64,000 nucleotides of DNA from Acidimicrobiales bacterium (GTDB lineage Bacteria > Actinomycetota > Acidimicrobiia > Acidimicrobiales > Palsa-688): contig DASUWA010000024.1 in NCBI GenBank assembly GCA_036378675.1, positions 29,365 to 93,364 of the forward strand, in the 5' to 3' direction. The translations under genes were made by a program, and so were the position numbers. Position 1 is the stretch's first letter. Each line of letters begins with the position of its first letter. Shown piece after piece: positions 1 through 64,000 of the stretch. The notes under the pieces were generated by a model. The model did not search any database and was not told the DNA's origin. It was given only the letters and a program-made list of their open reading frames with translations.

Positions 1-1159
1 GAAGTTCGAGGGTTGAGTCGCTCGAGAGCAGATGGAGGATGGAGTCGCGTAGGACTTCGACCTGCCGGTACCGCCCGTGGCACGAGTGGATTTGAATGCT
101 CCGGTCGTCGTTCTGCATTACCGGACGCCTGTCTTCGACTTCGGGGCGCGGAACGCCGAGTGGTTCGCCGTTCGACCGGATGGCTGATTGGACCAGGTGA
201 AGTAGCCGCCCTCGAGGATCTTGCTCGACGGGTCGGTAGATGCCATCCGAGGCGCCCTTCGCGGTAAGAACTAATTGCATCTCTCGAGCGTCGCGGCCCC
301 AGGATTTCAGCAAAGGGTTCCTCGCAAGGCTCGCGCTTGGATCGTCGCTCCGCCGCAGCGGCGCGGACGCCGGCGCGACGGCCTTCAGCACCGAGTCCCA
401 CAGGGCGCCTGAGGGATGCAGAAGGAAAAGGTGGACGTCGCGCGCTCGAGCGAGAGCTTCCAAGACCACCAGGTAGCTGACGGGAAGCCGCGTCAATCCG
501 AAGAGAGAGACGCGAGGCGGTGCATCCACGAGAGTCGGGTCGTTCGTAATGCTAAGGGCAGCGGTCTCGAGGCGCTCCGCCGGGCTCTCGACAGCGATCC
601 GCTCTCGCAAGAGCCGCCACAGAAATGCCTGCCACTTGTGCCGGCCGTCCAAGCTCTCGATCTCGTCGCCGCGCGCCCAAGATCGGATCATCTCGGGCCG
701 GTGAACGCCGTACTGGTCGTAGAGGTCGGCGATATGCCTGACCGCGGCGAACCTGGTGAGAGCGCCGTCCTCACGTCTTGGCGATGACGCCTCCAGGTGC
801 TTGGCGAGAGGCTCGAGAAATGGGACCGTCAGGTGATCGTCGACGACTTCGAGCAGCGGCCAGACCGCGCGCTCCGGAGTCCAGGGATCCTTCTCCGGCT
901 CGAGAGCGGTCGCGTTCGCTATCGCGGCCCCGACGAGCGATCCCGGAAAGGGGAAATCGATGTTCGCGGCTACCCCGTCGGCCCGCCCGGCGCTGCATCC
1001 GAGTCGATGCGACAGCCGTTGAGTCAGCCACCGCTCCACCCCGCGTGTCGGCACGGCGACCACCTCGGGGGTGAACGGATCTTCCAGTGGAACCGAGAGG
1101 ATGTCCGCCAGGACTTCGAGAAGGTGATCGGCGCGCTCGGAGCGGTGTACGTACAGCAT
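1..1159 (-). CDS. recC: Exodeoxyribonuclease V subunit gamma (RecC), N-terminal part, cut by window edge
   Basis: RecC is the Chi-recognising subunit of the RecBCD helicase-nuclease that processes double-strand breaks in the cytoplasm. Reading the minus strand from the ATG at 1159 gives 386 codons with no stop to base 1. The product starts MLYVHRSERADHLLEVL, has VPTRGVERWLTQRL at about residues 36-49, and ends near the window edge with IHSCHGRYRQVEVLRD, the RecC HSCH(G) region that precedes the second helicase-like half. A GGAG lies six bases upstream of the ATG. The gene is open at its 3' end; recB and recD would be expected further left. Shorter plus-strand reading frames over this stretch are shadows. 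The identification rests on remembered family motifs. Confidence 0.88.
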   Translation of the reverse strand, partial: MLYVHRSERADHLLEVLADILSVPLEDPFTPEVVAVPTRGVERWLTQRLSHRLGCSAGRADGVAANIDFPFPGSLVGAAIANATALEPEKDPWTPERAVWPLLEVVDDHLTVPFLEPLAKHLEASSPRREDGALTRFAAVRHIADLYDQYGVHRPEMIRSWARGDEIESLDGRHKWQAFLWRLLRERIAVESPAERLETAALSITNDPTLVDAPPRVSLFGLTRLPVSYLVVLEALARARDVHLFLLHPSGALWDSVLKAVAPASAPLRRSDDPSASLARNPLLKSWGRDAREMQLVLTAKGASDGIYRPVEQDPRGRLLHLVQSAIRSNGEPLGVPRPEVEDRRPVMQNDDRSIQIHSCHGRYRQVEVLRDSILHLLSSDSTLEL

Positions 1160-1277
1160 CTTCAGCTCCGAGCGTAGAGATCCGGTGCGACGGCCTGGGT
1201 GAGCCGACTCGGCCGTGTCGGCCTCATGTTCGAGCGGACGTCACGAACCGGTCACGCTCCCGCGGGCTCGGGGGATT

Positions 1278-1359
1278 TTCGGGGCGGGTTCGGGCGGGCC
1301 TCAGGCGGGCTCAGGCGGGTTCGGACGGGTTCGGACGGGTTCGGGCGGGCTCGGGCGGG
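1278..1359. repeat. Decamer tandem array, consensus YTCGGRCGGG
   Basis: About eight head-to-tail copies of a 10-base unit (TTCGGGCGGG, CTCAGGCGGG, TTCGGACGGG and variants). The first two copies carry one extra base each. The strand is strongly G-rich, with runs of GGG every seven to ten bases. The array is not CRISPR-like because there are no spacers. Confidence 0.8.
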
Positions 1360-1369
1360 CTCCCCGAGG

Positions 1370-1454
1370 TTGGGCGTGGAATCCGCACTTCGGGCGTGGA
1401 TTTGAGCAGCTCACTGCACAGATCCACACCCAAACGCGGAAGTTACGCCCAAAC
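1370..1454. repeat. REP-like imperfect palindrome, copy 1
   Basis: Two arms of about 40 bases face each other. The left arm (1370-1409) begins TTGGGCGTGGAATCCGC, and the right arm (1414-1454), read on the minus strand, begins GTTTGGGCGTAACTTCCGC. Both end in a WGCAG motif near the centre. The same arm sequence occurs at 11393-11461, so this is a dispersed intergenic element rather than a chance hairpin. Confidence 0.65.
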
Positions 1455-1534
1455 AGCGGACGGCAACCTCAGACGGGCGTGGGCCATAGCTCAAAGCGCT
1501 TCGGAGCGCTTAACCGACATTTCTCGGCGCGCCG

Positions 1535-1606
1535 GCGCTCAGCCGCCGTGGTCGCCTTGATCCCCACCGCCGCCTGCGCTCAGCCGCCGTGGTCGCCTTG
1601 ATCCCC
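1535..1606. repeat. 31-base direct repeat at the kinase 3' end
   Basis: The 31 bases at 1535-1565 recur at 1576-1606, starting GCGCTCAGCCGCCG in both. The second copy contains the last codons and the TGA of the kinase gene, so the first copy is a duplication of that gene end lying just past its stop. Confidence 0.8.
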
Positions 1607-2728
1607 GCCGCCCCCGCCCCCGGCACCCTTGCCGTCCGGATGATGTTGTACGGGCGGAGTCGTGACGACCGGCAACGTGGTCGGAGGCGCAATCGTGGTG
1701 GTCACCTGCACAGTCGTGGGAGGCGTGCGCGCGCTACCCCCGCCTTCGGTTGCGGCCAGTGCAATGGAAGCGGCCACCAGTACGGCGAGAACCGCAGCCA
1801 AGCCGGCCGGCCGGAACCGCCTGTGCCGGCGGACGGCGCCGGCCGGAAGCACCTCCGTCGCCTGGTCGTCGAAGGGCGTCGCCGGGGCGATCGCCGTCCA
1901 ACCGGTTGGCTCGTGACTCTGGCCGGACGGAGCCGCTTGGATAGCCGCCGTCATCTCGCCGGCGCCCACGAACCGCTGCCCCGGGTCTCTGGACATGCTG
2001 CGCTCGATCGCGGCGGCCAGGGCCGGCGGAACGTCCGGCCGGACATGGTTGAGCGGCGTCGGTCCGGCGGTCGTCGCGGATACCCAGCCAGCGGGGTCAG
2101 TCGCTTGGTACGGCTTTCCCCCCGCCAGCGCCTCGTAGAGGATGACGCCAAGGGCGTACAGGTCTCCGCTCGCTGTCGCGTCGCCTCCCAACAGTCGCTC
2201 GGGTGGGAGGTAGGCGGGCGTACCGAGCACAACCCCGGTTACAGTGTCGTCCCCGGACGGCTGAACGCTCTTTGCGATCCCGAAGTCGGCGACCTTCCAC
2301 TGTCCCCGACTCGAGCGGAGGATGTTCGCCGGCTTGATGTCGCGGTGCAACAACCCGGACTCGTGCGCAGCGTCCAGCGCTGCCAGCACCTGAAGCGCGA
2401 TGTCGCAGGCCTCTTGCGGCGACAGTTTGCGCTTCGCGATCTCGTCGCGAAGGGAGTGACCGGGGAGCCTTTCCATCACCATGAACGGGATGCCACGATC
2501 CTCGCCGGAGTCATAGACCTGGACGATGTTCGGGTGCACCAGCCGTGCCGCTGCCCTTGCTTCGGATTCGAATCGGCGCCGGACGAGGGGGTCCGAGGCG
2601 ACGTCCTCGCGTAGGACCTTGACGGCAACCGGCCGATCGAGGACCTTGTCCCAACCGGCGCGCACCTCTCCCATGCCTCCCCGCCCGAGGAGTTCGCCGA
2701 CCGAATAGCGCCCTGCGAGAGTCGGCAT
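1580..2728 (-). CDS. Membrane-anchored Ser/Thr protein kinase (PknB/Hanks type)
   Basis: Phosphorylates Ser/Thr residues of target proteins at the inner face of the membrane. With the ATG at 2728 the product has 382 residues. The kinase domain spans about 8-265: glycine loop GRGGMGEV (15-22), VAVKVL with the ATP-binding Lys (37), HRDIKPAN (128-135), DFG (148-150) and GTPAYLPPE. A single membrane span lies at about 305-325, followed by a short Thr/Pro/Gly-rich outer tail without PASTA repeats. A longer frame reaches a TTG at 2809, but the ATG sits right before the family-typical LAGRYSVGELLG, so it was preferred. The gene lies 80 bases after the LLM oxidoreductase on the same strand. The substrate is unknown. 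Confidence 0.88.
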   Translation of the reverse strand: MPTLAGRYSVGELLGRGGMGEVRAGWDKVLDRPVAVKVLREDVASDPLVRRRFESEARAAARLVHPNIVQVYDSGEDRGIPFMVMERLPGHSLRDEIAKRKLSPQEACDIALQVLAALDAAHESGLLHRDIKPANILRSSRGQWKVADFGIAKSVQPSGDDTVTGVVLGTPAYLPPERLLGGDATASGDLYALGVILYEALAGGKPYQATDPAGWVSATTAGPTPLNHVRPDVPPALAAAIERSMSRDPGQRFVGAGEMTAAIQAAPSGQSHEPTGWTAIAPATPFDDQATEVLPAGAVRRHRRFRPAGLAAVLAVLVAASIALAATEGGGSARTPPTTVQVTTTIAPPTTLPVVTTPPVQHHPDGKGAGGGGGGDQGDHGG

Positions 2729-2812
2729 GCGCGCCGTATCGCGGAACGAGGTCACAGCACTATTTGATACCCGCTGGCCGGCGGGCGGTAACTCCGGTGG
2801 CGGGCTCAAGGA

Positions 2813-3781
2813 TCAGGTCTGCAGGTCGAGCAGGGAGTCCGCCAGCCAGGCAAGCTCGTCCTCCGAGGACGATGCAGGAGCGATGCGCCTCACCACGAAC
2901 TTGGACAAGCCTGAGTCGATCAGGTCGCCCACGAGGTCGCGCAGACCCTGTCTCCCGATCGGCACGACCTCGCTGAGATCGACCGGCGGCCGGCGGCGTA
3001 TGGGCGTGGTCCTTTCCAGGTCGCTCTTCTCCCGGGCGTAGCCGATGCTGAGCCCGAAATGCTCCGGGTCTATCGTCCGGCCCGCGGCCGTGGCTTCTTG
3101 CTCGATACGGACCTTGATCTCCTCGGCTCGGGCGGGAGTCATCAACGATCCCAACCATCCATCCGAAAGCCGGCCCGCGCGGACCACCGCCTCGGGTCCC
3201 GAGCCTCCGAGCCAGATCTCGAGTGGGTCCTGCAAGGGTGTCGTCGGGAGGGCCGGGATCTCCTCCGGGGCACTGCCGGCTTCGACCCCGCCGCCGGCTC
3301 CGCTTGCGTCGCCGGCTTCGACCCCGCCGCCGGCTCCGCTTGCGTCGCTGGCTTCGACCGCACCGCCGGCACCGACCGTGTCGCCGGCCCAAAACGACCG
3401 CAGTTTGGGGATGAGGTCGTCGAGGAGGTTCCCCCTGTGGGCCTTGCCGATCCCTAGCGCTCCCCGTTCGCCCGGCTGGTCCAACCCCGGCACGATCGTG
3501 AGCAGGAGCCTCCCGCCGCTCAAACGGTCGAGTTGAGCCACCTGCCTTGCGAACACGAACGGTTCGTATCCGAAGGGGACCAGGTTCACCCCGAGCTTGA
3601 TGCGCTCCGTCCAGGCTGCTGCCATCGCAACCGACAACATCGGGTCGGTGGACGGCAGGACCGGGAGGTCCGAGAACCAGAGCGTGTCGAAGCCCAAACG
3701 CTCGGCGACGGTGACGAAACCCTTCAGCTCAGCCGGATCGGGCCGTCCGGCGCCGGCGGATACTGCGAAGCGGACCTTCAT
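2813..3781 (-). CDS. LLM-class F420-dependent oxidoreductase with an internal repeat insertion
   Basis: A 322-residue member of the luciferase-like monooxygenase superfamily, which in actinobacteria usually uses coenzyme F420 for hydride transfer on unknown substrates. The N-terminal strand MKVRFAVSAG, RLGFDTLWFSDLPV, the segment ERIKLGVNLVPF and the C-terminal GGSGPEAVVRAGRLSDGWLG are family-typical. Between about residues 132 and 175 lies an Ala/Gly-rich insert encoded by three 36-base tandem repeats (3280-3387) that keep frame. The insert sits before the EIWLGGSGPEA strand, where LLM proteins have a variable loop. The physiological substrate cannot be read from the sequence. Confidence 0.82.
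   Translation of the reverse strand: MKVRFAVSAGAGRPDPAELKGFVTVAERLGFDTLWFSDLPVLPSTDPMLSVAMAAAWTERIKLGVNLVPFGYEPFVFARQVAQLDRLSGGRLLLTIVPGLDQPGERGALGIGKAHRGNLLDDLIPKLRSFWAGDTVGAGGAVEASDASGAGGGVEAGDASGAGGGVEAGSAPEEIPALPTTPLQDPLEIWLGGSGPEAVVRAGRLSDGWLGSLMTPARAEEIKVRIEQEATAAGRTIDPEHFGLSIGYAREKSDLERTTPIRRRPPVDLSEVVPIGRQGLRDLVGDLIDSGLSKFVVRRIAPASSSEDELAWLADSLLDLQT
3280..3387. repeat. Three 36-base tandem repeats inside the LLM gene
   Basis: Copies at 3280-3315, 3316-3351 and 3352-3387. The first two differ by one base near the end and the third has several changes. Each encodes 12 in-frame residues of the type VEAGDASGAGGG. Copy-number change here would lengthen the loop without shifting frame. Confidence 0.9.
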
Positions 3782-3869
3782 GTCGGCAGCGTATGTCGCC
3801 GTCGCGCAGTGGGGGTCCGCCAGGGTGCCGTGTGCGCCGTTCTACCTGGCGCCGTAACCTGTCCGGCCG

Positions 3870-4097
3870 ATGCTGCGAATTCGCCGCCGGTTGATCAAAT
3901 GGGCCCTGCTCGCACTGGGCCTTCCTCTCGCCGCCCGCATCCTCCACAGCGCTGCCGATCTCGTGGAATCCCGTCAAGGTGAAACGCCGGCGGTGCGGAA
4001 CCTTCACCGGGCAGGCGCGACCGTAGAATCCGTGCAGGACCGAGTCCGCGGCAAGCCACGCCGGCAAAGCGGCCGACCTCCAACGACCTGGGAGTGA
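3870..4097 (+). CDS. Small hypothetical protein, basic with a hydrophobic N-terminal helix
   Basis: 75 residues. An Arg-rich start (MLRIRRRLIKW) leads into a short hydrophobic stretch (ALLALGLPLAARIL) and then a charged, amphipathic tail rich in Arg and Glu. Codon third positions are mostly G/C, as in neighbouring genes. It stands alone between the divergent LLM gene and the Clp-N gene, and no clear ribosome site was seen before the ATG. It could be a small membrane-associated protein. I do not recognise a family, and it may be spurious. Confidence 0.45.
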   Translation: MLRIRRRLIKWALLALGLPLAARILHSAADLVESRQGETPAVRNLHRAGATVESVQDRVRGKPRRQSGRPPTTWE

Positions 4098-4135
4098 TCC
4101 CGACACCGGGCTAGGGGGCTTTCTATGCGGGGACT

Positions 4136-4849
4136 CTATCTGCGGGATTTCCGGGTCGCGCCGAACGTCGCCCCGCACACGGTGCAGTAGGCCACGTCGA
4201 AGTCGGCGCCGGAGGGTGACGAAACCACCGCGTGCGCCATGGACGAATCCAGCGGCGCACCGCAGGTCGCGCACAGCGGATGGGTGAACGCGGGTGATGC
4301 TGGTTGTTCGGAGGATTGGGCGAGAACCGAGTCAGCGAGACCCGCGGCACCAGCCTCTTTCAACGGATCTCTTTCCACGCCCGTCGGGCCCCCTTCGGTG
4401 ACCTCTCCCGCGAGCCCGTCGCGGACCGCGGTCAGATCGACGGACAAGCCCCTCAGGACCTGACCGGCTGTCCCCTCAACGTCGAGGACGCTCACCAGCA
4501 TGTGCGAGGTTTCCACCTCGTCGCTCTTCAGCCGCGCAGACAACCGTCCGGCTCGGTCGAGCGCCCTGGTCGCGCGGTCGGTCATCTCTAGCCGCTCGGA
4601 AGGAACGCCCGCTAGGTCCGAGCGGGCTCGGGGACCGCTCCGGCTCGCCAAGGCCTCGGCGACTTTCTCCCGGCACAATGCGAGCGACGCTCCAGCGCGT
4701 TGCAACGACCGTGCGGCGGCGTTGTCACCCTCGGCGAGAAGCCCGAGCAGCAGGTGCTCCGTTCCAACATACGGGTGCCCCAACTGGTGGGCCTCGTCAT
4801 GGGCGAGGGCCACCGCTTTACGGGCCTCCGCGCTGTAGCGGTCGAGCAC
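4136..4849 (-). CDS. Stand-alone Clp N-domain protein with C-terminal zinc ribbon
   Basis: 237 residues from a GTG start. It has two Clp-N (ClpC/ClpA adaptor-binding) repeats at about 1-65 and 85-150; MLDRYSAEARKAVALAHDEA and VGTEHLLLGLL are close to the start of ClpC. No AAA+ ATPase domain follows. Instead an Ala/Glu-rich linker leads to Cys193-x2-Cys196 and Cys222-x2-Cys225, which look like a zinc ribbon. Clp-N domains bind adaptors or substrates of the Clp protease, so this may be a modulator of ClpC action; that is inference. It lies 30 bases upstream of the secreted lipoprotein gene on the same strand. Confidence 0.82.
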   Translation of the reverse strand: MLDRYSAEARKAVALAHDEAHQLGHPYVGTEHLLLGLLAEGDNAAARSLQRAGASLALCREKVAEALASRSGPRARSDLAGVPSERLEMTDRATRALDRAGRLSARLKSDEVETSHMLVSVLDVEGTAGQVLRGLSVDLTAVRDGLAGEVTEGGPTGVERDPLKEAGAAGLADSVLAQSSEQPASPAFTHPLCATCGAPLDSSMAHAVVSSPSGADFDVAYCTVCGATFGATRKSRR

Positions 4850-4879
4850 GGCACCAACGGTAGGGCACCGAGGGGGAAC

Positions 4880-5494
4880 TCAGTAGCCGTATCCGCCGCC
4901 GCTCCGTGACGTCGTTGCGGGCGTCGTGGAACCAGATCCCCCGGCCGCCCCGGCCGGATTGCCGGACGTGTTGACAGCGTGCCAGGTCCCCCCGAAGCTG
5001 GTGATTCCGACGCCGTTGGCCGTTCCAGCGGCGGAGTCCCCTGTGAAGGTGTACAGCGGCCAGCCGCCATACGTCACGTAGAGGTCGCCCGTCGAGGTCT
5101 TGAGCGTGGCGAGCTTCGAGCTGTCGATCCCGCTGCCGGCGACCGGTTGGGTCACGCCGCTCGGCAACTCGACCGGGGGCCAGATCTTGGTGCAGCCGTT
5201 GGCGTCGGTGCAGGTGATCTTGCCGCCCTGCTCCGAGCTGAGCAGGTAGAGCGTCCTCCCCTGACCGTTGACGAGGACCGTGCCGGCGCTGCCGACCGAT
5301 TGAGCAGAAACCGTGTAGGCCGCCGCGGATGCCGAGCCCGAAGAGCTCGGTGCGCTCGTTCCAGCCGGTGTCGAGGAGTGAGACGAGGAACCGCACGCCG
5401 CCGCAACCAGGGCCACGCCGGCGGCCGCAACGAGGCCCCGGGTGAACGGGGCGCCTCGGCCGGGTTTCATTTCGTTCGTCTTCATGTGATACAT
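4880..5494 (-). CDS. Secreted lipoprotein with COG4315-type repeats
   Basis: 204 residues. The Arg/Lys N-terminus is followed by a hydrophobic stretch (GLVAAAGVALVAAAC) ending in a lipobox Cys, then a Ser-rich linker. The mature part has the paired motifs of the 'predicted lipoprotein with Yx(FWY)xxD' family: GQGRTLYLLSSEQ with CTDANGCTKIWPP, and GWPLYTFTGDSAAGTANGVG. The function of the family is unknown; it is extracytoplasmic. The C-terminus is Gly/Ser/Thr-rich. A second ATG at 5485 (MKTNEMKPGRG) is an equally possible start. Confidence 0.83.
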   Translation of the reverse strand: MYHMKTNEMKPGRGAPFTRGLVAAAGVALVAAACGSSSHSSTPAGTSAPSSSGSASAAAYTVSAQSVGSAGTVLVNGQGRTLYLLSSEQGGKITCTDANGCTKIWPPVELPSGVTQPVAGSGIDSSKLATLKTSTGDLYVTYGGWPLYTFTGDSAAGTANGVGITSFGGTWHAVNTSGNPAGAAGGSGSTTPATTSRSGGGYGY

Positions 5495-5547
5495 ACGCCG
5501 GGAGCCGGGCCGTGGATTGCCACCAATGATGACGCTACCCTCCGAGC

Positions 5548-5874
5548 GTGGTCCTGACGCTGTTTCTGGTCCTGGTGGTCCTGTTCGTAGTGTTTCCGCT
5601 GGTGGGCCTGGCCGCCGGGGCCCTAATTTCGACGTTGTTCGTTGGCCTTATCATCGGCGCCCTTGCCCGCCTCGTGGTGCCGGGGCGGCAGCCCCTGAGC
5701 CTCCTGATGACGATCTTCGCCGGCCTGATCGGGGCGATCGTCGGCGCGTTCGTCGGAGACCGGGTCCTCTACGTCGGTGGGTTCGCGACGACGCTGCTCG
5801 AGATCGGCGTCGCGGCCGTCGTGGTCGCCGCGCTGTCGGCGCCGAGGAACCGCAGGATCACCCGGATTCGCTGA
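5548..5874 (+). CDS. GlsB/YeaQ/YmgE-type small membrane protein
   Basis: 108 residues from a GTG. It is almost entirely hydrophobic, with three or four predicted spans. The Gly/Ala-rich helices and the motif LIIGALARLVVPGRQPLS are typical of the transglycosylase-associated / GlsB stress-response family, where GxxAxxxxPG marks the first loop. It sits in the cytoplasmic membrane; the exact role is unknown. Its 3' end overlaps the convergent next gene by 17 bases. Confidence 0.8.
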   Translation: MVLTLFLVLVVLFVVFPLVGLAAGALISTLFVGLIIGALARLVVPGRQPLSLLMTIFAGLIGAIVGAFVGDRVLYVGGFATTLLEIGVAAVVVAALSAPRNRRITRIR

Positions 5875-6238
5875 GCCGAATGCCAGCGGCTGCCGCGATC
5901 GAAGCAGCCAGGTCGGCAGCCCGCTGCTCGCCGGGGACCGACACCAGCCACCGCATGAAACGCCCGGTCGACAGCTCGACCTGTACGACCGGCTGCATTC
6001 GCCGCAAGACCGTGAAGTCGTAGCCGGTTCCGTGCCGGCGAGTCCCGAAGGCGAAGAACGCCGGGATGGCAAGGCCGGCCATCCTCCATCCGCGCAACTC
6101 CAACCACGGGTTGGAGATCACCTTGACCGACAGCACCGACGACAACGGCGCCGAGATGTTCGCGTGGAACCCCGCCGCCTTCTCACGCCAAGTCATGTGC
6201 AAGACGAGGTCTTCGCCATCGACGCGGAGGGTCGCCAT
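5858..6238 (-). CDS. Hypothetical protein, possible PH-like fold
   Basis: 126 residues, no signal peptide. The sequence alternates short beta strands (TLRVDGEDLVLHMT, LSSVLSVKVI, WLELRGWRMAG, FAFGTRR, FTVLRRMQPVVQVEL) and ends in a helix (GEQRAADLAASIAAAAG). This resembles small actinobacterial proteins with a bacterial PH-like domain. It is transcribed away from the amidase that starts 32 bases upstream. No catalytic motif is visible. Confidence 0.7.
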   Translation of the reverse strand: MATLRVDGEDLVLHMTWREKAAGFHANISAPLSSVLSVKVISNPWLELRGWRMAGLAIPAFFAFGTRRHGTGYDFTVLRRMQPVVQVELSTGRFMRWLVSVPGEQRAADLAASIAAAAGIRLSESG

Positions 6239-6270
6239 CGCCTAAGCATAAGGACCGTGAACGGTGCAAC

Positions 6271-7698
6271 ATGAAGCTCGATTCCGAACTCGCGTGGATC
6301 GACGCGACCGAGACCGCCGGCTTGATAGCCCAGAAGGAGATAACCCCGATCGAGGCTGTCGATGCAGCGATCGCCAGAGCGGAACGAGCCCAGCCGCTGC
6401 TCAACTTCCTCGCCGCCGACCTCTTCGAGCGAGCCCGGGGACGGGCGGCGGGCATTGCGCCTGCCTCGGAACGGAATGCTCCTTTTTCCGGCGTGCCCTT
6501 TCTGGTGAAGGACATGTACGACGTCGCCGGCGTGCCGACCCGATGGGGAGCGCGTTTTGGGCCGCTGCTTCCGCCGGCATCCGCGAACAGCCCGCAAGTA
6601 GACAGGTTCGAAGCGGCCGGCTTGGTGGTGCTCGGCAAGTCTGCGTTGGGGGAGATCGGTTTTCTGCCCACGACCGAGCCGCTGGCATCGGGTCCGACCC
6701 ACAACCCGTGGGACCTCGATATGTCGCCGGGAGGCTCTTCCGGAGGCTCGGCCGCAGCAGTCGCCGCCGGCGTCGTGCCGATCGCAGACGCAGCAGACGG
6801 CGGTGGGTCGATCAGGATCCCCGCATCGGCTTGCGGCGTGTTCGGGCTGAAGCCGTCGACCGGCCGCCTCGTCGGGCACCAGGATGCCGCCGGCGGCTAC
6901 CCGCTGACCGTCGAGCACTGCTTATCGCGCTCAGTCCGGGACTCGGCTGCATTGTTCGCGTTCATGGAGCTCGAAGACCTGCCGGAGGGACTTCCGCGCG
7001 TCGGGCATGTCGCAGGTCCGTCGAAGCGACGCCTCCGCGTCGGCGTCCTTTCTCGGGGTTTCGGCGGCAGTGCTCCCGATGGCGACGTTGCCGCCGCGCT
7101 CGAGGCGGCTGGCACGCTCCTCGGTAGCCTCGGCCATCAAGTCGACGAGGCGTCGTATCCGTTCGACACCGGGCCGATCATGGCGGACTTCTCGGTTCTC
7201 TATGCCAACGCCGCTTTGGGTGTGAGCCATCTGGTTGCCGGCGTCATCGGCCACGAGCCCGACGAGACGCTGCTGGAACCGTTTACTCTCGCCATGGCAG
7301 CCGCCGCCGCGTCGATGCCGGAAGGGGCGCTCGACGAGACCAAGCAGCGGCTCGAGTCGGTGAAGCCGATGTACCAGTCGACGTTCGAGGAATTCGATGT
7401 CATCCTCTCGCCGGTGACCCTGACGCCAACGGTGCCGATCGGTTACATAGATGGTGGCGTGCCGTTCGACGACCTCGTGACCCGGATCGGCGGTTACGCC
7501 GACTGCACCGTGTTGCACAACATCGTCGGTGCCCCCGCGATGAGTGTCCCGCTCCATTGGACGCCCGGCGGGTTGCCGGTCGGGGTGCAGTTCTCGGCCG
7601 CGGTCGGTGACGAGCGGACGCTCTTCGAGCTGGCGTACGAGCTCGAGCAAGCCCATCCCTGGCGGGACCGTCGCCCGCCGATCTTCACACTTCCTTAA
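6271..7698 (+). CDS. Amidase-signature hydrolase, NylA-like
   Basis: 475-residue cytoplasmic amidase of the Ser-cisSer-Lys type. Visible are FLVKDMYDVAGV with the catalytic Lys near residue 78, the Gly/Ser-rich signature PGGSSGGSAAAVAAG, and ADAADGGGSIRIPAS with the nucleophile Ser. The form DGGGSIRIPAS is characteristic of the branch containing 6-aminohexanoate cyclic-dimer hydrolase (NylA), so an amide or lactam substrate is plausible; the true substrate is unknown. A response regulator starts 25 bases after its stop on the same strand. A second amidase of the same superfamily lies at 9895-11298. Confidence 0.88.
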   Translation: MKLDSELAWIDATETAGLIAQKEITPIEAVDAAIARAERAQPLLNFLAADLFERARGRAAGIAPASERNAPFSGVPFLVKDMYDVAGVPTRWGARFGPLLPPASANSPQVDRFEAAGLVVLGKSALGEIGFLPTTEPLASGPTHNPWDLDMSPGGSSGGSAAAVAAGVVPIADAADGGGSIRIPASACGVFGLKPSTGRLVGHQDAAGGYPLTVEHCLSRSVRDSAALFAFMELEDLPEGLPRVGHVAGPSKRRLRVGVLSRGFGGSAPDGDVAAALEAAGTLLGSLGHQVDEASYPFDTGPIMADFSVLYANAALGVSHLVAGVIGHEPDETLLEPFTLAMAAAAASMPEGALDETKQRLESVKPMYQSTFEEFDVILSPVTLTPTVPIGYIDGGVPFDDLVTRIGGYADCTVLHNIVGAPAMSVPLHWTPGGLPVGVQFSAAVGDERTLFELAYELEQAHPWRDRRPPIFTLP

Positions 7699-7723
7699 TC
7701 ATTCCCTGGCACGCTTGTTCCCC

Positions 7724-8401
7724 ATGCCGGGAGATGCGGGCACCATCGTGGTCGTAGAGGACGATCCCAACATCGCCGATCTTGTCGACCTCTACCTGCG
7801 CCGGGACGGTTTCAGGGTGATCCAGGCGACGTCTGGATCGGCGGGGCTTGCGGCGGTGGACAGAGAGCAACCGAGGCTCGTCCTGCTCGACGTCGGCCTA
7901 CCCGGGGACATCGACGGGTTCGAAGTGTGCCGCCGCCTGCAGTCGAAGAGCCGGGTTCCCGTTCTGATGCTCACAGCCCGCGACAGTGAGATGGACCGCG
8001 TGGTCGGATTGGAGCTCGGCGCCGACGATTACGTGACCAAACCGTTCTCACCGCGTGAACTGGTGGCGAGGGTTCGCGCCATCCTTCGCAGGGCAGAGGG
8101 CGCCCCACCCGCCAAGGACGTCGCCCAGATTGGAGGCGTCGAAGTCGACCGGCCGCGCCGTGAAGCGCGGGTCGACGGGTCGGTGGTTCAGCTGACCGCA
8201 AAGGAGTTCGACCTGCTCTCCTATCTGACCGACAGCGTCGGGTTGGTGCTCACCCGGCGCCAGCTTCTCGACGGAGTATGGGGACCGGGCTGGTACGGCG
8301 ACGAGCGGACCGTTGATGTCCACGTCCGCCAGCTTCGCAAGAAGCTCGGCGACGCGCTTCCGCTGACAACCGTGTGGGGCGTCGGATACAGGATGGGCTG
8401 A
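7724..8401 (+). CDS. OmpR/PhoB-family response regulator
   Basis: 225 residues. The receiver domain (about 6-118) has the acidic pocket VVEDD, the phospho-acceptor Asp in LVLLDVGLPG, LTARDSE and the switch Lys in DDYVTKPFSP. The C-terminal winged helix (about 130-223) contains LTAKEFDLLSYL, TRRQLLDGVWG, RTVDVHVRQLRKKLG and the terminal VWGVGYRMG. The ATG at 7724 was chosen because the receiver domain begins directly after it; the open frame continues upstream inside the amidase gene. It is followed after three bases by its sensor kinase, so the two form an operon and presumably a cognate pair. The signal and regulon are unknown. Confidence 0.93.
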   Translation: MPGDAGTIVVVEDDPNIADLVDLYLRRDGFRVIQATSGSAGLAAVDREQPRLVLLDVGLPGDIDGFEVCRRLQSKSRVPVLMLTARDSEMDRVVGLELGADDYVTKPFSPRELVARVRAILRRAEGAPPAKDVAQIGGVEVDRPRREARVDGSVVQLTAKEFDLLSYLTDSVGLVLTRRQLLDGVWGPGWYGDERTVDVHVRQLRKKLGDALPLTTVWGVGYRMG

Positions 8402-8404
8402 GCT

Positions 8405-9919
8405 GTGCGCCGGCGCCTGACCCTCGCCATCGTCGCGGTTGTTGTCGGAGCGCTAGCGGTCGCGGGCGTCGGGAGCCTGCTGCTCGCCGCCCGGGCGGAG
8501 CGGGCCCATTTCCAGCAACGGCTGCGGTCGCAGGCGCAGGTCATCTCCAGCAATCTCGACACCCTCGTGTTCGGCAAGACCAGCGCCAATCGAAAGAGCG
8601 TCCTGGCGATCGTCGCGGAAGTGTCGCGCCTCGAAGGCGTCGCGATCGCAGTGGTCGAACCGAACGGCACGATCACCCCGATGCAACCCTCGGCTCCGCT
8701 TCTGGGCCTGTTCGGACGTGCCGAACCGTTGCCGTCGGGGCTCAGCTCGGCCGACCTTCAACCGGGCCGCTTGCGAAACGGGGTGACCACGTCGGGTAGC
8801 CACGGGGCGTTCACTTGGGTCGCGGTGCCGACCTCGATCAACACTTCGGCGCTCATGCCGTCCGGGCTCACCGCTGAACGCACCGCCGCCCTGGAACAGC
8901 GTTTGGCAAGCGTCGCACCCAGCGGCAGGATTCCCATCGCTGTCATCGTCACTGGAAAAGAGACCGGAAGCCCCGGAGCGAACACGTGGTTCGCCTTGGC
9001 TGCCATCGCGGCATTGGCGGTCGCCGCGGTTGTCGCAGGTGTTCTTGCGAGGCGGATCACCCGGCCTCTGCAAGCGGTCGAGCAGGCAGCCGGTCGGATA
9101 GCCGCGGGAGATCTCGAACGGCGCGTCGACCTTGACGGTCGCGAGTACCCGGAGCTGGCCTCGCTTGCCTCGTCGATCAACACGATGACCGACAGCCTGC
9201 AGGACGCAAAGCTGCGCGAACGACAGTTCTTCCTGTCCGTCTCCCACGACCTTCGGACCCCGCTCACGTCGATACGCGGATGGGCTGAGGCGATCGCCGA
9301 CGGGGCGGCGACCGATCAAGAGCAGGCAGCCCGGGTGATCGGATCCGAAGCGCGAAGACTCGAGCGGCTGGTCCAGGATCTTCTCGACCTAGCCAGGCTG
9401 GACTCGCACGCCTTTTCCTTGCATGTCTCTCCCGTGGATATCGCGGCGGTAGTGGGCGACACCGCCGAAGGGTTCCGGCCGATGGTGGAACAGGCCGGCT
9501 TGCACCTTCAGCTGCAAATGCCTGATCAGGTCCTCGAGGCCATCGCCGATCCCGACCGGCTCGCCCAGGTTGTGGCGAACCTGGTGGAAAACGCGTACAA
9601 GTACGCATCGACCAGCGTCCACGTCACCGTGTCGGCGAACGAAGGGTCGATCGTGGTGGCCGTCGAGGACGACGGCCCGGGCATACCGCAAACTGAGCAA
9701 GGCCACGTCTTCGAGCGGCTGTACCAGTCCGCGCGTTCGCCGGCGAGGCAAGCGGGATCGGGGCTCGGTCTTGCCATCGTTAAAGAGCTGACCGCCGCAA
9801 TGGGGGGAACGGTCGTAGTCGGATCATCGACTGCGGGACGCGGAAGTGTCCTGTCGGTAATCCTGCACGCAGCCCGCGACGCGCAGCCGGCGTCTTACGC
9901 TCCAGGCGGAGGCCTGTAA
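8405..9919 (+). CDS. Two-component sensor histidine kinase
   Basis: 504 residues from a GTG three bases after the response-regulator stop. There are two membrane spans, at about 5-27 and 198-218, enclosing a roughly 170-residue extracytoplasmic sensor region. Then come a HAMP segment (RRITRPLQAVEQAAGRIAAGDL), the DHp helix with the phospho-acceptor His in FLSVSHDLRTPL, and the HATPase boxes: NLVENAYKYA, VEDDGPGIP and GSGLGLAIVKEL. The sensor domain is not recognised. The last 25 bases overlap the convergent amidase gene. Confidence 0.93.
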   Translation: MRRRLTLAIVAVVVGALAVAGVGSLLLAARAERAHFQQRLRSQAQVISSNLDTLVFGKTSANRKSVLAIVAEVSRLEGVAIAVVEPNGTITPMQPSAPLLGLFGRAEPLPSGLSSADLQPGRLRNGVTTSGSHGAFTWVAVPTSINTSALMPSGLTAERTAALEQRLASVAPSGRIPIAVIVTGKETGSPGANTWFALAAIAALAVAAVVAGVLARRITRPLQAVEQAAGRIAAGDLERRVDLDGREYPELASLASSINTMTDSLQDAKLRERQFFLSVSHDLRTPLTSIRGWAEAIADGAATDQEQAARVIGSEARRLERLVQDLLDLARLDSHAFSLHVSPVDIAAVVGDTAEGFRPMVEQAGLHLQLQMPDQVLEAIADPDRLAQVVANLVENAYKYASTSVHVTVSANEGSIVVAVEDDGPGIPQTEQGHVFERLYQSARSPARQAGSGLGLAIVKELTAAMGGTVVVGSSTAGRGSVLSVILHAARDAQPASYAPGGGL

Positions 9920-11298
9920 CCGCCCGTCAGCGTCTCCAGCTCGCCTGCGACGAACAACGACGTCCGGTCCTCGAGATAGGGCCCGACCACCTGCACGCCA
10001 ACCGGAAGGCCCTCGGGCGTAAACCCAACCGGAACCACTGTGGACGGCAGGTATACGACGCCGACGAGCCCGGTCCACACAAGCGTGTCTATGTGGGCGC
10101 GGGGCCGTCCGTTGATGGTCACCACGCGACTGATGATCTCGCCGGACTGGTCGTGGGCGAACGCGGCCATCGGCATTACCGGGCAGAGCAGAACATCGAA
10201 CTCGCGGAACCACTCCTCCCAGACCGATCGCATCTGCGTGCGCGCTTGATGATTGTCCAGCCAGGTGCGGTGAGTCCCGCTGATCGCGTCGCCGATCTCC
10301 TTGTCGGTGCTGACCGATATCGCCGGCGCTATCAAAGAGCTGAACAGGGCCGCCGCGTCGGCAAGCTTGATCGGGGGTCGGGAATCCGACACGTTGGCGC
10401 CGACCTTCGCCAACGCCTCCGCCGCAGTCGAGAGCACGTCGCCGACCTCGGTCGCCACTTCTCCCACCGGGTCGTCGAGCCAGGTACCGATCCGGTACTC
10501 GCGAATGTCGGCGCGCCGGGGGGCGGGCAGATCCAGCCTCCAGGCCTTGGCGTCCTCTCCGGATGCGCCGGCCATCACGTCGACCAGCTCAGCCAGATCG
10601 CCGGCGCTGCGAGCGATCGGGCCGAACACGTTTATGTCCGCGTCGATCAGGCCCCCGCCCACCCGATCGAGGTAGCCCTTCTGCGGGATCACGCCGAAGC
10701 TCGGCTTGTGGCCGCACACCCCGCAGAAGTTGGACGGGATGCGCACCGATCCGCCTATGTCCGTGCCGAGCTCGAACGAGGTGAGCCCCGCCGACACCGC
10801 GGCCGCCGCTCCTCCGGAGGAACCCCCCGGCGTTCGGGAGTGGTCCCACGGGTTGTTGGTCGTACCGAACACGTCGTTGAACGTCTGAACGTCACCTGAC
10901 CACCGCGGCGCGTTCGTTTTGCCGAACACGATCGCCCCCGCGTCCCTTAGGCGCTTGACCGCCGGGGCATCGCGCGCCGGGACATGGTTGATCAGCTCAC
11001 GCGCGCCTCCGGTCGAGCGGATGCCCGCGGTCTCGATGGCGTCCTTGATGGTGGTGGGTAGGCCGTGGAGCGAACCGAGGTTGCCGGTGCCTTTTGCGGT
11101 CGCTTCGTCGGCGCAGGCGGCGGCTTCCTTCGCCGCGTCTGGCTCGAGTGTCACGACCGCGTTCAGGGAGGGGTTGATTCTCTCGATCCTCGACAGGTAC
11201 TCGTCGAGCAGCTCGCGACTGGAGATACGCCGCGCCTTGATGGCAGCGGCCTGGTCCCTCAGAGTCCACAGCGCCGGCGAGTCGTTGGTTTCTGTCAT
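9895..11298 (-). CDS. Amidase-signature family amidase
   Basis: 467 residues. It carries the amidase triad region: a Lys in LPTTIKDAIETAGI, the Gly/Ser signature GGSSGGAAAAVSAG, and ELGTDIGGSVRIPSNFCGVCGHKPS with the nucleophilic Ser. It is closer to general GatA-like amidases than the NylA-like protein at 6271-7698, with DIGGSVRIP instead of DGGGSIRIP. It is cytoplasmic and the substrate is unknown. It is convergent with the sensor kinase and overlaps its 3' end. The gap upstream of its start carries a REP-like palindrome. Confidence 0.88.
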   Translation of the reverse strand: MTETNDSPALWTLRDQAAAIKARRISSRELLDEYLSRIERINPSLNAVVTLEPDAAKEAAACADEATAKGTGNLGSLHGLPTTIKDAIETAGIRSTGGARELINHVPARDAPAVKRLRDAGAIVFGKTNAPRWSGDVQTFNDVFGTTNNPWDHSRTPGGSSGGAAAAVSAGLTSFELGTDIGGSVRIPSNFCGVCGHKPSFGVIPQKGYLDRVGGGLIDADINVFGPIARSAGDLAELVDVMAGASGEDAKAWRLDLPAPRRADIREYRIGTWLDDPVGEVATEVGDVLSTAAEALAKVGANVSDSRPPIKLADAAALFSSLIAPAISVSTDKEIGDAISGTHRTWLDNHQARTQMRSVWEEWFREFDVLLCPVMPMAAFAHDQSGEIISRVVTINGRPRAHIDTLVWTGLVGVVYLPSTVVPVGFTPEGLPVGVQVVGPYLEDRTSLFVAGELETLTGGYRPPPGA

Positions 11299-11392
11299 CG
11301 GTGGGACCTCCAGTGGTGACGGGGTGTCGATCGGCGGGTCTTTGAGGGCTTACCGGGCGCTGACGGTGCTTGATGGGTTTCTTGAGGGCCGA

Positions 11393-11461
11393 TTGGGCGT
11401 GGATCCTGCGTTTGGGTGTGCGGTTGAGCACCGGCGTGCTGATTCTTACGCCCGAACGCAG
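11393..11461. repeat. REP-like imperfect palindrome, copy 2
   Basis: The left arm (11393-11431) begins TTGGGCGTGGATCCTGCG and ends TTGAGCAC. The right arm (11436-11461), read on the minus strand, begins CTGCGTTCGGGCGTAAG and ends CAGCAC. The left arm matches the copy at 1370-1454 over most of its length. Both copies lie in gaps between two minus-strand genes. Confidence 0.65.
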
Positions 11462-11484
11462 CGATCGCTATCCAGTTGCCCGAA

Positions 11485-11865
11485 TCAGTCCCGAGTCAGA
11501 GGCCGAGCGAAACTGAGCTCGTGGCCGTCCGGGTCGAGCACATGGAAAAAGCGTTCCCCCCAAGGTGCGTCTGCCGGGGGCGACCCCGGCTTCACGCCGG
11601 TGGACTCGACGCTCTTGTACATCGCGTCGACATCGTCAACCCAGAAAACGATCCGTCCCCAGATCGGGTTTTGATTGGAGCGAGTCGCGTCGAGTTGGAG
11701 GTTGAGGTAGCTGCTCCCGGCTCGGAAGCTGGTGAACTCGGCGTGCTCGCCGCCGTACAGGAGATCGAACCCGATCGATCGGTAGAAGCGGACGGCCCTC
11801 TGCATCTCCACCGTCAGAAGTGTTACAGCGCTGATGCTTTCGATCGGGCTTGGCGCGTGAGCCAT
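11485..11865 (-). CDS. VOC/glyoxalase-family protein
   Basis: 126 residues with two beta-alpha-beta-beta-beta modules: an N-terminal ISAVTLLTVEMQRAVRFYRSIGFDLLY and a C-terminal VFWVDDVDAMYKSV...RFFHVLDPDGHELSFA. The latter ends in the usual metal-ligand Glu position, HELSFA. Members include glyoxalases, dioxygenases and antibiotic-binding proteins, so the reaction is not assigned. The frame is open far upstream, but the ATG at 11865 gives the usual family length and leaves an 85-base intergenic region to the divergent DinB gene. Confidence 0.8.
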   Translation of the reverse strand: MAHAPSPIESISAVTLLTVEMQRAVRFYRSIGFDLLYGGEHAEFTSFRAGSSYLNLQLDATRSNQNPIWGRIVFWVDDVDAMYKSVESTGVKPGSPPADAPWGERFFHVLDPDGHELSFARPLTRD

Positions 11866-11950
11866 GCCGGTCAGCTTGTCAGCTCGACGCTTCCGAGCGG
11901 CTGGCGTTTTGCGGACATGTTCTGTCCGCAAAGAGTGGGAGGATGGACCG

Positions 11951-12463
11951 ATGAGCGAAAGAACCACGTCAACGGAACGGTCCGACTTCATCGCAGCTCT
12001 GGCGAAGCAGAGATCCTTTCTCCGCGGGACAGTCGAGGGCCTCTCTGATGAGCAAGCGCAACGGCGAACCACCTCGAGCGAGCTGTGTCTCGCCGGGATC
12101 ATCAAGCACGTGGCGGCTGTAGAGGACTCGTGGGTGCAGTTCATGCTCCGGGGACCCGGAGTGATGACCTTCAGCCCCGAGAGGATGGAGGCACACGCTC
12201 AGACCTTTCAAGTGATGCCGGGCGAATCCCTCGACGTTCTTCTATCCCGCTACGACGAGGTAGCGAGGCGTACCGCAGAAGTGGTTGCCGAGGTGCCGTC
12301 GTTGGACGATACCCAGCCTCTGCCCGATGCTCCGTGGTTCCCGCCGGGCGCGCGCTGGTCGGCCCGTACGGTGCTCGCTCACATTCTCGCGGAGACCGCG
12401 CAGCATTCGGGCCACGCCGACATCATCAGAGAGTCGCTCGACGGCGCCAAGACCATGGGCTAA
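11951..12463 (+). CDS. DinB-family (DUF664-like) protein
   Basis: 170 residues, four-helix bundle. The motifs LRGTVEGLSDEQAQRRTT, GIIKHVAAVEDSWVQFM (first metal His) and LAHILAETAQHSGHADIIRE (further His ligands) are those of actinobacterial DinB/DUF664 proteins, which include thiol-dependent (mycothiol or bacillithiol) transferases. A GGAGG box nine bases before the ATG supports this start. It is divergent from the VOC gene. The precise substrate is unknown. Confidence 0.85.
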   Translation: MSERTTSTERSDFIAALAKQRSFLRGTVEGLSDEQAQRRTTSSELCLAGIIKHVAAVEDSWVQFMLRGPGVMTFSPERMEAHAQTFQVMPGESLDVLLSRYDEVARRTAEVVAEVPSLDDTQPLPDAPWFPPGARWSARTVLAHILAETAQHSGHADIIRESLDGAKTMG

Positions 12464-12511
12464 CTCGATCGCACCAGCCGCCGATTGCGAGCCACCGGTA
12501 ATGTCCGCTCG

Positions 12512-13258
12512 GTGAGCGGCCTTCCCAGAGCCGAAGCCGAGGCTTGGCTGGAATCGTGGGATCGGCAGCAGGAGCGTTATCTCCCCGATCGGGAGGAACG
12601 GTTCGGGTATTTGACCGCCCTGGTCTGCGTTGCCCCGCCGGATCGGGCGCTTCGTGTCTTGGATCTCGCCTGCGGTCCCGGTTCCCTGACCAAAAGGATC
12701 CTCGCGGTCCGGGCCGACGCCGAGATCGTCGCAGTTGATCTTGACCCGGCACTTTTGGCCATCTACCGGTCGCTCAATCCCGAGGTACTCGTGGTCGAGG
12801 CCGACCTGCGTCGCAGCGGATGGTCCGAGGCCGCCGGCGGCGAGTTCGACGCTGTCGTAACGGCTACTGCCTTGCACTGGCTGAGCGGCCCCGAAGTCCG
12901 CCGGCTGTACGCCGAACTGTTCCGGAAGCTGCGGTCTGGAGGGGTGTTCCTCAATGCTGATCACGCGCCGCTCGACGGGAGCCCGGACCTGGCCCGCAGG
13001 TGCGCCGATGTGTTGAACGGGGAGATAGATGCGCTTCCAGGCGAACGACATGATTGGGAAAGCTGGTGGTCCCGGATGCACGAGGACTTAGTGCTCGGTC
13101 CACTGGTCGCCGAACGCAATCGCCGGTTCGCCGATCGGGGTGACGAGTTCGCCCCGCCTGAAGATTGGCATCTGTCGGCGCTCGCGGATGCTGGTTTTGC
13201 GGAGTGTGCTGTTGTGTGGCGGCGGGGACGCGACGCCATCATCGCCGCCGTCAGATAG
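12512..13258 (+). CDS. SAM-dependent class I methyltransferase
   Basis: 248 residues. The Rossmann motif I VLDLACGPGSLT (about 50-61), the acidic motif II IVAVDLDP and motif IV FDAVVTATALHWL are clear, and RLYAELFRKLRSGGVFLNAD follows as motif V/VI. This is a soluble small-molecule methyltransferase; the substrate is unknown. A GTG at 12512 was preferred to the TTG at 12485 because it directly precedes the conserved amphipathic N-terminus (GLPRAEAEAWLESWD). It follows the DinB gene on the same strand and may be cotranscribed. Confidence 0.83.
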   Translation: MSGLPRAEAEAWLESWDRQQERYLPDREERFGYLTALVCVAPPDRALRVLDLACGPGSLTKRILAVRADAEIVAVDLDPALLAIYRSLNPEVLVVEADLRRSGWSEAAGGEFDAVVTATALHWLSGPEVRRLYAELFRKLRSGGVFLNADHAPLDGSPDLARRCADVLNGEIDALPGERHDWESWWSRMHEDLVLGPLVAERNRRFADRGDEFAPPEDWHLSALADAGFAECAVVWRRGRDAIIAAVR

Positions 13259-13295
13259 GGCGATGAGTCGCTCGGTTCAGTTAGCCTCGCTACCT

Positions 13296-14183
13296 ATGAC
13301 GCGTGCTTTGGTACTCGGGGGAGGCGGTCCGGTAGGCATCGGGTGGGAAGCCGGCCTCCTTGTAGGACTCAGAGGCAACGGGGTGGACGTTTCAAAATCA
13401 GACACCGTGATCGGTACCTCTGCTGGTTCGGTGGTTGGATTCACTCTCGCCTCCGGAGACGACCTGACCCAGGCGATCGGAGATGTTGGGGCAGCAGCCG
13501 GGGTGGAAGAAGGCGGCCCAACCTCCGCCGACGCGAGCGAAGACCTCGAGCTGCTCATTGCCGCGCTTGCGGAAGCCGCTGCCCACCCGGAAGCGGCCGA
13601 AGCGGTTCGCGCCCGTCTTGGAAAGACAGCACTTGCTGCTCGAACAATGGACGAGGAGCGCTGGTTGGGGATGTTCTCGAGATTTGACGGCGCCGCGTGG
13701 CCCACGGGTTTCTCTTGCACCGCCGTCGACACCGAAGACGGGAAGTTCCAGGTTTGGGACGAACGTTCAGGAGTGGACGCACGGGCTGCGGTCGCGTCAA
13801 GTTGCGCCGTCCCCGGAATCTTCCCGCCCGTCACGATCAACGGAAGGCGTTGGATGGACGGAGGCGTCAGGGACATGCTCAACGCCGACGTGGCCGACGG
13901 ACACGACGTCGTGCTGGCGGTGTCCTGCACGCTCCTCGAAGTCCCGGAAGAATTCGGATTGCCGGCCCTCGATGCAGTGATGGGCGCGACCCGCTCCCAG
14001 CTCGACCGGCTTCGCGACGGCGGGTCAAAGGTCGAGGTCATCGTCCCCGGGGCGGAGATGCTCGACATCAGTGGGTACGGGTTGAACCTCATGGACTTCT
14101 CGCTGGCAGTTGCGGCCTATGCGGCCGGAATCCGGCAGGGCGAGTCGGAAGCCGCTCGTCTCGAGGGTTTCTGGTCGTCCTAG
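13296..14183 (+). CDS. Patatin-like phospholipase
   Basis: 295 residues. It carries the patatin hallmarks: the oxyanion loop LVLGGGGPVGIGWE at the N-terminus, the nucleophile elbow GTSAGS (Ser near 46) and the catalytic Asp in the DGG triplet of RWMDGGVRDM. The enzyme would hydrolyse acyl esters of lipids using a Ser-Asp dyad; no signal peptide is seen, so a cytoplasmic location is likely. The ATG at 13296 lies at the start of the first beta strand; frames extending upstream run through the methyltransferase gene. No ribosome site is evident. Confidence 0.9.
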   Translation: MTRALVLGGGGPVGIGWEAGLLVGLRGNGVDVSKSDTVIGTSAGSVVGFTLASGDDLTQAIGDVGAAAGVEEGGPTSADASEDLELLIAALAEAAAHPEAAEAVRARLGKTALAARTMDEERWLGMFSRFDGAAWPTGFSCTAVDTEDGKFQVWDERSGVDARAAVASSCAVPGIFPPVTINGRRWMDGGVRDMLNADVADGHDVVLAVSCTLLEVPEEFGLPALDAVMGATRSQLDRLRDGGSKVEVIVPGAEMLDISGYGLNLMDFSLAVAAYAAGIRQGESEAARLEGFWSS

Positions 14184-14297
14184 GTACGTTGCCTGGTCAG
14201 AGGTTTGATCCTGCATTAACCACGCACCTGAGCCTTAAGGCACCTGTGCCGTGAGACACGTTGCGCCATCGGACCTGTTGAGCAACGATTGAATCTG

Positions 14298-15851
14298 ATG
14301 GGGGATCAGCCAACCGGGGTCCAGGAGACCAGGGAACTCGTGCTTCGGCGGATCTCGACGAGGAACCATCGGAACATCGTCCTGGCCAATGTCGTCGGTG
14401 CTGGGCTTGCTGCCATTTCCGGCGCGCTGACCAGTCAGCACATCAAGGGGCAAAGCGGGTTCGGCTTGGGCGATTTCATAACCCTGTGTGTCTACCTGGT
14501 CGCATCGCTCTTGGTCGGCTCGTGGTTCTTCCCGAGAATCGCCACGAAAGCGACCGAGTGGGTAATGGCCGGCCGGGGGCCGAACCCCGCCGAACAGCGT
14601 CGCACCCTGAACCTCCCAGTCATGTACGCAGCGTTCTCACTGGTTGGCTGGCTAGGTGCCGCGGCGCTCTGGGCCGGGATAACCGCGGTAGGCCACCCGT
14701 GGGGCGCGGTCGTTCGAGTCACGGCTTCGATACTTCTCGGAGGGTTCACAACGAGCGCTCTCATCTATCTGCTCGCCGAATCTGCTTTTCGGCCCTTGGT
14801 GCGGCTTACGCTTGCGACGCGAGTTCCCGAGCGGACAATGGTTCCCGGTGTGCGGACCCGGCTGATTGCGTCCTGGGCGGTCGGTGCCGACGTCTTTCTG
14901 CTGATGATCGGTCTTACCTTCATCGGTCGCCCTGCCAGCGAGCCACCGAGTGCGGCAGCGATTTGGTTCATCGTGGGCGCCGGCCTTGCCTCGGGCACCC
15001 TCGTCGTTTACGTCGCTGCGCGTTCTCTTGCGCTGCCGATGCGCAACCTCCGGTCGGCGGTGAGTCAAGTGCAGCGTGGACAGCTCGACGTGACGGTGGA
15101 CGTCGATGATGCAGGGGAGCTCGGTCTGTTGCAGGCCGGATTCAACCAGATGGTTTCGGGGCTGCGTGAGCGCAACGCTCTACAGGATCTCTTCGGACGT
15201 CACGTCGGTGACGAGGTGGCTCGGCAGGCGGTGGAGCGCGGGATATCACTTGGAGGGGAGCGGCGAGAAGTCGGAGTTCTATTCGTCGACATCCTCGGGT
15301 CGACGACGCTGTCGCTCCGTTACCCTCCCGATCAGGTTGTCAGCCTGCTGAACGAGTTCTTCGGAGCCATCATCAAGGTGGTGTCAGCCGAGGGCGGGTG
15401 GGTCAACAAGTTCGAGGGCGACGGCGCTCTTTGCGTGTTCGGCGCCCCGATCGCGATGGAGGATTGCGCGATGCGGGCGTTACGCGCCGCTCGGACGATC
15501 CGAAGGGAGCTTCTCACCCTCGCGGCGTTACACCCTGATCTCGACGCGGCCGTTGGCGTTTCCGCTGGGTCGGTAGTCGCCGGGAATGTGGGTGCCGAGC
15601 AGCGCTACGAGTACACGGTGATCGGAATTCCGGTGAACGAAGCGTCCCGTCTGACCGACCAGGCGAAGCGACGATTCAGCAGAGTGCTCGCAAGCGAGGA
15701 AGCGATAGCGCGGTCGGGTCGCGAGTCGAAGGAGTGGATGGTCGCGGACGAGATCGAGCTCCGTGGCCTCGAGCAGAGGACGCTCGTTTACGAGCCGGCT
15801 GCAGAGGTGGCTGCGAGGCGAGAGGCGCCGGCGGTCGGCGACGCCCGGTAG
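14298..15851 (+). CDS. Membrane class III adenylate cyclase with HAMP domain
   Basis: 517 residues. The N-terminal half has six predicted membrane spans (about 30-235), followed by a HAMP segment (LALPMRNLRSAVSQVQRGQLDV) and a class III cyclase domain (about 325-490). The latter shows VGVLFVDILGSTTLS with the metal-binding Asp, NKFEGDGALCVFGAP with the second Asp, and VIGIPVNEASRLTDQAK. This layout matches the mycobacterial Rv1318c-Rv1320c group, where membrane or HAMP state controls cAMP output. The base-recognition residues are not standard enough to decide between ATP and GTP. A TTG at 14289 is an alternative start. Confidence 0.88.
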   Translation: MGDQPTGVQETRELVLRRISTRNHRNIVLANVVGAGLAAISGALTSQHIKGQSGFGLGDFITLCVYLVASLLVGSWFFPRIATKATEWVMAGRGPNPAEQRRTLNLPVMYAAFSLVGWLGAAALWAGITAVGHPWGAVVRVTASILLGGFTTSALIYLLAESAFRPLVRLTLATRVPERTMVPGVRTRLIASWAVGADVFLLMIGLTFIGRPASEPPSAAAIWFIVGAGLASGTLVVYVAARSLALPMRNLRSAVSQVQRGQLDVTVDVDDAGELGLLQAGFNQMVSGLRERNALQDLFGRHVGDEVARQAVERGISLGGERREVGVLFVDILGSTTLSLRYPPDQVVSLLNEFFGAIIKVVSAEGGWVNKFEGDGALCVFGAPIAMEDCAMRALRAARTIRRELLTLAALHPDLDAAVGVSAGSVVAGNVGAEQRYEYTVIGIPVNEASRLTDQAKRRFSRVLASEEAIARSGRESKEWMVADEIELRGLEQRTLVYEPAAEVAARREAPAVGDAR

Positions 15852-15863
15852 TCCAGCGCGACG

Positions 15864-16664
15864 TTGATAGTCGAGGTCGACGATCCGGCCGACCCTCGGC
15901 TCGACTTGTACCGCAATCTCCGTGACGTGGAGCTGAGACGGTCACTCGAGGCCGATCATGGTGTCTTCGTCGTCGAGGGATTGCGAACCGTCCGTGTGCT
16001 GCTCGAGTCTCAATGGCCGGTGCTCTCGCTCTTGCTGACGCCGAGCCGCCTCAGTTCGGCCACTGACGTGTTGGAGCAGGCGGAAGACCGTGGCGTGCAT
16101 GCGTACATTGCGGGTTCGGAGGTCTTCGACGAGATAGCCGGATTTCGCGTGCACCGAGGCGTCCTCGCACTGGCCGAGCGGCTGCCAACGAGACAACCCA
16201 GCGAGATCTTCGAAGGCTGTGACGCTGTCGTGGTGGTCGAGGGTGTCAACGACCACGAGAACCTGGGCGCAATCTTCCGCAACGCGGCTGCGCTCGGTGC
16301 CGGAGCGGTATTCCTTGACCCGACTTGTTGCGATCCCCTTTACCGTCGGTCTGTGCGCGTGTCGCTCGGGCACGTGCTGAGGGTTCCGTTCACTCGGATT
16401 GTCCCATGGCCTGCCGGGTTGTCCGAGCTTGCGGGACACGGGTTTTCGATCGTGGCGCTCGATCCGCGTTCGCCTCACACGGTTGGTTCGATGAGCCCTC
16501 CCGAGAAGATCGCTGTCATCGTCGGAGCCGAGGGCCACGGGTTGAGCCAGGCTGCCCGGCTTTCGGCGTCGTGCAGCGTGCGGATACCGATGGCCCCGGG
16601 GGTCGACTCCCTGAATGTGGCCACAGCTCTCGCGATCGCCCTCGACAGGCTGGTTCGCCGCTGA
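15864..16664 (+). CDS. TrmH/SpoU-family RNA 2'-O-methyltransferase
   Basis: 266 residues from a TTG. The N-terminal substrate-binding domain (about 10-100) includes FVVEGLRTVRVLLES. The SPOUT knot shows motif 1 EGVNDHENLGAIFRNAAALG, motif 2 IVGAEGHGLS and motif 3 IPMAPGVDSLNVATALAIAL, which form the SAM pocket and carry the catalytic Arg. It methylates a ribose of rRNA or tRNA; the target nucleotide cannot be told from sequence. It ends three bases from the convergent prenyl synthase gene. Confidence 0.9.
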   Translation: MIVEVDDPADPRLDLYRNLRDVELRRSLEADHGVFVVEGLRTVRVLLESQWPVLSLLLTPSRLSSATDVLEQAEDRGVHAYIAGSEVFDEIAGFRVHRGVLALAERLPTRQPSEIFEGCDAVVVVEGVNDHENLGAIFRNAAALGAGAVFLDPTCCDPLYRRSVRVSLGHVLRVPFTRIVPWPAGLSELAGHGFSIVALDPRSPHTVGSMSPPEKIAVIVGAEGHGLSQAARLSASCSVRIPMAPGVDSLNVATALAIALDRLVRR

Positions 16665-16667
16665 CCG

Positions 16668-17705
16668 CTAGCGCTCCCGCTCCACCATGAACTGCACCAG
16701 CTCGCCGAGGAACCGACGCGCAGGCGTCTCGGGAAGCCCTGCGAATGCTGCGTCCATCGCGGCCCGGGCGCTACTCGCGACGCCTCTTGCGAACTCACCG
16801 GCGAAGCTGATGCTCCCGTAGGCCACCATGAGGTCGAAGACCTTCCCGACCTCTGAAGGACGACGCAGCGACGACGGCCGGCCCAGGTAGTCGCGTAGCC
16901 ATCCGAAGTCCGAAGCGTCGGCAGCGGCGAGGAGGTGGATGAGGATTAGCGTCCGCTTACCTTCTCTAAGGTCGCCGAATCGCTCCTTGCCGTACAGAGC
17001 TTCGTCGCCCGTGAGGTTGAGAATGTCGTCGCGGATTTGGAAGGCGGCACCAAGGTGGAACCCGCACGCGATCATCGGCTCGAGGTTCGCAGCGCCACGC
17101 GATCCGATCAGAGCCCCTACCCGCAACGGTAAGACGGTGGTGTACCAGCAGGTCTTCTTCATGACCAGATCGAGGTAGTCGTCCGGAGTGAGATCGAGCC
17201 GTGCGTCACGCAACCACCCCAGTTCGAGGGCCTGCCCTGCGACCGTCTGCCGGCTCATGAAATCGAACTCGGTCATCACCTGGTGTGCCAGCCGGGCACC
17301 CATGCGGTCGATGTTGTTTCGGAGCGTTCCCATGGCGTACAGCGCGAGTGCGTCGCCGGCGTTGATGGCAAGAGGGGTGCCGTAGATCCGGTGGAGGGTC
17401 GGCTTGCCCCTGCGGAGAACGCTCCCGTCCTCGATGTCGTCGTGCACCAGGAACGCGTTGTGAAGAAGCTCGATCGCGACCGCGGACGGGAGAGCGTCGT
17501 CGAGGGCCCCACCGAACGCTTCGGCCGTTGCAAGGCACATGCTCGGCCGCAGCGCCTTGCCGGTTCGCGACGGGTACTCGGACAAAAGAGGGCCCAGGTA
17601 CGCGGAAGTCGCCATCGGCTCCAGTTCGCTCCGGATGGCCTCCGAGACGGTCGCCCCGTAACGGGACAAGCTCTCGATGACCGAAGCGGCCCGGGCGGCG
17701 ATCAT
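16668..17705 (-). CDS. Polyprenyl diphosphate synthase (class I isoprenyl synthase)
   Basis: 345 residues. It condenses isopentenyl diphosphate with an allylic diphosphate in the cytoplasm. The first Asp-rich motif is in LVHDDIEDGSVLRRGKPT and the second in FQIRDDILNLTGDE, with GKALRPSMCL upstream as the IPP-binding Lys/Arg region. The residues before the first Asp motif (FLV) are small-to-medium, which could permit a C20 or longer product; chain length is not assigned. Its ATG overlaps the TGA of the 180-residue gene upstream (ATGA), so it is the last gene of a coupled five-gene operon. Confidence 0.9.
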   Translation of the reverse strand: MIAARAASVIESLSRYGATVSEAIRSELEPMATSAYLGPLLSEYPSRTGKALRPSMCLATAEAFGGALDDALPSAVAIELLHNAFLVHDDIEDGSVLRRGKPTLHRIYGTPLAINAGDALALYAMGTLRNNIDRMGARLAHQVMTEFDFMSRQTVAGQALELGWLRDARLDLTPDDYLDLVMKKTCWYTTVLPLRVGALIGSRGAANLEPMIACGFHLGAAFQIRDDILNLTGDEALYGKERFGDLREGKRTLILIHLLAAADASDFGWLRDYLGRPSSLRRPSEVGKVFDLMVAYGSISFAGEFARGVASSARAAMDAAFAGLPETPARRFLGELVQFMVERER

Positions 17706-18244
17706 CGTGCTTCCAAAACGGCGATGCACACGGGAAACGAGGTATCCGGCAACCCTTCCACCAAGATCTGACCGTGGTACTTACCGGGGCGAGCGTCGTT
17801 GGGGACGGAAACGGTGACCAGGATGTCGAGGCTCGAGTCGGCTTCGATCGCCGTGACGGTCGAGGGGGTGAAGACGATCGCTGAGGGATCGAGCGTGTGG
17901 CCGTCGTGGGTCAGAAGCGGCGGTGCCCAAAGGCGCAACCTCGGACTGGCCTGGGCGGTCGGGTTGTGCAGCCAGATCTGGCGGTTGCTCCGCCGTCCTG
18001 GTTCCGTATCGGGAAGGGTGAAGTGGGCTCCATCAGCAGTCCGATCCACCAGACCGCCGTCCCCGAACAACAGAAACTCTGGGATCACTCCTGCGATGCC
18101 AACCCCGCTCTGAAAACGCTCGAACATCTCGGCGAACCGGTTGACCACGACACGCGCCGAGTCGAAGCCGAACTCCTGCACCTGTGAGATCAATCCCAAC
18201 TTTCCGCCGGGACGTTCGACCCGTGCGTCCGGGCCGCCGCTCAT
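17702..18244 (-). CDS. Hypothetical protein with C-terminal Ig-like beta sandwich
   Basis: 180 residues, no signal peptide. The N-terminal half mixes helices (SARVVVNRFAEMFERFQSG) and a strand pair. The C-terminal half reads as a beta sandwich: LRLWAPPLLTHDG, IVFTPSTVTAIEADSSLDILVTVSVPNDARPGKYHGQILVEGLP. The last strand pair (PGKYHGQILVEGLP) is like the C-terminal strands of the 401-residue protein that opens the operon (PGLYEGELTLRSKDG). ATGA overlaps join it to both neighbours. I do not recognise a family; a structural or carrier role beside the oxidoreductase and prenyl synthase is only a guess. Confidence 0.75.
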   Translation of the reverse strand: MSGGPDARVERPGGKLGLISQVQEFGFDSARVVVNRFAEMFERFQSGVGIAGVIPEFLLFGDGGLVDRTADGAHFTLPDTEPGRRSNRQIWLHNPTAQASPRLRLWAPPLLTHDGHTLDPSAIVFTPSTVTAIEADSSLDILVTVSVPNDARPGKYHGQILVEGLPDTSFPVCIAVLEAR

Positions 18245-20325
18245 CTGCACGTTGCCCGCTCGGTGACCGCAGCCGCAGCGAGCTTCCCCGACATCGTCGC
18301 GGCTTCCAGGCAGCCGGCGTTGAGGCCGCAATCGGTCCAGTCGCCGGTGACCAGCAGGTTGTCAAAGCCCGTGGCATTGGGAGCCATCCGAAAGCTATCT
18401 GTTCCCGGCAGCGACTGAACGTACAGATCCGAGGGATCGACGTTCGCCTTCCAGAACTGGCTCGTGAGCCGGCCCGCTCCATCCCCGTCGCATAGGAGAT
18501 CCCATCGGAACCCTTTTGGCCCCACGGCTCGCGGCCAAAGGACCTTCACCTCGCGGTCGAGGAACTCCCGGGTTCGGGCGAGAACGGCGTCCGACGCGGA
18601 CACCTGGGATCGCGGCGGCTCTGGGCTGAGGGGGCTGCAGAAGTATGCGATCGACTTCGGGCGTTCGGCATCGGGCCAGTCCTCGAACTCCAGCAGATGC
18701 GACATGGAAGCCCACGTGTCGAACGGTTCGGTGAACCCGCTGACGATGTCGCCCGGATTGCCCGGCCACCCGAGTTCCCGCTCGTCGGCCTTGAGCCACA
18801 ACTGGAATGCTTGAGTCGCCACCGTCCCCACCCCGCTGACCATCGACCGCCACGCGGGCGATTCTTCGATCAACTCCCCGCAGACGTACGGCACCATCCC
18901 GAGCGAAATACCAAAAACGACCTGGTCGAAGTCCTCGCCCGCCCGGAGAACCACCTTCCCGGAATCTCGACGGGGAGACCAGTACGACTCCAGATCCAGG
19001 TCCTCGATCCACTCTGGTCGAACGACCTGCCCTTTCAATGGCTCAGCCGGCCAGCACGGGAGGCCGTTGACCTCGGCCAGCGGCGAATAGACCCCGGTAG
19101 ACGAAGCTGGCTCAGCCTGGAGGCCCATTTCAATGGCCTGGACGGAGCGACGGTCGGTGCTGAGGCGAACCGAATCAACCCGGTGGAAGAACCTGAAGTC
19201 CACACCTCGGTTGAACAGAACCTGATAGAGCGGTGCGAACACGATCTCACCCATCCCGGCGCGCATCTTCCAGAAGGGTCCGCCCGAGTAGCCAAGAAGC
19301 ATGCGGGTGGCCAACTGAAGTCCGAGACCGGCGCTGAACCGGGGACGGGACGGATCACCTTGTTCGTAGGCGAAGGTCAGGTCGTACATCCCGCGAAGTA
19401 GAGGCGAGGAGAGGGCTTCCGGATCAATACCGTGACCCGAGAGCCACTCCCGATAGTCGAGATGGTCGATCGATCGATAATCCTCGTTTGCTTCGAGCAA
19501 ACCGTCGCCGAAGATTCCCACCAGGTTGGCGGTGACGATCTCGACGAGGTGAAGCGTCCGCCGTGATATCGCGTTCGAGTTCACCGCGCCTCTGAGGCCC
19601 ACCCGGAGATCCTCGAGCATCCTCGGCAGCCCACCGTCAGGGCTCCCAGAGACGAGGTTGCCCACCGATGTAAGCCTTCGGGCCATGCTGAACGGAATGA
19701 CCAGGCCGAGAACGGCTGCTCCCCTCACGAGCGCGTCGATATCGCCAAGCTGCTCGGTCTTTCCTCCCTCCGGGAGCGGCGAGGCGCTCAGGTAGATCCG
19801 GTCGCGGGTTCGACTCGGTCGCGCCGGGGCCAACGAGCGTAAGAAGTCGGCAAGCAGTTGCAGAGATCGTCGGGCGATCTCAGCGGGGCTCGCCGGCCAC
19901 GAGCTCGTATTGCCGGGCGTGCCGGGCATGCCGGGTGTGGCCGAGAAACGGGCCATCCACGGGACCCATCTGCCGTCGTGCAAGTCGGCGACGCCGACTC
20001 GATTGGCGGGTGACACCGCGTCGTCCCACGATCGGATCGGGCAGCGGGGGTCGGTCACCGCGCGATCCAGCTCGTCGTAGCAGCGGCGCATCAGCTCGAA
20101 GGTGTGGTCGTAGTACCCGAGGAGGACGTGAAGGCCGTGCTCCTCGATCCGTCCGTTGGCACCTCGGCTGCTTGCGCCCTTGCCGCCGAGACGCCACCCG
20201 CGCTGGTAGACGGTGATTCGCTGGAACCGGTCCCGCCACCGTCCTTCGGAAAGCTCGAATGCGGCTGTCAGCGCCGCCATCCCACCTCCGAGGATGGCGA
20301 CGGAGGGCCGCCCCGACGCGTCCAC
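18241..20325 (-). CDS. Large FAD/NAD(P)-binding amine-oxidase/desaturase-like oxidoreductase
   Basis: 694 residues from a GTG placed directly after the previous stop. The N-terminus has the dinucleotide fold VAILGGGMAALTAAFELSE and the motif YQRGWRLGGKGASSRG typical of carotenoid desaturase / hydroxysqualene dehydroxylase (HpnE)-type flavoproteins. The C-terminus has the FAD-binding VTGDWTDCGLNAGCLEAATMSGKLAA. It is longer than typical desaturases (about 500), with extra central sequence. It is genetically coupled to a prenyl synthase, so a polyprenyl or carotenoid-like substrate is a reasonable inference. No signal peptide is seen. Confidence 0.85.
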   Translation of the reverse strand: MDASGRPSVAILGGGMAALTAAFELSEGRWRDRFQRITVYQRGWRLGGKGASSRGANGRIEEHGLHVLLGYYDHTFELMRRCYDELDRAVTDPRCPIRSWDDAVSPANRVGVADLHDGRWVPWMARFSATPGMPGTPGNTSSWPASPAEIARRSLQLLADFLRSLAPARPSRTRDRIYLSASPLPEGGKTEQLGDIDALVRGAAVLGLVIPFSMARRLTSVGNLVSGSPDGGLPRMLEDLRVGLRGAVNSNAISRRTLHLVEIVTANLVGIFGDGLLEANEDYRSIDHLDYREWLSGHGIDPEALSSPLLRGMYDLTFAYEQGDPSRPRFSAGLGLQLATRMLLGYSGGPFWKMRAGMGEIVFAPLYQVLFNRGVDFRFFHRVDSVRLSTDRRSVQAIEMGLQAEPASSTGVYSPLAEVNGLPCWPAEPLKGQVVRPEWIEDLDLESYWSPRRDSGKVVLRAGEDFDQVVFGISLGMVPYVCGELIEESPAWRSMVSGVGTVATQAFQLWLKADERELGWPGNPGDIVSGFTEPFDTWASMSHLLEFEDWPDAERPKSIAYFCSPLSPEPPRSQVSASDAVLARTREFLDREVKVLWPRAVGPKGFRWDLLCDGDGAGRLTSQFWKANVDPSDLYVQSLPGTDSFRMAPNATGFDNLLVTGDWTDCGLNAGCLEAATMSGKLAAAAVTERATCR

Positions 20326-23300
20326 TTAAGAGCCGAGCAGGGCTCGAGCTTCCGCCAACTCTCGGCTGGTCGACGATGGCGTCATCAAGTCAGCGGTCGT
20401 GCGCAAGAGTTCCGGCCAGTCCGCAGGGCGCGATCGCCCGGGGAGGTGAGCGATCTGGTTGGCGGCTCGCAGGGCGAGCAGGAGGGAACCTTGCTTCTTA
20501 CCAAGATCAACGGCAGCCCGCAGATCGGCGATCACCTCGTCGGTCCGGTCGGGGAACGCCTGTGCCACCAGCTCGGCGCGCAAGATCAGAAGGTAGGGCT
20601 CGTGTACCCGCTCGCCAGACTTCTCGACTCTGTCGAATCCTTCGTCAACCTCGTCGAGGGCTCGCTTCAGGTCACCTCGAGCAGCGTGGTTGCGCGCGGC
20701 GATCCAATGAAAGCCTGCTCTGAACGCCGCGTGCCCGACCATGTCCATGGCGGCTTCCCATCCTGCCAACTCATCCTCTGATGCTCCGGTGTCACCGTCC
20801 GGAACGAGGACGTACTGGTATCCGATCGCTCGGAAGTAATCGAATCGGTGCAGGTCCGCGATTTCGACTGTTCGACGGCCTAGCGCTCGCGCGCCAGCGT
20901 TGTCTCCCATGATCATGCGCAGCCACGACAGATAGGTGGTGACGAAAGCAAGGCTGAACGGTCCGCGTGGAAATCCGACGCTTTCAGCCACCGATATGGC
21001 CCGCTCCTCCCATGCCGCGCTTTCGAGAGGGTTTCCTTCGAGGCCATAGACGCACGCAAGTGCCACCGCAGACACTGCGATCGGATCGTTTGGCAGCGGC
21101 CACACGGGTGAAACCCTGACCCCTTCGGGCCTGCTCATGTATCCCTCCCAGGCCTCCAAAAGCAGCCGCTTCGCGTCGGCAAGCTCGCCCGCGTAAAGAC
21201 AGTTGTAGCCGATGCACGACTTGATCTCCGGCGCGAACCAGGAGACCTCTGGCGAGTCGACCGAATTGCTCAACGGAGCCAGGAACCATGTCGCCATCCC
21301 GAGCTCGCCGCGGACGAACATGTAGCTCCAGATGCCCACCTGCGCCGGGATGATCGCAGCGTTGTTGCTGTGCCTACGGCAGATTGCTTCGGCGCAGTGG
21401 AAGTCGTCGTAGACCTCCTGGTAGCCATAGCCGAACAGCGAGCTGACGCTCATGCTGCGGAGCAGCCGGATGTTCAACTCGGTGAGATCACGCTCGTCGC
21501 CCCCCGGGGTTGACAGAAGGAGTTCGAGCGCCCGGTCCAGCAGCCGCCTCGCCTCGGTGTGGCTTGCCTCGGCCTGCGCGGCGAGCGCCGCCGAGATGTA
21601 GCCCGGGATGCTCCGCGCGTGATCACCGGCAAGGTCGTAGTGATGGGCGACGATCGCCAAGTCGCCCGGACCAACAGCCCTGGGCTCGAGCAGGCGAGCT
21701 ATGCGGCCGTGACGGTCGCGCCTTGCGTCGAGGACCTGGGTTTCGTAGGCGGCGTCCCGCAGGAGGACATGGCGAAACTGGTAACTGGCGTGCCGGGCGT
21801 CACCGACCGGCTCGATTATCCCGGCAGCGTGCAGTTGCGAAAGGGCGTCGGAGACTGGAGCCTCAGCGAGTTCTCTGAGCGCTCCTTCTTCGAAGACGGG
21901 CCCGAGCGTCGCCGCCAGCTGCGCTGTCCGAAGATCAATTCCGGGAGCACGCAGGCGAGCGGCGAGGAGTTCCTGTAACCGGACGGGGACCGTCTCGCCT
22001 GATGTGCTCCGCAACGCGCTGCGTACGAGCTCCTGAACGAACAGAGGGACACCCTGTGCACGGTCGACGATCATTCGGCGCTGATCGTCGCTGAGCTCGT
22101 GGCCCTGGGTCATCTCGTCGATCAGTTCCTCTGACTTGTCTGCGGAGAGAGCGCCGAGCTCGACGTCGGCGGCCAGGGCGGACCATGGTGCGATCAGCTG
22201 CTCGCGGCTGGTGGCGACGACGAGGACGCCGGGTGAGGATTCCTTGGCAAGCAGCCCCATGAGCTCGACGGTCGTCGGGTCGGCCCAGTGAAGATCTTCG
22301 ACCACCAGCAGGGTCGGGTTGGCCTTTGCGAAACGGGTTAGCCAGTTCACGAGCGCCGCGAGGGTCTCGGCGCGCAACGCGATGGGGTCAACCTCGAGAC
22401 GTGATCTCTCCTCCGCCATCTGAATCCCGAGGAGCGGCATGAGCAACGGGAGGAATTCATAGGTTCCCATACCAACCGCGCTGATGCGCCGCTCGACCGC
22501 GGCGATGCGTTCCTCCTCCGGTTGCTCCGGATAGAGACCGAGGCGATACTCGAGCATTCGAGACATCGGCCACAGCGCGACGTTGGTGTGGTACGGCGAA
22601 CAGTATGCGCGAAGGACCGTGCCACCCTCGCCCGCGACTCGCGTGCAGAAATCGGCGACCAGCCGTGACTTTCCGATACCCGCCTGGCCCCGGACGATGA
22701 CGGCAGGGGTTGCAGGCCCTCGGTCGTCGCGCGCGGCGGCGAGCACCCCGCGCCAGTGGCTCGACAGCTCGTCGAGCGGGGCATCCCGGCCGATCAGGGT
22801 CGCTTGCAGGGGTGTTCCGTCATCGAGGCGGCCCGCGTCGAATGAGCGCAGGACGCGGTAGACCTCGACGGGCCGAGAGATCCCTTTGAGATTGCGCATA
22901 CCCAACGGGGAAAGCTCGAAGTACTCCTCGACCAGTTGCTTCGTGGCGTCGCTTATGACCACGGTGTCCGGTTGGGCCTCTGCCTGGAGCCGTGAGGTCA
23001 TGTTGGCGACCAGACCGAAGATCGAGGGCGATCCCAACGGGCCCGGCGTGCGGCCGGCCACCACGACGGTCCCGGTGTGTATGCCAACCCGGACGGACGC
23101 CTCGATCCCATAGCGTCGCCGCAGCTCCGGTTCAACGGACGCCATCCGCTCCACCAGGCCGAGCCCGGCGAGGACGGCTCGCCTAGCGTCGTCTTCGAAC
23201 ACCGCTGGATAGCCAAAGCACGCCACGACTCCGTCGCCCACGAACTGCAGTACGCAACCTCCCAACCCCTCGATCGCCTCGGTAACCGCCTGGCGGTACA

Positions 23301-23595
23301 CGCGAAAAAGGTCGCGGACGATTTCGGGCTCCCGGACGTCCGCTAGATCTGTCGAGCGAACGAGGTCCGAAAAGAGCATGGTCACAAAGGCGCGCTGACC
23401 CTCGGCAAGGGATTCCTCCGCGCGCACACGCTCGAGGAGCCCTTTTGCGCGGTCGTTCGCCGGCGCAACTTCGAGAACATCCGAACAGATGTCGCGTACC
23501 CGCTCCCAATCCCCGGATGACGCAGCTGTTTCGGCTGAGGAGAGGAGACGCTCGACTAGTCGACCTAGCCGGTCCTCGGCTCTCTCATCATCCAT
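20326..23595 (-). CDS. Class III cyclase fused to AAA-type ATPase and TPR-like regulator
   Basis: 1089 residues. A short helical N-terminus is followed by a cyclase catalytic domain (about 65-240: TMLFSDLVRSTDLADV, LQFVGDGVVACFG, VRVGIHTG). Next come a P-loop ATPase (about 265-520) with VRGQAGIGKSRLV as Walker A and LLVVEDLHWAD as Walker B, and a long helical TPR-like region to the end. This architecture is common in actinobacteria and resembles LuxR/MalT-type STAND ATPases joined to cyclases. It may act as an ATP- and ligand-controlled signalling protein. The ATG at 23595 has a GGAAGG box. The next gene starts immediately after its stop. Confidence 0.87.
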   Translation of the reverse strand: MDDERAEDRLGRLVERLLSSAETAASSGDWERVRDICSDVLEVAPANDRAKGLLERVRAEESLAEGQRAFVTMLFSDLVRSTDLADVREPEIVRDLFRVYRQAVTEAIEGLGGCVLQFVGDGVVACFGYPAVFEDDARRAVLAGLGLVERMASVEPELRRRYGIEASVRVGIHTGTVVVAGRTPGPLGSPSIFGLVANMTSRLQAEAQPDTVVISDATKQLVEEYFELSPLGMRNLKGISRPVEVYRVLRSFDAGRLDDGTPLQATLIGRDAPLDELSSHWRGVLAAARDDRGPATPAVIVRGQAGIGKSRLVADFCTRVAGEGGTVLRAYCSPYHTNVALWPMSRMLEYRLGLYPEQPEEERIAAVERRISAVGMGTYEFLPLLMPLLGIQMAEERSRLEVDPIALRAETLAALVNWLTRFAKANPTLLVVEDLHWADPTTVELMGLLAKESSPGVLVVATSREQLIAPWSALAADVELGALSADKSEELIDEMTQGHELSDDQRRMIVDRAQGVPLFVQELVRSALRSTSGETVPVRLQELLAARLRAPGIDLRTAQLAATLGPVFEEGALRELAEAPVSDALSQLHAAGIIEPVGDARHASYQFRHVLLRDAAYETQVLDARRDRHGRIARLLEPRAVGPGDLAIVAHHYDLAGDHARSIPGYISAALAAQAEASHTEARRLLDRALELLLSTPGGDERDLTELNIRLLRSMSVSSLFGYGYQEVYDDFHCAEAICRRHSNNAAIIPAQVGIWSYMFVRGELGMATWFLAPLSNSVDSPEVSWFAPEIKSCIGYNCLYAGELADAKRLLLEAWEGYMSRPEGVRVSPVWPLPNDPIAVSAVALACVYGLEGNPLESAAWEERAISVAESVGFPRGPFSLAFVTTYLSWLRMIMGDNAGARALGRRTVEIADLHRFDYFRAIGYQYVLVPDGDTGASEDELAGWEAAMDMVGHAAFRAGFHWIAARNHAARGDLKRALDEVDEGFDRVEKSGERVHEPYLLILRAELVAQAFPDRTDEVIADLRAAVDLGKKQGSLLLALRAANQIAHLPGRSRPADWPELLRTTADLMTPSSTSRELAEARALLGS

Positions 23596-23599
23596 GCGG

Positions 23600-24805
23600 T
23601 CATCCTTCCTTCGGCGTCGGGCGAGCCCCGCTCGCATAGAAGAGCGCCGGCGCCGTGGTGTCGTGGCCGTCTTTGGAACGAAGTGTCAGCTCTCCCTCGT
23701 AGAGGCCAGGTGGTAACGCGGTTGTATCGGTGAGAAGCCTGACCGACACCGGCTCGCTGCCCCCGTTGCCGGGACGCCCGTCGATTCGCGCCGGGTCGAC
23801 CTTGATCGCCTTGGACCGGATCGTCGCCTGCTTCTTGGCGACACGCGACAGGTCCGATACCTCGACGGTCACGGTTGTGCTCGGCGCCGGCACGAAGACC
23901 GTCGAGTACTCGAGTGACCTCTTCCAGGCACCGCCGCCCGACGGCACTCCCCCGCTCGGGGGAACGTCGGCTCCGGCCAACCCCTCGGCCACGACATTCC
24001 CGGCGCGCCAAACCCGTGACCAGTCCCGGGCCAGCCTGAGGAAGAGACGGCTGCTGTCTTCGGCAGCATCCTTAGGACCGTATTGCCCCGACCAAAGACG
24101 GTTGCCAACGTCGGTAGCGTAGTTCCCGTAGAAGTCCGTCATTCCTGACATGCAATCGGCCCACTGCTGCGCGTAACCACGTGTGAATCCCGCGGCGGCT
24201 TCGGTCGCACTCGCGTCGTCCGCTCCCGCATCGCCCAGTGCTCCGTGGGTTTCGCCCACCGGGCTCCCTTCGAGCTGTTCCGCAGCGGTCTTGGTGGCCT
24301 CCTTCATCCACTCGGTCCATTCCGGGCACACGGCTGTGGCCAGAGCGTTGTCGACCGGGTCCGTGAAACCCACGATCTTGAGGGCCTTGACGAGACGCCT
24401 TTTCCCGAGATCCAGAGCACAGAGAAAACCTCTGTCGACGGTCAAGACGTCGACAACGCTGTGGTCGAGGTCGTACGTCATCGCCGCCCATTTCGACGTC
24501 TGCTTCCCGTCGCACTGCAGGACGGTATGAAGTTTCCGCCCTCCGATGTTCACCGCCTCGAGGTATTTGCCGTGCCACCGGTCACCGTCGCTGTCTTTTG
24601 CCGTGGTGCGCTCGCCGACGGGCGTCATGGATTCGAAAAGCTTCCCGCCCCACTGGGGCCAGTCCGTTGGCTCGAGCCAGGCGCTCAGCTGCGTTACCGT
24701 CCGGTCGGTCTGGAACTCGGCGAAGATCCAAGCAGCCTGCTTGTTGCCGACGGCCACGATTCTGGGGGTGCAGACGTCTTTCTGGCCGGTGCCCATTTCG
24801 ACCAT
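23600..24805 (-). CDS. Hypothetical protein, first gene of the cyclase/FAD/prenyl-synthase operon
   Basis: 401 residues from an ATG. No signal peptide or membrane span. The N-terminal part (about 1-160) is rich in strands and Trp (WIFAEFQTD, WLEPTDWPQWGG, FLCALDLGKRR). The middle is helical (EWTEWMKEATKTAAEQLEG, GYAQQWADCMSGMTDFYGNY). The C-terminus resembles an Ig-like sandwich (TVTVEVSDLSRVAKKQATI, PPGLYEGELTLRSKDG), as in the 180-residue protein of the same operon. I do not recognise a family. It lies four bases before the cyclase start and is divergent from the polysaccharide deacetylase. Confidence 0.78.
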   Translation of the reverse strand: MVEMGTGQKDVCTPRIVAVGNKQAAWIFAEFQTDRTVTQLSAWLEPTDWPQWGGKLFESMTPVGERTTAKDSDGDRWHGKYLEAVNIGGRKLHTVLQCDGKQTSKWAAMTYDLDHSVVDVLTVDRGFLCALDLGKRRLVKALKIVGFTDPVDNALATAVCPEWTEWMKEATKTAAEQLEGSPVGETHGALGDAGADDASATEAAAGFTRGYAQQWADCMSGMTDFYGNYATDVGNRLWSGQYGPKDAAEDSSRLFLRLARDWSRVWRAGNVVAEGLAGADVPPSGGVPSGGGAWKRSLEYSTVFVPAPSTTVTVEVSDLSRVAKKQATIRSKAIKVDPARIDGRPGNGGSEPVSVRLLTDTTALPPGLYEGELTLRSKDGHDTTAPALFYASGARPTPKEG

Positions 24806-24866
24806 CCCCTTCTATTCCGGCAGTGACGTCTAGACGCTACTCCTAGACTGACCGTGCGTTTCATGT

Positions 24867-24884
24867 GGTGACCGTTCGGTCACC
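24867..24884. promoter_or_regulatory. 18-base palindrome, putative TetR-type operator
   Basis: GGTGACCGTTCGGTCACC, arms of eight bases around TT, in the 97-base gap between the divergent operon start (24805) and the deacetylase start (24903). Its core GACCGNNCGGTC is a common shape for actinobacterial TetR-family operators. No regulator gene adjoins it. Confidence 0.5.
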
Positions 24885-24902
24885 TGAGGAAAGATCGGTG
24901 GA

Positions 24903-25922
24903 ATGAGCTTCATGGGGCGTTTCTCACGCCTGGCCCGACCAAGGGTGGCAACTGCGATCGCCGGGGCCGCGGCGGCGGCGATATTGCTTGCTGCTCTGGT
25001 CGTCGCGGTGCCGGGTTCACCCCGCCGCAAGGCCGAGACCGTTGCACCCTCTACGACCACCCCTACCCTGCCGTTCTTTGTGGGGCCGTCAACGACAACT
25101 CCACCGCTCGCCCAGCCAACCGACACAGAGCCCTCTGTTCCGGCCACTCCGACTGCACCGGCCGCGACCCCCCTTCTGACCTCCAACGCCGCGGCCGCCC
25201 CAGTGTTCTACCGGCTCCACCTGTCTTCGCCGGTCGTGTTCGTCACGATCGACGACGGGTGGGTGCGGGACCCTCGGGTCATCGGATTTCTCGGCCAGAC
25301 CGGTTGGCCGATTTCCATCTTCCTAATCGAGCGGGCGGCCGCCGGGGATCCGAACTACTTCCGTCAGATGTCGGCGGCCGGCGCGACGATCGAGGACCAT
25401 ACCTACGACCATCCTTACCTCACCTCGCTCGGACCGGACCGGCAGAGCTACGAGGTGTGTCGTCCCGTCCGTGACTACGCCGGGCTGCTCGGTCACACCC
25501 CGACTCTGCTTCGACCGCCGTACGGGGCATGGAACCCGACCACCCAGAAAGTCGCTCACGGCTGCGGTCTCGGCGCAGTCGTCGAATGGTCTGCCACGAT
25601 GTCGGCGGGCCGGCTGGCCGTGGCCGGACAGAGGCTGCGCGGCGGGGACATCATCCTCCTCCACTTCACTCCCACCCTGTATTCCGATCTCGTAACTCTT
25701 CGCAGCATCCTTGCCGCCGACGGCTTGTCGGTGGGACGTCTGGAGTCCTATCTCTCTTCGGCAACCTCTGGTGGATCCACTGTCGAGGCTGTCCCGACTT
25801 CGGCCACGTCGCAGATGACGACAACATCGGTGGAGCGCGCGAATCCAAATCCGGCCCCGTCGAACACAACCACGACGACGATTACGACTGCACCGCCGGG
25901 ATCGACCCCACCGACGACGTAG
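24903..25922 (+). CDS. Membrane-anchored polysaccharide deacetylase (NodB domain)
   Basis: 339 residues. A membrane anchor (about 15-37) is followed by a Thr/Pro-rich linker and a NodB homology domain. The domain has TIDDGW (catalytic Asp and metal Asp), HTYDHP (the H-x3-H metal pair), RPPYGAW (motif 3) and IILLHF (catalytic His, motif 5). It would de-N-acetylate or de-O-acetylate a cell-wall or exopolysaccharide outside the membrane. The C-terminal tail is again Thr/Pro-rich and low complexity. It precedes the secreted GH5 gene by 41 bases on the same strand. Confidence 0.88.
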   Translation: MSFMGRFSRLARPRVATAIAGAAAAAILLAALVVAVPGSPRRKAETVAPSTTTPTLPFFVGPSTTTPPLAQPTDTEPSVPATPTAPAATPLLTSNAAAAPVFYRLHLSSPVVFVTIDDGWVRDPRVIGFLGQTGWPISIFLIERAAAGDPNYFRQMSAAGATIEDHTYDHPYLTSLGPDRQSYEVCRPVRDYAGLLGHTPTLLRPPYGAWNPTTQKVAHGCGLGAVVEWSATMSAGRLAVAGQRLRGGDIILLHFTPTLYSDLVTLRSILAADGLSVGRLESYLSSATSGGSTVEAVPTSATSQMTTTSVERANPNPAPSNTTTTTITTAPPGSTPPTT

Positions 25923-25963
25923 ACGCCACTTGAGTCGCGGCGGAATGGCGCCGAAATCTCCTA

Positions 25964-27715
25964 TTGGTGCTAGTTTCCGCAGCAATCAAAGGAGTCGCGC
26001 GCGCGGTCGTCGGTGTGCTTCCCGCCGGAGCGCTCGTGGGAGCCGCGACTTTTGTGATACCGGCGGGGACGCACGCTTCAACAAGTGCACTGACATTCGC
26101 GTCCAGCGCGACAGCGGGGCTATCCGTCAGGGTCGCGGGAAATGCGCTTGTCGATGGGTCGGGCCGACCGGTGCGGATGCTCGGTGTCGATCGTTCTGGA
26201 ACGGAGTACGCCTGTACCGGCGGTTGGGGGATATTCGACGGCCCTTCGGATGCCGGCTCCGTGTCCACCATGGCTTCTTGGCACATCGACGCGGTACGCG
26301 TCCCTCTCAACGAGGATTGCTGGCTTGGTATCAACGGCGTCAAGCCGGCCGACTCAGGGCCTAACTACAGCGCCGCGATCGAGGGGTACGTGTCCGAGCT
26401 CAACGCCGCCGGCATCGTTGCGATTCTCGATCTTCACTGGTCGGCCCCGGGAACGACCCTCGCACAGGGGCAGCAGGTAATGGCGGACGCCGACCATTCG
26501 CCGGCCTTCTGGTCGTCTGTTGCCTCCGCGTTCAAGTCCAACCCCGCGGTCGTGTTCGACCTATACAACGAGCCTCACGACATCTCCTGGTCCTGTTGGC
26601 GCAACGGTTGTGTCACCTCCGGTGGGTGGCAGGCGGCCGGCATGCAGACTCTTGTGGACGCCGTTCGCTCCACGGGGGCGTCCCAGCCGATCATGATCGG
26701 GGGACTGGGTTGGGCAGGCGACCTGTCCGGTTGGCTTGCCAACAAACCGGTCGACCCTGACAACCAATTGGCGGCTTCGGTGCACGTCTACAACTTCGGA
26801 GGGTGTTCCGCCAGTTGCTGGGATTCGACGATCGCCCCCGTCGCCCGAACGGTTCCGGTCGTCACCGGTGAGCTCGGTGAGGACGACTGCGCGGCCGGTT
26901 TCATCGATTCGTACATGTCGTGGGCGGACGCTCATGGCGTGTCGTATCTCGGGTGGGCCTGGGACACATACAGCTGTGGCGGATTCCCGGCGCTGATCAG
27001 CTCCTACGACGGCACCCCGACTGCTTTCGGTGCGGGCCTCAAGTCTCACCTCGCATCCTTGTCGGTGTCGGGAGCGGTGGCCACCCCCTCCCCTGAGGGT
27101 TACCGAGTCGCCGGCGCCGATGGCGCGGTCTACGCCTTCGGTGAACCCGCGTACGGTTCGATGGCCGGGGTTGCCCTGAACCGTCCGATCGTCGGGCTGG
27201 CGAACACTGGCGGAGGAGGCGGCTACTGGTTGGTCGGGTCAGACGGCGGCGTCTTCGCGTTCGGGAACGCTCCGTATTACGGGTCGACGGGGAACATCAG
27301 GCTCAACCAGCCGATCACTGGTATTTCCCTCGATCCGGCAACGGGTGGGTACTGGCTGGTCGCGTCCGACGGCGGGATCTTCTCGTTCAACGCACCATTT
27401 GACGGGTCTACCGGAGCCATTCACCTCAATCAACCTGTCGTCGCGATGGCGGCGACTCCGGATGGGCGGGGGTACTGGCTGGTCGCTCGGGACGGAGGTG
27501 TCTTCACGTTCGGTGACGCGGGCTTTTACGGATCGACCGGTGCCCAGCATCTCAACCAGCCGGTCGTCGGGATCGCTTCTACCCCGGATGGTCGCGGCTA
27601 CAACCTGGTCGCCGCGGACGGCGGGCTATTTACCTTCGGGGATGCGAGCTACCTCGGATCCGTGCCAGGTCTAGGCATAGGCACCACTGACATCGTCGAC
27701 GTTTCCCCCGGCTGA
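25964..27715 (+). CDS. Secreted GH5-type glycoside hydrolase with beta-propeller-like repeats
   Basis: 583 residues. The signal peptide is about 1-38. The GH5 TIM barrel (about 55-365) shows VDGSGRPVRMLGVDRSGTEY, IDAVRVPLNED, ILDLHW, the acid/base Glu in DLYNEPHD and the nucleophile Glu in VVTGELGEDDC. It likely cleaves beta-glucan-type polysaccharide outside the cell. Residues 380-575 carry about five repeats of some 45 residues with the core YWLVxSDGGxFxFGxAxYYGSTG, common in Acidimicrobiia surface proteins and probably an adhesive or propeller module. Start is TTG 25964 or GTG 25967. The stop lies inside a hairpin. Confidence 0.88.
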   Translation: MVLVSAAIKGVARAVVGVLPAGALVGAATFVIPAGTHASTSALTFASSATAGLSVRVAGNALVDGSGRPVRMLGVDRSGTEYACTGGWGIFDGPSDAGSVSTMASWHIDAVRVPLNEDCWLGINGVKPADSGPNYSAAIEGYVSELNAAGIVAILDLHWSAPGTTLAQGQQVMADADHSPAFWSSVASAFKSNPAVVFDLYNEPHDISWSCWRNGCVTSGGWQAAGMQTLVDAVRSTGASQPIMIGGLGWAGDLSGWLANKPVDPDNQLAASVHVYNFGGCSASCWDSTIAPVARTVPVVTGELGEDDCAAGFIDSYMSWADAHGVSYLGWAWDTYSCGGFPALISSYDGTPTAFGAGLKSHLASLSVSGAVATPSPEGYRVAGADGAVYAFGEPAYGSMAGVALNRPIVGLANTGGGGGYWLVGSDGGVFAFGNAPYYGSTGNIRLNQPITGISLDPATGGYWLVASDGGIFSFNAPFDGSTGAIHLNQPVVAMAATPDGRGYWLVARDGGVFTFGDAGFYGSTGAQHLNQPVVGIASTPDGRGYNLVAADGGLFTFGDASYLGSVPGLGIGTTDIVDVSPG

Positions 27716-27729
27716 CCAACCGCCGGGGG
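27705..27729 (+). terminator. Hairpin overlapping the GH5 stop codon
   Basis: CCCCCGGC (27705-27712) pairs perfectly with GCCGGGGG (27722-27729) around a nine-base loop that contains the TGA. No T tract follows, so it would be a factor-assisted or weak terminator. Confidence 0.45.
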
Positions 27730-27809
27730 AGACTCGGCGAACCCCCTGAACTGCGGGTTTGTGAGGTGCGTTCGTCGCCGCTCTTGGCCGAAGCTGGCTG
27801 GTATACGCC

Positions 27810-28289
27810 GTGGCTAGGAGGATTCTCGAGTGCCGTTCCGCCGAGCAGACCAGCTGGCTGCGCCGCTACGCCCGCCAGTCGGTAGCGGTGGGAACGACGA
27901 GGGTGTTTGTGGTCACCGAGCCTGGCGATGTGCGGGTGGTGGCCTACTACGCGTGGTGCATGGCCCACGTGACTGCCGAGGCCGCCACGCCCCGGGTCCG
28001 CAAAGGCGCCGCCAGGTATCCCCAGCCGGCGGCCCTGCTCGCCCGCCTCGGGGTCAATACCCGCCACGAAGGCCAAGGTCTAGGAGCCGCCCTTCTCCAA
28101 GACGTGTTCGCCCGGCTGGTCGAACTGTCCGACCGGATCGGCTGTCGCGGTCTGCTGATCCACGCCGAGACACCACAAGCCCGGGACTTCTATCTGCATC
28201 TCGTACCCGAATTCCGACCCAGCCCGACCAACGAGCTTCACCTCCTACTACTCATGAAGGACATCCGAGGGACCCTGACCGGCACTTGA
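27810..28289 (+). CDS. GNAT acetyltransferase, TacT-like, no antitoxin seen
   Basis: 159 residues from a GTG. TSWLRRYARQS, YYAWCMAHVTAE, LLARLGVNTRHEGQGLGAALLQDVF (acetyl-CoA loop), LLIHAETPQARDFYLHL and the Pro-rich end match the GNAT toxins of DUF1778-GNAT (TacAT) modules, which acetylate aminoacyl-tRNA. The N-terminus is about 20 residues shorter than usual. A +1 frame upstream (about 27768-27840) reads PLLAEAGWYTPWLGGFSSAVP, somewhat like the missing beginning, so a frameshift is possible. No DUF1778 antitoxin precedes it; the 94-base gap follows the GH5 gene. Confidence 0.7.
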   Translation: MARRILECRSAEQTSWLRRYARQSVAVGTTRVFVVTEPGDVRVVAYYAWCMAHVTAEAATPRVRKGAARYPQPAALLARLGVNTRHEGQGLGAALLQDVFARLVELSDRIGCRGLLIHAETPQARDFYLHLVPEFRPSPTNELHLLLLMKDIRGTLTGT

Positions 28290-28548
28290 CCAGTCGTGAT
28301 CGCAGAGAAGCCCTTGGCTGGACGATGCAGGGTGCCCAGCTTCGGCACAGCCGAGGCTCGACGTCTGGCGGTTGGGGAGGCTCCTGCCCGTGTTGTCGGG
28401 CCACCCCAACGACCCGATAACCGATCACCCGTATAACCATCCCGGATCGACATCTTTGGGGTGGTCGATCGATTGAGCCTCCGGGTTCGTTCTGGGGCAG
28501 TCCGGGACTGTGGTGCGTCCTGGCGAGCTTGGGGAAGGGCAGCCCGGG

Positions 28549-29052
28549 CTACGTGCCGTCGGCTGGGACGGCGGTGGGGTCCTCTTCGGCAATCTGATCG
28601 AGCACGGCCCGGAAGACTGCCCAGGCCGGTTCGCCGATCCGTTCCTCCCACGTCTTCTCGACGTCGCGTCCTGCCTGCCAAATGGCCGCCTCCAGGCGCC
28701 GGCCGCGAGCGGTAAGTCGAACGATACGGGCCCGGCCATCATCGGGGTGGGGTTGGCGTTTGAGATATCCGGAGCGCTCGAGCTGACCGAGGATGTCGTT
28801 GACTGTTTGCTTGGAGAGGTGGGCGGTGGTGGCGATCTCGCTCGGTTGACGACCCTCGGGTCCTTGGTAGCGGAAGATCGGGATGTGTGCGTAGCTGACG
28901 TCGGGGTATCCGGCTCGGTGGAGGCGCCCGAGCATTTCGAGTCGCATTACGCGAGCGGCCTGTCGGAGCCGTCCCGCGGCGCTCGGTGTCCGCGCCAATG
29001 AATCGCTTGCCCCGGGTAGTACGGCTCCTGTACTATCGTTAGTACGGATCAC
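28549..29052 (-). CDS. MarR-family transcriptional regulator
   Basis: 167 residues as drawn from a GTG. The winged-helix core is ATTAHLSKQTVNDILGQLERSGYLKRQPHPDDGRARIVRLT (described in parts: recognition helix KQTVNDILGQLE, wing PDDGRARIVRLT), flanked by dimerisation helices. It probably represses the divergent SnoaL-like gene and itself. The first codons of the drawn frame overlap two 19-base palindromes, so translation more likely starts at the TTG at 28998 (LARTPSAAGRL), which would give 149 residues. The ligand is unknown. Confidence 0.85.
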   Translation of the reverse strand: MIRTNDSTGAVLPGASDSLARTPSAAGRLRQAARVMRLEMLGRLHRAGYPDVSYAHIPIFRYQGPEGRQPSEIATTAHLSKQTVNDILGQLERSGYLKRQPHPDDGRARIVRLTARGRRLEAAIWQAGRDVEKTWEERIGEPAWAVFRAVLDQIAEEDPTAVPADGT

Positions 29053-29058
29053 GTACTA
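29017..29058. promoter_or_regulatory. Tandem palindromic operators for the MarR regulator
   Basis: Two 19-base palindromes of the same design, TAGTACGGCTCCTGTACTA (29017-29035) and TAGTACGGATCACGTACTA (29040-29058), have dyad centres 23 bases apart. They lie between the MarR gene and the divergent SnoaL-like gene, whose ribosome box (29067-29072) and ATG (29077) follow. The half-site is TAGTAC. Confidence 0.75.
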
Positions 29059-29076
29059 AATCATATAGGGGGCTTC

Positions 29077-29502
29077 ATGCAACCGGTAGAGATGAATCGG
29101 CTCATCGAAGCACACCTGGCCGCGGAGGCCGCCGCAGACACCAACGGGTGTGTGGCGATGTACACCGACGACGTGATCCACGATGTCGTCGGGGCACCAC
29201 ACGGCCCACTCAGCGGCCCCCAGGCCGCGAGAGGCTTCTATGAGATGCTCACCACGAACCTCGAGACGGAGCGGATGGACGTGAACCGCGCCTGGTATGG
29301 AGCGGACTTCTGCGTAATCGAGCACCAATGGTACGGAAGCGTTCCTGGCGAATTCCTCGGTGTGGCGGGTCAAGGCAAGCGGATCTCGTTCCGGATGCTG
29401 CACCTGTGGGAATTCAAGGACCAACGGATGTCGCGTGAAAACGTCTGGCTCGATGCTGGGTCAATAATCCGGCAGTTGACATCCGCCGACTCCGAACCAT
29501 GA
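29077..29502 (+). CDS. SnoaL-like / NTF2-fold protein
   Basis: 141 residues. An N-terminal helix pair (MNRLIEAHLAAEAAADTNGCVAMYTDDVIHDVVG) leads into the cone-shaped NTF2 sheet (VNRAWYGADFCVIEHQWYG, ISFRMLHLWEFKDQRMSRENVWLD). Such proteins are ester- or ring-directed isomerases, dehydratases or ligand-binding proteins. The AGGGGG box five bases before the ATG is strong. The tandem MarR palindromes directly upstream suggest ligand-controlled expression with the RidA gene, which follows after 31 bases. The substrate is unknown. Confidence 0.82.
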   Translation: MQPVEMNRLIEAHLAAEAAADTNGCVAMYTDDVIHDVVGAPHGPLSGPQAARGFYEMLTTNLETERMDVNRAWYGADFCVIEHQWYGSVPGEFLGVAGQGKRISFRMLHLWEFKDQRMSRENVWLDAGSIIRQLTSADSEP

Positions 29503-29533
29503 CCCATTTTGAACAACCGACAGGAGGACAATC

Positions 29534-29929
29534 ATGCAAAGAGAATTCGTCAACCCCTGGACCTGGCAGGACCAGTTCGGATTCGTGCAGGCGCACGTCG
29601 TGGCCGAAGCGCAACGCGTCGTCTACTGCGCTGGACAAACCTCTGTGGATCCAGACGGCGCGCCCGTGCACCCCGGCGACATGGACAAGCAGATCACGCA
29701 GGCGGTCGCGAACCTCGAACTGGTCCTCTCGCAAAGCGGAATGCAGCTTTCCGACGTAGTCCGGCTCAACTACTACGTAACTGACATCGACGCGTTCTTC
29801 GCATCTGGACCGACGCTTGGAGAACTGTTGACGAAGGCCCGCTGCCGCCCGGCGTCGACCCTGCTCGGTGTGCAACGTCTGGCTTTCCCCGAATTCCTTA
29901 TCGAGATAGAAGCCACGGCTGCGAAGTAG
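29534..29929 (+). CDS. RidA/YjgF/Rut-C family protein
   Basis: 131 residues. VVYCAGQTSVDPDGAP, QITQAVANLELVLSQSGMQLSDVVRLNYYVTD (seen as AVANLELVLSQSGM), the catalytic-pocket Arg in KARCRPASTLLGVQRL and PEFLIEIEATA are the RidA hallmarks. Members hydrolyse reactive enamine/imine intermediates or aminoacrylates to release ammonia, and some act in pyrimidine or purine breakdown. It is 31 bases after the SnoaL-like gene. Its place at the left flank of the purine cluster may or may not be functional. Confidence 0.9.
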   Translation: MQREFVNPWTWQDQFGFVQAHVVAEAQRVVYCAGQTSVDPDGAPVHPGDMDKQITQAVANLELVLSQSGMQLSDVVRLNYYVTDIDAFFASGPTLGELLTKARCRPASTLLGVQRLAFPEFLIEIEATAAK

Positions 29930-30023
29930 AGACTGTCCCATATCCGCCGGAACGACATCGGCTTGATACGTCACCCACCGCCGGTTATCGGGTACGGATT
30001 CAGCCCACACCACGTCACGTGTC

Positions 30024-30365
30024 GTGTACCGTTCGGGGCTCACCGTGGGCTTGGGCAGCGACAACGCAACTCTCAATTGCAACTCCGACAGCATCGACGA
30101 GATGCGCCGAGCGGTGCTCACCTCGCGGATCGCCGGAGCGCCCCACGGGGATCTGACGCCCTCCGCTGCCGCACGGATGGCGACGATCGACGGCGCACGC
30201 GCCGCGGGGCTCGACCACCTGATCGGTTCCCTCGTACCAGGAAAGCGGCCCGACGTCGTCGTCCGGGACACGTCGGGGCCGCACTGGTGGCCCCGTCACG
30301 ACTGGTTTGACACCCTGGCCATCGCGGTCGAAGCCGGGACGGCCACGGCAGGCAACATTCGCTGA
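30024..30365 (+). pseudogene. C-terminal fragment of an amidohydrolase (TRZ/ATZ, guanine-deaminase-like)
   Basis: The reading frame contains only the last third of a cytosine/guanine-deaminase-like amidohydrolase: GLTVGLGSDNATLNCNSDSI (metal Asp in GSDN), EMRRAVLTSR, ARMATIDGARAAGLDHLIGSL, GKRPDVVVRDTSGPHWWPRHDW. The HxH barrel start is absent upstream, and after about 30312 the frame diverges from the family and ends. No ribosome site was seen. It is a truncated relic at the left border of the purine cluster, next to an intact amidohydrolase that starts two bases downstream. Bases 29930-30020 upstream hold nothing recognisable. Confidence 0.8.
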
Positions 30366-30366
30366 A

Positions 30367-31725
30367 GTGCGAACCCTCCTGAGTGGCTTTGACTGCCTTG
30401 CCTGCTTCGACGACGCCGGCACGGAGCTCGAGGGGGCGGACGTCCTCATAGACGGGTCGACCATTGCCGACGTCGGCATAGACCTCTCGACCGAAGTCGA
30501 TCGGCGGGTCGACTGCCGTGGGCTTGTCGGCCTGCCCGGGCTCATCAACGCCCATCAGCACCTGTATCAGGGCGCATGCCGTGCCGTCCCCGAGCTGGAG
30601 CGAGCACCGATCGAACCGTGGCTGGCAGGGCTGGGGCGGCGGGTCAAAGGCTGGTACCAGGCCGGCGCCTTCGGCCCTGACGTGGTCGAGGCGGTGGCTG
30701 CGGCAGTGCTCACCGAGTCGCTGATGGGCGGGGTGACGACCGTCGCGGACCAGCACTACTTTTTCCCCGCTGGGCCCTCCCTTCCCTACGTGGAAGCCAC
30801 TGTCGCCGCGGCCCGGGAAGTGGGGGTGCGCCTCCACGCCTGCCGAGGGACGATCACCCTCGGCCCGGACCTCGACTTGGTCCAGACGGTGGATGAGGTG
30901 GTCTCTCACAGTTTGAGCCTGATCGACGCGTTCCATGACCCCAATCCCGGCTCCCGGGTCAGGATTGCCTTGGCGCCCTGCGGTGTGCACGTCGATGAGC
31001 CGGAGCTGTTCGACCTGCTCGCAGAGGTCGCGGCCGACCACGACGCCGTCAGGCTGCACACTCACCTCTACGAGGAGATCGATGCAACGGTGTGCGGGGA
31101 GCGCTACGGGTGCACCCCGTGGCGGCTGCTTGCCGAGCACGGCTGGGCTCAGCCTCGGACGTGGCTGGCACACGTCGTCGATCCGCCCGAGTCCGAGATA
31201 TCTGAGATGGCCGCGGCCGGCGTCGGCGTGGTTCACCTTCCCGCTCCCGACCTGCGCATGGGGTGGGGTGTCGCCCCGCTACGTCAGTTCTTCGATGCCG
31301 GCATCACGGTGGGGTTCGGAACCACTGGCTCGGCCTCGAACGACGGAGCCAACCTCCTCGGCGACCTGCGCCTGGCCGCCCTGGTGCATCGGGCCGCCCA
31401 CCGGGCTGTGCCGGAGCGGTGGCCGTCGGCAAGAGAACTGCTCGCCGCCGCCACCCGTGGCTCGGCGGCATGCCTGGGACGCGACGACCTGGGGGTGATC
31501 GCCCCCGGCCGGCAGGCGGATCTCGCGGCGTGGGACCTGCGAACGGTCGACCGGGTCGGCGTTCACGACCCGCTCTCGGGGCTGCTGTTGACCGGGCTGA
31601 GCAGCCGTGCCGCGCTCGTAATGGTCGCGGGTGAAGTCGTCGTCGAGGACGGCCAGCCGGTGCACCTTGACCCCGATGCCATCGCAGCCCGGGCCCGGGG
31701 GTTGCTCAGAACCCGATCTCCTTGA
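30367..31725 (+). CDS. Amidohydrolase / TRZ-ATZ family deaminase with altered metal-site Asp
   Basis: 452 residues from a GTG. The barrel motifs are present: LPGLINAHQHLYQG (His63, His65), LHTHLYEE (His231, His233) and WLAHVVDPPE (His269), and the end has LGVIAPGRQADLAAWDL. Where the family has G-x-D-G with the metal-binding Asp, this protein reads FGTTGSASND (Thr320). It most resembles hydroxyatrazine / 8-oxoguanine deaminase relatives, so deamination or dechlorination of a heteroaromatic ring is the family reaction. Activity is uncertain because of the Asp loss. It converges with, and overlaps by 20 bases, the Rieske gene. Confidence 0.82.
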   Translation: MRTLLSGFDCLACFDDAGTELEGADVLIDGSTIADVGIDLSTEVDRRVDCRGLVGLPGLINAHQHLYQGACRAVPELERAPIEPWLAGLGRRVKGWYQAGAFGPDVVEAVAAAVLTESLMGGVTTVADQHYFFPAGPSLPYVEATVAAAREVGVRLHACRGTITLGPDLDLVQTVDEVVSHSLSLIDAFHDPNPGSRVRIALAPCGVHVDEPELFDLLAEVAADHDAVRLHTHLYEEIDATVCGERYGCTPWRLLAEHGWAQPRTWLAHVVDPPESEISEMAAAGVGVVHLPAPDLRMGWGVAPLRQFFDAGITVGFGTTGSASNDGANLLGDLRLAALVHRAAHRAVPERWPSARELLAAATRGSAACLGRDDLGVIAPGRQADLAAWDLRTVDRVGVHDPLSGLLLTGLSSRAALVMVAGEVVVEDGQPVHLDPDAIAARARGLLRTRSP

Positions 31726-32704
31726 GTCGCTTTCGGTAGGCGACGGCGAACCGGTCGAAGGACAGATGCAGCTCCTCGAGCGGGTCGAGTGGAAGCCGGA
31801 CCGGACGCTGGCTTTCGACTATGGCTCGATCGGGGTTCCAGATGCGGGCCTCGATCGCTTCGTACGCCTCCTCGTCCACCTCGATGTCGAGGGGGAACGT
31901 GCACACCCAGAACACCCGGGTCTCGGTCGCGGAAAGAGGCGAGGAGGCCATGCACAACGACGTGCCAGGACCGCTGGCGTTACCCAACGACACCGAGAAC
32001 GGCAGGTCGATCTCGTACTCGAAGACCATCGGCGCCGGCGGCCGGCTCCCCGTCGGGTCGCACGCCTCATAGGGGAAGTCGAACGACAGCCGCCAACCGT
32101 CGTCGCTCACCTCGACGGCTAAGGGAGCGACAACCTCCAGGGCGGGATTGCCGAATGTATCGACGTGGAGGACGGAAAAGTGGGCCACGTCGCAGAAGTT
32201 CTCGACCTGACGGAAGGCCTGCGCCTTCCAGTCGTACACCTCCCCGACGTGCACTTGGTGTCGGCCGTCGGTGGCTGCCGCCCACGTGGGCCGAGGCCGC
32301 AGTTCGTCCGCCTCGTCAACCAGGCAGGCCCAGACCAAGCCGGCGTGCTCGGACACCCGGTAGGCTCGGACATCGGCTTGCCGTGGAATGGGGCGGGACG
32401 GAGCGAGTTGGGGAACGAGTGTGCATCTCCCGGAGCCGTCGAACCGCCAACCGTGGTATGGGCAGCGCAGGCAACCGTCGATGGTCACGTCACCAAGCGC
32501 GAGGCTCGTTCCGCGGTGGGGGCAGATGCCGTCGACGACCTGCGCCCGGCCGTCGCCGTCCCGCCACACGGCCAAAGGACGGTCGAGCAGCCGGGTCCCG
32601 GTCACTTGGCCCGAGCGGACGTCGGCGCTTCGGGCCACCGGATGCCAGAAGCAGGCGGCGAGCTGCTCGAAGACTTGCACTGCGCCCGATCCGCAGACCG
32701 ACAC
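31706..32704 (-). CDS. Rieske non-heme iron oxygenase alpha subunit, HpxD/Ndm-like (1 of 3)
   Basis: 332 residues. The Rieske [2Fe-2S] site is Cys61-x-His63 and Cys81-x2-His84 (CPHRGTSL, RCPYHGW). The mononuclear iron site is in VENFCDVAHFSVLH (bridging Asp172, His175, His180). The C-terminal helix SFDRFAVAYRKRLKEIGF and the preceding AIVESQRPVRLPLD are like purine N-demethylases of the NdmA group and related HpxD. It would hydroxylate or N-demethylate a small heterocycle using electrons from a reductase that is not in the window. It is the last gene of the importer operon; the GTG at 32704 follows the permease stop by five bases. Confidence 0.85.
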   Translation of the reverse strand: MSVCGSGAVQVFEQLAACFWHPVARSADVRSGQVTGTRLLDRPLAVWRDGDGRAQVVDGICPHRGTSLALGDVTIDGCLRCPYHGWRFDGSGRCTLVPQLAPSRPIPRQADVRAYRVSEHAGLVWACLVDEADELRPRPTWAAATDGRHQVHVGEVYDWKAQAFRQVENFCDVAHFSVLHVDTFGNPALEVVAPLAVEVSDDGWRLSFDFPYEACDPTGSRPPAPMVFEYEIDLPFSVSLGNASGPGTSLCMASSPLSATETRVFWVCTFPLDIEVDEEAYEAIEARIWNPDRAIVESQRPVRLPLDPLEELHLSFDRFAVAYRKRLKEIGF

Positions 32705-32709
32705 CGATG

Positions 32710-33579
32710 TCAGCGTGACTGGGGGGGCCCGAATCGGGCCAGCACGATCGTCTCCAGAGCGCCGATCAGGCGATAGAGGATGAACGAGTAGACGGTCACC
32801 AAGGCGACTCGTGACCACAGTCCGTTGTAATCGGAGAGCGCCCCGACTTGCAGGATCCGGTAGCCCAGGCCCTTGCCAGTCGCGAGCCACTCGGCGAGTA
32901 GCGCGCCGATGAGGGCGAGGGGCGCCGCGATGCGCATCGATGCCATGAGGGCCGGCAGGGATGTCGGGATCTGGACTCGACGCAGTGTCTCCGCGCGAGA
33001 CGCCCCGTAGGCGTGGCAGAGGTCCAGCGACTCCTGGGGCGTCCGGCGCAGCGCCAAGTTGACGTTGACGAGAGTCGGGAAGAAGGTGACGATCCCCGCG
33101 ATTACGGCGACGGTCTTGAGGTTCCGGCCGAATAGCAGGACAATCAACGGCGTCATGGCCATCAGCGGGACTGACCGCAGGACCATCGCGATCGGCATGA
33201 CGGTGCGCTCGAACGGGCGTGACAGGTTGAAGGCGACGGCGCACCCGACCGCCGCGACGGTACCCACGCCGAGCCCGATGAACGCGTCGCGGAGCGTCGT
33301 CGCCGATTCGTGCCACACCGCCGTGCGGTTCGCCCCCGCGGATTGCGACGTGACGAGGTAGCGCCAGACGTCCGCGGGTGTCTTGCCGATGAAGTGGTTG
33401 ACATGGAACAGCTTCAGGAACAGCAGCCAGGCTCCGAGCACGACGGCGATCGAAACAAGCGTGCCCAGCGTCCGGCGAACGAGCCGGACAGCGAGACCTG
33501 ACTCCCGCTCGGCGCCCAACCGCGCTGACCTCGCCCATTCGATGTCGATGGTGAGCGGTGGCGTCTCTGTCGACGTCAT
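32710..33579 (-). CDS. ABC transporter permease (SsuC/ThiX-type), second copy
   Basis: 289 residues, six predicted spans. The BPD_transp_1 domain has the EAA loop HAYGASRAETLRRVQIPTSLPALMAS. It belongs to the nitrate/sulfonate/taurine/thiamine-precursor (NMT1/THI5) importer class. Its ATG overlaps the TGA of the other permease (ATGA), so the two are coupled and probably form a heterodimer. The frame is open further upstream inside the other permease, but those codons are out-of-frame shadows of it. Confidence 0.9.
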   Translation of the reverse strand: MTSTETPPLTIDIEWARSARLGAERESGLAVRLVRRTLGTLVSIAVVLGAWLLFLKLFHVNHFIGKTPADVWRYLVTSQSAGANRTAVWHESATTLRDAFIGLGVGTVAAVGCAVAFNLSRPFERTVMPIAMVLRSVPLMAMTPLIVLLFGRNLKTVAVIAGIVTFFPTLVNVNLALRRTPQESLDLCHAYGASRAETLRRVQIPTSLPALMASMRIAAPLALIGALLAEWLATGKGLGYRILQVGALSDYNGLWSRVALVTVYSFILYRLIGALETIVLARFGPPQSR

Positions 33580-34376
33580 CGGACACCCGCCGGCGCCCAT
33601 GGTGTGAGCAGCCGACCGACGAGGTGGGTGAGGCCAAAACCGGCGCCGGCGGCCGCGGTCGCGACTATGGCGATGCCCCAGGTTCTGGCGACCTCGAGCG
33701 CCTGCATGGAGTTGATCATCGCCACGCCCAGCCCTTGCGTCCCACCGAGGAACTCGCCGATGATGGCGCCAAGGACAGCTGCAGGTGCGGCAATGCAGAG
33801 ACCGGCGAACATGCTGGGCAGAGATGCCCGGAGCCGCACCTTCGTCAACTGCTTGAGCCGCCCTCCACCATACGCGTACACGACATCCAGCGCCGCCGGG
33901 TCGGCGCTGCGCAGTCCGACGAGCGTTCCGATGAGCGTCGTGAAGAACACGGACATAGCGGCGAGCACCACCTTCGGTGTCTCGCCGGTGAATACGATCG
34001 CGAAGGTCGGCAGTATGGCGACGGGCGGCAGGCAGTACGACGCCACGCCCAACTGCAGAAGGGGGCGTTCGAAGAGGGGCGCCACGAGGAAGAGCATTGC
34101 GGTGGCTATCCCGAGGAGGTTCCCCCAGAACCAACCCTTAATGGCCTCGGCGAGGGTGGTCTGCAGGTTGGGCCAGTAGAAGTGCCACCCGTCCTTCACC
34201 ATCTTGCTCACCACCGCGGTCGGAGTCGGCACGGCGTGCGACTTGTGGAACACCGTCGCGCCGAGCAGCTCCCAGAGCAGGAGGAGGGCGACCAGACCGA
34301 CCGACTCGGTGATCCTGGACAGGGAGAGGCGCATCCGGCGTGAATACACACCAGGGAGGACCGTCGAGTCCTGCAC
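33576..34376 (-). CDS. ABC transporter permease (SsuC/ThiX-type), first copy
   Basis: 266 residues from a GTG three bases after the ATPase stop. Six predicted spans. The EAA-type loop is YAYGGGRLKQLTKVRLRASLPSMFAG. It partners the 289-residue permease and the ATPase for uptake of a small planar or sulfonate-like compound. In this context a purine or ureide is the likely cargo, by inference from the neighbouring catabolic genes. Confidence 0.9.
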   Translation of the reverse strand: MQDSTVLPGVYSRRMRLSLSRITESVGLVALLLLWELLGATVFHKSHAVPTPTAVVSKMVKDGWHFYWPNLQTTLAEAIKGWFWGNLLGIATAMLFLVAPLFERPLLQLGVASYCLPPVAILPTFAIVFTGETPKVVLAAMSVFFTTLIGTLVGLRSADPAALDVVYAYGGGRLKQLTKVRLRASLPSMFAGLCIAAPAAVLGAIIGEFLGGTQGLGVAMINSMQALEVARTWGIAIVATAAAGAGFGLTHLVGRLLTPWAPAGVR

Positions 34377-34379
34377 GGC

Positions 34380-35216
34380 TCAGGCCTGGTCAGGGTTGAC
34401 GCGGCCGAACAACAGCTCGCTGAAGTGGTCGCACAGTTCGTGGAACCGGGTCGACCGCATCATCTCCGGGGTCCGCGGACGGGGCAAATCGATCTCCGTG
34501 CGAGCGATGATGCGCCCCGGCCGCGGGCTCATCACGGCCACGACGTCGGCCAGGAACACGGCTTCCGCGATGGAGTGAGTGACCAGCAGCGTGGTGGTAG
34601 CCCGCTCCGTCCAGATCCGCTGGAGCTCGAGGTTGAGGTGTTGCCGGGTCATCTCGTCGAGGGCGCCGAACGGTTCATCGAGCAGCAGTATCCGGGGCTC
34701 CACCACGAGGGCTCGGGCGATGGCGACCCGCTGGCGCATGCCACCCGAGAGCTGCGCGGGTCGGGCCGTCTCGAAGCCTTGCAGTCCCACCAACCGGATT
34801 AGGTCGGATATGGAGTCGGCTGGTTTCTTGAGCCCACTGATGTCGAGCGGCAACCGTATATTCGTGGTCACCGATCGCCACGGCAACAGCGCGGCGTCTT
34901 GAAAGGCGATGCCGAGATGGTGGTTACGCCGAGCCGCCGAAGGAGGCTCGCCGTGGATTCGGGCCTCTCCTGACGTTGGGGTTTCCAGGTCGGCGAGAAT
35001 CCGCAGGATGGTCGACTTACCGCACCCCGAGGGTCCGAGCAGGGCGACGAACGCGCCCGCACCTGCGTCGAAATCGACGTTCTGCAGAGCGGTGATGGTC
35101 GTGCGCCCCACGCGGAAATCCTTGCTCAGGTCGCGCAGGCAGATCCCGTCTTGGCGCGGCGCAGCTCCGCCGAGGGATCCCGCGAGGGACGGGGACTCGG
35201 AGGAGACGCCGATCAC
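34380..35216 (-). CDS. ABC transporter ATP-binding protein (SsuB/TauB-type)
   Basis: 278 residues from a GTG placed two bases after the binding-protein stop. Walker A is [11 protein letters not shown], the signature is LSGGMRQRV, Walker B is [14 protein letters not shown], and the switch His is in [15 protein letters not shown]. It energises the two permeases at the inner membrane face. An upstream-extended frame exists but would overlap the binding-protein gene, so the GTG at 35216 was preferred. Confidence 0.92.
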
Positions 35217-35218
35217 TA

Positions 35219-36337
35219 CTACACGCTCACCGGAGATGTCTTGAGTTGGGGTGACTCCTGGTACAGCTCCGTCAGCACCGACATGTCGAACAGCTTGTCC
35301 TTCGTGATCGTGATTCCGCCGAGGGCCAACGTCGAGATGCACTTGTCGACCAACTCGGGGGTGATGGTGAGGAGGCCGTTGGCCTGTGTATCAGCGGTGA
35401 GGATGAGCTTGTTCTGGGCCTTGGACTCCAGGGTCTGCTCGGCCTCCTCCAGGCCGAGGGTGGAGCCGTACTTGGTGACCGCCAGGTGGGGGCCGGCGGC
35501 CGGGTCGGCGAGGCTATCGTGCCACCCCATGATCTCGGCCCGCATGAACGCCTTGAGCTTCTCCCGATTGGCCCCGGTCAGGGCACTCTTCTCGACCATG
35601 TAGCTCTCAGCAACCAGCGGGTAGTTGAAGTCGTTCAACAGGAAGGTGTAGGTGTCGAAGCCCTTGACCTTCAGAAGGTTCGGCTCGTTCGTGATGTAGG
35701 AGAACCACCCGTCGACGGTGTGCGTCGTCAGAGGCGTCGGATCGAACTGCACCGGGACCTCGTTGATCTTGGACGGATCCAGGTTGTTGGCCTTGAGGAA
35801 CGCTTTCCAGACCGCCTCGTTGGTGGACTGGACGCCGATTTTCTTCCCGATCATGTCCTGCGGCGTCTTGATCGGACTGGAAGCCAACGACATGATGGCG
35901 AACGGGTTTTTCTGGTACTGCGCTCCGATGATGACCAGGTCGGCCCCTTGATTGATGGCCGCAGCCGTGATGTCCGGCGACGACAGTCCGGCGAACGCCT
36001 TCCCCGACGCAACCACGGCGTCCTGGGTAACGTTCGGGCCGCCGGGGATGATATTGACATGTGCAAAGCCCTGGCTGGTGTAGTACCCGCGGCTGTCCGC
36101 CAGATACTCGCCGGAGAACTCGTCGTTGAGGATCCACGACACTTGGAACCCGATGGTGCCATACGTCCCGGGGGCTACGGTGCCGCCCGCGCCGCCCGTG
36201 GTGGTGGTGGGACCGGTACTGCTTTTGGATGAGCTGCTACATGCCTCCAACAGCGCCGACAGGCCACCGACTGTGGCCAGGCCCACCGTTGCACCCCCCA
36301 TCCGGATGAAGCCCCTCCGCCCGATGGTGTTGGTCAC
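35219..36337 (-). CDS. ABC transporter substrate-binding protein (NMT1/THI5-like lipoprotein)
   Basis: 372 residues from a GTG with a GGGAGGC box. The N-terminus has a twin-Arg motif ([10 protein letters not shown]), a hydrophobic stretch and a lipobox-like Cys (SALLEAC), so it is probably exported and lipid-anchored. The mature part is an NMT1/THI5-type periplasmic-binding fold, with [47 protein letters not shown] and [22 protein letters not shown] (each seen in segments). Relatives bind pyrimidine thiamine precursors, riboflavin, taurine or nucleobase-like ligands. First gene of the importer-Rieske operon. Confidence 0.88.
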
Positions 36338-36538
36338 AGTGCCTCCCGTATTTATTGACGCGGCGGTACCCCACGCGTCGACCAGCTGTCAACAACGACG
36401 CTACGGGGACGACATTTCCGAGCTGTTGTTGATTGATGAACTGTCGGTTTCGTCCGACCACGATTGGGCGGTTCCGGGGCGAAGCCGCGTCTACGATCCT
36501 GTGTCGAGTTGCTCACTGCGTCGCCTACGCGAGGTGGT

Positions 36539-36567
36539 TTGACACGCGGGGTTAACGAAGCGATAAC
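36539..36567 (+). promoter_or_regulatory. Putative sigma-70-type promoter for the deaminase-xanthine dehydrogenase operon
   Basis: TTGACA at 36539-36544 and GATAAC at 36562-36567 with a 17-base spacer, about 65 bases before the ATG at 36632. The rest of the 294-base divergent gap (36338-36631) also holds TCAACAAC (36389) facing GTTGTTGA (36424), a possible operator; nothing else was recognised there. Confidence 0.45.
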
Positions 36568-36631
36568 CGCCCGGAAAACAGGGCAGCTCTAGGGTCGATG
36601 TGATCCGGCGGATCGAGGGCCCCTGCAAGCC

Positions 36632-38029
36632 ATGACTCACCACACCAAGACTCCCGACTCCGATCTGCTGATCACCGGGGCCGAGATGGTGGTGACCATG
36701 GACGACAGCCGGAGCGAGATCAGGTCCGGGTGGGTAGCGACGACGGGCGGGTTGATCTCCCACATCGGCGGCCCAGGAGACGCCCCACCGGTCGCTCGCG
36801 AGACCCTCGACGCCGGTGGCGGTCTGGTCACGCCAGGGCTGATCAACACCCACCACCACATGTACCAGAACCTCACTCGTGCGTACGCTCCGGCGGCGAA
36901 CGTATCGCTGTTCGAATGGCTCACCACCCTTTACCCGCTGTGGGCGTCCCTGGACGAAGAGGCCTCCTATCTCTCGGCTTTCGTGGGGCTGGCGGAACTG
37001 GCGCTGGGCGGCTGCACGACCTCGACCGATCACCTGTACGTCCACCCACGACACGGCGGCGACCTGATCAGCGCGGAGATAGAGGCAGCCATCGAACTGG
37101 GTATGCGGTTCCACCCGACTCGGGGTTCGATGAGCCTCTCCGCCAAGGACGGCGGCCTGCCACCGGATTCCGTCGTACAGGACGACGATGAGATCCTGGC
37201 GGACAGCGAGCGCCTGGTGGCCAAGCATCACGACCCGTCGTGGGGAGCGATGGTCCGGCTCGCGCTGGCCCCTTGTTCACCTTTCTCCGTGACGGCCGAG
37301 CTGATGGTTCGCACAGCAGAGCTCGCCGAACGGCTGGATGTCCGGCTCCACACCCACCTCGCCGAGGATCCCGACGAGGACCGATTCGCAGAGCAGACAC
37401 TCGGCAGGCGGACCGTGGAGCACTTCGAGGAGGTGGGTTGGCTCAGCTCCCGATCATGGGTGGCTCACTGCATCTATCCCAACCAGGCGGAGGTGGCCCG
37501 GCTTGGGAGGGCTGGGGTAGGAGTGGCTCACTGCCCGTCGTCGAACATGATGATCGGCGGCGGAGGGCTGGCGCCCATCGCCGAACTCCTCGAGGCCGGA
37601 TCGCCGGTAGGCATCGGCTGCGACGGGTCGGCGTCCACCGACCACGCCTCCTTGTGGCTCGAGACCAAATGTGCGATGCAGCAGGGACGACTGCGCGGTG
37701 GCCCGACCGCCACGAGCGCGCGCGACGCGCTGGCGCTCGCCACCCGGGGCTCGGCCGCATGTCTCGGACGCGACGGTGAGATCGGTCAGCTGAGTGTCGG
37801 AGCGGCAGCCGACCTCGTCGTGTGGCCAATCGACGGCCTGTCGTTTGCCGGTGCCCTCACCGACCCGGTCGAAGCATGGCTGCGGTGCGGTCCGGTCAGC
37901 GCCCGCCACACCGTCGTGGCGGGCCGGCCGGTCGTCCGGGAGGGCGAACTGGTCAGACCGGGCGTGCACGACATCGTCCGTCGCCACCGAGATGTCGCGG
38001 CCCGGATGCAGCAGCTCGCACTCGGATGA
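36632..38029 (+). CDS. 8-oxoguanine deaminase
   Basis: 465 residues. It deaminates 8-oxoguanine to uric acid in the cytoplasm. The barrel sites are TPGLINTHHHMYQN, LHTHLAED, WVAHCIYPN, GVAHCPSSNMMI and VGIGCDGSASTDHASLW with the metal Asp intact. The segments FEWLTTLYPLWASLDEEA, LGGCTTSTDHLYVHP and RFHPTRGSMSLSAKDGGLPP are specific to characterised 8-oxoguanine deaminases of the cog0402 group. It opens a plus-strand operon coupled by ATGA/GTGA overlaps to the three xanthine dehydrogenase subunit genes, which would supply urate by a second route. Confidence 0.9.
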   Translation: MTHHTKTPDSDLLITGAEMVVTMDDSRSEIRSGWVATTGGLISHIGGPGDAPPVARETLDAGGGLVTPGLINTHHHMYQNLTRAYAPAANVSLFEWLTTLYPLWASLDEEASYLSAFVGLAELALGGCTTSTDHLYVHPRHGGDLISAEIEAAIELGMRFHPTRGSMSLSAKDGGLPPDSVVQDDDEILADSERLVAKHHDPSWGAMVRLALAPCSPFSVTAELMVRTAELAERLDVRLHTHLAEDPDEDRFAEQTLGRRTVEHFEEVGWLSSRSWVAHCIYPNQAEVARLGRAGVGVAHCPSSNMMIGGGGLAPIAELLEAGSPVGIGCDGSASTDHASLWLETKCAMQQGRLRGGPTATSARDALALATRGSAACLGRDGEIGQLSVGAAADLVVWPIDGLSFAGALTDPVEAWLRCGPVSARHTVVAGRPVVREGELVRPGVHDIVRRHRDVAARMQQLALG

Positions 38030-38904
38030 AATTCGCCCCGTTCGACTACGTGAAGCCGGCGGATCTGGCCGCTGCTATCGGGTGCCTGGAGGGCAACGAC
38101 GACGCGAAGATACTGGCCGGCGGTCAGAGCCTTCTGCCGTTGATGGCCCTGCGGCTGGCCCGGCCGACGCTGCTGGTGGACATCGGGTGCCTCTCCTTGG
38201 ATGGGATCTCGACAGAATCGGCTGGAGGTGACGCCTTCCTCCGTCTAGGGGCGCTGGTGCGGCACGAGCGCCTGCTCCGCGATCCGTTCGTAAAGGTGAA
38301 CGCTCCACTGCTCGCCGAGGCCGCGGCCTATGTGGGTCATCCGGCCATAAGGACCCTGGGCTCCCTCGGCGGCTCCATTGCGCACGCCGATCCCGCCGCG
38401 GAGCTTCCGGCGGCCTTAGTCGCGTTGGGCGGCTCGGTGGAGGCGGTCGGGCCGAGTGGACAAAGGGTGGTCCCGTGCGAATCGCTGTTCGAAGGGTTCT
38501 TCACCACCGGGCTGGAGTCGTCAGAGGTCATCACCGCCATCCGGATTCCCATCAGCCCGGTGCCCGAGAGCGCGTCATGGTGTGAGTGGGCGCCCCGGCA
38601 CGGCGACTTCGCCGAGGTGGGGATCGGGGTCTCGCTGACCTTCAGTGAAGACGGACGGTGCACCACGGTTAAGGCCGCGGCATGTGGGGTGGGGGCCACA
38701 CCGGTAGGCCTGACCGACACGCTCGCCCCGGTGCTCGTCGGCCGGTGGGGCGACGATCCCGAGGCGCTTCGCGAAACGGCCCGCGTCGTTGCCGGTGTCC
38801 TTGCGCACCCGGACAAGTCCGACCTGGGCGGCCTGCTCTGTGCCCGCGCCGTGAAGCGGGCGTACGAATCACGCTCGGTCGGGGCTCCGGGACCGGGGTC
38901 GTGA
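38026..38904 (+). CDS. Xanthine dehydrogenase-type FAD-binding subunit
   Basis: 292 residues. CO-dehydrogenase/xanthine-dehydrogenase medium subunit: KILAGGQSLLPLMALRLARP (FAD pyrophosphate loop), LVDIGCLSLDGI, and HPAIRTLGSLGGSIAHADPAAELPA, which has Ser in place of the usual Gly after TLG. It passes electrons from the iron-sulfur subunit to NAD+ or another acceptor. The start ATG overlaps the deaminase stop (ATGA), and its own stop overlaps the next GTG. Confidence 0.92.
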   Translation: MKFAPFDYVKPADLAAAIGCLEGNDDAKILAGGQSLLPLMALRLARPTLLVDIGCLSLDGISTESAGGDAFLRLGALVRHERLLRDPFVKVNAPLLAEAAAYVGHPAIRTLGSLGGSIAHADPAAELPAALVALGGSVEAVGPSGQRVVPCESLFEGFFTTGLESSEVITAIRIPISPVPESASWCEWAPRHGDFAEVGIGVSLTFSEDGRCTTVKAAACGVGATPVGLTDTLAPVLVGRWGDDPEALRETARVVAGVLAHPDKSDLGGLLCARAVKRAYESRSVGAPGPGS

Positions 38905-39380
38905 GCCGCGTCGTCGTGACCATGACGGTCAACGGGGAGGAGATGACGGCAGAAACTCTCGTTCGGTCCACCCTGTTGGACCTGATTCGCGACGGGTACG
39001 GCCTCACCGGGACCCATGCCGGCTGCGAGCAAGGGGCTTGTGGCGCATGCAGCGTGATGCTCGATGGGAAGCTCGTCCGGTCCTGCCTCGTCGTGGCCGT
39101 CGCGGCAGCGGGGCGAAGTGTGACCACCATCGAGGGAATCGGGGCGCCCGACTCTTTGTCCCCGATCCAGCGAGCCATGGTTGACCACCACGGACTGCAG
39201 TGCGCATTCTGCACACCGGGAATGGTGATGAGCGCGCTTGATGTGCTGTCCCGACCCGGGCCCCTCTCCGAGCGGGAAGTCCGGGAGGCACTGGCGGGAA
39301 ACCTGTGCCGCTGCACTGGTTACACCGGAATCATTTCCGCAGTGATGGAGATCACGGAGCGGCAGGCCGGACCGCCGTGA
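38901..39380 (+). CDS. Xanthine dehydrogenase-type [2Fe-2S] subunit
   Basis: 159 residues. It contains the plant-ferredoxin cluster CEQGACGACSVMLDGKLVRSC and the alpha-helical second cluster CAFCTPGMVMSAL with LCRCTGYTGII. The cofactors relay electrons from the molybdenum centre to FAD. The GTG start overlaps the previous TGA, and the stop overlaps the large-subunit GTG, so the three genes are translationally coupled. Confidence 0.93.
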   Translation: MSRVVVTMTVNGEEMTAETLVRSTLLDLIRDGYGLTGTHAGCEQGACGACSVMLDGKLVRSCLVVAVAAAGRSVTTIEGIGAPDSLSPIQRAMVDHHGLQCAFCTPGMVMSALDVLSRPGPLSEREVREALAGNLCRCTGYTGIISAVMEITERQAGPP

Positions 39381-41782
39381 CTGCAGTAGACGAACGGCCC
39401 GCCGCTGCTTCGGAGATCCAGGGAGTCGGCGAACGGGTCCCGCGCGTCAACGGTCCCCAGTTGGTCACCGGCCGGGGGGCCTACCTGGCCGACCACAACG
39501 TCCCCGGGTTGCACCATGTCGCAATCTGCCGGTCGACCATCTCCCATGCACGGATCCGGGGGATCGACACGTCGGAGGCGCGCCAGCAGCCCGGCGTCAT
39601 CGCGGTCGTGACCGAAGCGGAGCTCGACGCGGCCGGGGCCAGGAAGTTCAACCATATGATCGAGCCGCCGGCCCAGCCTCTGGAGTGGACCATTCTGGCT
39701 TCGGATCGGGTCAGGTTCGTCGGCGAGCCGGTCGCTGCGGTGGTTGCGCGATCCAGAGCCGAAGCAGAGGACGCCGCCGAAACCGTGGTCATCGACTACG
39801 AAATGATGCCGGCGGTGGTGAGCACGGCCGAGGCCCTGCTGCCGGGCGCTCCGCTTCTGTACCCGGAGTGGGGCACCAACGAGTTCCTCAGGCTGAGCGG
39901 TGCCACGCCGGGATTCGAGGACGCCATGGCCGCGGCTCCGCGGCGGGTCACCGACCGCTACGAGAGCCACCGCATATGCGGGCTGCCGCTGGAGGGGCAC
40001 GGCGCCCAGGGGCAGTGGGATCGAGGGACCGGACGGCTGACGCTCCTGTCATCCAATCAGCAGCCGCACCAACTGCGAACCGTCGTCGCCGAGGTGTGTG
40101 GTCTGGACGAGTCGAAGGTTCGAGTGATCTCCCCCGACATGGGCGGCGGCTTCGGCAACAAACAGCACTTCACCCGTGAGGAGTGCCTGGTGGGGATGCT
40201 GGCACTGATCACCGAGGTCCCGGTTCGCTGGTCGCAGGACCGCACGGAAGCCTTGACCGCCTCCGTGCACTCGAGGGCCCAGCTGCACGAGGTGGAGGCG
40301 GGGTTCGATCACACCGGTCGGATCCTGGCTCTGCGGGCCCGAATCGTCTCGGATTTGGGCAACCCGGTGCTGTACTTCTCGGGCGCCGGGCCAGGGTTGG
40401 TCGCCGCCGGGTGCATCTCCGGCGGGTACGCGATCGACAACGTCTCATGGGAACTCTCCTGCGTCGCCACGACCACCTGCCCCATAGGCGCGTACCGGGG
40501 CTTCGGGCAGCCCGAGGCGCATCTGACGACTGAACGGGTCATGGATCGGATCGCGGCCGAGCTCGGTCTCGACCCCGTGGAGGTGCGCCGGCTCAACCTG
40601 ACGCCCGACGAGGTCGTCAGGCCCTGGTGGGGTCACGGAGGCGCCCGGATGGATCCCGGTCCCCTTCGGAGCCTGCTCGATCGACTGGTGGACGAGTTCG
40701 ACTACCCCCGCTGGCGGGCGTGGAGAGAAGCGGCGAGAGGGGAAGGCCGGCTGGTCGGCCTCGGTTTCTCCACGCTCGTGCAGGGAACGACGCCCACCCA
40801 GAACGACGTGGCAGGCCGGTTCGGCTCGATCGAGATGGCGTCGATCACCGTGCTTCCCGACGGGCATATCGACGTCAGGGTCGGGACGAAATCGCAGGGG
40901 CAGGCGCACGAGACGGTCTTCGCCCAACTGGCCGCGAGTGCCCTCGGGATGCCCCTCGCACGGGTGGCGGTCCGGGACGGGGACACCGACTCGCTTCCAT
41001 TCGGGATGGGTACGTGGGGTAGCCGCAGTGCAGTGATGGGCGGCGGCGCGGTGATGCGAGCGGCCCGGCAGCTGCGGGCGAAGATGCAGTCGATCGCGTT
41101 GCGGATCGGCGAACCGTTCCCAGAAGTCGGCGCGGTGTCGCCGAGCGTGTTCGACCGCGTCGCGTCCGTCGCCTGGTGGCACCCCCACCTCCTCGGCGGC
41201 GACCTGGAACCCGGGCTCACGGCGCAGGTCGTGTACACGCCCGGGTTCACCGGCCCATCGCCCGGCGGGGGATACAACCACGACGAGACCTACGGCGCGC
41301 ACGCCACCGCCGCCGCGGTCGAGGTGGACCCGGTCACCGGAGCGGTGCGCATCCGCGACGTCGTGATGGTCTCCGACTGTGGGGTGGTGATCAACCCTGC
41401 GGCGGTGGAAGGGCAGCACCAGGGGGGCTTCACCCAGGGCCTCGGAGCGGCGCTGTTCGAGGAGGTCCGCTACGACGACCAGGGGCAGCCTCTGGCGTCC
41501 ACCCTGATGGACTATCTCATCCCGACGGCCAACGACGCACCGAGGTTGCGGGTCGTGCTCCGGCCCACTCCGTCCGAATCCGAGGGCGGGTTCCGAGGGG
41601 TCGGCGAGGCATCGATCATCGCCGCCCCGGCGGTATTGGCGAGCGCAGTAAGCGACGCCCTGTCGCCCCTCGGGGTCCGGATCACCTCATCCCGCTTGCA
41701 CGCCAAGGAGCTTCGAGCCGCGATCCGCCGATCCGGTTGGCGGGCTGACCCGGTGGCGTGGGCTGCCGCCCCCGAAATTTGA
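39377..41782 (+). CDS. Xanthine dehydrogenase-type molybdopterin large subunit
   Basis: 801 residues. Aldehyde oxidase/xanthine dehydrogenase fold: GERVPRVNGPQLVTGRGAYLAD at the N-terminus, DMGGGFGNKQHF for molybdopterin binding, IGAYRGFGQPEAHLTTERVMD, and the terminal GVGEASIIAAPAVLASAVSDAL with the catalytic Glu. The active-site loop is not the AYxCSFR of true CO dehydrogenase, which favours a purine hydroxylase. It would oxidise hypoxanthine or xanthine to urate. No xdhC-type maturation gene is present in the window. Confidence 0.9.
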   Translation: MTAVDERPAAASEIQGVGERVPRVNGPQLVTGRGAYLADHNVPGLHHVAICRSTISHARIRGIDTSEARQQPGVIAVVTEAELDAAGARKFNHMIEPPAQPLEWTILASDRVRFVGEPVAAVVARSRAEAEDAAETVVIDYEMMPAVVSTAEALLPGAPLLYPEWGTNEFLRLSGATPGFEDAMAAAPRRVTDRYESHRICGLPLEGHGAQGQWDRGTGRLTLLSSNQQPHQLRTVVAEVCGLDESKVRVISPDMGGGFGNKQHFTREECLVGMLALITEVPVRWSQDRTEALTASVHSRAQLHEVEAGFDHTGRILALRARIVSDLGNPVLYFSGAGPGLVAAGCISGGYAIDNVSWELSCVATTTCPIGAYRGFGQPEAHLTTERVMDRIAAELGLDPVEVRRLNLTPDEVVRPWWGHGGARMDPGPLRSLLDRLVDEFDYPRWRAWREAARGEGRLVGLGFSTLVQGTTPTQNDVAGRFGSIEMASITVLPDGHIDVRVGTKSQGQAHETVFAQLAASALGMPLARVAVRDGDTDSLPFGMGTWGSRSAVMGGGAVMRAARQLRAKMQSIALRIGEPFPEVGAVSPSVFDRVASVAWWHPHLLGGDLEPGLTAQVVYTPGFTGPSPGGGYNHDETYGAHATAAAVEVDPVTGAVRIRDVVMVSDCGVVINPAAVEGQHQGGFTQGLGAALFEEVRYDDQGQPLASTLMDYLIPTANDAPRLRVVLRPTPSESEGGFRGVGEASIIAAPAVLASAVSDALSPLGVRITSSRLHAKELRAAIRRSGWRADPVAWAAAPEI

Positions 41783-41797
41783 ACCCGAACCGGGGAT

Positions 41798-43126
41798 CTA
41801 GCTACTGAGGGCCGCCCGGCGGGCGAAGAGCTCCTCGGCCGCGGCCTGGGCGTCGGCCCGTACCGCGGCGGTGTCGAAGCGGATCGGGCTCCCACCGTCC
41901 ACCAGGCGTTCGCCGTCCACCCACACGTCGCGGACGTCGCTGCCCCGGCTGGAGAAGACCAAGTGGGCGGCCACGTTGAAGTCGTCGCCGTGCAACACCG
42001 GGGTGGTGTGCAGGCCACCCAGGTCCACGACGATCAAGTCCGCCCGCTTGCCAGGCTCCAGGGTGCCCGTTAGCCCCCCGATCCCCAGGGCATCGGCACC
42101 GTCGGCCGTCGCCATGGCCAGAACGTCCCACGGGTCACCGGCGACCGGATCCAGAGTGGACACCTTCTGCAGGAGTGAGGCGAACTTCATCTCCTCCAGA
42201 AGATCGAGGTTGTTGTTCTCCTTCTCGCCGTCGCTTCCGAGCCCGACGGTTACGCCGGCCGCCCGCATGGCGCCGAGCCGCGCCGGACCCGATGCCAGCT
42301 TCATGTTGGAGCACGGGCAGTGGACGACGGCGGTGCCTGTCTCCGCCAGGATCCGGATCTCTCGATCGTCCAGCCAGACGCAGTGGGCGACCACCGTGCC
42401 GGGACGGAGGATCCCGCGGTCCCACGTCACCTCGAGCGGGCGCCGGCCCCAGCGCCGCAGCGACTCCTGCACTTCCCACATCGTCTCGGACGAGTGAGTG
42501 TGGATGCCACATTCGAACTCGTCAGCCAGTTGCCGGGCCGCCTCGAAACAGCCTTCCGTGCAGTAGAGCAGGTGCTCCAGGCCGACCCAAGCCCGTACCC
42601 GGGCACCCTGCTTGCAGCCGACCTCCTCGAGGAGGCGGCGGTTGGAGGCGATCGACTCGAAGTAGTCGTAGCCCTGGTCGTCGGCGACGTACGGGACGAG
42701 GGTGGCTCGGATTCCCACCTCCTCTGCGGCCCGAGCCGAGCCCTCCATGTACCGCCACATGTCCATCACCGACGTCGTGCCCGACAGGAGGGCCTCGGCG
42801 TAGCACAGGCGGGACGCGGCCGCCGCGATCTCCGGCGTCAGCGCCTTGTGGGCCGGATCGACGTAGGAACGCAGCCAGTCCCACAGCGACATCGACTCCG
42901 CCGTGCCCCGGAGCAGGCCGGAATGCAGGTGGCAGTTGTGCAAGCCCGGCAGCACCACGGTGCCGGATGCGTCGACCACCTCGGCGCCCGCCGCCCGCGG
43001 GTCCCGCCCGACCTCCTCCGGCCCCCCTACAGCGACGATGTCCGTCCTGTCGATCAGCACGGCGCCCGGGTCGAGCCGGGCCCGACCCGCCGTCATCGGC
43101 AGCACGATGCCGCCCGTCACCAGCAC
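41798..43126 (-). CDS. Amidohydrolase / cytosine-deaminase-like metal-dependent hydrolase
   Basis: 442 residues. LPGLHNCHLHSGLLRG (HxH), GIHTHSSETMWE, VVAHCVWLDD, AVVHCPCSNMKLA and VGLGSDGEKENNNLDLLEE with the metal Asp all intact. It resembles the SAH/methylthioadenosine and chlorohydrolase deaminase branch of the TRZ/ATZ group. The GTG at 43126 starts two bases after the stop of the adenosine-deaminase-type gene, so it is the last gene of a four-gene minus-strand operon. The substrate is probably an aminopurine or aminotriazine-like ring; unassigned. Confidence 0.87.
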   Translation of the reverse strand: MLVTGGIVLPMTAGRARLDPGAVLIDRTDIVAVGGPEEVGRDPRAAGAEVVDASGTVVLPGLHNCHLHSGLLRGTAESMSLWDWLRSYVDPAHKALTPEIAAAASRLCYAEALLSGTTSVMDMWRYMEGSARAAEEVGIRATLVPYVADDQGYDYFESIASNRRLLEEVGCKQGARVRAWVGLEHLLYCTEGCFEAARQLADEFECGIHTHSSETMWEVQESLRRWGRRPLEVTWDRGILRPGTVVAHCVWLDDREIRILAETGTAVVHCPCSNMKLASGPARLGAMRAAGVTVGLGSDGEKENNNLDLLEEMKFASLLQKVSTLDPVAGDPWDVLAMATADGADALGIGGLTGTLEPGKRADLIVVDLGGLHTTPVLHGDDFNVAAHLVFSSRGSDVRDVWVDGERLVDGGSPIRFDTAAVRADAQAAAEELFARRAALSS

Positions 43127-43128
43127 GC

Positions 43129-44109
43129 TCAAGGAGATTCCAGCCAGGCTTCGATGGCCGCAAGCTGCCGATCGATGACATCCATCGGTGCGGCCGAGGC
43201 CTCCATTGACCAAATGGCGATCTGGGCCAATAGGTCGTCGCCCAGGCCGAGCCGTTCCCGGCAGATCTCGTACTCCTCCCAGATGCCCGGGCCGAAGAGC
43301 AGCGGGTCGTCCGCGTTCAGGGAGCACATGACCCCGGCGTCCAGCAGTTGCGGCAGCGGGTGATCCTCCAGCCGTGGCACTACCGAGAGAGCCACGTTCG
43401 ACGACGGGCACACGTCCAGGCACACCCCGGTGTCGGCGATGCGCGCCACCAGCGCCGGATCCTCGAGGGCCCGAATCCCGTGCATGACCCGGTGGGCGCC
43501 GCAGGCGTCGAGGCAGCCGGCGACAGAGGCCGGCCCGGCGAGCTCCCCGCCGTGGGGCACAGACAGCAGTCCGGCGTCGAGGGCGATGCTGAACGCGTCG
43601 GCGAACGGCTCCGGCGGCCAGTAGGTCTCGTCGTTGGCCAGTCCGAATCCGATCACCCCGAAGCCGGCGAGCGACGCCGCCATCTTGGCCTGCTCCACCG
43701 CCTCGGACGGGTCCACGGTCCGGTCGGCGGCCACGATCAGCCCGGTGCCGACACCCAGCCGCTCCCCGCTGCGGGCCAGCTCGTCGAGCACGATCTCGGT
43801 TGCCTCCCGGGGACCGCCGAAGACGTGGCTGTAGCGAGGCGCGTAGAACGCCGGCTCGATCCAGACCACCCCGTCAGCCGCCGCGTCCTCCACCACCTCT
43901 GACACCACCCGTCGGAGGCGGGCCGCGCTGTCCAGTAACTCGCACGCGGCCAGGTACATGCCGGCGAAGGCGGCGAAGCCGTCGAACCCCCGGACCGCCG
44001 GGACGTCCCGTCCGCTCTCGTCTGCCAGTTCCTTGAGTGTCGCCGGCCGCATCGCACCCTCGAGATGGATGTGCAGGTGCGCCTTGGGCAGAGCTCTCAG
44101 ATCGCGCAT
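43129..44109 (-). CDS. Adenosine/adenine deaminase family protein
   Basis: 326 residues. LPKAHLHIHLEGAM (zinc HxH), SVPHGGELAG (HxGE with catalytic Glu), HRVMHGIRALED, VCPSSNVALS and SLNADDPLLF (zinc Asp) are all present, with Ala replacing the usual Thr before DDP. The family deaminates adenosine, adenine, aminodeoxyfutalosine and related purines. The ATG at 44109 has GGAGG five bases upstream and overlaps the end of the Rieske gene by 13 bases. Its context between a Rieske oxygenase and an amidohydrolase suggests consecutive steps on one purine. Confidence 0.88.
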   Translation of the reverse strand: MRDLRALPKAHLHIHLEGAMRPATLKELADESGRDVPAVRGFDGFAAFAGMYLAACELLDSAARLRRVVSEVVEDAAADGVVWIEPAFYAPRYSHVFGGPREATEIVLDELARSGERLGVGTGLIVAADRTVDPSEAVEQAKMAASLAGFGVIGFGLANDETYWPPEPFADAFSIALDAGLLSVPHGGELAGPASVAGCLDACGAHRVMHGIRALEDPALVARIADTGVCLDVCPSSNVALSVVPRLEDHPLPQLLDAGVMCSLNADDPLLFGPGIWEEYEICRERLGLGDDLLAQIAIWSMEASAAPMDVIDRQLAAIEAWLESP

Positions 44110-45161
44110 GGAGCCTCCATCGGCTCGCGCGGGCCGAGCGCCTGCGCCAGGGCGTCGCGCCCGCGGCGGCCGGCCTCGGCTATTTCCCGCAGCCACCGGC
44201 GGTACTCCAGGGACACCCGGTCGGCCTTGGCGTGCAGCTCGGCCGCGGCGTCGAGCGGGATCTCGGCAGGGACCTGGTTGCACACCACCGGTTCGTCCTC
44301 GGCCAGGACTTTGTGTTGGAACTCCAGGAAGTCCTCGTCGGGTTGGTCCAGCGAATCGTTGCGGGCCACCGACCAGAAAGTGCGGCACACGCCCGGGTCC
44401 AGCGGAGACGCCGTCATCCAAAGATGGCGGCGGGCGCCGGGTGAGCCAGCAATCTCGAACTCGATATTCACCGTCAGCGGCATGGGCATGCGGTACCGGC
44501 TCGGGCCGAGCAGCGCGGTCGGCTGCTGGTCGTCTATGTCCGGGGACACGAAGTCGAAGCGCAGCTCGCCCCCCTGCCGGGCGAGGTCCACCTCCGGTGG
44601 GACAGGATGGCTCCGGTCGCCCAGTGTCCCGTCGTGCACCCAGGCGAAGTGGGCCAAATCCACGAAGTTCTCCACGCGGCGGGCGGCTCCAGTGGGCCAC
44701 GTATACGGCACTCCGGCCACGACCCGCATCGCCGGGTCGTCCTCGGCCGGTGCAGGCGGCACGCGGGTTGGCACCCCCGCCTGCAGCCGGACCCAGACGA
44801 GACCGTGCTCCGCTACGGCCTCGAACGAGTCCACCCGGAACCGCTCGGGGATCGGTTTCCCCGGCGCCGATGGCACCTCCACACATCTGCCGTCGGACCC
44901 CCACCGCCAGCCGTGGTATCCGCAGCGGAGGGCGCCCCGTTCGACACAACCCAGCGAGAGCCGGGTGGAGCGGTGAGGGCATCGGTCCACCATGGCCGCG
45001 ACCGAGCCCGGCCCGAGTTCGGCGACCACCAGGTCCCTGCTCAGCAGCCTCACCGGAAGCACCCCGCCCGCCGACCTGACTTCCCCCTGGCTGGCGACCG
45101 GATGCCAGAAGTACTCCAGCGCTTCCCACAAATCCTCGGTCGTGACCGTCTGGTCAGCCAT
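44097..45161 (-). CDS. Rieske oxygenase alpha subunit, NdmA-like (2 of 3)
   Basis: 354 residues. Rieske ligands Cys61, His63, Cys80 and His83 (DRCPHRSTRLSLG, LRCGYHGW); mononuclear iron site VENFVDLAHFAWVH (Asp168, His171, His176). It matches from memory the layout of caffeine/theobromine N-demethylases NdmA/NdmB: EYFWHPVA near the start, AEDEPVVCNQVP and the end ADRVSLEYRRWLREIAEA. It is therefore the best candidate for N-demethylation or hydroxylation of a purine ring. It overlaps the upstream amidohydrolase by eight bases and the downstream deaminase by 13. No reductase gene is adjacent. Confidence 0.87.
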   Translation of the reverse strand: MADQTVTTEDLWEALEYFWHPVASQGEVRSAGGVLPVRLLSRDLVVAELGPGSVAAMVDRCPHRSTRLSLGCVERGALRCGYHGWRWGSDGRCVEVPSAPGKPIPERFRVDSFEAVAEHGLVWVRLQAGVPTRVPPAPAEDDPAMRVVAGVPYTWPTGAARRVENFVDLAHFAWVHDGTLGDRSHPVPPEVDLARQGGELRFDFVSPDIDDQQPTALLGPSRYRMPMPLTVNIEFEIAGSPGARRHLWMTASPLDPGVCRTFWSVARNDSLDQPDEDFLEFQHKVLAEDEPVVCNQVPAEIPLDAAAELHAKADRVSLEYRRWLREIAEAGRRGRDALAQALGPREPMEAPCAI

Positions 45162-46362
45162 CGTGCTCCACTGCCTTGCCCCAAGTCCGCCCGGCCGAGG
45201 CGAAGCTCATCGGTCGGGCGGACGGCACCCATGTGCCCGCCCGGACGCAGCCCACCGGCACGACCGCCGCCGGGGCCATCACGGTCTCGACGCCGTCGGA
45301 GACCGGGACCGGCCCATCGTCGTTCAATCGGACAGCGCTGAGTTCGGCCGGGCGGCCGGGCGTGATCGCCCCGAGCTCGTCCTTCCGGTCGATGGCCCGG
45401 GCCGCGTTGGTCGTCCCGATCTCCACCACCTCGGCCATGCTGAGTCCCAGGGCGAGGAGCTTGGTCATGTTCTCCAGGTACGAGAAGACCGGGCCGCCTA
45501 CGTTGAAGGCGTTCAGGTCGGTGGAGGCGGAGAACGGGCGGAAGCCCTGGTCCATCAGGCGCCGGGCCTCGTTGAAGCGGAAGTCCGTGGCGGAATGCCC
45601 CATGTCCAGCAGCACTCCGCGCTCCACCGCGTCGACCAGCTCAGGCACCGCCCTGCCGGTGCGGTCCACCATCCCGCCGGCGCCACCAAACGCGTGAGTG
45701 ACGATGTCACCCGGGCGCAACGCCCGGAGCAGCGCGGCCGGCGTGATGGCGGGGGTGTGGGGGAATCGGCCCAGGTGGACCATCACCGGCTTGTCCCCGC
45801 CCACCCGCTGGGCCGCGGCCAGGAAGGGGCTGTGCTCGGGGTCGCCCACGTGGCAGGCCCTCACCTTCAGGCCGACGATGACATCGGAGTTCCGTTCCAA
45901 GCAGGCGGCGAGGGCCTCTTCGTCCAGGTTACGGAGGTCGTTGGCGATCTCGAGCTTGTGGCAGATGAAATCTCCGGTAGCCAGGTAGAGCTGGTTCGGA
46001 TCCACGAATGCGAGGACCCGGGTGCGAACCATGGGATGGTCGATGATCGCCCGCCGGCAGACCTCGAACGTGGCGACACCGCTCGTTCCCCCGTCGACGA
46101 CCACCGGCACACCCACGTCGACTCCTATGGCGTCCGGCTCGACGCAGAAATCCCCCAAACCGGCCATGACGTGGGCGTGCAGGTCCACCAGCGCAGGGGT
46201 CAGGATGCACCCGGGCAGGTCGATGACCTCGCATCCCGGCGGAGCTACAAGACCGGTTCCCCGTCCGGCCACCACCCCCCGCTGGACCAGCACGTCGGCG
46301 ACCTGGTCGAACCCCGATGAAGGGTCGATGACCCTTGCCCCTTTCAACAGCAACGTCGGCAC
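45154..46362 (-). CDS. Amidohydrolase/deacetylase-family metallohydrolase (dihydroorotase-like)
   Basis: 402 residues from a GTG. ALVDLHAHVMAGLGDF gives the HxH pair. VGLKVRACHVGDPEH carries a Lys that is likely carboxylated, with VMVHLGRFP and DIVTHAFGGAGG as the next His ligands and PFSASTDLNAF with the Asp. This pattern fits the Atu3266/EF0837 group of amidohydrolases, some of which act as deacetylases or esterases. It opens the four-gene minus operon with the Rieske, deaminase and second amidohydrolase genes. A ring-opening or deacylation role on a purine product is inferred. Confidence 0.85.
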   Translation of the reverse strand: MPTLLLKGARVIDPSSGFDQVADVLVQRGVVAGRGTGLVAPPGCEVIDLPGCILTPALVDLHAHVMAGLGDFCVEPDAIGVDVGVPVVVDGGTSGVATFEVCRRAIIDHPMVRTRVLAFVDPNQLYLATGDFICHKLEIANDLRNLDEEALAACLERNSDVIVGLKVRACHVGDPEHSPFLAAAQRVGGDKPVMVHLGRFPHTPAITPAALLRALRPGDIVTHAFGGAGGMVDRTGRAVPELVDAVERGVLLDMGHSATDFRFNEARRLMDQGFRPFSASTDLNAFNVGGPVFSYLENMTKLLALGLSMAEVVEIGTTNAARAIDRKDELGAITPGRPAELSAVRLNDDGPVPVSDGVETVMAPAAVVPVGCVRAGTWVPSARPMSFASAGRTWGKAVEHDG

Positions 46363-46477
46363 GCTGGGATGATCCCTGCGGTCACGGCCCTAATCAAGTG
46401 AACACTGTGTTTCGGCTCAGCTGCCACCCTCCCGCTCGTAACCCAGCTGAAACGAAGCGGCCTTAACCTTCCCGGAG

Positions 46478-47314
46478 ATGGACGTGTTCGGTGTCGACGA
46501 CATTGCCGGGCTGGTGGACTCCTACAAGGCGCAAGGCTTCGCGGTGCTTCGCGGCGCTATCGGCGACGACGCGTTGTCGGATCTCGAACACGAGTGCTGC
46601 GAGGCTCAGGAGCAGCTGCTCGCGGGAGAGTTGGATGACCGCTACGGCACGCTGGAGCTGGTCGAGGAGGGGGCGGCGGATAAGGCGGAGGCCTTCGCCA
46701 ACTACGTACTGCGAATCACCGAGCTCTCGCCCGCGGCGCGTGCGATAACCCGGTCGGCACCGGTCATGGCGGTGATCCGGGCGCTGCACGGTGACCGATG
46801 CTGGTCCAGCGACGAGGACCGTTTCGGCTTCGTCTACCAGGACGCCCGCCCCTCGGAGCTGAGCAGCTACAAACGGATCGGCTGGCACAGCGACTGGCAG
46901 TCTTCGCCGCACCTGAGCATGTGGCCCTCCACCGCGGTGACGGTCAACATCGACGAGACCGGCCCGCCGAACGGCTTTCTGCGAGCCGTCCCGGGCAGCC
47001 ACCTGTGGGCCACGCCCGCGCCCTACGAGAACGTCAACGGGGCGTTGGTGCCTCCTGGCTCAGCCCCCGCCGGCGGATACACCGACCAGCCCCCTCCGTT
47101 CCCCATGCCACTCCGGTTCGAGAAGATCCCGGGCGAGGTGGCGGTGTACGCCGAGAGAGGGGACATCTTCTTCCACGACTGCTACCTGTGGCACTCGGCG
47201 GCCATGGCCACTGAGCCTGACGCCCGGCGCCGCCACGTCCGGGGCAGCTGGTACGCCGGTGACAAGCCCGAGCGGTACGGCGAGCAGGACTTCGTGAAAA
47301 ACGCCGCTCGCTGA
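46478..47314 (+). CDS. Phytanoyl-CoA dioxygenase (PhyH)-family Fe(II)/2-oxoglutarate oxygenase
   Basis: 278 residues. The iron triad is visible as GWHSDWQS (H-x-D) and FFHDCYLWHSAA (distal His), with the 2-oxoglutarate Arg probably in RRRHVRGSWYAGD. PNGFLRAVPGSHLW is the typical PhyH strand. Family members hydroxylate CoA esters, halogenate or oxidise diverse small molecules. It lies eight bases before hpxO and so probably shares its transcript. An oxidative step on a purine-derived substrate, for instance N-dealkylation, is inference. Confidence 0.85.
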   Translation: MDVFGVDDIAGLVDSYKAQGFAVLRGAIGDDALSDLEHECCEAQEQLLAGELDDRYGTLELVEEGAADKAEAFANYVLRITELSPAARAITRSAPVMAVIRALHGDRCWSSDEDRFGFVYQDARPSELSSYKRIGWHSDWQSSPHLSMWPSTAVTVNIDETGPPNGFLRAVPGSHLWATPAPYENVNGALVPPGSAPAGGYTDQPPPFPMPLRFEKIPGEVAVYAERGDIFFHDCYLWHSAAMATEPDARRRHVRGSWYAGDKPERYGEQDFVKNAAR

Positions 47315-47321
47315 GGGTCCG

Positions 47322-48488
47322 TTGCGGCGCCTCCGGATCGGGATAGTCGGGGGAGGGCTCGGCGGCCTCACCGCGGCCCTGGCGCTGCGGGCCACGGGCC
47401 AGGAGGTGGTCGTGTTCGAACAGGCGGCGGTGTTCCGCCCGGTAGGAGCTGGCATCTCTCTGTGGCCGAACGGGGTCAAGGTCCTGTCTCAACTCGGGTT
47501 GGGACCGCAGGTGGCGGCCGCCGCCGGCCGGATGGACCGCATGGCGTACGCCTCTTCCGACGGGCGAACCCTCACCGATTTCTCACTCGAACCGCTCTAC
47601 GCCACGGTCGGTGAGAGGGCCCGGCCGCTGGCGCGCTCCGCCCTACAGGACCTCCTGATCGATGCGGTCGGGGAGGAGCACATCCACGTCGGCCGGCGGT
47701 GCACCGGCGCCGAGTCGGATGACGACACGGCGGTGGCCCACTTCTCCGACGGCTACGACTTCGAGGGGGATGTCGTCGTGGGCGCCGACGGCACCCACTC
47801 GCTGCTCCGCACCTTGGTAGTCGGCCGGCCGGTGGAGCGGTGCTACGTCGGCTACGTCAACTTCAACACCATCCTCCCGGCGGCCTCCGCCCCCACCGCT
47901 CCCGGCACGTGGGTCACGTGGGTCGGTGAGGGGCGCCGGGCGTCGGTCATGCCGTGCGGCGAGGCCGCCGTCTACTGTTTCTTCGACATCCCGATGAGCC
48001 TTCGGGACGGAGTCGATCCGAAGCTATCGCCGGCCGAGGAGTTGGAGCAGGCGTTCGGAGGGTGGGCGCCACCCGTTCGCTCCGTCATGGACGCCATCGA
48101 CCATTCGAAGGTCAACCGAGTGCTCATCCACGACCTCCCGGCCGTGCCCGCTTGGTTCCGAGACCGGATGGTGCTTCTCGGTGACGCCGCCCACTCGATG
48201 GCACCGGATTTGGGGCAGGGCGGGTGCCAGGCGATGGAAGACGCCCTCGTGCTGGCGCGCCACCTCGCTTCTACCGACCGCTCCGTGACGGACGCTCTCC
48301 GCCGTTACCAGGAGGAGCGGGCGCCTCGAACCCGGGAGATCGTACGGCGCGCCCGCAAGCGGTCGGACCTGACCCATGCGGTCGACAGGGAGGCGACCGA
48401 GGGGTGGTACCGCTCGCTGGACGGGGACACGGGCGAGCAGATCATCGCCGGCCTGGTCGAGTCGGTGGTCACCGGGCCCTGCGGCTGA
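47322..48488 (+). CDS. hpxO: FAD-dependent urate hydroxylase HpxO
   Basis: 388 residues from a TTG with GAGGG upstream. Converts urate with NADH and O2 to 5-hydroxyisourate. IGIVGGGLGGLTAALAL is the FAD fold; PVGAGISLWPNGVKVLSQLGLG, RMDRMAY, VGYVNFN, MVLLGDAAHSMAPDLGQGGCQAMEDA and the C-terminal TEGWYRSL with TGEQIIAGL match Klebsiella HpxO closely. This explains the lack of a uricase gene in the cluster. Its product feeds the HIUase and OHCU decarboxylase encoded on the opposite strand. Confidence 0.93.
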   Translation: MRRLRIGIVGGGLGGLTAALALRATGQEVVVFEQAAVFRPVGAGISLWPNGVKVLSQLGLGPQVAAAAGRMDRMAYASSDGRTLTDFSLEPLYATVGERARPLARSALQDLLIDAVGEEHIHVGRRCTGAESDDDTAVAHFSDGYDFEGDVVVGADGTHSLLRTLVVGRPVERCYVGYVNFNTILPAASAPTAPGTWVTWVGEGRRASVMPCGEAAVYCFFDIPMSLRDGVDPKLSPAEELEQAFGGWAPPVRSVMDAIDHSKVNRVLIHDLPAVPAWFRDRMVLLGDAAHSMAPDLGQGGCQAMEDALVLARHLASTDRSVTDALRRYQEERAPRTREIVRRARKRSDLTHAVDREATEGWYRSLDGDTGEQIIAGLVESVVTGPCG

Positions 48489-48492
48489 CCGG

Positions 48493-49404
48493 TCAGCCCG
48501 GGTACGGGTGGGTGGCGACCCAGTGGCGGGCGATCTCGTCCCGGCGGGCGAACCAGACCGATTCGTGGCCGAGCGCGTAGTCGAGGAAGCGGGCCAGCGC
48601 CGCGCTCCTACCTGGCCGGCCGGTAAGCCGGGTGTGCAGCCCGATCGACATCATCTTGGGAACAGTGGCGCCCTCGGCGTAGAGCACGTCGAAGGAATCC
48701 TTGAGGTACGAGTAGAAATCGTTCCCGGAGGAGAAGCCGGCGGGACTGACAAAACGCACGTCGTTGACGTCGAGTGTGTAGGGGACGATCAGGTGGGGGC
48801 GGCCGGCCTCGACCGTCCAGTACGGCAGATCGTCGGCATAAGAGTCCGAGTCGTAGAGGAACCCGCCTGCCTCGATCACCAGTCGCCGGGTGTTCGGCCC
48901 GCACCGGCCGGTGTACCACCCGACCGGTCGGTCGCCGGTCGCGTTCTCGATGGCCCGCACGGCCAACGCGATGTGCCGTCGTTCCGTCGCCTCGTCCACC
49001 GATCGGTAGTCGATCCACCGATATCCGTGGGAGCAGATCTCATGTCCCATGTCGGCCATCCGGCTCACCACTCCGGGGGACCGCTCGACGGCCATGCCCA
49101 CCGCGAACATGGTGGCCTTCACGCCGACGTCGGAGAGGATGCGCAGAAGCCTCCAGACGCCGGCTCGGCTGCCGTACTCGAACATGGACTCGACGTTCGG
49201 GTGGCGCATGCCGGGCCAGGGCTCCGCTCCTATCACGTCCTGGAAGGCCGCTTCGGAGGCGGCGTCTCCGTGCAGGACGTTGTTCTCGCCTCCCTCCTCC
49301 CAGTTGACCACCACATTGACGGCCAGGCGCGCCCCCTCTGGCCACTGGGCGTCCGGGGGATGCTCGCCGTAGCCGGCCAGGTCCCTGGGGTACCCGTCAG
49401 GCAT
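48493..49404 (-). CDS. puuE: Allantoinase PuuE (polysaccharide deacetylase family)
   Basis: 303 residues. Hydrolyses (S)-allantoin to allantoate without the classical amidohydrolase allantoinase. YPRDLAGYGEHPPDAQWP, NWEEGGENNVLHGDAASEAAF, MRHPNVESMFEYGSRAGVWR and EICSHGYRWIDYR are PuuE-specific segments. The ATG at 49404 overlaps the end of the allantoate amidohydrolase gene by eight bases and was chosen for that and because family homology begins there. Last gene of the six-gene ureide operon. Confidence 0.93.
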   Translation of the reverse strand: MPDGYPRDLAGYGEHPPDAQWPEGARLAVNVVVNWEEGGENNVLHGDAASEAAFQDVIGAEPWPGMRHPNVESMFEYGSRAGVWRLLRILSDVGVKATMFAVGMAVERSPGVVSRMADMGHEICSHGYRWIDYRSVDEATERRHIALAVRAIENATGDRPVGWYTGRCGPNTRRLVIEAGGFLYDSDSYADDLPYWTVEAGRPHLIVPYTLDVNDVRFVSPAGFSSGNDFYSYLKDSFDVLYAEGATVPKMMSIGLHTRLTGRPGRSAALARFLDYALGHESVWFARRDEIARHWVATHPYPG

Positions 49405-50614
49405 CGATCCCGCCGTCCGCTTCCACCACGGTGCGCAGCAGCACCCGGGCGCCGTCGACCAGCGACGCGTCCGGTGTGGATTCACTGGAGTGGTGACTGA
49501 CCCCGCCGATGCTAGGGACGAATATCAACGCCACCGGGCCGAGACCAGCCAGGATGGCGCAGTCGTGTCCGGCCCCACTCTGCAGCCGTCGGGACGGGAG
49601 ACCTAGCGCCGAGGCGCTCTCCTCGATCAGATCCTGCAGCACGGGGTCCATCGGGATCGCGTCCGTGCGCGCCTGGGCCACGACGTCCACCTCGACTCGG
49701 CGGGCCTCCCGCACCTCGGCGCACGCCTGCTCCAACCCGGCCAGCGCCGCCTCGAGCCTGGAATTGTCCCCGGAGCGCAGGTCGAAGGTCATCTCCACCC
49801 GGCCCGGGACGACGTTCGCCACCCCCGGCTCGACCTCCAGTCGGCCGACGGTGGCCACGTCACAGCGTCCCTCCCCGGCCAGGCGGCAGATGGCGTGGAT
49901 CAGGTCCGCCGCAGCAACGAGCGCGTCGCGGCGCAGCAACATCGGTGTCGTCCCGGCGTGGTTCGCCGCGCCGGTCACGACGATGCTGCCCCGCTGCTGG
50001 CCGGTCACTGCCGTGACCACCCCGATCGGCACCCGCTCGTGGTCGAGGACGGGTCCCTGCTCAACATGGAGCTCGACCGTTGCCGCCACGTGCTTCCACG
50101 CAGCCGCGTCCAGTCCCGCAGGATCGCAGCCGGCCCGGACGAGGATGGGCCGCAGCTCATCCACCTCCGGCCCGACGAGACGGCCGGCCGCGGCCCGGCT
50201 CCCTGTGTACGGCGGGGCCACCACGCCCTCTTCGTTGACGAAGGCCACGGCCCGCACCGGGTGCCGTAACCGGACGCCGGCATCGTGCAGCGCGGCGAGC
50301 ACCTCCCATGCGGCCGCGACTCCGTACGCCCCGTCGAGGCGGCCACTTCCCGGCACGGTGTCCAGATGGCTCCCCGTCACCAGCGGCGGCGCCGAAGGCA
50401 CATCTCCCGCCCGCTCGGCCACCACGTTGCCCACCGCGTCGACCGCGACGCGGGCACCGGCCGCCTCCGCCCATTCCGTGAGCATGCGGGCCGCCTGGCG
50501 CCACTCTTCCGACCAGGCCAGGCGGGTCACGCCCGGCCCCGGCGTCGAGCTGGCACTGGCCAGCTGCTCGATGCGGCCGAGCAGCCGCACCGCGTCTGCC
50601 TCCGCTGTCAGCAC
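49397..50614 (-). CDS. allC: Allantoate amidohydrolase / N-carbamoyl hydrolase (M20, AllC/HyuC type)
   Basis: 405 residues from a GTG. Dinuclear metal motifs: GSHLDTVPGSGRLDGAYGV, AFVNEEGVVAPPYTGS, VELHVEQGPVLD, SGAGHDCAILA and GGVSHHSSE. In the ureide context it most likely converts allantoate to ureidoglycine/ureidoglycolate with release of ammonia. M20 relatives act on N-carbamoyl amino acids, so the assignment comes from the neighbours. It overlaps the upstream gene by seven bases and puuE by eight. Confidence 0.88.
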   Translation of the reverse strand: MLTAEADAVRLLGRIEQLASASSTPGPGVTRLAWSEEWRQAARMLTEWAEAAGARVAVDAVGNVVAERAGDVPSAPPLVTGSHLDTVPGSGRLDGAYGVAAAWEVLAALHDAGVRLRHPVRAVAFVNEEGVVAPPYTGSRAAAGRLVGPEVDELRPILVRAGCDPAGLDAAAWKHVAATVELHVEQGPVLDHERVPIGVVTAVTGQQRGSIVVTGAANHAGTTPMLLRRDALVAAADLIHAICRLAGEGRCDVATVGRLEVEPGVANVVPGRVEMTFDLRSGDNSRLEAALAGLEQACAEVREARRVEVDVVAQARTDAIPMDPVLQDLIEESASALGLPSRRLQSGAGHDCAILAGLGPVALIFVPSIGGVSHHSSESTPDASLVDGARVLLRTVVEADGGIDA

Positions 50615-51030
50615 CCGGGTCGGAGTACCGAATCGAGCCGTTGGTTGGAGGCCAGGAACCGCTGGTAGGCGCGGAAGCCGCCCAGCTCGGAGATGTCCAC
50701 CACCTGGTCCCCCGGTTTCAGCCGCTCGGGCTGCAGCAGCATGGCGTGGACCTGCTCCCCGTCGATCAAGGTGATGGTGCCGAGTTCCAGTTCGTGCGGC
50801 TCAGCCGGCAGGAGTTGGTTCCGAAGCACCGGGTCCGGCATGTCGTACAGTTCGCCTTCGATGCAACGGCCGCCCGAACCCACCGGCAGCAGGCCCGGGA
50901 ATTCGTCGCGTACGGCGAAGAAGCGGTAGCCCGCCGTGGTGCGCGCCGGCCCGAGGAACGTCGAACCGGTGTGGCACGCATAGTCCTTCTGCCCGGACAT
51001 CGCCGTGCCGTTGAGGAACATCAGAGTCAC
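50608..51030 (-). CDS. Stand-alone allophanate-hydrolase C-terminal-domain protein
   Basis: 140 residues from a GTG. LMFLNGTAMSGQKDY, GPARTTAGYRFFAVRDEFPGLLP (seen in parts), GGRCIEGELYDMPDP, LGTITLIDGEQVHAMLL and DISELGGFRAYQRFL reproduce the C-terminal domain of allophanate hydrolase (AtzF), a gamma-glutamylcyclotransferase-like fold that decarboxylates N-carboxycarbamate. Here the amidase half is absent from this gene. The overlaps with the OHCU decarboxylase (GTGA) and AllC genes tie it to ureide breakdown. Its actual reaction is unknown. Confidence 0.82.
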   Translation of the reverse strand: MTLMFLNGTAMSGQKDYACHTGSTFLGPARTTAGYRFFAVRDEFPGLLPVGSGGRCIEGELYDMPDPVLRNQLLPAEPHELELGTITLIDGEQVHAMLLQPERLKPGDQVVDISELGGFRAYQRFLASNQRLDSVLRPGC

Positions 51031-51575
51031 AGAACCGTCCCTTCTCCACTACACGCAGTCAAGGTCTCGATACGGCGGAGTCTGGCGCGGGCGATGGCGA
51101 CGAGGGCGGCGGAGCCTTTGTCCAATTCATCGGCGCGGCAGTTGCCCAGACGTGACTCCATGACCTCTGCGATCTCATCGAGCGGGCGCCCGGCGACCCA
51201 CTCCACGAACGGGAATCCGAACTTCGTCTCGTAACGACGGTTGAGCTCCTTGAGCCGGGCGGCGGTGGCTGCGTCCAGGTCTCCGCCGGCTCGCTGCTCC
51301 GACCACGACTCCCGGCTCCGGGTCTTCAACCGTTCTGGATTCTCGCCCAGCCTGGGATGAGCCCGCAGTACCTCCGCCTTCCACTCGTCGGTGGCCACCC
51401 CGATCTCCTGCTCCACTGCCCCGATCAGATCGGCCCATGAGTCGAACCGACGGCCGTGCAGCCGGTCCGCGATCGGCCTTGCGTCCTCCCACAACGGGCG
51501 CAGAGCGGCCGCCAGTTCGTCGCGGTTCATCGACGCGAGCGAGGCCGCCGGCATCAGCGCCGGTTGTTCAGACAC
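51027..51575 (-). CDS. uraD: OHCU decarboxylase
   Basis: 182 residues. Decarboxylates 2-oxo-4-hydroxy-4-carboxy-5-ureidoimidazoline to (S)-allantoin. LASMNRDELAAALRPLW at the N-terminus, VLRAHPRLGENPE with the catalytic His, WSEQRAGG and LNRRYETKFGFPFVEWVAGRPLDEI (in segments), ESRLGN are family hallmarks. The GTG at 51575 overlaps the HIUase stop by eight bases; an ATG at 51554 is an alternative. Confidence 0.92.
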   Translation of the reverse strand: MSEQPALMPAASLASMNRDELAAALRPLWEDARPIADRLHGRRFDSWADLIGAVEQEIGVATDEWKAEVLRAHPRLGENPERLKTRSRESWSEQRAGGDLDAATAARLKELNRRYETKFGFPFVEWVAGRPLDEIAEVMESRLGNCRADELDKGSAALVAIARARLRRIETLTACSGEGTVL

Positions 51576-51861
51576 CGAGGTACACGACAGCCGAGTGGCC
51601 GGACGACAGTAGAGGCACGTGGTACCGGCGTTCCTCATTCAGTGACACTCGAGCTGACACCTCCGAGAGGAAACCGCTTAGCTGCCAGGTGAGCCGGTAG
51701 AGGCCGGGGGGAAGGCCGACGGCTACTTCCTCCGCCCGCCCGCGTTCGTCGGTGACGGCCGAGCCGACCAGACGACCCTCCGAATCGTGCACCTCCACAC
51801 GGACACCCTCGACCGGTCCGCCGCCGGCCCCGTCCAGCACATGCGTGGAGACGCTCGGCAT
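51568..51861 (-). CDS. uraH: 5-hydroxyisourate hydrolase (transthyretin-like), divergent C-terminus
   Basis: 97 residues. Hydrolyses 5-hydroxyisourate to OHCU. MPSVSTHVLDGAGG starts with the catalytic His; VEVHDSEGRLVGSAVTDERGRAEE, GLYRLTWQLSGF and RRYHVPLLSS follow. The family normally ends with the conserved tetrapeptide Tyr-Arg-Gly-Ser, part of the active site; here the end is VVYLGV, and FFPEV is replaced by FLSEV. The fold and context support the function, but catalytic efficiency is uncertain. The gene lies four bases after the Rieske gene stop. Confidence 0.87.
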   Translation of the reverse strand: MPSVSTHVLDGAGGGPVEGVRVEVHDSEGRLVGSAVTDERGRAEEVAVGLPPGLYRLTWQLSGFLSEVSARVSLNEERRYHVPLLSSGHSAVVYLGV

Positions 51862-51865
51862 TCCC

Positions 51866-52951
51866 CTACGGCCGCGGCCGGTCGTACGCGGCCACCATGT
51901 CGGCCAGCACGCTGCGCCAGGCCAGGCTGAGACGGTCGGCTCGCGTGTGAAGCTCCAACGTGCGGTCCAGGGGAAGGGCCTCGTGGTCGAATCGCTCCAG
52001 TATCGCCAGATCTTCTCTGAGTATCTGGTCCTCCTCGGCGATGAACTCCTTGAGCGCGGCCGAATCCGATCCCAGGTCGTTGCGGGCGAGCAGCTTGTAG
52101 ACCCGTGACTGGCCCGGGCGTTCCGGTGTGCAGCTGAAGAGGATGGCGATCACCGCCCCGGTGTCCGGGAAATCCAGGCGGAGGCGGACGGTCAGTGAAG
52201 CCGATCCCTTCTTGGTGAGCAGTTGCCGCTGCACGGCGCCGCCCTCCCGGTACCAGGTTTGGAAGACGGTCTCCACCGTCCATCCCTCACGGCGGATCCC
52301 GTCGTCGAGCACGCGAGCCGCGTCCGGCACACCGAAGGACGCGGCGTGGACAAAGGGGAAGTGGGCGGCGTCGAGGAAGTTGTCCACCAGGAGGGCGGCG
52401 CCGGCACGAGTCCGGACCACCTCGCTGAAGCCGGTGACGAACTCCGGATCGTCCCACTCCGGGAACTCCAAAAGCTCGCACGCCGGCTCGGCCGGGGCCA
52501 TCCACACCAGACCGTGGCGCTCTTGCAGTCCCCAGGGGATCTCCACCGCGGCCCGGGCCGGTGGAGCGGTTTCGGTCGCCGGGATCGTGGTGCAGCGGCC
52601 GTCGGAGGCGAAGGTCCATCCGTGGTAGCCGCACTGGATCCCATCGCCTTTGACCCTGCCCGCCGAGAGTGGCGCCAGTCGGTGGGGGCAGCGGTCCGCC
52701 CACCCGGCGAGCCGGCCGTTCTCCGTTCGCACCAGGCACCACGGTCGTCCCAGCAGCCACACCTGGACCGGTTCGTCGCCCAGCTCGCTGGTCTGCAGCA
52801 CAGCGTGCCAGGCGTGCTCGAGCGCGCTGGTGCTGTTGTGAACTACCGACCCCTCGAGCTCCCGCACCGCGACATTCTGTCCGACCACGCGGATCTGGTG
52901 GACCTCCACCCGGGCAGTGTTCACCGGGTCGTAATAGAGCCGGGGAGTCAT
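51866..52951 (-). CDS. Rieske oxygenase alpha subunit (3 of 3), first gene of the ureide operon
   Basis: 361 residues. Rieske ligands Cys88, His90, Cys107 and His110 (DRCPHRLAPLS, IQCGYHGW); mononuclear site VDNFLDAAHFPFVH (Asp194, His197, His202), which has Asp190 where the other two have Glu. It has an N-terminal extension of about 27 residues compared with the other two. The C-terminal LHTRADRLSLAWRSVLADMV is of the same group. It would insert oxygen into, or demethylate, an upstream substrate of the urate route. Its ATG is 61 bases from the divergent deaminase start at 53013. Confidence 0.85.
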   Translation of the reverse strand: MTPRLYYDPVNTARVEVHQIRVVGQNVAVRELEGSVVHNSTSALEHAWHAVLQTSELGDEPVQVWLLGRPWCLVRTENGRLAGWADRCPHRLAPLSAGRVKGDGIQCGYHGWTFASDGRCTTIPATETAPPARAAVEIPWGLQERHGLVWMAPAEPACELLEFPEWDDPEFVTGFSEVVRTRAGAALLVDNFLDAAHFPFVHAASFGVPDAARVLDDGIRREGWTVETVFQTWYREGGAVQRQLLTKKGSASLTVRLRLDFPDTGAVIAILFSCTPERPGQSRVYKLLARNDLGSDSAALKEFIAEEDQILREDLAILERFDHEALPLDRTLELHTRADRLSLAWRSVLADMVAAYDRPRP

Positions 52952-53012
52952 GGCCGCTGACCTCCTCGTACGCTCGGGGCCACGGTCACCTAGCCGAGAG
53001 GTGGTTTCAAAA

Positions 53013-54041
53013 GTGGACCTGAAGTCGTACATCGCCGGCCTGCCCAAGTGTGAGCTACACCTCCACCTCGAGGGCACTCTCGAACCGGGGCTCAAGCTCG
53101 AGCTGGCCGAGCGCAACGGTATCCCTCTGGCGCAAACCACCGTCGCCGAGGTGGAGGCGACCTACGAATTCGACTCACTGTCGAGCTTTCTCGCGGTCTA
53201 CTACCCGGCCATGCAGGTGTTGGTCACGGCCCAGGACTTCCGCGACCTCGCCTTCGCCTACCTGGCGAAGGCGGCGTCACAGGGCGTGCGGCACGTCGAG
53301 ATGTTCTTCGACCCCCAGGCTCACACCGGCCGGGGTATCCCGTTCCCCACGGTGATCAACGGCTACCGCCAGGCTGTCGTGGCCGCCCGGGCCGAGTTCA
53401 GCATCTCAGCGGAGCTCATTATGTGCTTCTTGCGCGACCTCTCCCCCGAGTACGCCATGGCCACCCTGATGGAGTCTCTTTCCTACAAGGAGTGGATCAT
53501 CGGCGTCGGCCTGGACTCGGATGAACGTGACAACCCTCCCTCCAAATTCGCCGCCGTCTTCGAACGGGCCCGGCGGGAGGGATTTCAGCTCACCATGCAC
53601 TGTGACATCGACCAAGTGGGCAGCATCGAACACATCCGGCAGGCGGTCGAGGACATAGGGGTGGACCGCGTCGACCACGGCACGAACATCGTCGAGTCAC
53701 CCGCGCTGGTCGAACAGGTGAAAAAGCGCGGCATCGGGCTGACCTGTTGCCCCATTTCGAACTCATTCGTGACGGCGGACATGAAGGCCACGGAGATCGT
53801 CACCTTGCTACACGACGGCGTTAGGGTGACCGTGAACTCGGACGATCCGGCCTACTTCCGCAGCTACGTGGCCGAGAATTTCACGGCCATCGCGGCCGAG
53901 GCGCACCTTTCTGCCGTGGACGTGACCCGCCTCGCCCGCAACGCCTTCGAGATCGCCTGGATACCTACCTCGAGGCGTGACGCGCTCCTGTCTGAGCTGG
54001 ACGCGTACGCCGCCGCCCACGGGGTGACCGCGACCAACTGA
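53013..54041 (+). CDS. Adenosine/adenine-deaminase-family protein with HCDID in place of HAGE
   Basis: 342 residues from a GTG preceded by GAGAGG. LPKCELHLHLEGTLEP (zinc HxH), EMFFDPQAHTGRGIPF, IIGVGLDSDERDNPPSKF, RVDHGTNIVE, LTCCPISNSFVT and VTVNSDDPAYF (zinc Asp) follow the fungal/bacterial adenine deaminase pattern. The catalytic H-x-G-E motif, however, reads MHCDID (196-200), losing the usual general-acid Glu, though Asp198 and Asp200 lie beside the position. A distinct substrate, or an altered mechanism using Asp, is likely. An earlier GTG at 53001 is possible. Confidence 0.83.
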   Translation: MDLKSYIAGLPKCELHLHLEGTLEPGLKLELAERNGIPLAQTTVAEVEATYEFDSLSSFLAVYYPAMQVLVTAQDFRDLAFAYLAKAASQGVRHVEMFFDPQAHTGRGIPFPTVINGYRQAVVAARAEFSISAELIMCFLRDLSPEYAMATLMESLSYKEWIIGVGLDSDERDNPPSKFAAVFERARREGFQLTMHCDIDQVGSIEHIRQAVEDIGVDRVDHGTNIVESPALVEQVKKRGIGLTCCPISNSFVTADMKATEIVTLLHDGVRVTVNSDDPAYFRSYVAENFTAIAAEAHLSAVDVTRLARNAFEIAWIPTSRRDALLSELDAYAAAHGVTATN

Positions 54042-54103
54042 CTGCCGGAACTGGTGTGGGCCAGCGGGCGCCTTGTGCGTTGGAGTCGGTTACAATGCAC
54101 GCC

Positions 54104-54376
54104 ATGTCTACAACGACGAACGCGAGGGTGTCCCACCGAGGACAGACCAGCCTGCCGGCCGACCTACGCCACCGTTGGGGCATCGAGGGGGGTGGGGAGA
54201 TCGGATTCATCGACCTCGGCAATGCCGCCCTGGTGGTACCCGGAGGGGTGGATGTGGCGCGCCACGAACTGCGACGTGTACTGCGAGATCGCTACGCGAC
54301 CGGGATCGCAGCGATTGACGATCCAGATCTTGGCGATCAGTACTTGGCGTGCCCCCAACTTCGCACCTCGTCGTAG
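54104..54376 (+). CDS. AbrB/MazE-type antitoxin
   Basis: 90 residues. The swapped-hairpin DNA-binding domain is ARVSHRGQTSLPADLRHRWGIEGG followed by EIGFIDLGNAALVVPGG; the C-terminal helix (VARHELRRVLRDRYATG) likely neutralises the partner. It probably binds its own promoter as a dimer. The toxin gene starts 28 bases before this stop. An ATG at 54095 is an alternative start. Confidence 0.8.
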   Translation: MSTTTNARVSHRGQTSLPADLRHRWGIEGGGEIGFIDLGNAALVVPGGVDVARHELRRVLRDRYATGIAAIDDPDLGDQYLACPQLRTSS

Positions 54377-54798
54377 TCGACGACCGGTTGCTGATAGAGG
54401 AGTTGCTGTTCGGACTCCTCAAGGGCGAAGACGTTGTGTTGTGCACGACCTTCTACTGGTACTACCGGGCATGTCGCGCGGCAGTGCTGGGGGCGGGTGG
54501 CCATCTGTCGGGACCGTTCCAGGGGTTGGACAGAGACCATCAAGACCAGGCGATCTTGAGTCTCCTCGAACTGCGCAGCGACATTGAACTTCCCGACTCG
54601 CGAGCAACTGTTCCTCGCATGGCCCAGTTCGCCAAGCGTCATCCTCGGCTGAATCTTCTGAACCTCGAGGCAGTTGCGGTAGGGCAACTATCCGGCGCCA
54701 CGATATGGCTCTCCGCAGAAGCCGCCGCTGGTGTCCTTCCGTCAGTTCTTGATCAAGAGGACATCGCGTGGGAGACGGTCCGGATCCACACGGATTGA
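54349..54798 (+). CDS. PIN-like toxin partner of the AbrB antitoxin
   Basis: 149 residues from a GTG overlapping the antitoxin gene. HLVVVDDRLLIEELLFG gives the first acidic residues of a PIN-like fold, CTTFYWYYRACRAAVLG and LLELRSDIELPDSRATVPRMAQFAKRHPRLNLLNLEAVAVGQLSG (in segments) the middle, and a strand IWLSAEAAAGV the end. The layout matches a group of actinobacterial AbrB-linked PIN-like proteins. The catalytic set is less canonical than VapC, so RNase action is inferred. Confidence 0.68.
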   Translation: MPPTSHLVVVDDRLLIEELLFGLLKGEDVVLCTTFYWYYRACRAAVLGAGGHLSGPFQGLDRDHQDQAILSLLELRSDIELPDSRATVPRMAQFAKRHPRLNLLNLEAVAVGQLSGATIWLSAEAAAGVLPSVLDQEDIAWETVRIHTD

Positions 54799-55103
54799 CC
54801 TACCGAAACAGAGAATCTTCCTCCTCGACTGGAGGCCCCTCGGTGCCCGCGAACATGGTCGCCGAAATCCCAGGCAACAGCCTTGGCCATCGGGAAGCCG
54901 GTAGACGCGGCCGGTGATCCGAAAACACCGGCTACATGTCACTAACCAACGTCACTAACCAACTCAGTGATTCTGAGTTTTCAACCGCTCGCCGATTGCT
55001 ACCGGTCTTTGCCGTTGATTGCCGTGTCCTGCGTCGCGAACCCACGATCTACCAGGTAGTTTGCTCCCCGACTCGCCGCGCGGTGGTATCTTCCGTAGCC
55101 AAA
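54799..55103. other. Intergenic region with tandem repeat, small hairpin and tRNA promoter
   Basis: No gene seen. GTCACTAACCAAC occurs twice in tandem (54938-54963). It is followed by AACTCAG/CTGAGTT (54961-54979, five-base loop) and TTTT, a terminator-like hairpin. TTGCTC (55061) and TGGTAT (55084) with a 17-base spacer are a plausible promoter for the tRNA. Confidence 0.5.
54961..54981 (+). terminator. Terminator-like hairpin after the toxin-antitoxin pair
   Basis: Seven-base perfect stem AACTCAG/CTGAGTT with a five-base loop and a run of four T. The stem is A/T-rich and short, so it may be weak. Confidence 0.35.
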
Positions 55104-55191
55104 GGAGAGGTGCGAGAGCGGCCGAATCGGACTCACTGCTAATGAGTTGACCTCTAACAGGGGTCCGGGGGTTCAAATCCCCCCCTCTCCG
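55104..55191 (+). tRNA. tRNA-Ser (anticodon GCU)
   Basis: 88 bases including the discriminator base. Acceptor stem GGAGAGG pairs with CCTCTCC (55184-55190), D loop GCGGCCGAATCGG-like, anticodon loop CTGCTAA with anticodon GCT, a long class II variable arm, and T arm GGGGGTTCAAATCCCCC. CCA is not encoded. It reads AGC/AGU serine codons. Confidence 0.95.
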
Positions 55192-55211
55192 CTCGGCTGA
55201 CGTGTACCGGT

Positions 55212-55967
55212 GTGTTGGGTCGGCTAAGCAGTCAATCCGTGAGCCAGTCGCACACGGTTCCGGGCCGGCGGATCCCGCTTCCATCCCGGTTCCAGCTGAT
55301 CCTCACCCTGTTGCTCCTCGCTGCGGTGGTGGTGGTCGGAACCATCGCAGTGGTTCGCAAGGGCGCGACGAAGTCGGCCGCGACTGCGACGACGCGAGAT
55401 GAGTTCATGGGGCTTTCCTCCGCGCAAGGAGCGCCTGCGCCTGACATCTCGTTGCTCGACCAGAACGGTCAGACGGTCTCGCTCGCCGCACTCGAGCAGC
55501 AGGGCAAAGTTATCGTGCTCGAGTTCATGGATTCGCACTGCACCGACATCTGCCCGATCATCTCGCAGGAGTTCGTCGTCGCACACCGGGAGCTGGGCTC
55601 CGCGGTCTCGAACGTTGCGTTCGTCGGTGTGAACGTTAATCCCTTCCATCTCGCTCAGTCCGACGTTGCAGCTTTCACAGACGAACAGGGCCTGAACCAG
55701 TTGCCCGAGTGGCACTTCCTGACCGGTTCGGTGGATCAACTCCAAGGTGCGTGGAAGAAGTACGGCGTCGCGGTGCAGGCACCCAATCCCAACGTCGACG
55801 TGGTCCACTCTGACACGCTGTACTTCATCGATCCCACCGGTCATCAGAGGTGGATCGCCATACCGACCGAAGATCACACGGCCAACGGGACTGCCTACCT
55901 ACCGGCACCTCAGGTCCGTCAATGGGGACTCGATATTGCGAGCGTCGTGCGGCAGATGCTGGGCTGA
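55212..55967 (+). CDS. SCO1/SenC-like thioredoxin-fold membrane protein
   Basis: 251 residues. A single N-terminal anchor (about 27-48) exposes a thioredoxin-like domain outside the membrane. The copper-site CxxxC is in MDSHCTDICPIIS, and the distal His is in VVHSDTLYFIDP, as in SCO1 proteins that deliver copper to cytochrome oxidase. NVNPFHLAQSDVAAFTDE and TGSVDQLQGAWKKYGVAV complete the fold. Start is GTG 55212 or GTG 55239. It begins 20 bases after the tRNA and its 3' end overlaps the convergent TetR gene by 69 bases. Confidence 0.85.
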   Translation: MLGRLSSQSVSQSHTVPGRRIPLPSRFQLILTLLLLAAVVVVGTIAVVRKGATKSAATATTRDEFMGLSSAQGAPAPDISLLDQNGQTVSLAALEQQGKVIVLEFMDSHCTDICPIISQEFVVAHRELGSAVSNVAFVGVNVNPFHLAQSDVAAFTDEQGLNQLPEWHFLTGSVDQLQGAWKKYGVAVQAPNPNVDVVHSDTLYFIDPTGHQRWIAIPTEDHTANGTAYLPAPQVRQWGLDIASVVRQMLG

Positions 55968-56588
55968 TACTTCAAGCGCAGCCTGCAAGACAGCGGCGAC
56001 ATCGTCGGCGTAAAGCTCGGCAGCACCTATCCCGATCTGCACGACCGACATCAAAAGAGACAACGTGATCGCCACAAGGCCGTTCGCGACGGCGACCGGG
56101 TCGATGTCAGGCCGGATCGTTCCCCTCGCCTGCTCGGACCGAAGACGCTCGGCGCTCGCCTTGCGCAGTTCGGCAAGGGCGGGCGTCTCGAGCACGCGGA
56201 TGGTGACCTCGGGCTCGAGACCCGCGAGCAGCCGGCGCGCTAGGGGATGATGTTCGAGCGAGGCGAGCAGGGTGAAGATCAGTTTCCGCCGCCACTCGTT
56301 GATGTCGCCTTCGGCAACAAGGCTGTCCACGCCGTCGTGGATCACCGCGGCCGCATCCTCGTCCACCGCAGCAAGGAACAGCGCCTCCTTGTTCGGAAAG
56401 TAGGCGTAGACGAGGGATCCGCCGACCGATGCGTCTCTGGCGATGTCGGCCACCGCTGTGGTGCGGAAGCCCTCCCGGCCGAACCGGGCTATGGCCGCCT
56501 CGAGGATGGCCTGGCGGGTCTGTTCCCCCTTGCTGGCCCCGTCCCGCCTGCCAGCGGGTCTGCTGTCGGCGGCTTCAACTGTCGCCAT
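55899..56588 (-). CDS. TetR-family transcriptional regulator
   Basis: 229 residues. The N-terminal HTH is RQAILEAAIARFGREGFRTTAVADIARDASVGGSLVYAYFPNKEALF (recognition helix VGGSLVYAYF). The C-terminal ligand-binding domain is helical. It is divergent from the hydrolase/monooxygenase operon, and the 85-base gap holds a palindrome, so it most likely represses that operon and itself. The ligand is unknown; a fatty acid or hydrophobic ketone would fit the target genes. Confidence 0.9.
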   Translation of the reverse strand: MATVEAADSRPAGRRDGASKGEQTRQAILEAAIARFGREGFRTTAVADIARDASVGGSLVYAYFPNKEALFLAAVDEDAAAVIHDGVDSLVAEGDINEWRRKLIFTLLASLEHHPLARRLLAGLEPEVTIRVLETPALAELRKASAERLRSEQARGTIRPDIDPVAVANGLVAITLSLLMSVVQIGIGAAELYADDVAAVLQAALEVSAQHLPHDARNIESPLTDLRCR

Positions 56589-56603
56589 GTGACGAGAATA
56601 ACA

Positions 56604-56634
56604 GATTTGAGAACTTGAAGGAAATACTCAAATC
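56604..56634. promoter_or_regulatory. Putative TetR operator
   Basis: GATTTGAG (56604-56611) and CTCAAATC (56627-56634) form a perfect inverted repeat with a 15-base spacer in the divergent gap, 15 bases from the TetR start and 40 from the hydrolase start. Confidence 0.65.
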
Positions 56635-56673
56635 CTCTACCCTGGTGGTATAGGCGCTGGGGAGGAGAAAAAG

Positions 56674-57563
56674 ATGACCGCTCAAACCGCACAGCCCCCC
56701 GTTCAGACCAGCAACGCCGGGCGCTCGGTCCCCACCCGGAGGATGGCGTTCGAGGAATCGTTCGGAGAGGTCCCCCGGCATTTCGCCGAGGACGGAGACC
56801 TGATCCTCAGCCACGTGGGTTCGGCCCTGTCGTCGGTGTTCCCAGACGGCGAGGATTTCTTCGTCCGCTCCGTCCGGCACTACCGGGACCAGATCACCGA
56901 TCCGAACCTCAAGCGCCAGGTTGCCGGGTTCATCGGCCAGGAGTCGGTTCACGGCCGTGAGCATCGCGCCTTCAACGAGAGGCTGTCCGAGCTCGGGTAT
57001 CCAACCAAAGAGGTGGAGTGGCTCACCCGGAAGGGCTTGGAACTTCGCACCCGTTTCGCCCCCCCGATCACCAACCTCGCCGCAACTGCCGCCCTCGAGC
57101 ACTTCACCGCCACGCTCGCCGAGCTCGTGCTAACCAACGAAGAGGTCAGGGGGCACTTCGGGCACCCGGCCGTTCGCGACCTGTTCGTCTGGCACGCGCT
57201 CGAGGAGTCGGAGCACAAGGCAGTGGCCTTCGACGTCTTCAAGGCGGTCGGCGGCAGCGAGCGCGTACGGGTCTGGACGATGCGCTTCATCCGGATCGGG
57301 TTCGTTCTCGGCATGACCATTCAGATCCTGTCCTCGCTCCTGCGAGACCGGGAGGCATACAAGCCCAGGGTCGTCTTCAAGAGCCTGCGCAGTTTCCGCC
57401 GGTCGCCGCTGGTGAGCCGTGAGCTATGGAACCAGCTGAAGGACTACGACCGTCCTGACTTCCATCCCGACGATCGCGATACCGACGAGCTGGTTGCGAG
57501 ATGGCGGGAGGCGCTCTTCGGCGACAATGGGACCCTCAACGACAAGCTCTTCAACGCGGCCGC

Positions 57564-57567
<4 letters not shown>
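56674..57567 (+). CDS. Metal-dependent hydrolase (COG3687, DUF/PF10118 type)
   Basis: 297 residues, all helical. The metal ligands are in GFIGQESVHGREH (E-x2-H-x3-H), ALEHFTATLAE and HALEESEHKAVAFDV, a ferritin-like di-metal pattern of the PF10118 family. The function in this family is poorly known; several members neighbour Baeyer-Villiger monooxygenases as here. The stop overlaps the GTG of the monooxygenase (GTGA), and the TetR operator precedes it. Confidence 0.87.
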
Positions 57568-59060
<1,493 letters not shown>

Positions 59061-59062
59061 GC

Positions 59063-59199
59063 GCCGGACTCGGACTGTCGATCGTCGAGGCGATAATTAA
59101 ATAATTAATTAGCGAATTAGCCCGCACGGTGGCACCGTCGAGCTCGCCGCGGTACAAGGTCGGGGTACGACCATCAGGTTCCGGCTCCCAGCCGGGTAG
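59063..59199 (+). pseudogene. Remnant of a histidine-kinase ATPase-domain 3' end
   Basis: The sequence reads AGLGLSIVEAI (the G2 box), is interrupted by an A/T-rich stretch (59096-59119, with in-frame TAA), and continues HGGTVELAAVQGRGTTIRFRLPAG before a stop. These are the final elements of a HATPase domain. Nothing of the remaining kinase is present, because the monooxygenase gene ends at 59060. It is a relic of a deletion or rearrangement. Confidence 0.75.
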
Positions 59200-59282
59200 G
59201 TGAAACCCAGTAGGTCAATGGTCATTGTCAGCGCTCCGGCGAGGCATCCGACCCCTTAGGCGAATTGCCCATTTTTGTCCGA

Positions 59283-59299
59283 GGCAATCAATGATTGCC
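59283..59299. promoter_or_regulatory. 17-base palindrome upstream of the HTH/PAS pair
   Basis: GGCAATCAATGATTGCC, arms of seven bases around AAT, 49 bases before the ATG of the HTH gene. Possible operator for autoregulation. Confidence 0.4.
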
Positions 59300-59347
59300 G
59301 GTAAGGGTCGACGCTACCGCTGGGTCAATTACAGTCACTTTCCGAAG

Positions 59348-59755
59348 ATGGTGCCGATACATGAAGATGTGAGAAGCGACCAGCGCGACGAGGCCCTGAG
59401 CGCTTTGGCGGAACTCATCTACGTCCTTGACGCCAACGTCAGGCGCAGTGAGCAGATCCTCGAGCGGGCCCGCTACCTGCGGACCTTGCGGGAAGCCGGC
59501 CTCGGATGGGCCAAGGTCGTCGCCGGCGAAAAGAGGCCGCTGATCGTCGAGTTGCTCACCGCCAGCATCGAGGAGCTGCACGAAGCGTCGGCAAGGTTCC
59601 GGCGTGCGCACGCCAGGGCTCTCCGCTCGGAAGGCATGACGATCGAGGAGATCGCCGCCTCGTTCGGTGTCTCCCGGCAGCGCATCTCCGCTCTGCTCTC
59701 GTCGCCGGAGCCGCCACGCCGGTCATACGGCTCGTACACGAGGAGCAGCGAATGA
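59348..59755 (+). CDS. Small HTH protein coupled to a PAS sensor
   Basis: 135 residues. A helical N-terminal part (DEALSALAELIYVLDANVRRSEQILERARYL, in segments) precedes a C-terminal sigma-r4/HTH segment: GMTIEEIAASFGVSRQRISALLSS, in which the recognition helix is VSRQRISALL. The ATG at 59348 begins the conserved part; the frame is open upstream through the palindrome. The stop overlaps the PAS-protein ATG (ATGA), so the two are coupled and may form a sensor-regulator unit. Confidence 0.72.
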   Translation: MVPIHEDVRSDQRDEALSALAELIYVLDANVRRSEQILERARYLRTLREAGLGWAKVVAGEKRPLIVELLTASIEELHEASARFRRAHARALRSEGMTIEEIAASFGVSRQRISALLSSPEPPRRSYGSYTRSSE

Positions 59756-60882
59756 GCGGCGGGCGGCCCACGCCGGACTGGACCAGCGAGGCCTGGGAAG
59801 TCGCTTTCACCAACGCCCCGATCGGGTGCGCAATCGTGGCGCTGGACGGGGCGTTCCTGCAGGTGAACGATGCGCTGTGCCGCATAGTTGGATATAGCGC
59901 GGCCGACCTGAACACCCTGACGTTCCAGGACATAACTCATCCGGATGATCTCGACGCTGATCTCGCGCTCGTCCAGGCGCTCATCGCCGGGGACATACCG
60001 AACTACCGGATGGAGAAGCGGTACTTGCGTCCGGACGGCACACAGGTATGGATCAACCTAACCGTCTCTCTCGTGCACGATCCTGACGGAAGCCCCGCAT
60101 ACTTCATCTCGCAGATCGAGGACGTCGACCAGCGTCGCGCGGCCAACGAGGCTATGCGGCTTTCCGAGGCGCGGCTCAGGTCGCTGACCGACTCGATCCA
60201 GGATGGGATCATCGGCGCCGACCTCTCCGGGACGATCACCACCTGGAATCGTGCTGCCGCCTGGATGTTCGGGTACACCCCCGAGGAGGTCCTGGGTCGA
60301 AGCCTGACCATGCTCGTTCCGGAGCCTCAAAGGGCGGCGCAGGTAGCGGCGCTGCGGCGCCTGGCCGCTGGAGGTAAGCCCCGGCTCCTGGGCCACCCGG
60401 TTCGTTTGACCGCGCTGAAATCCGACGGCACCGAGTTTCTGGTCGAGTTGAGGATCACCGCCACCGAGGCCGGAGAGGTCCGCGGCTACACCGCCCTCGT
60501 CCAGGACGTGTCCGAGCACGCCCGATTCGAAGAGAAGGCTTCCCTGCTATCGGCACTGCTCGACGCCGAGGATCAGGCTGTCGTCGCGTTCACCCTGGAC
60601 GGCATCGTCACCACGTGGAGCAAAGGCGCCGAACGGCTTTACGGCTACACCGCGCATGAGGCGTGCGGCAAGAGGATCGGGCTGCTGCTCCTGAACCCGG
60701 CCGACGAGCGGGATCCGGAGTTCCTCGACCTCATGCGGAGGGTGAGCGAGGGAGGAAGCGCGGTTTACGCAGGCCAGCGGCGAACGAAGAACGGTTCGAC
60801 CGTCGGGGTTTCGGTAACGCTGAAGCCGCTCTTGGAGCGCGGCGAAGTTGTCGGAATGGTCGGGATCACCCGGCCCAGCTGA
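59752..60882 (+). CDS. Three-PAS-domain sensor protein without output domain
   Basis: 376 residues, soluble. PAS 1 (about 12-130: FTNAPIGCAIVALDGAFLQVN, ITHPDDLDAD, the PAC segment SQIEDVDQRRA), PAS 2 (about 140-260: IQDGIIGADLSGTITTWNRAA, YTALVQDVSEHARFE) and PAS 3 (about 262-376: VVAFTLDGIVTTWSKGAERLYGY, MVGITRPS at the end). No kinase, GGDEF or HTH follows. Signal output is probably through the coupled HTH protein. The ligand or cofactor is unknown. Confidence 0.88.
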   Translation: MSGGRPTPDWTSEAWEVAFTNAPIGCAIVALDGAFLQVNDALCRIVGYSAADLNTLTFQDITHPDDLDADLALVQALIAGDIPNYRMEKRYLRPDGTQVWINLTVSLVHDPDGSPAYFISQIEDVDQRRAANEAMRLSEARLRSLTDSIQDGIIGADLSGTITTWNRAAAWMFGYTPEEVLGRSLTMLVPEPQRAAQVAALRRLAAGGKPRLLGHPVRLTALKSDGTEFLVELRITATEAGEVRGYTALVQDVSEHARFEEKASLLSALLDAEDQAVVAFTLDGIVTTWSKGAERLYGYTAHEACGKRIGLLLLNPADERDPEFLDLMRRVSEGGSAVYAGQRRTKNGSTVGVSVTLKPLLERGEVVGMVGITRPS

Positions 60883-61662
60883 TCAGGCGTACTTCCGGAG
60901 GAACTCGCGCAGCGGCTGGTTTACCTGGTCGGGATGGCTCAGGTTGCCGGCGTGTGCCGCCCCTTTGACGACGACAATCTCCTGGCAGTTGGCCAGGCCG
61001 TCGCGCAAAGCCTCGGCCCGGTCCATCCCGATCGCCTTGTCGCCGTCCCCGTGAAAGATGATCGCCGGGCAGGTGATCTCTCCCAAGCGCGGGCTGATGT
61101 CATCGCGTGCAACAAGGCATCCGTAGGCGAACAGAAACCCGTCTCTGGGCAGGTCGGCCCACTTCTTATACCACGGGTTCGGATCCACCCCGCCTCCGAG
61201 GATGAGGCCGGCGACCACCTCTTGGACGTTGGCCGGGCCGTTGGCCATCCACTCGTCCTGCATGGCGTCGTACCCCGACCGGGCCGCCGGATCTTCCACC
61301 CCCGCCTCTGTGTCGATCAGCACGAGGGCCTTGACCCGGTTCGGTGCAGTTAGAGCAGCCCGTAGCGAGAGGAAGCCTCCCTGCGACATCCCGGCGAGAA
61401 CGGCACTCTCGATTCCGAGGTGGTCGAGGATTCCCAGGCAGTCGGCGGCCGAGTCGTAGTAGGAGAACGGTGCCGACACCCGGGTCTGCCCGAATCCGCG
61501 CTCGTCCCACGTGATGCACCTGAACTCGTCCGACAGCTCTTGAACCTGCGGAGCGAACATCTCGTGGTCCATAAGAAACCCGTGACTGAAGATGACCGGT
61601 GTACCTGGGCCACCGGAGTCCTCGTAGTAGATCTTGTGGCCGTTGACCTCTGTCGTTGGCAT
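60883..61662 (-). CDS. Alpha/beta-hydrolase
   Basis: 259 residues. VIFSHGFLMDHEMF (oxyanion), GMSQGGFLSL (nucleophile Ser about 98), the acid in FHGDGDKAIG and the His in GAAHAGNLSHP form the catalytic triad. GFGQTR and the length suit a small ester or lactone hydrolase; the substrate is unknown. The ATG at 61662 has GGGGGAAC upstream. It ends directly next to the convergent PAS gene. Confidence 0.9.
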   Translation of the reverse strand: MPTTEVNGHKIYYEDSGGPGTPVIFSHGFLMDHEMFAPQVQELSDEFRCITWDERGFGQTRVSAPFSYYDSAADCLGILDHLGIESAVLAGMSQGGFLSLRAALTAPNRVKALVLIDTEAGVEDPAARSGYDAMQDEWMANGPANVQEVVAGLILGGGVDPNPWYKKWADLPRDGFLFAYGCLVARDDISPRLGEITCPAIIFHGDGDKAIGMDRAEALRDGLANCQEIVVVKGAAHAGNLSHPDQVNQPLREFLRKYA

Positions 61663-61931
61663 TCCAGTTCCCCCGTAGTGCACTTTCGTCCGACATTCGA
61701 AGGCTAACCCGGCGTCGAGGTCATCCGCCCAGCTCTTCAGCTAGTCACGTGGCCCAGTCCGAAGCGGGTGCTGGTCGCGCTCGGCGACGATCCGCTCCAG
61801 TCGACCTCGACCAATATTCTGGAGTTCTGCAGTGCTGGAAGAGTTGCGATGACGCCGAGGGTGCCGGTGTCTATGACGTTGCCGGAGGTTCGTTCTCAAG
61901 CCTAAGGATCGGCGACCCGATCATCTATCTC

Positions 61932-63701
61932 ATGATGTGCGAGTGCGGCGGATCGCACGAGGTTGGAAGCTGCGGCGACAACAGTGCGGTTAGTCCGCAG
62001 CTCTTGCTCGGGTTCCTGAGCGACTTTCGTGCGCAAGCCGCGCCTAAGGCGACACCTCCAAAGCCATCCCAGCGACCGGTTGCGCTCGATGCCGTTGTGC
62101 CGACCGCGCCGTCTTCCGACACCGCTCCGGCTTGGGAAACCGCGCCTGCCCCGCAAAGCTGGCAGACAGCTCCCCCGCCACCGGCGTGGCAGCCCACTCC
62201 GCCGGCTTGGGCTTCCCAGCCGCCGGCATGGGGAGGCCCGCCACCTCCCGGTCCCTACTGGCAGCCAGACCCGAACCGAGGACGCATGGGCCGCAGAGGG
62301 CGCCTGGTATTCGCGCTCGTTGGCTGCTTGGCGCTTATCGCTCTCGCGGGAGCGGGAGTCGTCATCAAGCGGTCGGCAGGGGGACCCACATATCCAGCAG
62401 CGTGGGACCCGCGGGTCGCGCCCATCGCACAATTCGTGCAAGCTCGACGTGGGCTGACATGGAAGCACCCGGTCAAGGTGAATTTCTTGGCCCCGTACAA
62501 ATTCGACGCGCTCATTGCTAAGGAGAACCCGCCGGATCCGAAGCGGGCCCAGGACGCGCAATCGGTCTTCGACTCGATGCGAGCCTTGGGAGTCGCCTCG
62601 GGCAACGTCGATCTGGCCAAGTCGGCTCAACAGTTCGCGCAGGCCGACATTGTCGGCGAGTACGCAAACACCGACCGCGCGGTCTATGTTCGCGGTGATC
62701 AGCTCACCCCTTACGTGCGGAGCGTGCTGGCACACGAACTGACCCACGCTCTGCAAGCTCAGTACTTCAACCTCGAAGGTATGAAGAGCGGGCACGCCGA
62801 TGACGACTCGGCGGTAACCGCGCTGATCGAGGGCGACGCGGTTCGGGTGCAGAACGCATACGAGCAAAGCCTCTCTCAGTCGGACCAGGACCTTCTAACG
62901 CAAGAGCAGAGTCAGGGATCCGATCAGACCAAGAGCCAGGCGGCACAAGATCGCATCCCGAAGTTCCTGATCGACCAGGCACAGTTTCCTTACGATTTCG
63001 GGCCGACCTTCGTCGCCGCTCTCGTAGCCAAGGGAGGAAACTCCGAGGTCGACGCGGCGTTCCGGAATCCCCCGACCCTCGACGGTCAGATCGTCGATCC
63101 CGGCTCATACGTGGCCGGCGCCGCACCACCTTCTGTCGCGGTTCCACCCCTGCCGAGGGGCGCTACCCGGATTGCGCCGGCATCGGGGCTCGGCGAGGTG
63201 ACGCTTGTCGAGATGCTCGGCGACCAGATCGGGTTCGATCAGGCGTGGTCCGCAGTTCAAGGATGGACGCGGGATCAGATGGTTCCGTACAGACAGAACG
63301 GACAGGTGTGCGTCGAGATGGCTGTCCTCAACGACACCCCCGACTCGGCCGCATCACTAGCCGAAGCGGGAAATGCGTGGGCCAAGCATCTTCCGTCGGC
63401 GTCGGTGAGCCAAACGGGAAGCACCGTCGATTTCCAGAGCTGCGATCCCGGTGCGGCTTGGAAGCCGGCACCAATAGCTCACGATCCGTACGAGTCGCTA
63501 GCTGTTAGATCCGCTCTCATCTACCAGCTGATCACCGACGGCCATCTCGCTACACCTGCGGCCATCTGCAGCTCCGACCAGGTCTTGACGGCGATCGGAC
63601 CTCAGGCACTTCAGGACGCCGAGCAGAGCTCAGACCCCAGCTCCCCGACGCTTCAACAGTTCGATGCCGCGCTGAAAACGGCCGTGCGTGGCTGCGCCTA
63701 G
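61932..63701 (+). CDS. Membrane-anchored zinc metalloprotease-like protein with Pro-rich cytoplasmic part
   Basis: 589 residues from ATG 61932. A short Cys-rich N-terminus (CECGGSHEVGSC) is followed by a Pro/Ala/Trp-rich stretch (about 40-118) and a membrane span (125-146). The outer domain has LAHELTHALQAQY (HExxH at 268-272), a gluzincin-like zinc site with a possible third ligand in ALIEGDA. The rest is rich in Gln/Ser/Asp. Peptidase activity outside the membrane is inferred; no family name is certain. Bases 61663-61931 upstream are without a recognised gene, and a longer N-terminus cannot be excluded. Confidence 0.75.
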   Translation: MMCECGGSHEVGSCGDNSAVSPQLLLGFLSDFRAQAAPKATPPKPSQRPVALDAVVPTAPSSDTAPAWETAPAPQSWQTAPPPPAWQPTPPAWASQPPAWGGPPPPGPYWQPDPNRGRMGRRGRLVFALVGCLALIALAGAGVVIKRSAGGPTYPAAWDPRVAPIAQFVQARRGLTWKHPVKVNFLAPYKFDALIAKENPPDPKRAQDAQSVFDSMRALGVASGNVDLAKSAQQFAQADIVGEYANTDRAVYVRGDQLTPYVRSVLAHELTHALQAQYFNLEGMKSGHADDDSAVTALIEGDAVRVQNAYEQSLSQSDQDLLTQEQSQGSDQTKSQAAQDRIPKFLIDQAQFPYDFGPTFVAALVAKGGNSEVDAAFRNPPTLDGQIVDPGSYVAGAAPPSVAVPPLPRGATRIAPASGLGEVTLVEMLGDQIGFDQAWSAVQGWTRDQMVPYRQNGQVCVEMAVLNDTPDSAASLAEAGNAWAKHLPSASVSQTGSTVDFQSCDPGAAWKPAPIAHDPYESLAVRSALIYQLITDGHLATPAAICSSDQVLTAIGPQALQDAEQSSDPSSPTLQQFDAALKTAVRGCA

Positions 63702-63770
63702 GCCGGTCCTGTCGGCTCGGACGGCCGCGGAGCCTTCAGTATCACCACACAAGCGGCTAATGACTCCCCG

Positions 63771-63862
63771 CTACCCGGCCTTGCCGGAAGGCTTCTGGAT
63801 CTTTGAACCATCGGGACTAATCGGGTACCAATCATCACCGATGCCCAAACCGCGGACGTCGC
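63771..63862 (-). pseudogene. Coding remnant cut by the insertion sequence
   Basis: On the minus strand the frame reads SRDVRGLGIGDDWYPIS, then PDGSKIQKPSGKAG and a TAG at 63773-63771. The codon pattern looks real, but the upstream part is lost at the left end of the insertion sequence near 63863. The protein family was not recognised. It may be the last 30 residues of a host gene broken by the insertion. Bases 63702-63770 hold nothing recognised. Confidence 0.35.
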
Positions 63863-64000
63863 GGGACTGTCCACCAAACGGTGTTTCTGGCTTGACACGC
63901 TGAGCTGATAGCTCGGCGAGAAAGGCTGGAGATGACTGCAACACTGGATGATGTGGCCAAGAAGCGGCCGGTCGAACAGTCGGCTGAGCAGGAGGTAGCG
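63863..64000 (+). mobile_element. Left end of a probable IS256-family insertion sequence, cut by window edge
   Basis: GGGACTGTCCACCAAACGG at 63863 resembles the terminal inverted repeats of IS256-type elements. It is followed after about 70 bases by a gene start with GGCTGGAG. The right end lies outside the window, so neither the inverted repeat nor the target duplication can be verified. Confidence 0.5.
63932..64000 (+). CDS. N-terminus of a probable IS256-family transposase (partial)
   Basis: 23 codons are visible: MTATLDDVAKKRPVEQ and then SAEQEVA, preceded by GGCTGGAG. The charged helical start and the IS-end-like sequence 60 bases upstream suggest a mutator-type transposase. The catalytic DDE part is outside the window, so the identity is provisional. 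Confidence 0.45.
   Translation, partial: MTATLDDVAKKRPVEQSAEQEVA

What the first reader, a model, noticed from the sequence alone, without database searches (positions are those of the whole stretch)
30367..54041. Purine-catabolism supercluster built around three Rieske oxygenases
About 24 kb carry an importer, three Rieske alpha subunits, four amidohydrolases, two ADA-family proteins, a three-subunit xanthine dehydrogenase, HpxO, HIUase, OHCU decarboxylase, PuuE, AllC and an AtzF-C domain. Almost every junction inside an operon is an overlap or a gap of a few bases. Each Rieske gene sits in a different operon (transport, deamination, ureide). The route from purine to allantoate is textbook; the combination with several oxygenases and deaminases suggests modified purines (N-methylated, oxidised or alkylated) as nitrogen source.
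Basis: partly seen in the sequence, partly recalled or inferred. Interest (0 to 1): 0.85.

Follow-up and report, generated by a model that had tools for sequence, protein, structure and literature searches.

The report
Modified-purine eating gene block
A 24-kb block of 23 genes in a bacterium related to Aquihabitans combines families of a purine-to-allantoate breakdown route with a likely purine importer and three different Rieske oxygenases, one of them in the caffeine-demethylase clade, and is predicted to let the cell use N-methylated and other modified purines as a nitrogen source.

Summary
In detail: 23 tightly packed genes lie in 30367-54041. G027, same family, keeps R3-HIU-OHCU-AH_C-AllC-PuuE / PhyH-HpxO / AH4-R2-ADA1 / AH2. 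Rieske 2 falls in one clade with caffeine demethylases NdmA/NdmB (100/100, ~40% identity) and 30 of 30 rows of its group have NdmB-type Gln282/Leu286. Of 19 hand-picked Acidimicrobiales-type R2 loci 18 carry other genes of the block; 0 of 13 control Rieske loci do, 0 of 8 proteobacterial R2 loci (6 of these have a purine-type permease instead) and 1 of 12 remoter R2-like loci. G018 and G153 have the trunk with no Rieske gene beside it, so the Rieske genes look like accessories that widen the diet. No NdmD-type reductase was found in the genome. Rieske 1 leans to Klebsiella HpxD (86/81, unsure); Rieske 3 is a separate clade; both mostly have Glu at 282 (15 of 17, 23 of 23); their substrates are unknown. 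Precedents: Ndm caffeine demethylation, Klebsiella hpxDE, and the proteobacterial xanthine-riboswitch gene set. Verdict: a real, conserved, new variant of known purine oxidation systems; substrates untested.

The parts
30367..31725 (+). AH1: 8-oxoguanine-deaminase-like amidohydrolase that lacks the beta-8 Asp (GTTGS instead of GCDGS); converges on Rieske 1
31706..32680 (-). R1: Rieske oxygenase alpha subunit, own clade, nearest reference HpxD (37%)
32710..33579 (-). ABC permease 1
   Evidence: PF00528
33576..34376 (-). ABC permease 2
   Evidence: PF00528
34380..35216 (-). ABC ATPase (start predicted)
   Evidence: (PF00005)
35219..36337 (-). NMT1/THI5-like substrate-binding protein, predicted purine importer
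   Evidence: PF09084; association; precedent PMC7373994
36632..38029 (+). AH2: 8-oxoguanine deaminase
   Evidence: NF006055 586.3 bits, cut-off 532
38026..38904 (+). XdhB-like FAD subunit
38901..39380 (+). XdhC-like 2Fe-2S subunit
39377..41782 (+). XdhA-like molybdenum subunit, predicted xanthine dehydrogenase
   Evidence: 63% relative near HpxO in L130
41798..43126 (-). AH3: TRZ/ATZ-SAH-deaminase-type amidohydrolase; beside R1 relatives in L090 and L135
43129..44109 (-). ADA1: adenosine/adenine-deaminase family, active-site motifs intact
44097..45161 (-). R2: Rieske oxygenase of the NdmA/NdmB clade, predicted N-demethylase
45154..46362 (-). AH4: binuclear-type amidohydrolase (PRK09237-like), a frequent immediate upstream neighbour of R2
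46478..47314 (+).
47322..48488 (+). HpxO-type FAD urate hydroxylase
48493..49404 (-). PuuE allantoinase
   Evidence: TIGR03212 472.3 bits, cut-off 424.6
49397..50614 (-). AllC-like M20 allantoate amidohydrolase
50608..51030 (-). lone AH_C (allophanate hydrolase C-terminal) domain protein
   Evidence: PF21986
51027..51530 (-). OHCU decarboxylase
   Evidence: PF09349
51568..51861 (-). short HIUase ending YLGV instead of YRGS
51866..52951 (-). R3: Rieske oxygenase alpha subunit, own clade
53013..54041 (+). ADA2: adenine-deaminase-like (nearest PDB 3ou8/3pan) with HCDID in place of the HAGE motif

Best explanation
This is a conserved purine-breakdown supercluster in which a predicted xanthine-to-urate-to-allantoate trunk is likely fed by an NMT1-type importer, several deaminases and three accessory Rieske oxygenases, of which Rieske 2 belongs to the NdmA/NdmB clade and likely removes N-methyl groups from purines. 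Predicted flow: the ABC importer brings purine bases in (inferred). R2, and probably R1 and R3 at other positions or on aminopurines, oxidise or demethylate them with electrons from an unlinked ferredoxin and Reductase_C-type ferredoxin reductase (inferred; no NdmD found in the genome). ADA1, ADA2, AH2 and AH3 deaminate to hypoxanthine, xanthine or urate (families shown, activity inferred). XdhABC makes urate; HpxO, HIUase, OHCU decarboxylase, PuuE and AllC take it to allantoate and on to ammonia (families shown, XDH by synteny). The trunk occurs elsewhere without Rieske genes beside it (shown), so the oxygenases extend the substrate range rather than perform a trunk step (inferred).
For: R2 clade with NdmA/NdmB: SH-aLRT 100 with 118 rows, bootstrap/SH-aLRT 100/100 with 52 rows. 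PDB: NdmA 8e-74 (6icp) and 1.4e-72 (6ick), NdmB 4.4e-66. Gln282/Leu286, the pair by which the 6icp sequence differs from 6ick, in 30 of 30 R2 rows, the window's included, and 7 of 7 alphaproteobacterial rows. Rieske and iron ligands intact in R1, R2, R3. 18 of 19 R2 loci with other block genes, 0 of 13 controls. 6 of 8 proteobacterial R2 loci carry one permease family near R2, typed as Xan_ur_permease in L042. Trunk with no Rieske match nearby in L130 and in L131/L161. HpxO keeps the Arg that is changed in 3rp8. Two Reductase_C proteins in the genome.
Against: No NdmD or VanB-type reductase was found (assembly 97% complete) and no formaldehyde-detoxifying gene is among the 23; the mycothiol formaldehyde dehydrogenase model gives 25 matches in the genome, none over its cut-off. 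R2 is only ~40% identical to NdmA/NdmB, enough for a shift of substrate. The 8 proteobacterial R2 loci hold none of the other block genes, and of 12 remoter R2-like loci outside the NdmA/NdmB clade only 1 does (L064). AH4, a frequent immediate neighbour of R2, has no clear job in N-demethylation. L095, L096 and L097, remote R3, R3b and R1 relatives, have no purine genes near. No expression or activity data were seen.
Confidence: 0.6

Rival explanations
1. The Rieske enzymes are ring hydroxylases of plain purines (HpxD-like: hypoxanthine to xanthine), an oxygen-dependent substitute for xanthine dehydrogenase.
For: R1 is nearest HpxD among references (37%, 180 bits) and groups with it at 86/81; the protein I take for HpxD (unannotated record, named by its place) lies beside HpxO in the Klebsiella locus L107; PMC7373994 passages describe hpxDE as hypoxanthine/xanthine oxidation.
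Against: A molybdenum hydroxylase sits in the same block and goes with HpxO in L130 and L161, where no Rieske match was found. HpxD has Asn/Phe at the two pocket positions; of 17 R1-clade rows 15 have Glu at 282 and 13 Trp at 286. The HpxD placement failed the star threshold and was not recovered.
Confidence: 0.15
2. Methylxanthines are oxidised first at C-8 (CBB1-type caffeine dehydrogenase and TmuM), and HpxO, HIUase and the rest act on methylated urates.
For: Same families as cdhABC, tmuM, tmuH, tmuD (PMC4408171 passages); the HIUase is odd (YLGV).
Against: HpxO aligns to 3rp6 over nearly its whole length with the substrate Arg, Tyr and Asp kept (the roles of Tyr and Asp are recalled). The odd HIUase also occurs in G018 and G153, with no Rieske match beside it.
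Confidence: 0.08
3. R1 and R3 (and partly R2) act on aminopurines such as methylated or otherwise modified guanine and adenine from RNA turnover, with the deaminases as the next step.
For: Five deaminase-family genes in the block (one, AH1, without its catalytic Asp); nucleoside hydrolase PF01156 near R2 and R3b in L034; Glu at 282 in R1 (15 of 17), R3 (23 of 23) and R3b (13 of 13), where the xanthine enzymes have Asn/Gln.
Against: Glu282 also occurs in R3b-clade rows whose neighbourhood is not purine-related or was not read widely (L096, L016, L019, L022), so it may only mark a lineage; in the R1 clade P0209 has Gln and L097 Phe. No structure with ligand.
Confidence: 0.3
4. The Rieske genes are unrelated aromatic or steroid oxygenases that happen to lie in a purine island.
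For: NCBIfam gives only methylsterol, aromatic and glycine-betaine oxygenases and NirD for them, all far below cut-off.
Against: 18 of 19 against 0 of 13 for R2; same order in G027; R2 overlaps AH4 and ADA1 by 8 and 13 bases.
Confidence: 0.05

Closest known systems
NdmA/NdmB caffeine N-demethylases of Pseudomonas putida CBB5
   Same: R2 lies in their clade, same cofactor ligands, NdmB-type pocket pair; predicted to feed xanthine into a urate route.
   Different: ~40% identity; no NdmD reductase found; sits with deaminases, AH4 and the purine trunk; Acidimicrobiales-type host instead of Proteobacteria.
Klebsiella hpx purine cluster with the Rieske oxygenase HpxD (hpxDE)
   Same: A Rieske gene near HpxO, HIUase and OHCU decarboxylase (L107; identified there by likeness and place, the record has no annotation).
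   Different: Three Rieske genes of three clades, plus a molybdenum hydroxylase and many deaminases.
Genes of the proteobacterial NMT1-motif xanthine riboswitch (PMC7373994)
   Same: Same mix: Rieske and 2OG oxygenases, NMT1-like and tauA ABC importer genes, 8-hydroxyguanine/guanine-deaminase-like amidohydrolases (passages).
   Different: No Rfam match over gathering score in the window; there pcbC-like oxygenases are among the main genes, here PhyH; the urate-to-allantoate trunk is in the same block here.
Caffeine C-8 oxidation cluster of Pseudomonas sp. CBB1 (cdhABC, tmuM, tmuH, tmuD)
   Same: Same enzyme families in the trunk (passages).
   Different: HpxO here looks like a urate enzyme, and Rieske demethylase relatives are present.

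Membership tests
NdmA/NdmB N-demethylase family (R2) | falls in one supported clade with NdmA and NdmB | tested here: met
   100 and 100/100
NdmA/NdmB N-demethylase family (R2) | Rieske C-x-H / C-x2-H, bridging Asp, 2-His-1-Asp iron site | tested here: met
NdmA/NdmB N-demethylase family (R2) | NdmB- or NdmA-type residues at positions 282/286 | tested here: met
   Gln/Leu in 30 of 30 rows
NdmA/NdmB N-demethylase family (R2) | partner reductase NdmD | tested here: not met
   7 of 8 NdmD matches are Rieske pieces, the eighth a weak FNR-like one
NdmA/NdmB N-demethylase family (R2) | N-demethylation of methylxanthines | not testable with these tools
   needs enzyme assay
NdmCDE N7-demethylase complex | NdmD with its extra Rieske domain | tested here: not met
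NdmCDE N7-demethylase complex | NdmC (no Rieske domain) and NdmE (GST-like) | not tested
   not searched by themselves; none among the 23 genes
HpxD hypoxanthine oxygenase (R1) | clade with HpxD | tested here: inconclusive
   86/81; not recovered
HpxO urate hydroxylase | NF033623 cut-off 500 bits | tested here: not met
   484.6 bits, just below; PDB 3rp6 2e-99, so it probably works like HpxO
8-oxoguanine deaminase | NF006055 cut-off 532 bits | tested here: met
   AH2 586.3; AH1 347.7 does not reach it
PuuE allantoinase | TIGR03212 cut-off 424.6 | tested here: met
   472.3
AllC allantoate deiminase | TIGR03176 cut-off 597.75 | tested here: not met
   236.1; but the subfamily model TIGR01879 is met, 342.1 over 204
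HIUase | PF00576 cut-off and C-terminal YRGS | tested here: inconclusive
   46.6 bits over 25.3 but YLGV at the end; TIGR02962 46.7 under 87.45
Xanthine dehydrogenase | NCBIfam XDH subunit cut-offs | tested here: not met
   XdhA 374.3 under 780, XdhB 87.7 under 310, XdhC 162.3 under 217; assigned by synteny only
Fe(II)/2OG oxygenase (PhyH) | HxD...H iron triad and fold | tested here: met
   H137, D139, H233 and H239 in 16 of 16; Foldseek prob 1.00, E 2.9e-14, model pLDDT 82

The most novel reading that the evidence does not exclude
Three separately recruited Rieske families, together with a PhyH oxygenase, form a peripheral oxidation front for modified nucleobases (N-methylated or otherwise altered guanine, adenine and xanthine, as from RNA and DNA turnover): R2 clears xanthine-type bases, R1 and R3, with a Glu in the pocket, clear aminopurines, and dedicated deaminases pass the products to the urate trunk. 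This would be a bacterial route for eating modified nucleobases.
Probability: 0.3. Interest if true: 0.72.

Novelty: new variant of a known kind. Interest (0 to 1): 0.55.

Why it matters
It carries the caffeine-demethylase clade from Proteobacteria into Acidimicrobiales-type bacteria (a group that, from general knowledge, is little studied in culture), in a setting not made for caffeine alone. It names two further Rieske clades and a PhyH family as candidate purine oxygenases. If true, it shows how bacteria may recycle nitrogen from modified nucleobases, and offers new regiospecific demethylases.

Tried and rejected
Rejected: chance grouping (control loci); C-8-first caffeine route (HpxO residues); Rieske genes as trunk enzymes (trunk without them beside it in L130 and L131/L161); riboswitch control (Rfam, no match over gathering score). 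A scan of 36200-54100 gave 0 sigma-70 promoters (0.8 in shuffles) and 5 terminators (5.2 in shuffles), so nothing. Weakened: the Glu282 argument. A fold of PhyH without alignment was useless (pLDDT 34); with 16 sequences it gave 82, but the 50 best fold matches shown name no purine enzyme. Literature: ten searches; the two aimed at Actinobacteria and Acidimicrobiia found 0 papers; the library lacks most subscription papers, among them the NdmA structure paper.

Rows dropped and picked: one search printed only matches over 60 bits. One search left out Rieske hits under 700 bases or 230 residues and rows sharing over 80% of 5-letter words (124 to 118). One search used identity thresholds that I set (27% for XdhA, 60% for AH2 and AH3, 38% for R3 and so on). 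I chose its 19 R2 loci by hand: 17 loci of the 37 (one, L030, is titled Acidobacteriaceae), three of them swapped for longer copies of the same contigs, plus L092 and L093. L057 and L091 come from one genome and are probably two halves of one gene, so 18 of 19 may be 17 of 18. L032 is the one without a hit, though it has an R3b. The 13 controls were hand-picked too, and three of them (L095, L096, L097) are remote members of the R3, R3b and R1 clades. The 8 proteobacterial loci (0 of 8) and 12 remoter R2-like loci (1 of 12) are the rest of that table.
Full report
What is there. The window is bases 29365-93364 of contig C24 of a 4.1-Mb assembly, 97% complete. The genome seems to lie in the same order as Aquihabitans: the contig of G291, listed as same order, has the length of the Aquihabitans sp. 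G128 record, 4,938,963, and many named relatives are titled Acidimicrobiales. Five same-strand runs are seen: SBP-ATPase-two permeases-R1 (minus); AH2-XdhB-XdhC-XdhA (plus); AH4-R2-ADA1-AH3 (minus); PhyH-HpxO (plus); R3-HIU-OHCU-AH_C-AllC-PuuE (minus); AH1 and ADA2 stand alone on plus. Of the 16 junctions within runs 14 are overlaps of 4-13 or gaps of 2-7 bases (starts are predicted).

Conservation. A scan with R2 relatives in one genome each of 84,980 species gave 37 loci. G006 keeps AH2-ADA1-R2-AH4-PhyH-HpxO and the trunk, but its R2 match lies in two frames and its R3 match is only about 126 codons long. Of 19 hand-picked Acidimicrobiales-type R2 loci, 18 hold at least one further gene of the block: R3 or R3b 12, ADA1 11, NMT1 binding protein 10, AH4 9, AH2 6, XdhA-like 6, PhyH 5 (R3 and ABC genes were not counted towards the 18). 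Of 13 control Rieske loci, five from the window's own genome, none does. The other rows of the same table: 0 of 8 proteobacterial R2 loci, and 1 of 12 remoter R2-like loci (L064, with HpxO, AllC, PuuE, OHCU). Close R2 relatives are rare: 3 of 396 genomes drawn from the phylum at E up to 1e-60, own genome included. In the protein searches five R2-R3 pairs and one R1-R2 pair share a longest contig of the same length (compared), which suggests but does not prove one contig.

Rieske 2. In a 118-row tree a 43-row branch with support 100 holds six proteobacterial NdmA/NdmB-type proteins, seven alphaproteobacterial (mostly Rhodospirillaceae) proteins and 30 R2 proteins; a 52-row tree with bootstraps gives 100/100. 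The reference proteins come from plasmids of Pseudomonas putida, Paraburkholderia caffeinilytica (tea soil), Klebsiella and Komagataeibacter (kombucha); I call them NdmA or NdmB from their likeness to the PDB sequences and their neighbours. The two NdmA crystal sequences differ at Asn282 and Phe286, which are Gln and Leu in 6icp. R2 has Gln and Leu in 30 of 30 rows, as the NdmB side does. That this change moves activity towards N3 is recalled; PMC9830774 (passages) says that a mutant NdmA4 demethylates at N3, but the passages give no residues. In 6 of 8 proteobacterial loci (one, L063, titled Gammaproteobacteria) R2 relatives have one permease family nearby, whose member in L042 is Xan_ur_permease; the Pseudomonas and Paraburkholderia clusters also have a nucleobase:cation symporter.

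Rieske 1 and 3. R1 is nearest HpxD (37%, 180 bits) before R2 (36%, 163) and NdmA (30%, 132). The tree puts it with HpxD at 86/81, not. Its relatives sit with AH1, AH3 and AH2 (L090) or AH3 (L135, 39% identity). R3 forms a clade of its own, sister to R3b proteins that often follow R2 directly. Among genomes of the order, R3 relatives at E up to 1e-70 were found in 6 besides the window's: 4 have purine-type neighbours (L091-L094), 2 not (L095, L096); R1 relatives in 2: L090 yes, L097 no. At position 282 Glu is found in 15 of 17 R1-clade, 23 of 23 R3-clade and 13 of 13 R3b-clade rows. That Glu could pair with the amino and ring NH of guanine-type bases is inference, and R3b-clade rows with other or little-known neighbours have it too.

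The trunk is complete without oxygenases beside it. G018 has XdhABC-HpxO-AH2 / HIU-OHCU ... AH_C-AllC-PuuE in 15 kb with no Rieske match in the stretch (L130); G153 has HpxO-PuuE-AllC-AH_C-OHCU-HIU (L131) and AH2-ABC-SBP-XdhBCA-PhyH-HpxO (L161), again with none. So R1-R3 look like accessories, and PhyH may be closer to the trunk than they are. HpxO aligns over nearly its whole length with 3rp6 and keeps the Arg that is Gln in 3rp8, and the Tyr and Asp recalled as urate contacts.

Electron supply. No NdmD-like reductase was found; of 8 NdmD matches 7 are Rieske domains and one is a 30% piece at C23. Two Reductase_C ferredoxin reductases exist. R2 must therefore use another donor than its Pseudomonas kin, if it is active.

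PhyH. HxD...H and Arg are kept in 16 of 16 relatives, and the model (pLDDT 82) matches Fe/2OG oxygenases such as proline hydroxylase H11 and PHYHD1. It occurs in 15 of 298 genomes of the order, 6 of 13 stretches around relatives hold other genes of the block (L154, L155, L156, L157, L161, L165) and 7 do not.

What is known. PMC4408171 (passages) reviews NdmABCDE and the C-8 route. PMC7373994 (passages) reports xanthine riboswitches in Proteobacteria in front of Rieske and 2OG oxygenases, NMT1-like and tauA importer genes, and 8-hydroxyguanine/guanine-deaminase-like genes, and describes hpxDE as hypoxanthine oxidation. The kind of system is thus known; what differs here is its form in an Acidimicrobiales-type genome, three Rieske clades in one block with the whole trunk, and the missing Ndm reductase.

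Verdict. Observation confirmed; interpretation partly supported; new variant of a known kind; interest 0.55.

Noticed in passing
30367-31725 (AH1) and L090:7146-8441: AH1 and its relative (2 of 2) have GTTGS where the deaminase family has GCDGS, so the beta-8 catalytic Asp is missing; it may be a non-hydrolytic or regulatory paralogue.
   Followed up: partly
51568-51861; L098, L111, L112, L114: A short HIUase ending YLGV or YLGA instead of YRGS in G000, G006, G018, G153 and G027; HIUases were found in only 6 of 298 genomes of the order, of which 2 (G291, G167) end YRGS.
   Followed up: partly
53013-54041 (ADA2) and L046:3349: HCDID with a two-residue insertion in place of the HAGE motif of adenine deaminases, in 2 of 2 close relatives.
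   Followed up: partly
50608-51030: The lone AH_C protein is among the most conserved (74-80% in L098, L130, L131, L134) and lies beside AllC in all 4; it may do an unassigned ureide step after AllC.
   Followed up: no
L101, L134 (G006): The R2 match lies in two frames and the R3 match is only about 126 codons long, while the trunk genes match at full length or nearly so; assembly error or decay, not examined.
   Followed up: no
L031, L033, L036, L038: A Bac_luciferase flavin oxygenase, a second XdhA-like subunit and an amidohydrolase are clustered near R2 in four loci; the luciferase-like gene also in L032.
   Followed up: partly
   Followed up: partly
L069 (Klebsiella pneumoniae plasmid A, MS6671): A plasmid typed as conjugative carries an NdmB-like protein (70%), a TIM-barrel protein, a short oxygenase in the place of NdmC, a Rieske protein in the place of NdmD, a GST and a 2OG oxygenase between insertion sequences.
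   Followed up: no
L029 / G027: The record is titled Acidobacteriota, but a contig of the same length belongs to a genome placed in the same family as the window's.
   Followed up: no
25964-29052: Left flank: GH5 cellulase, GNAT acetyltransferase and MarR-type regulator ORFs, not part of the block.
   Followed up: no
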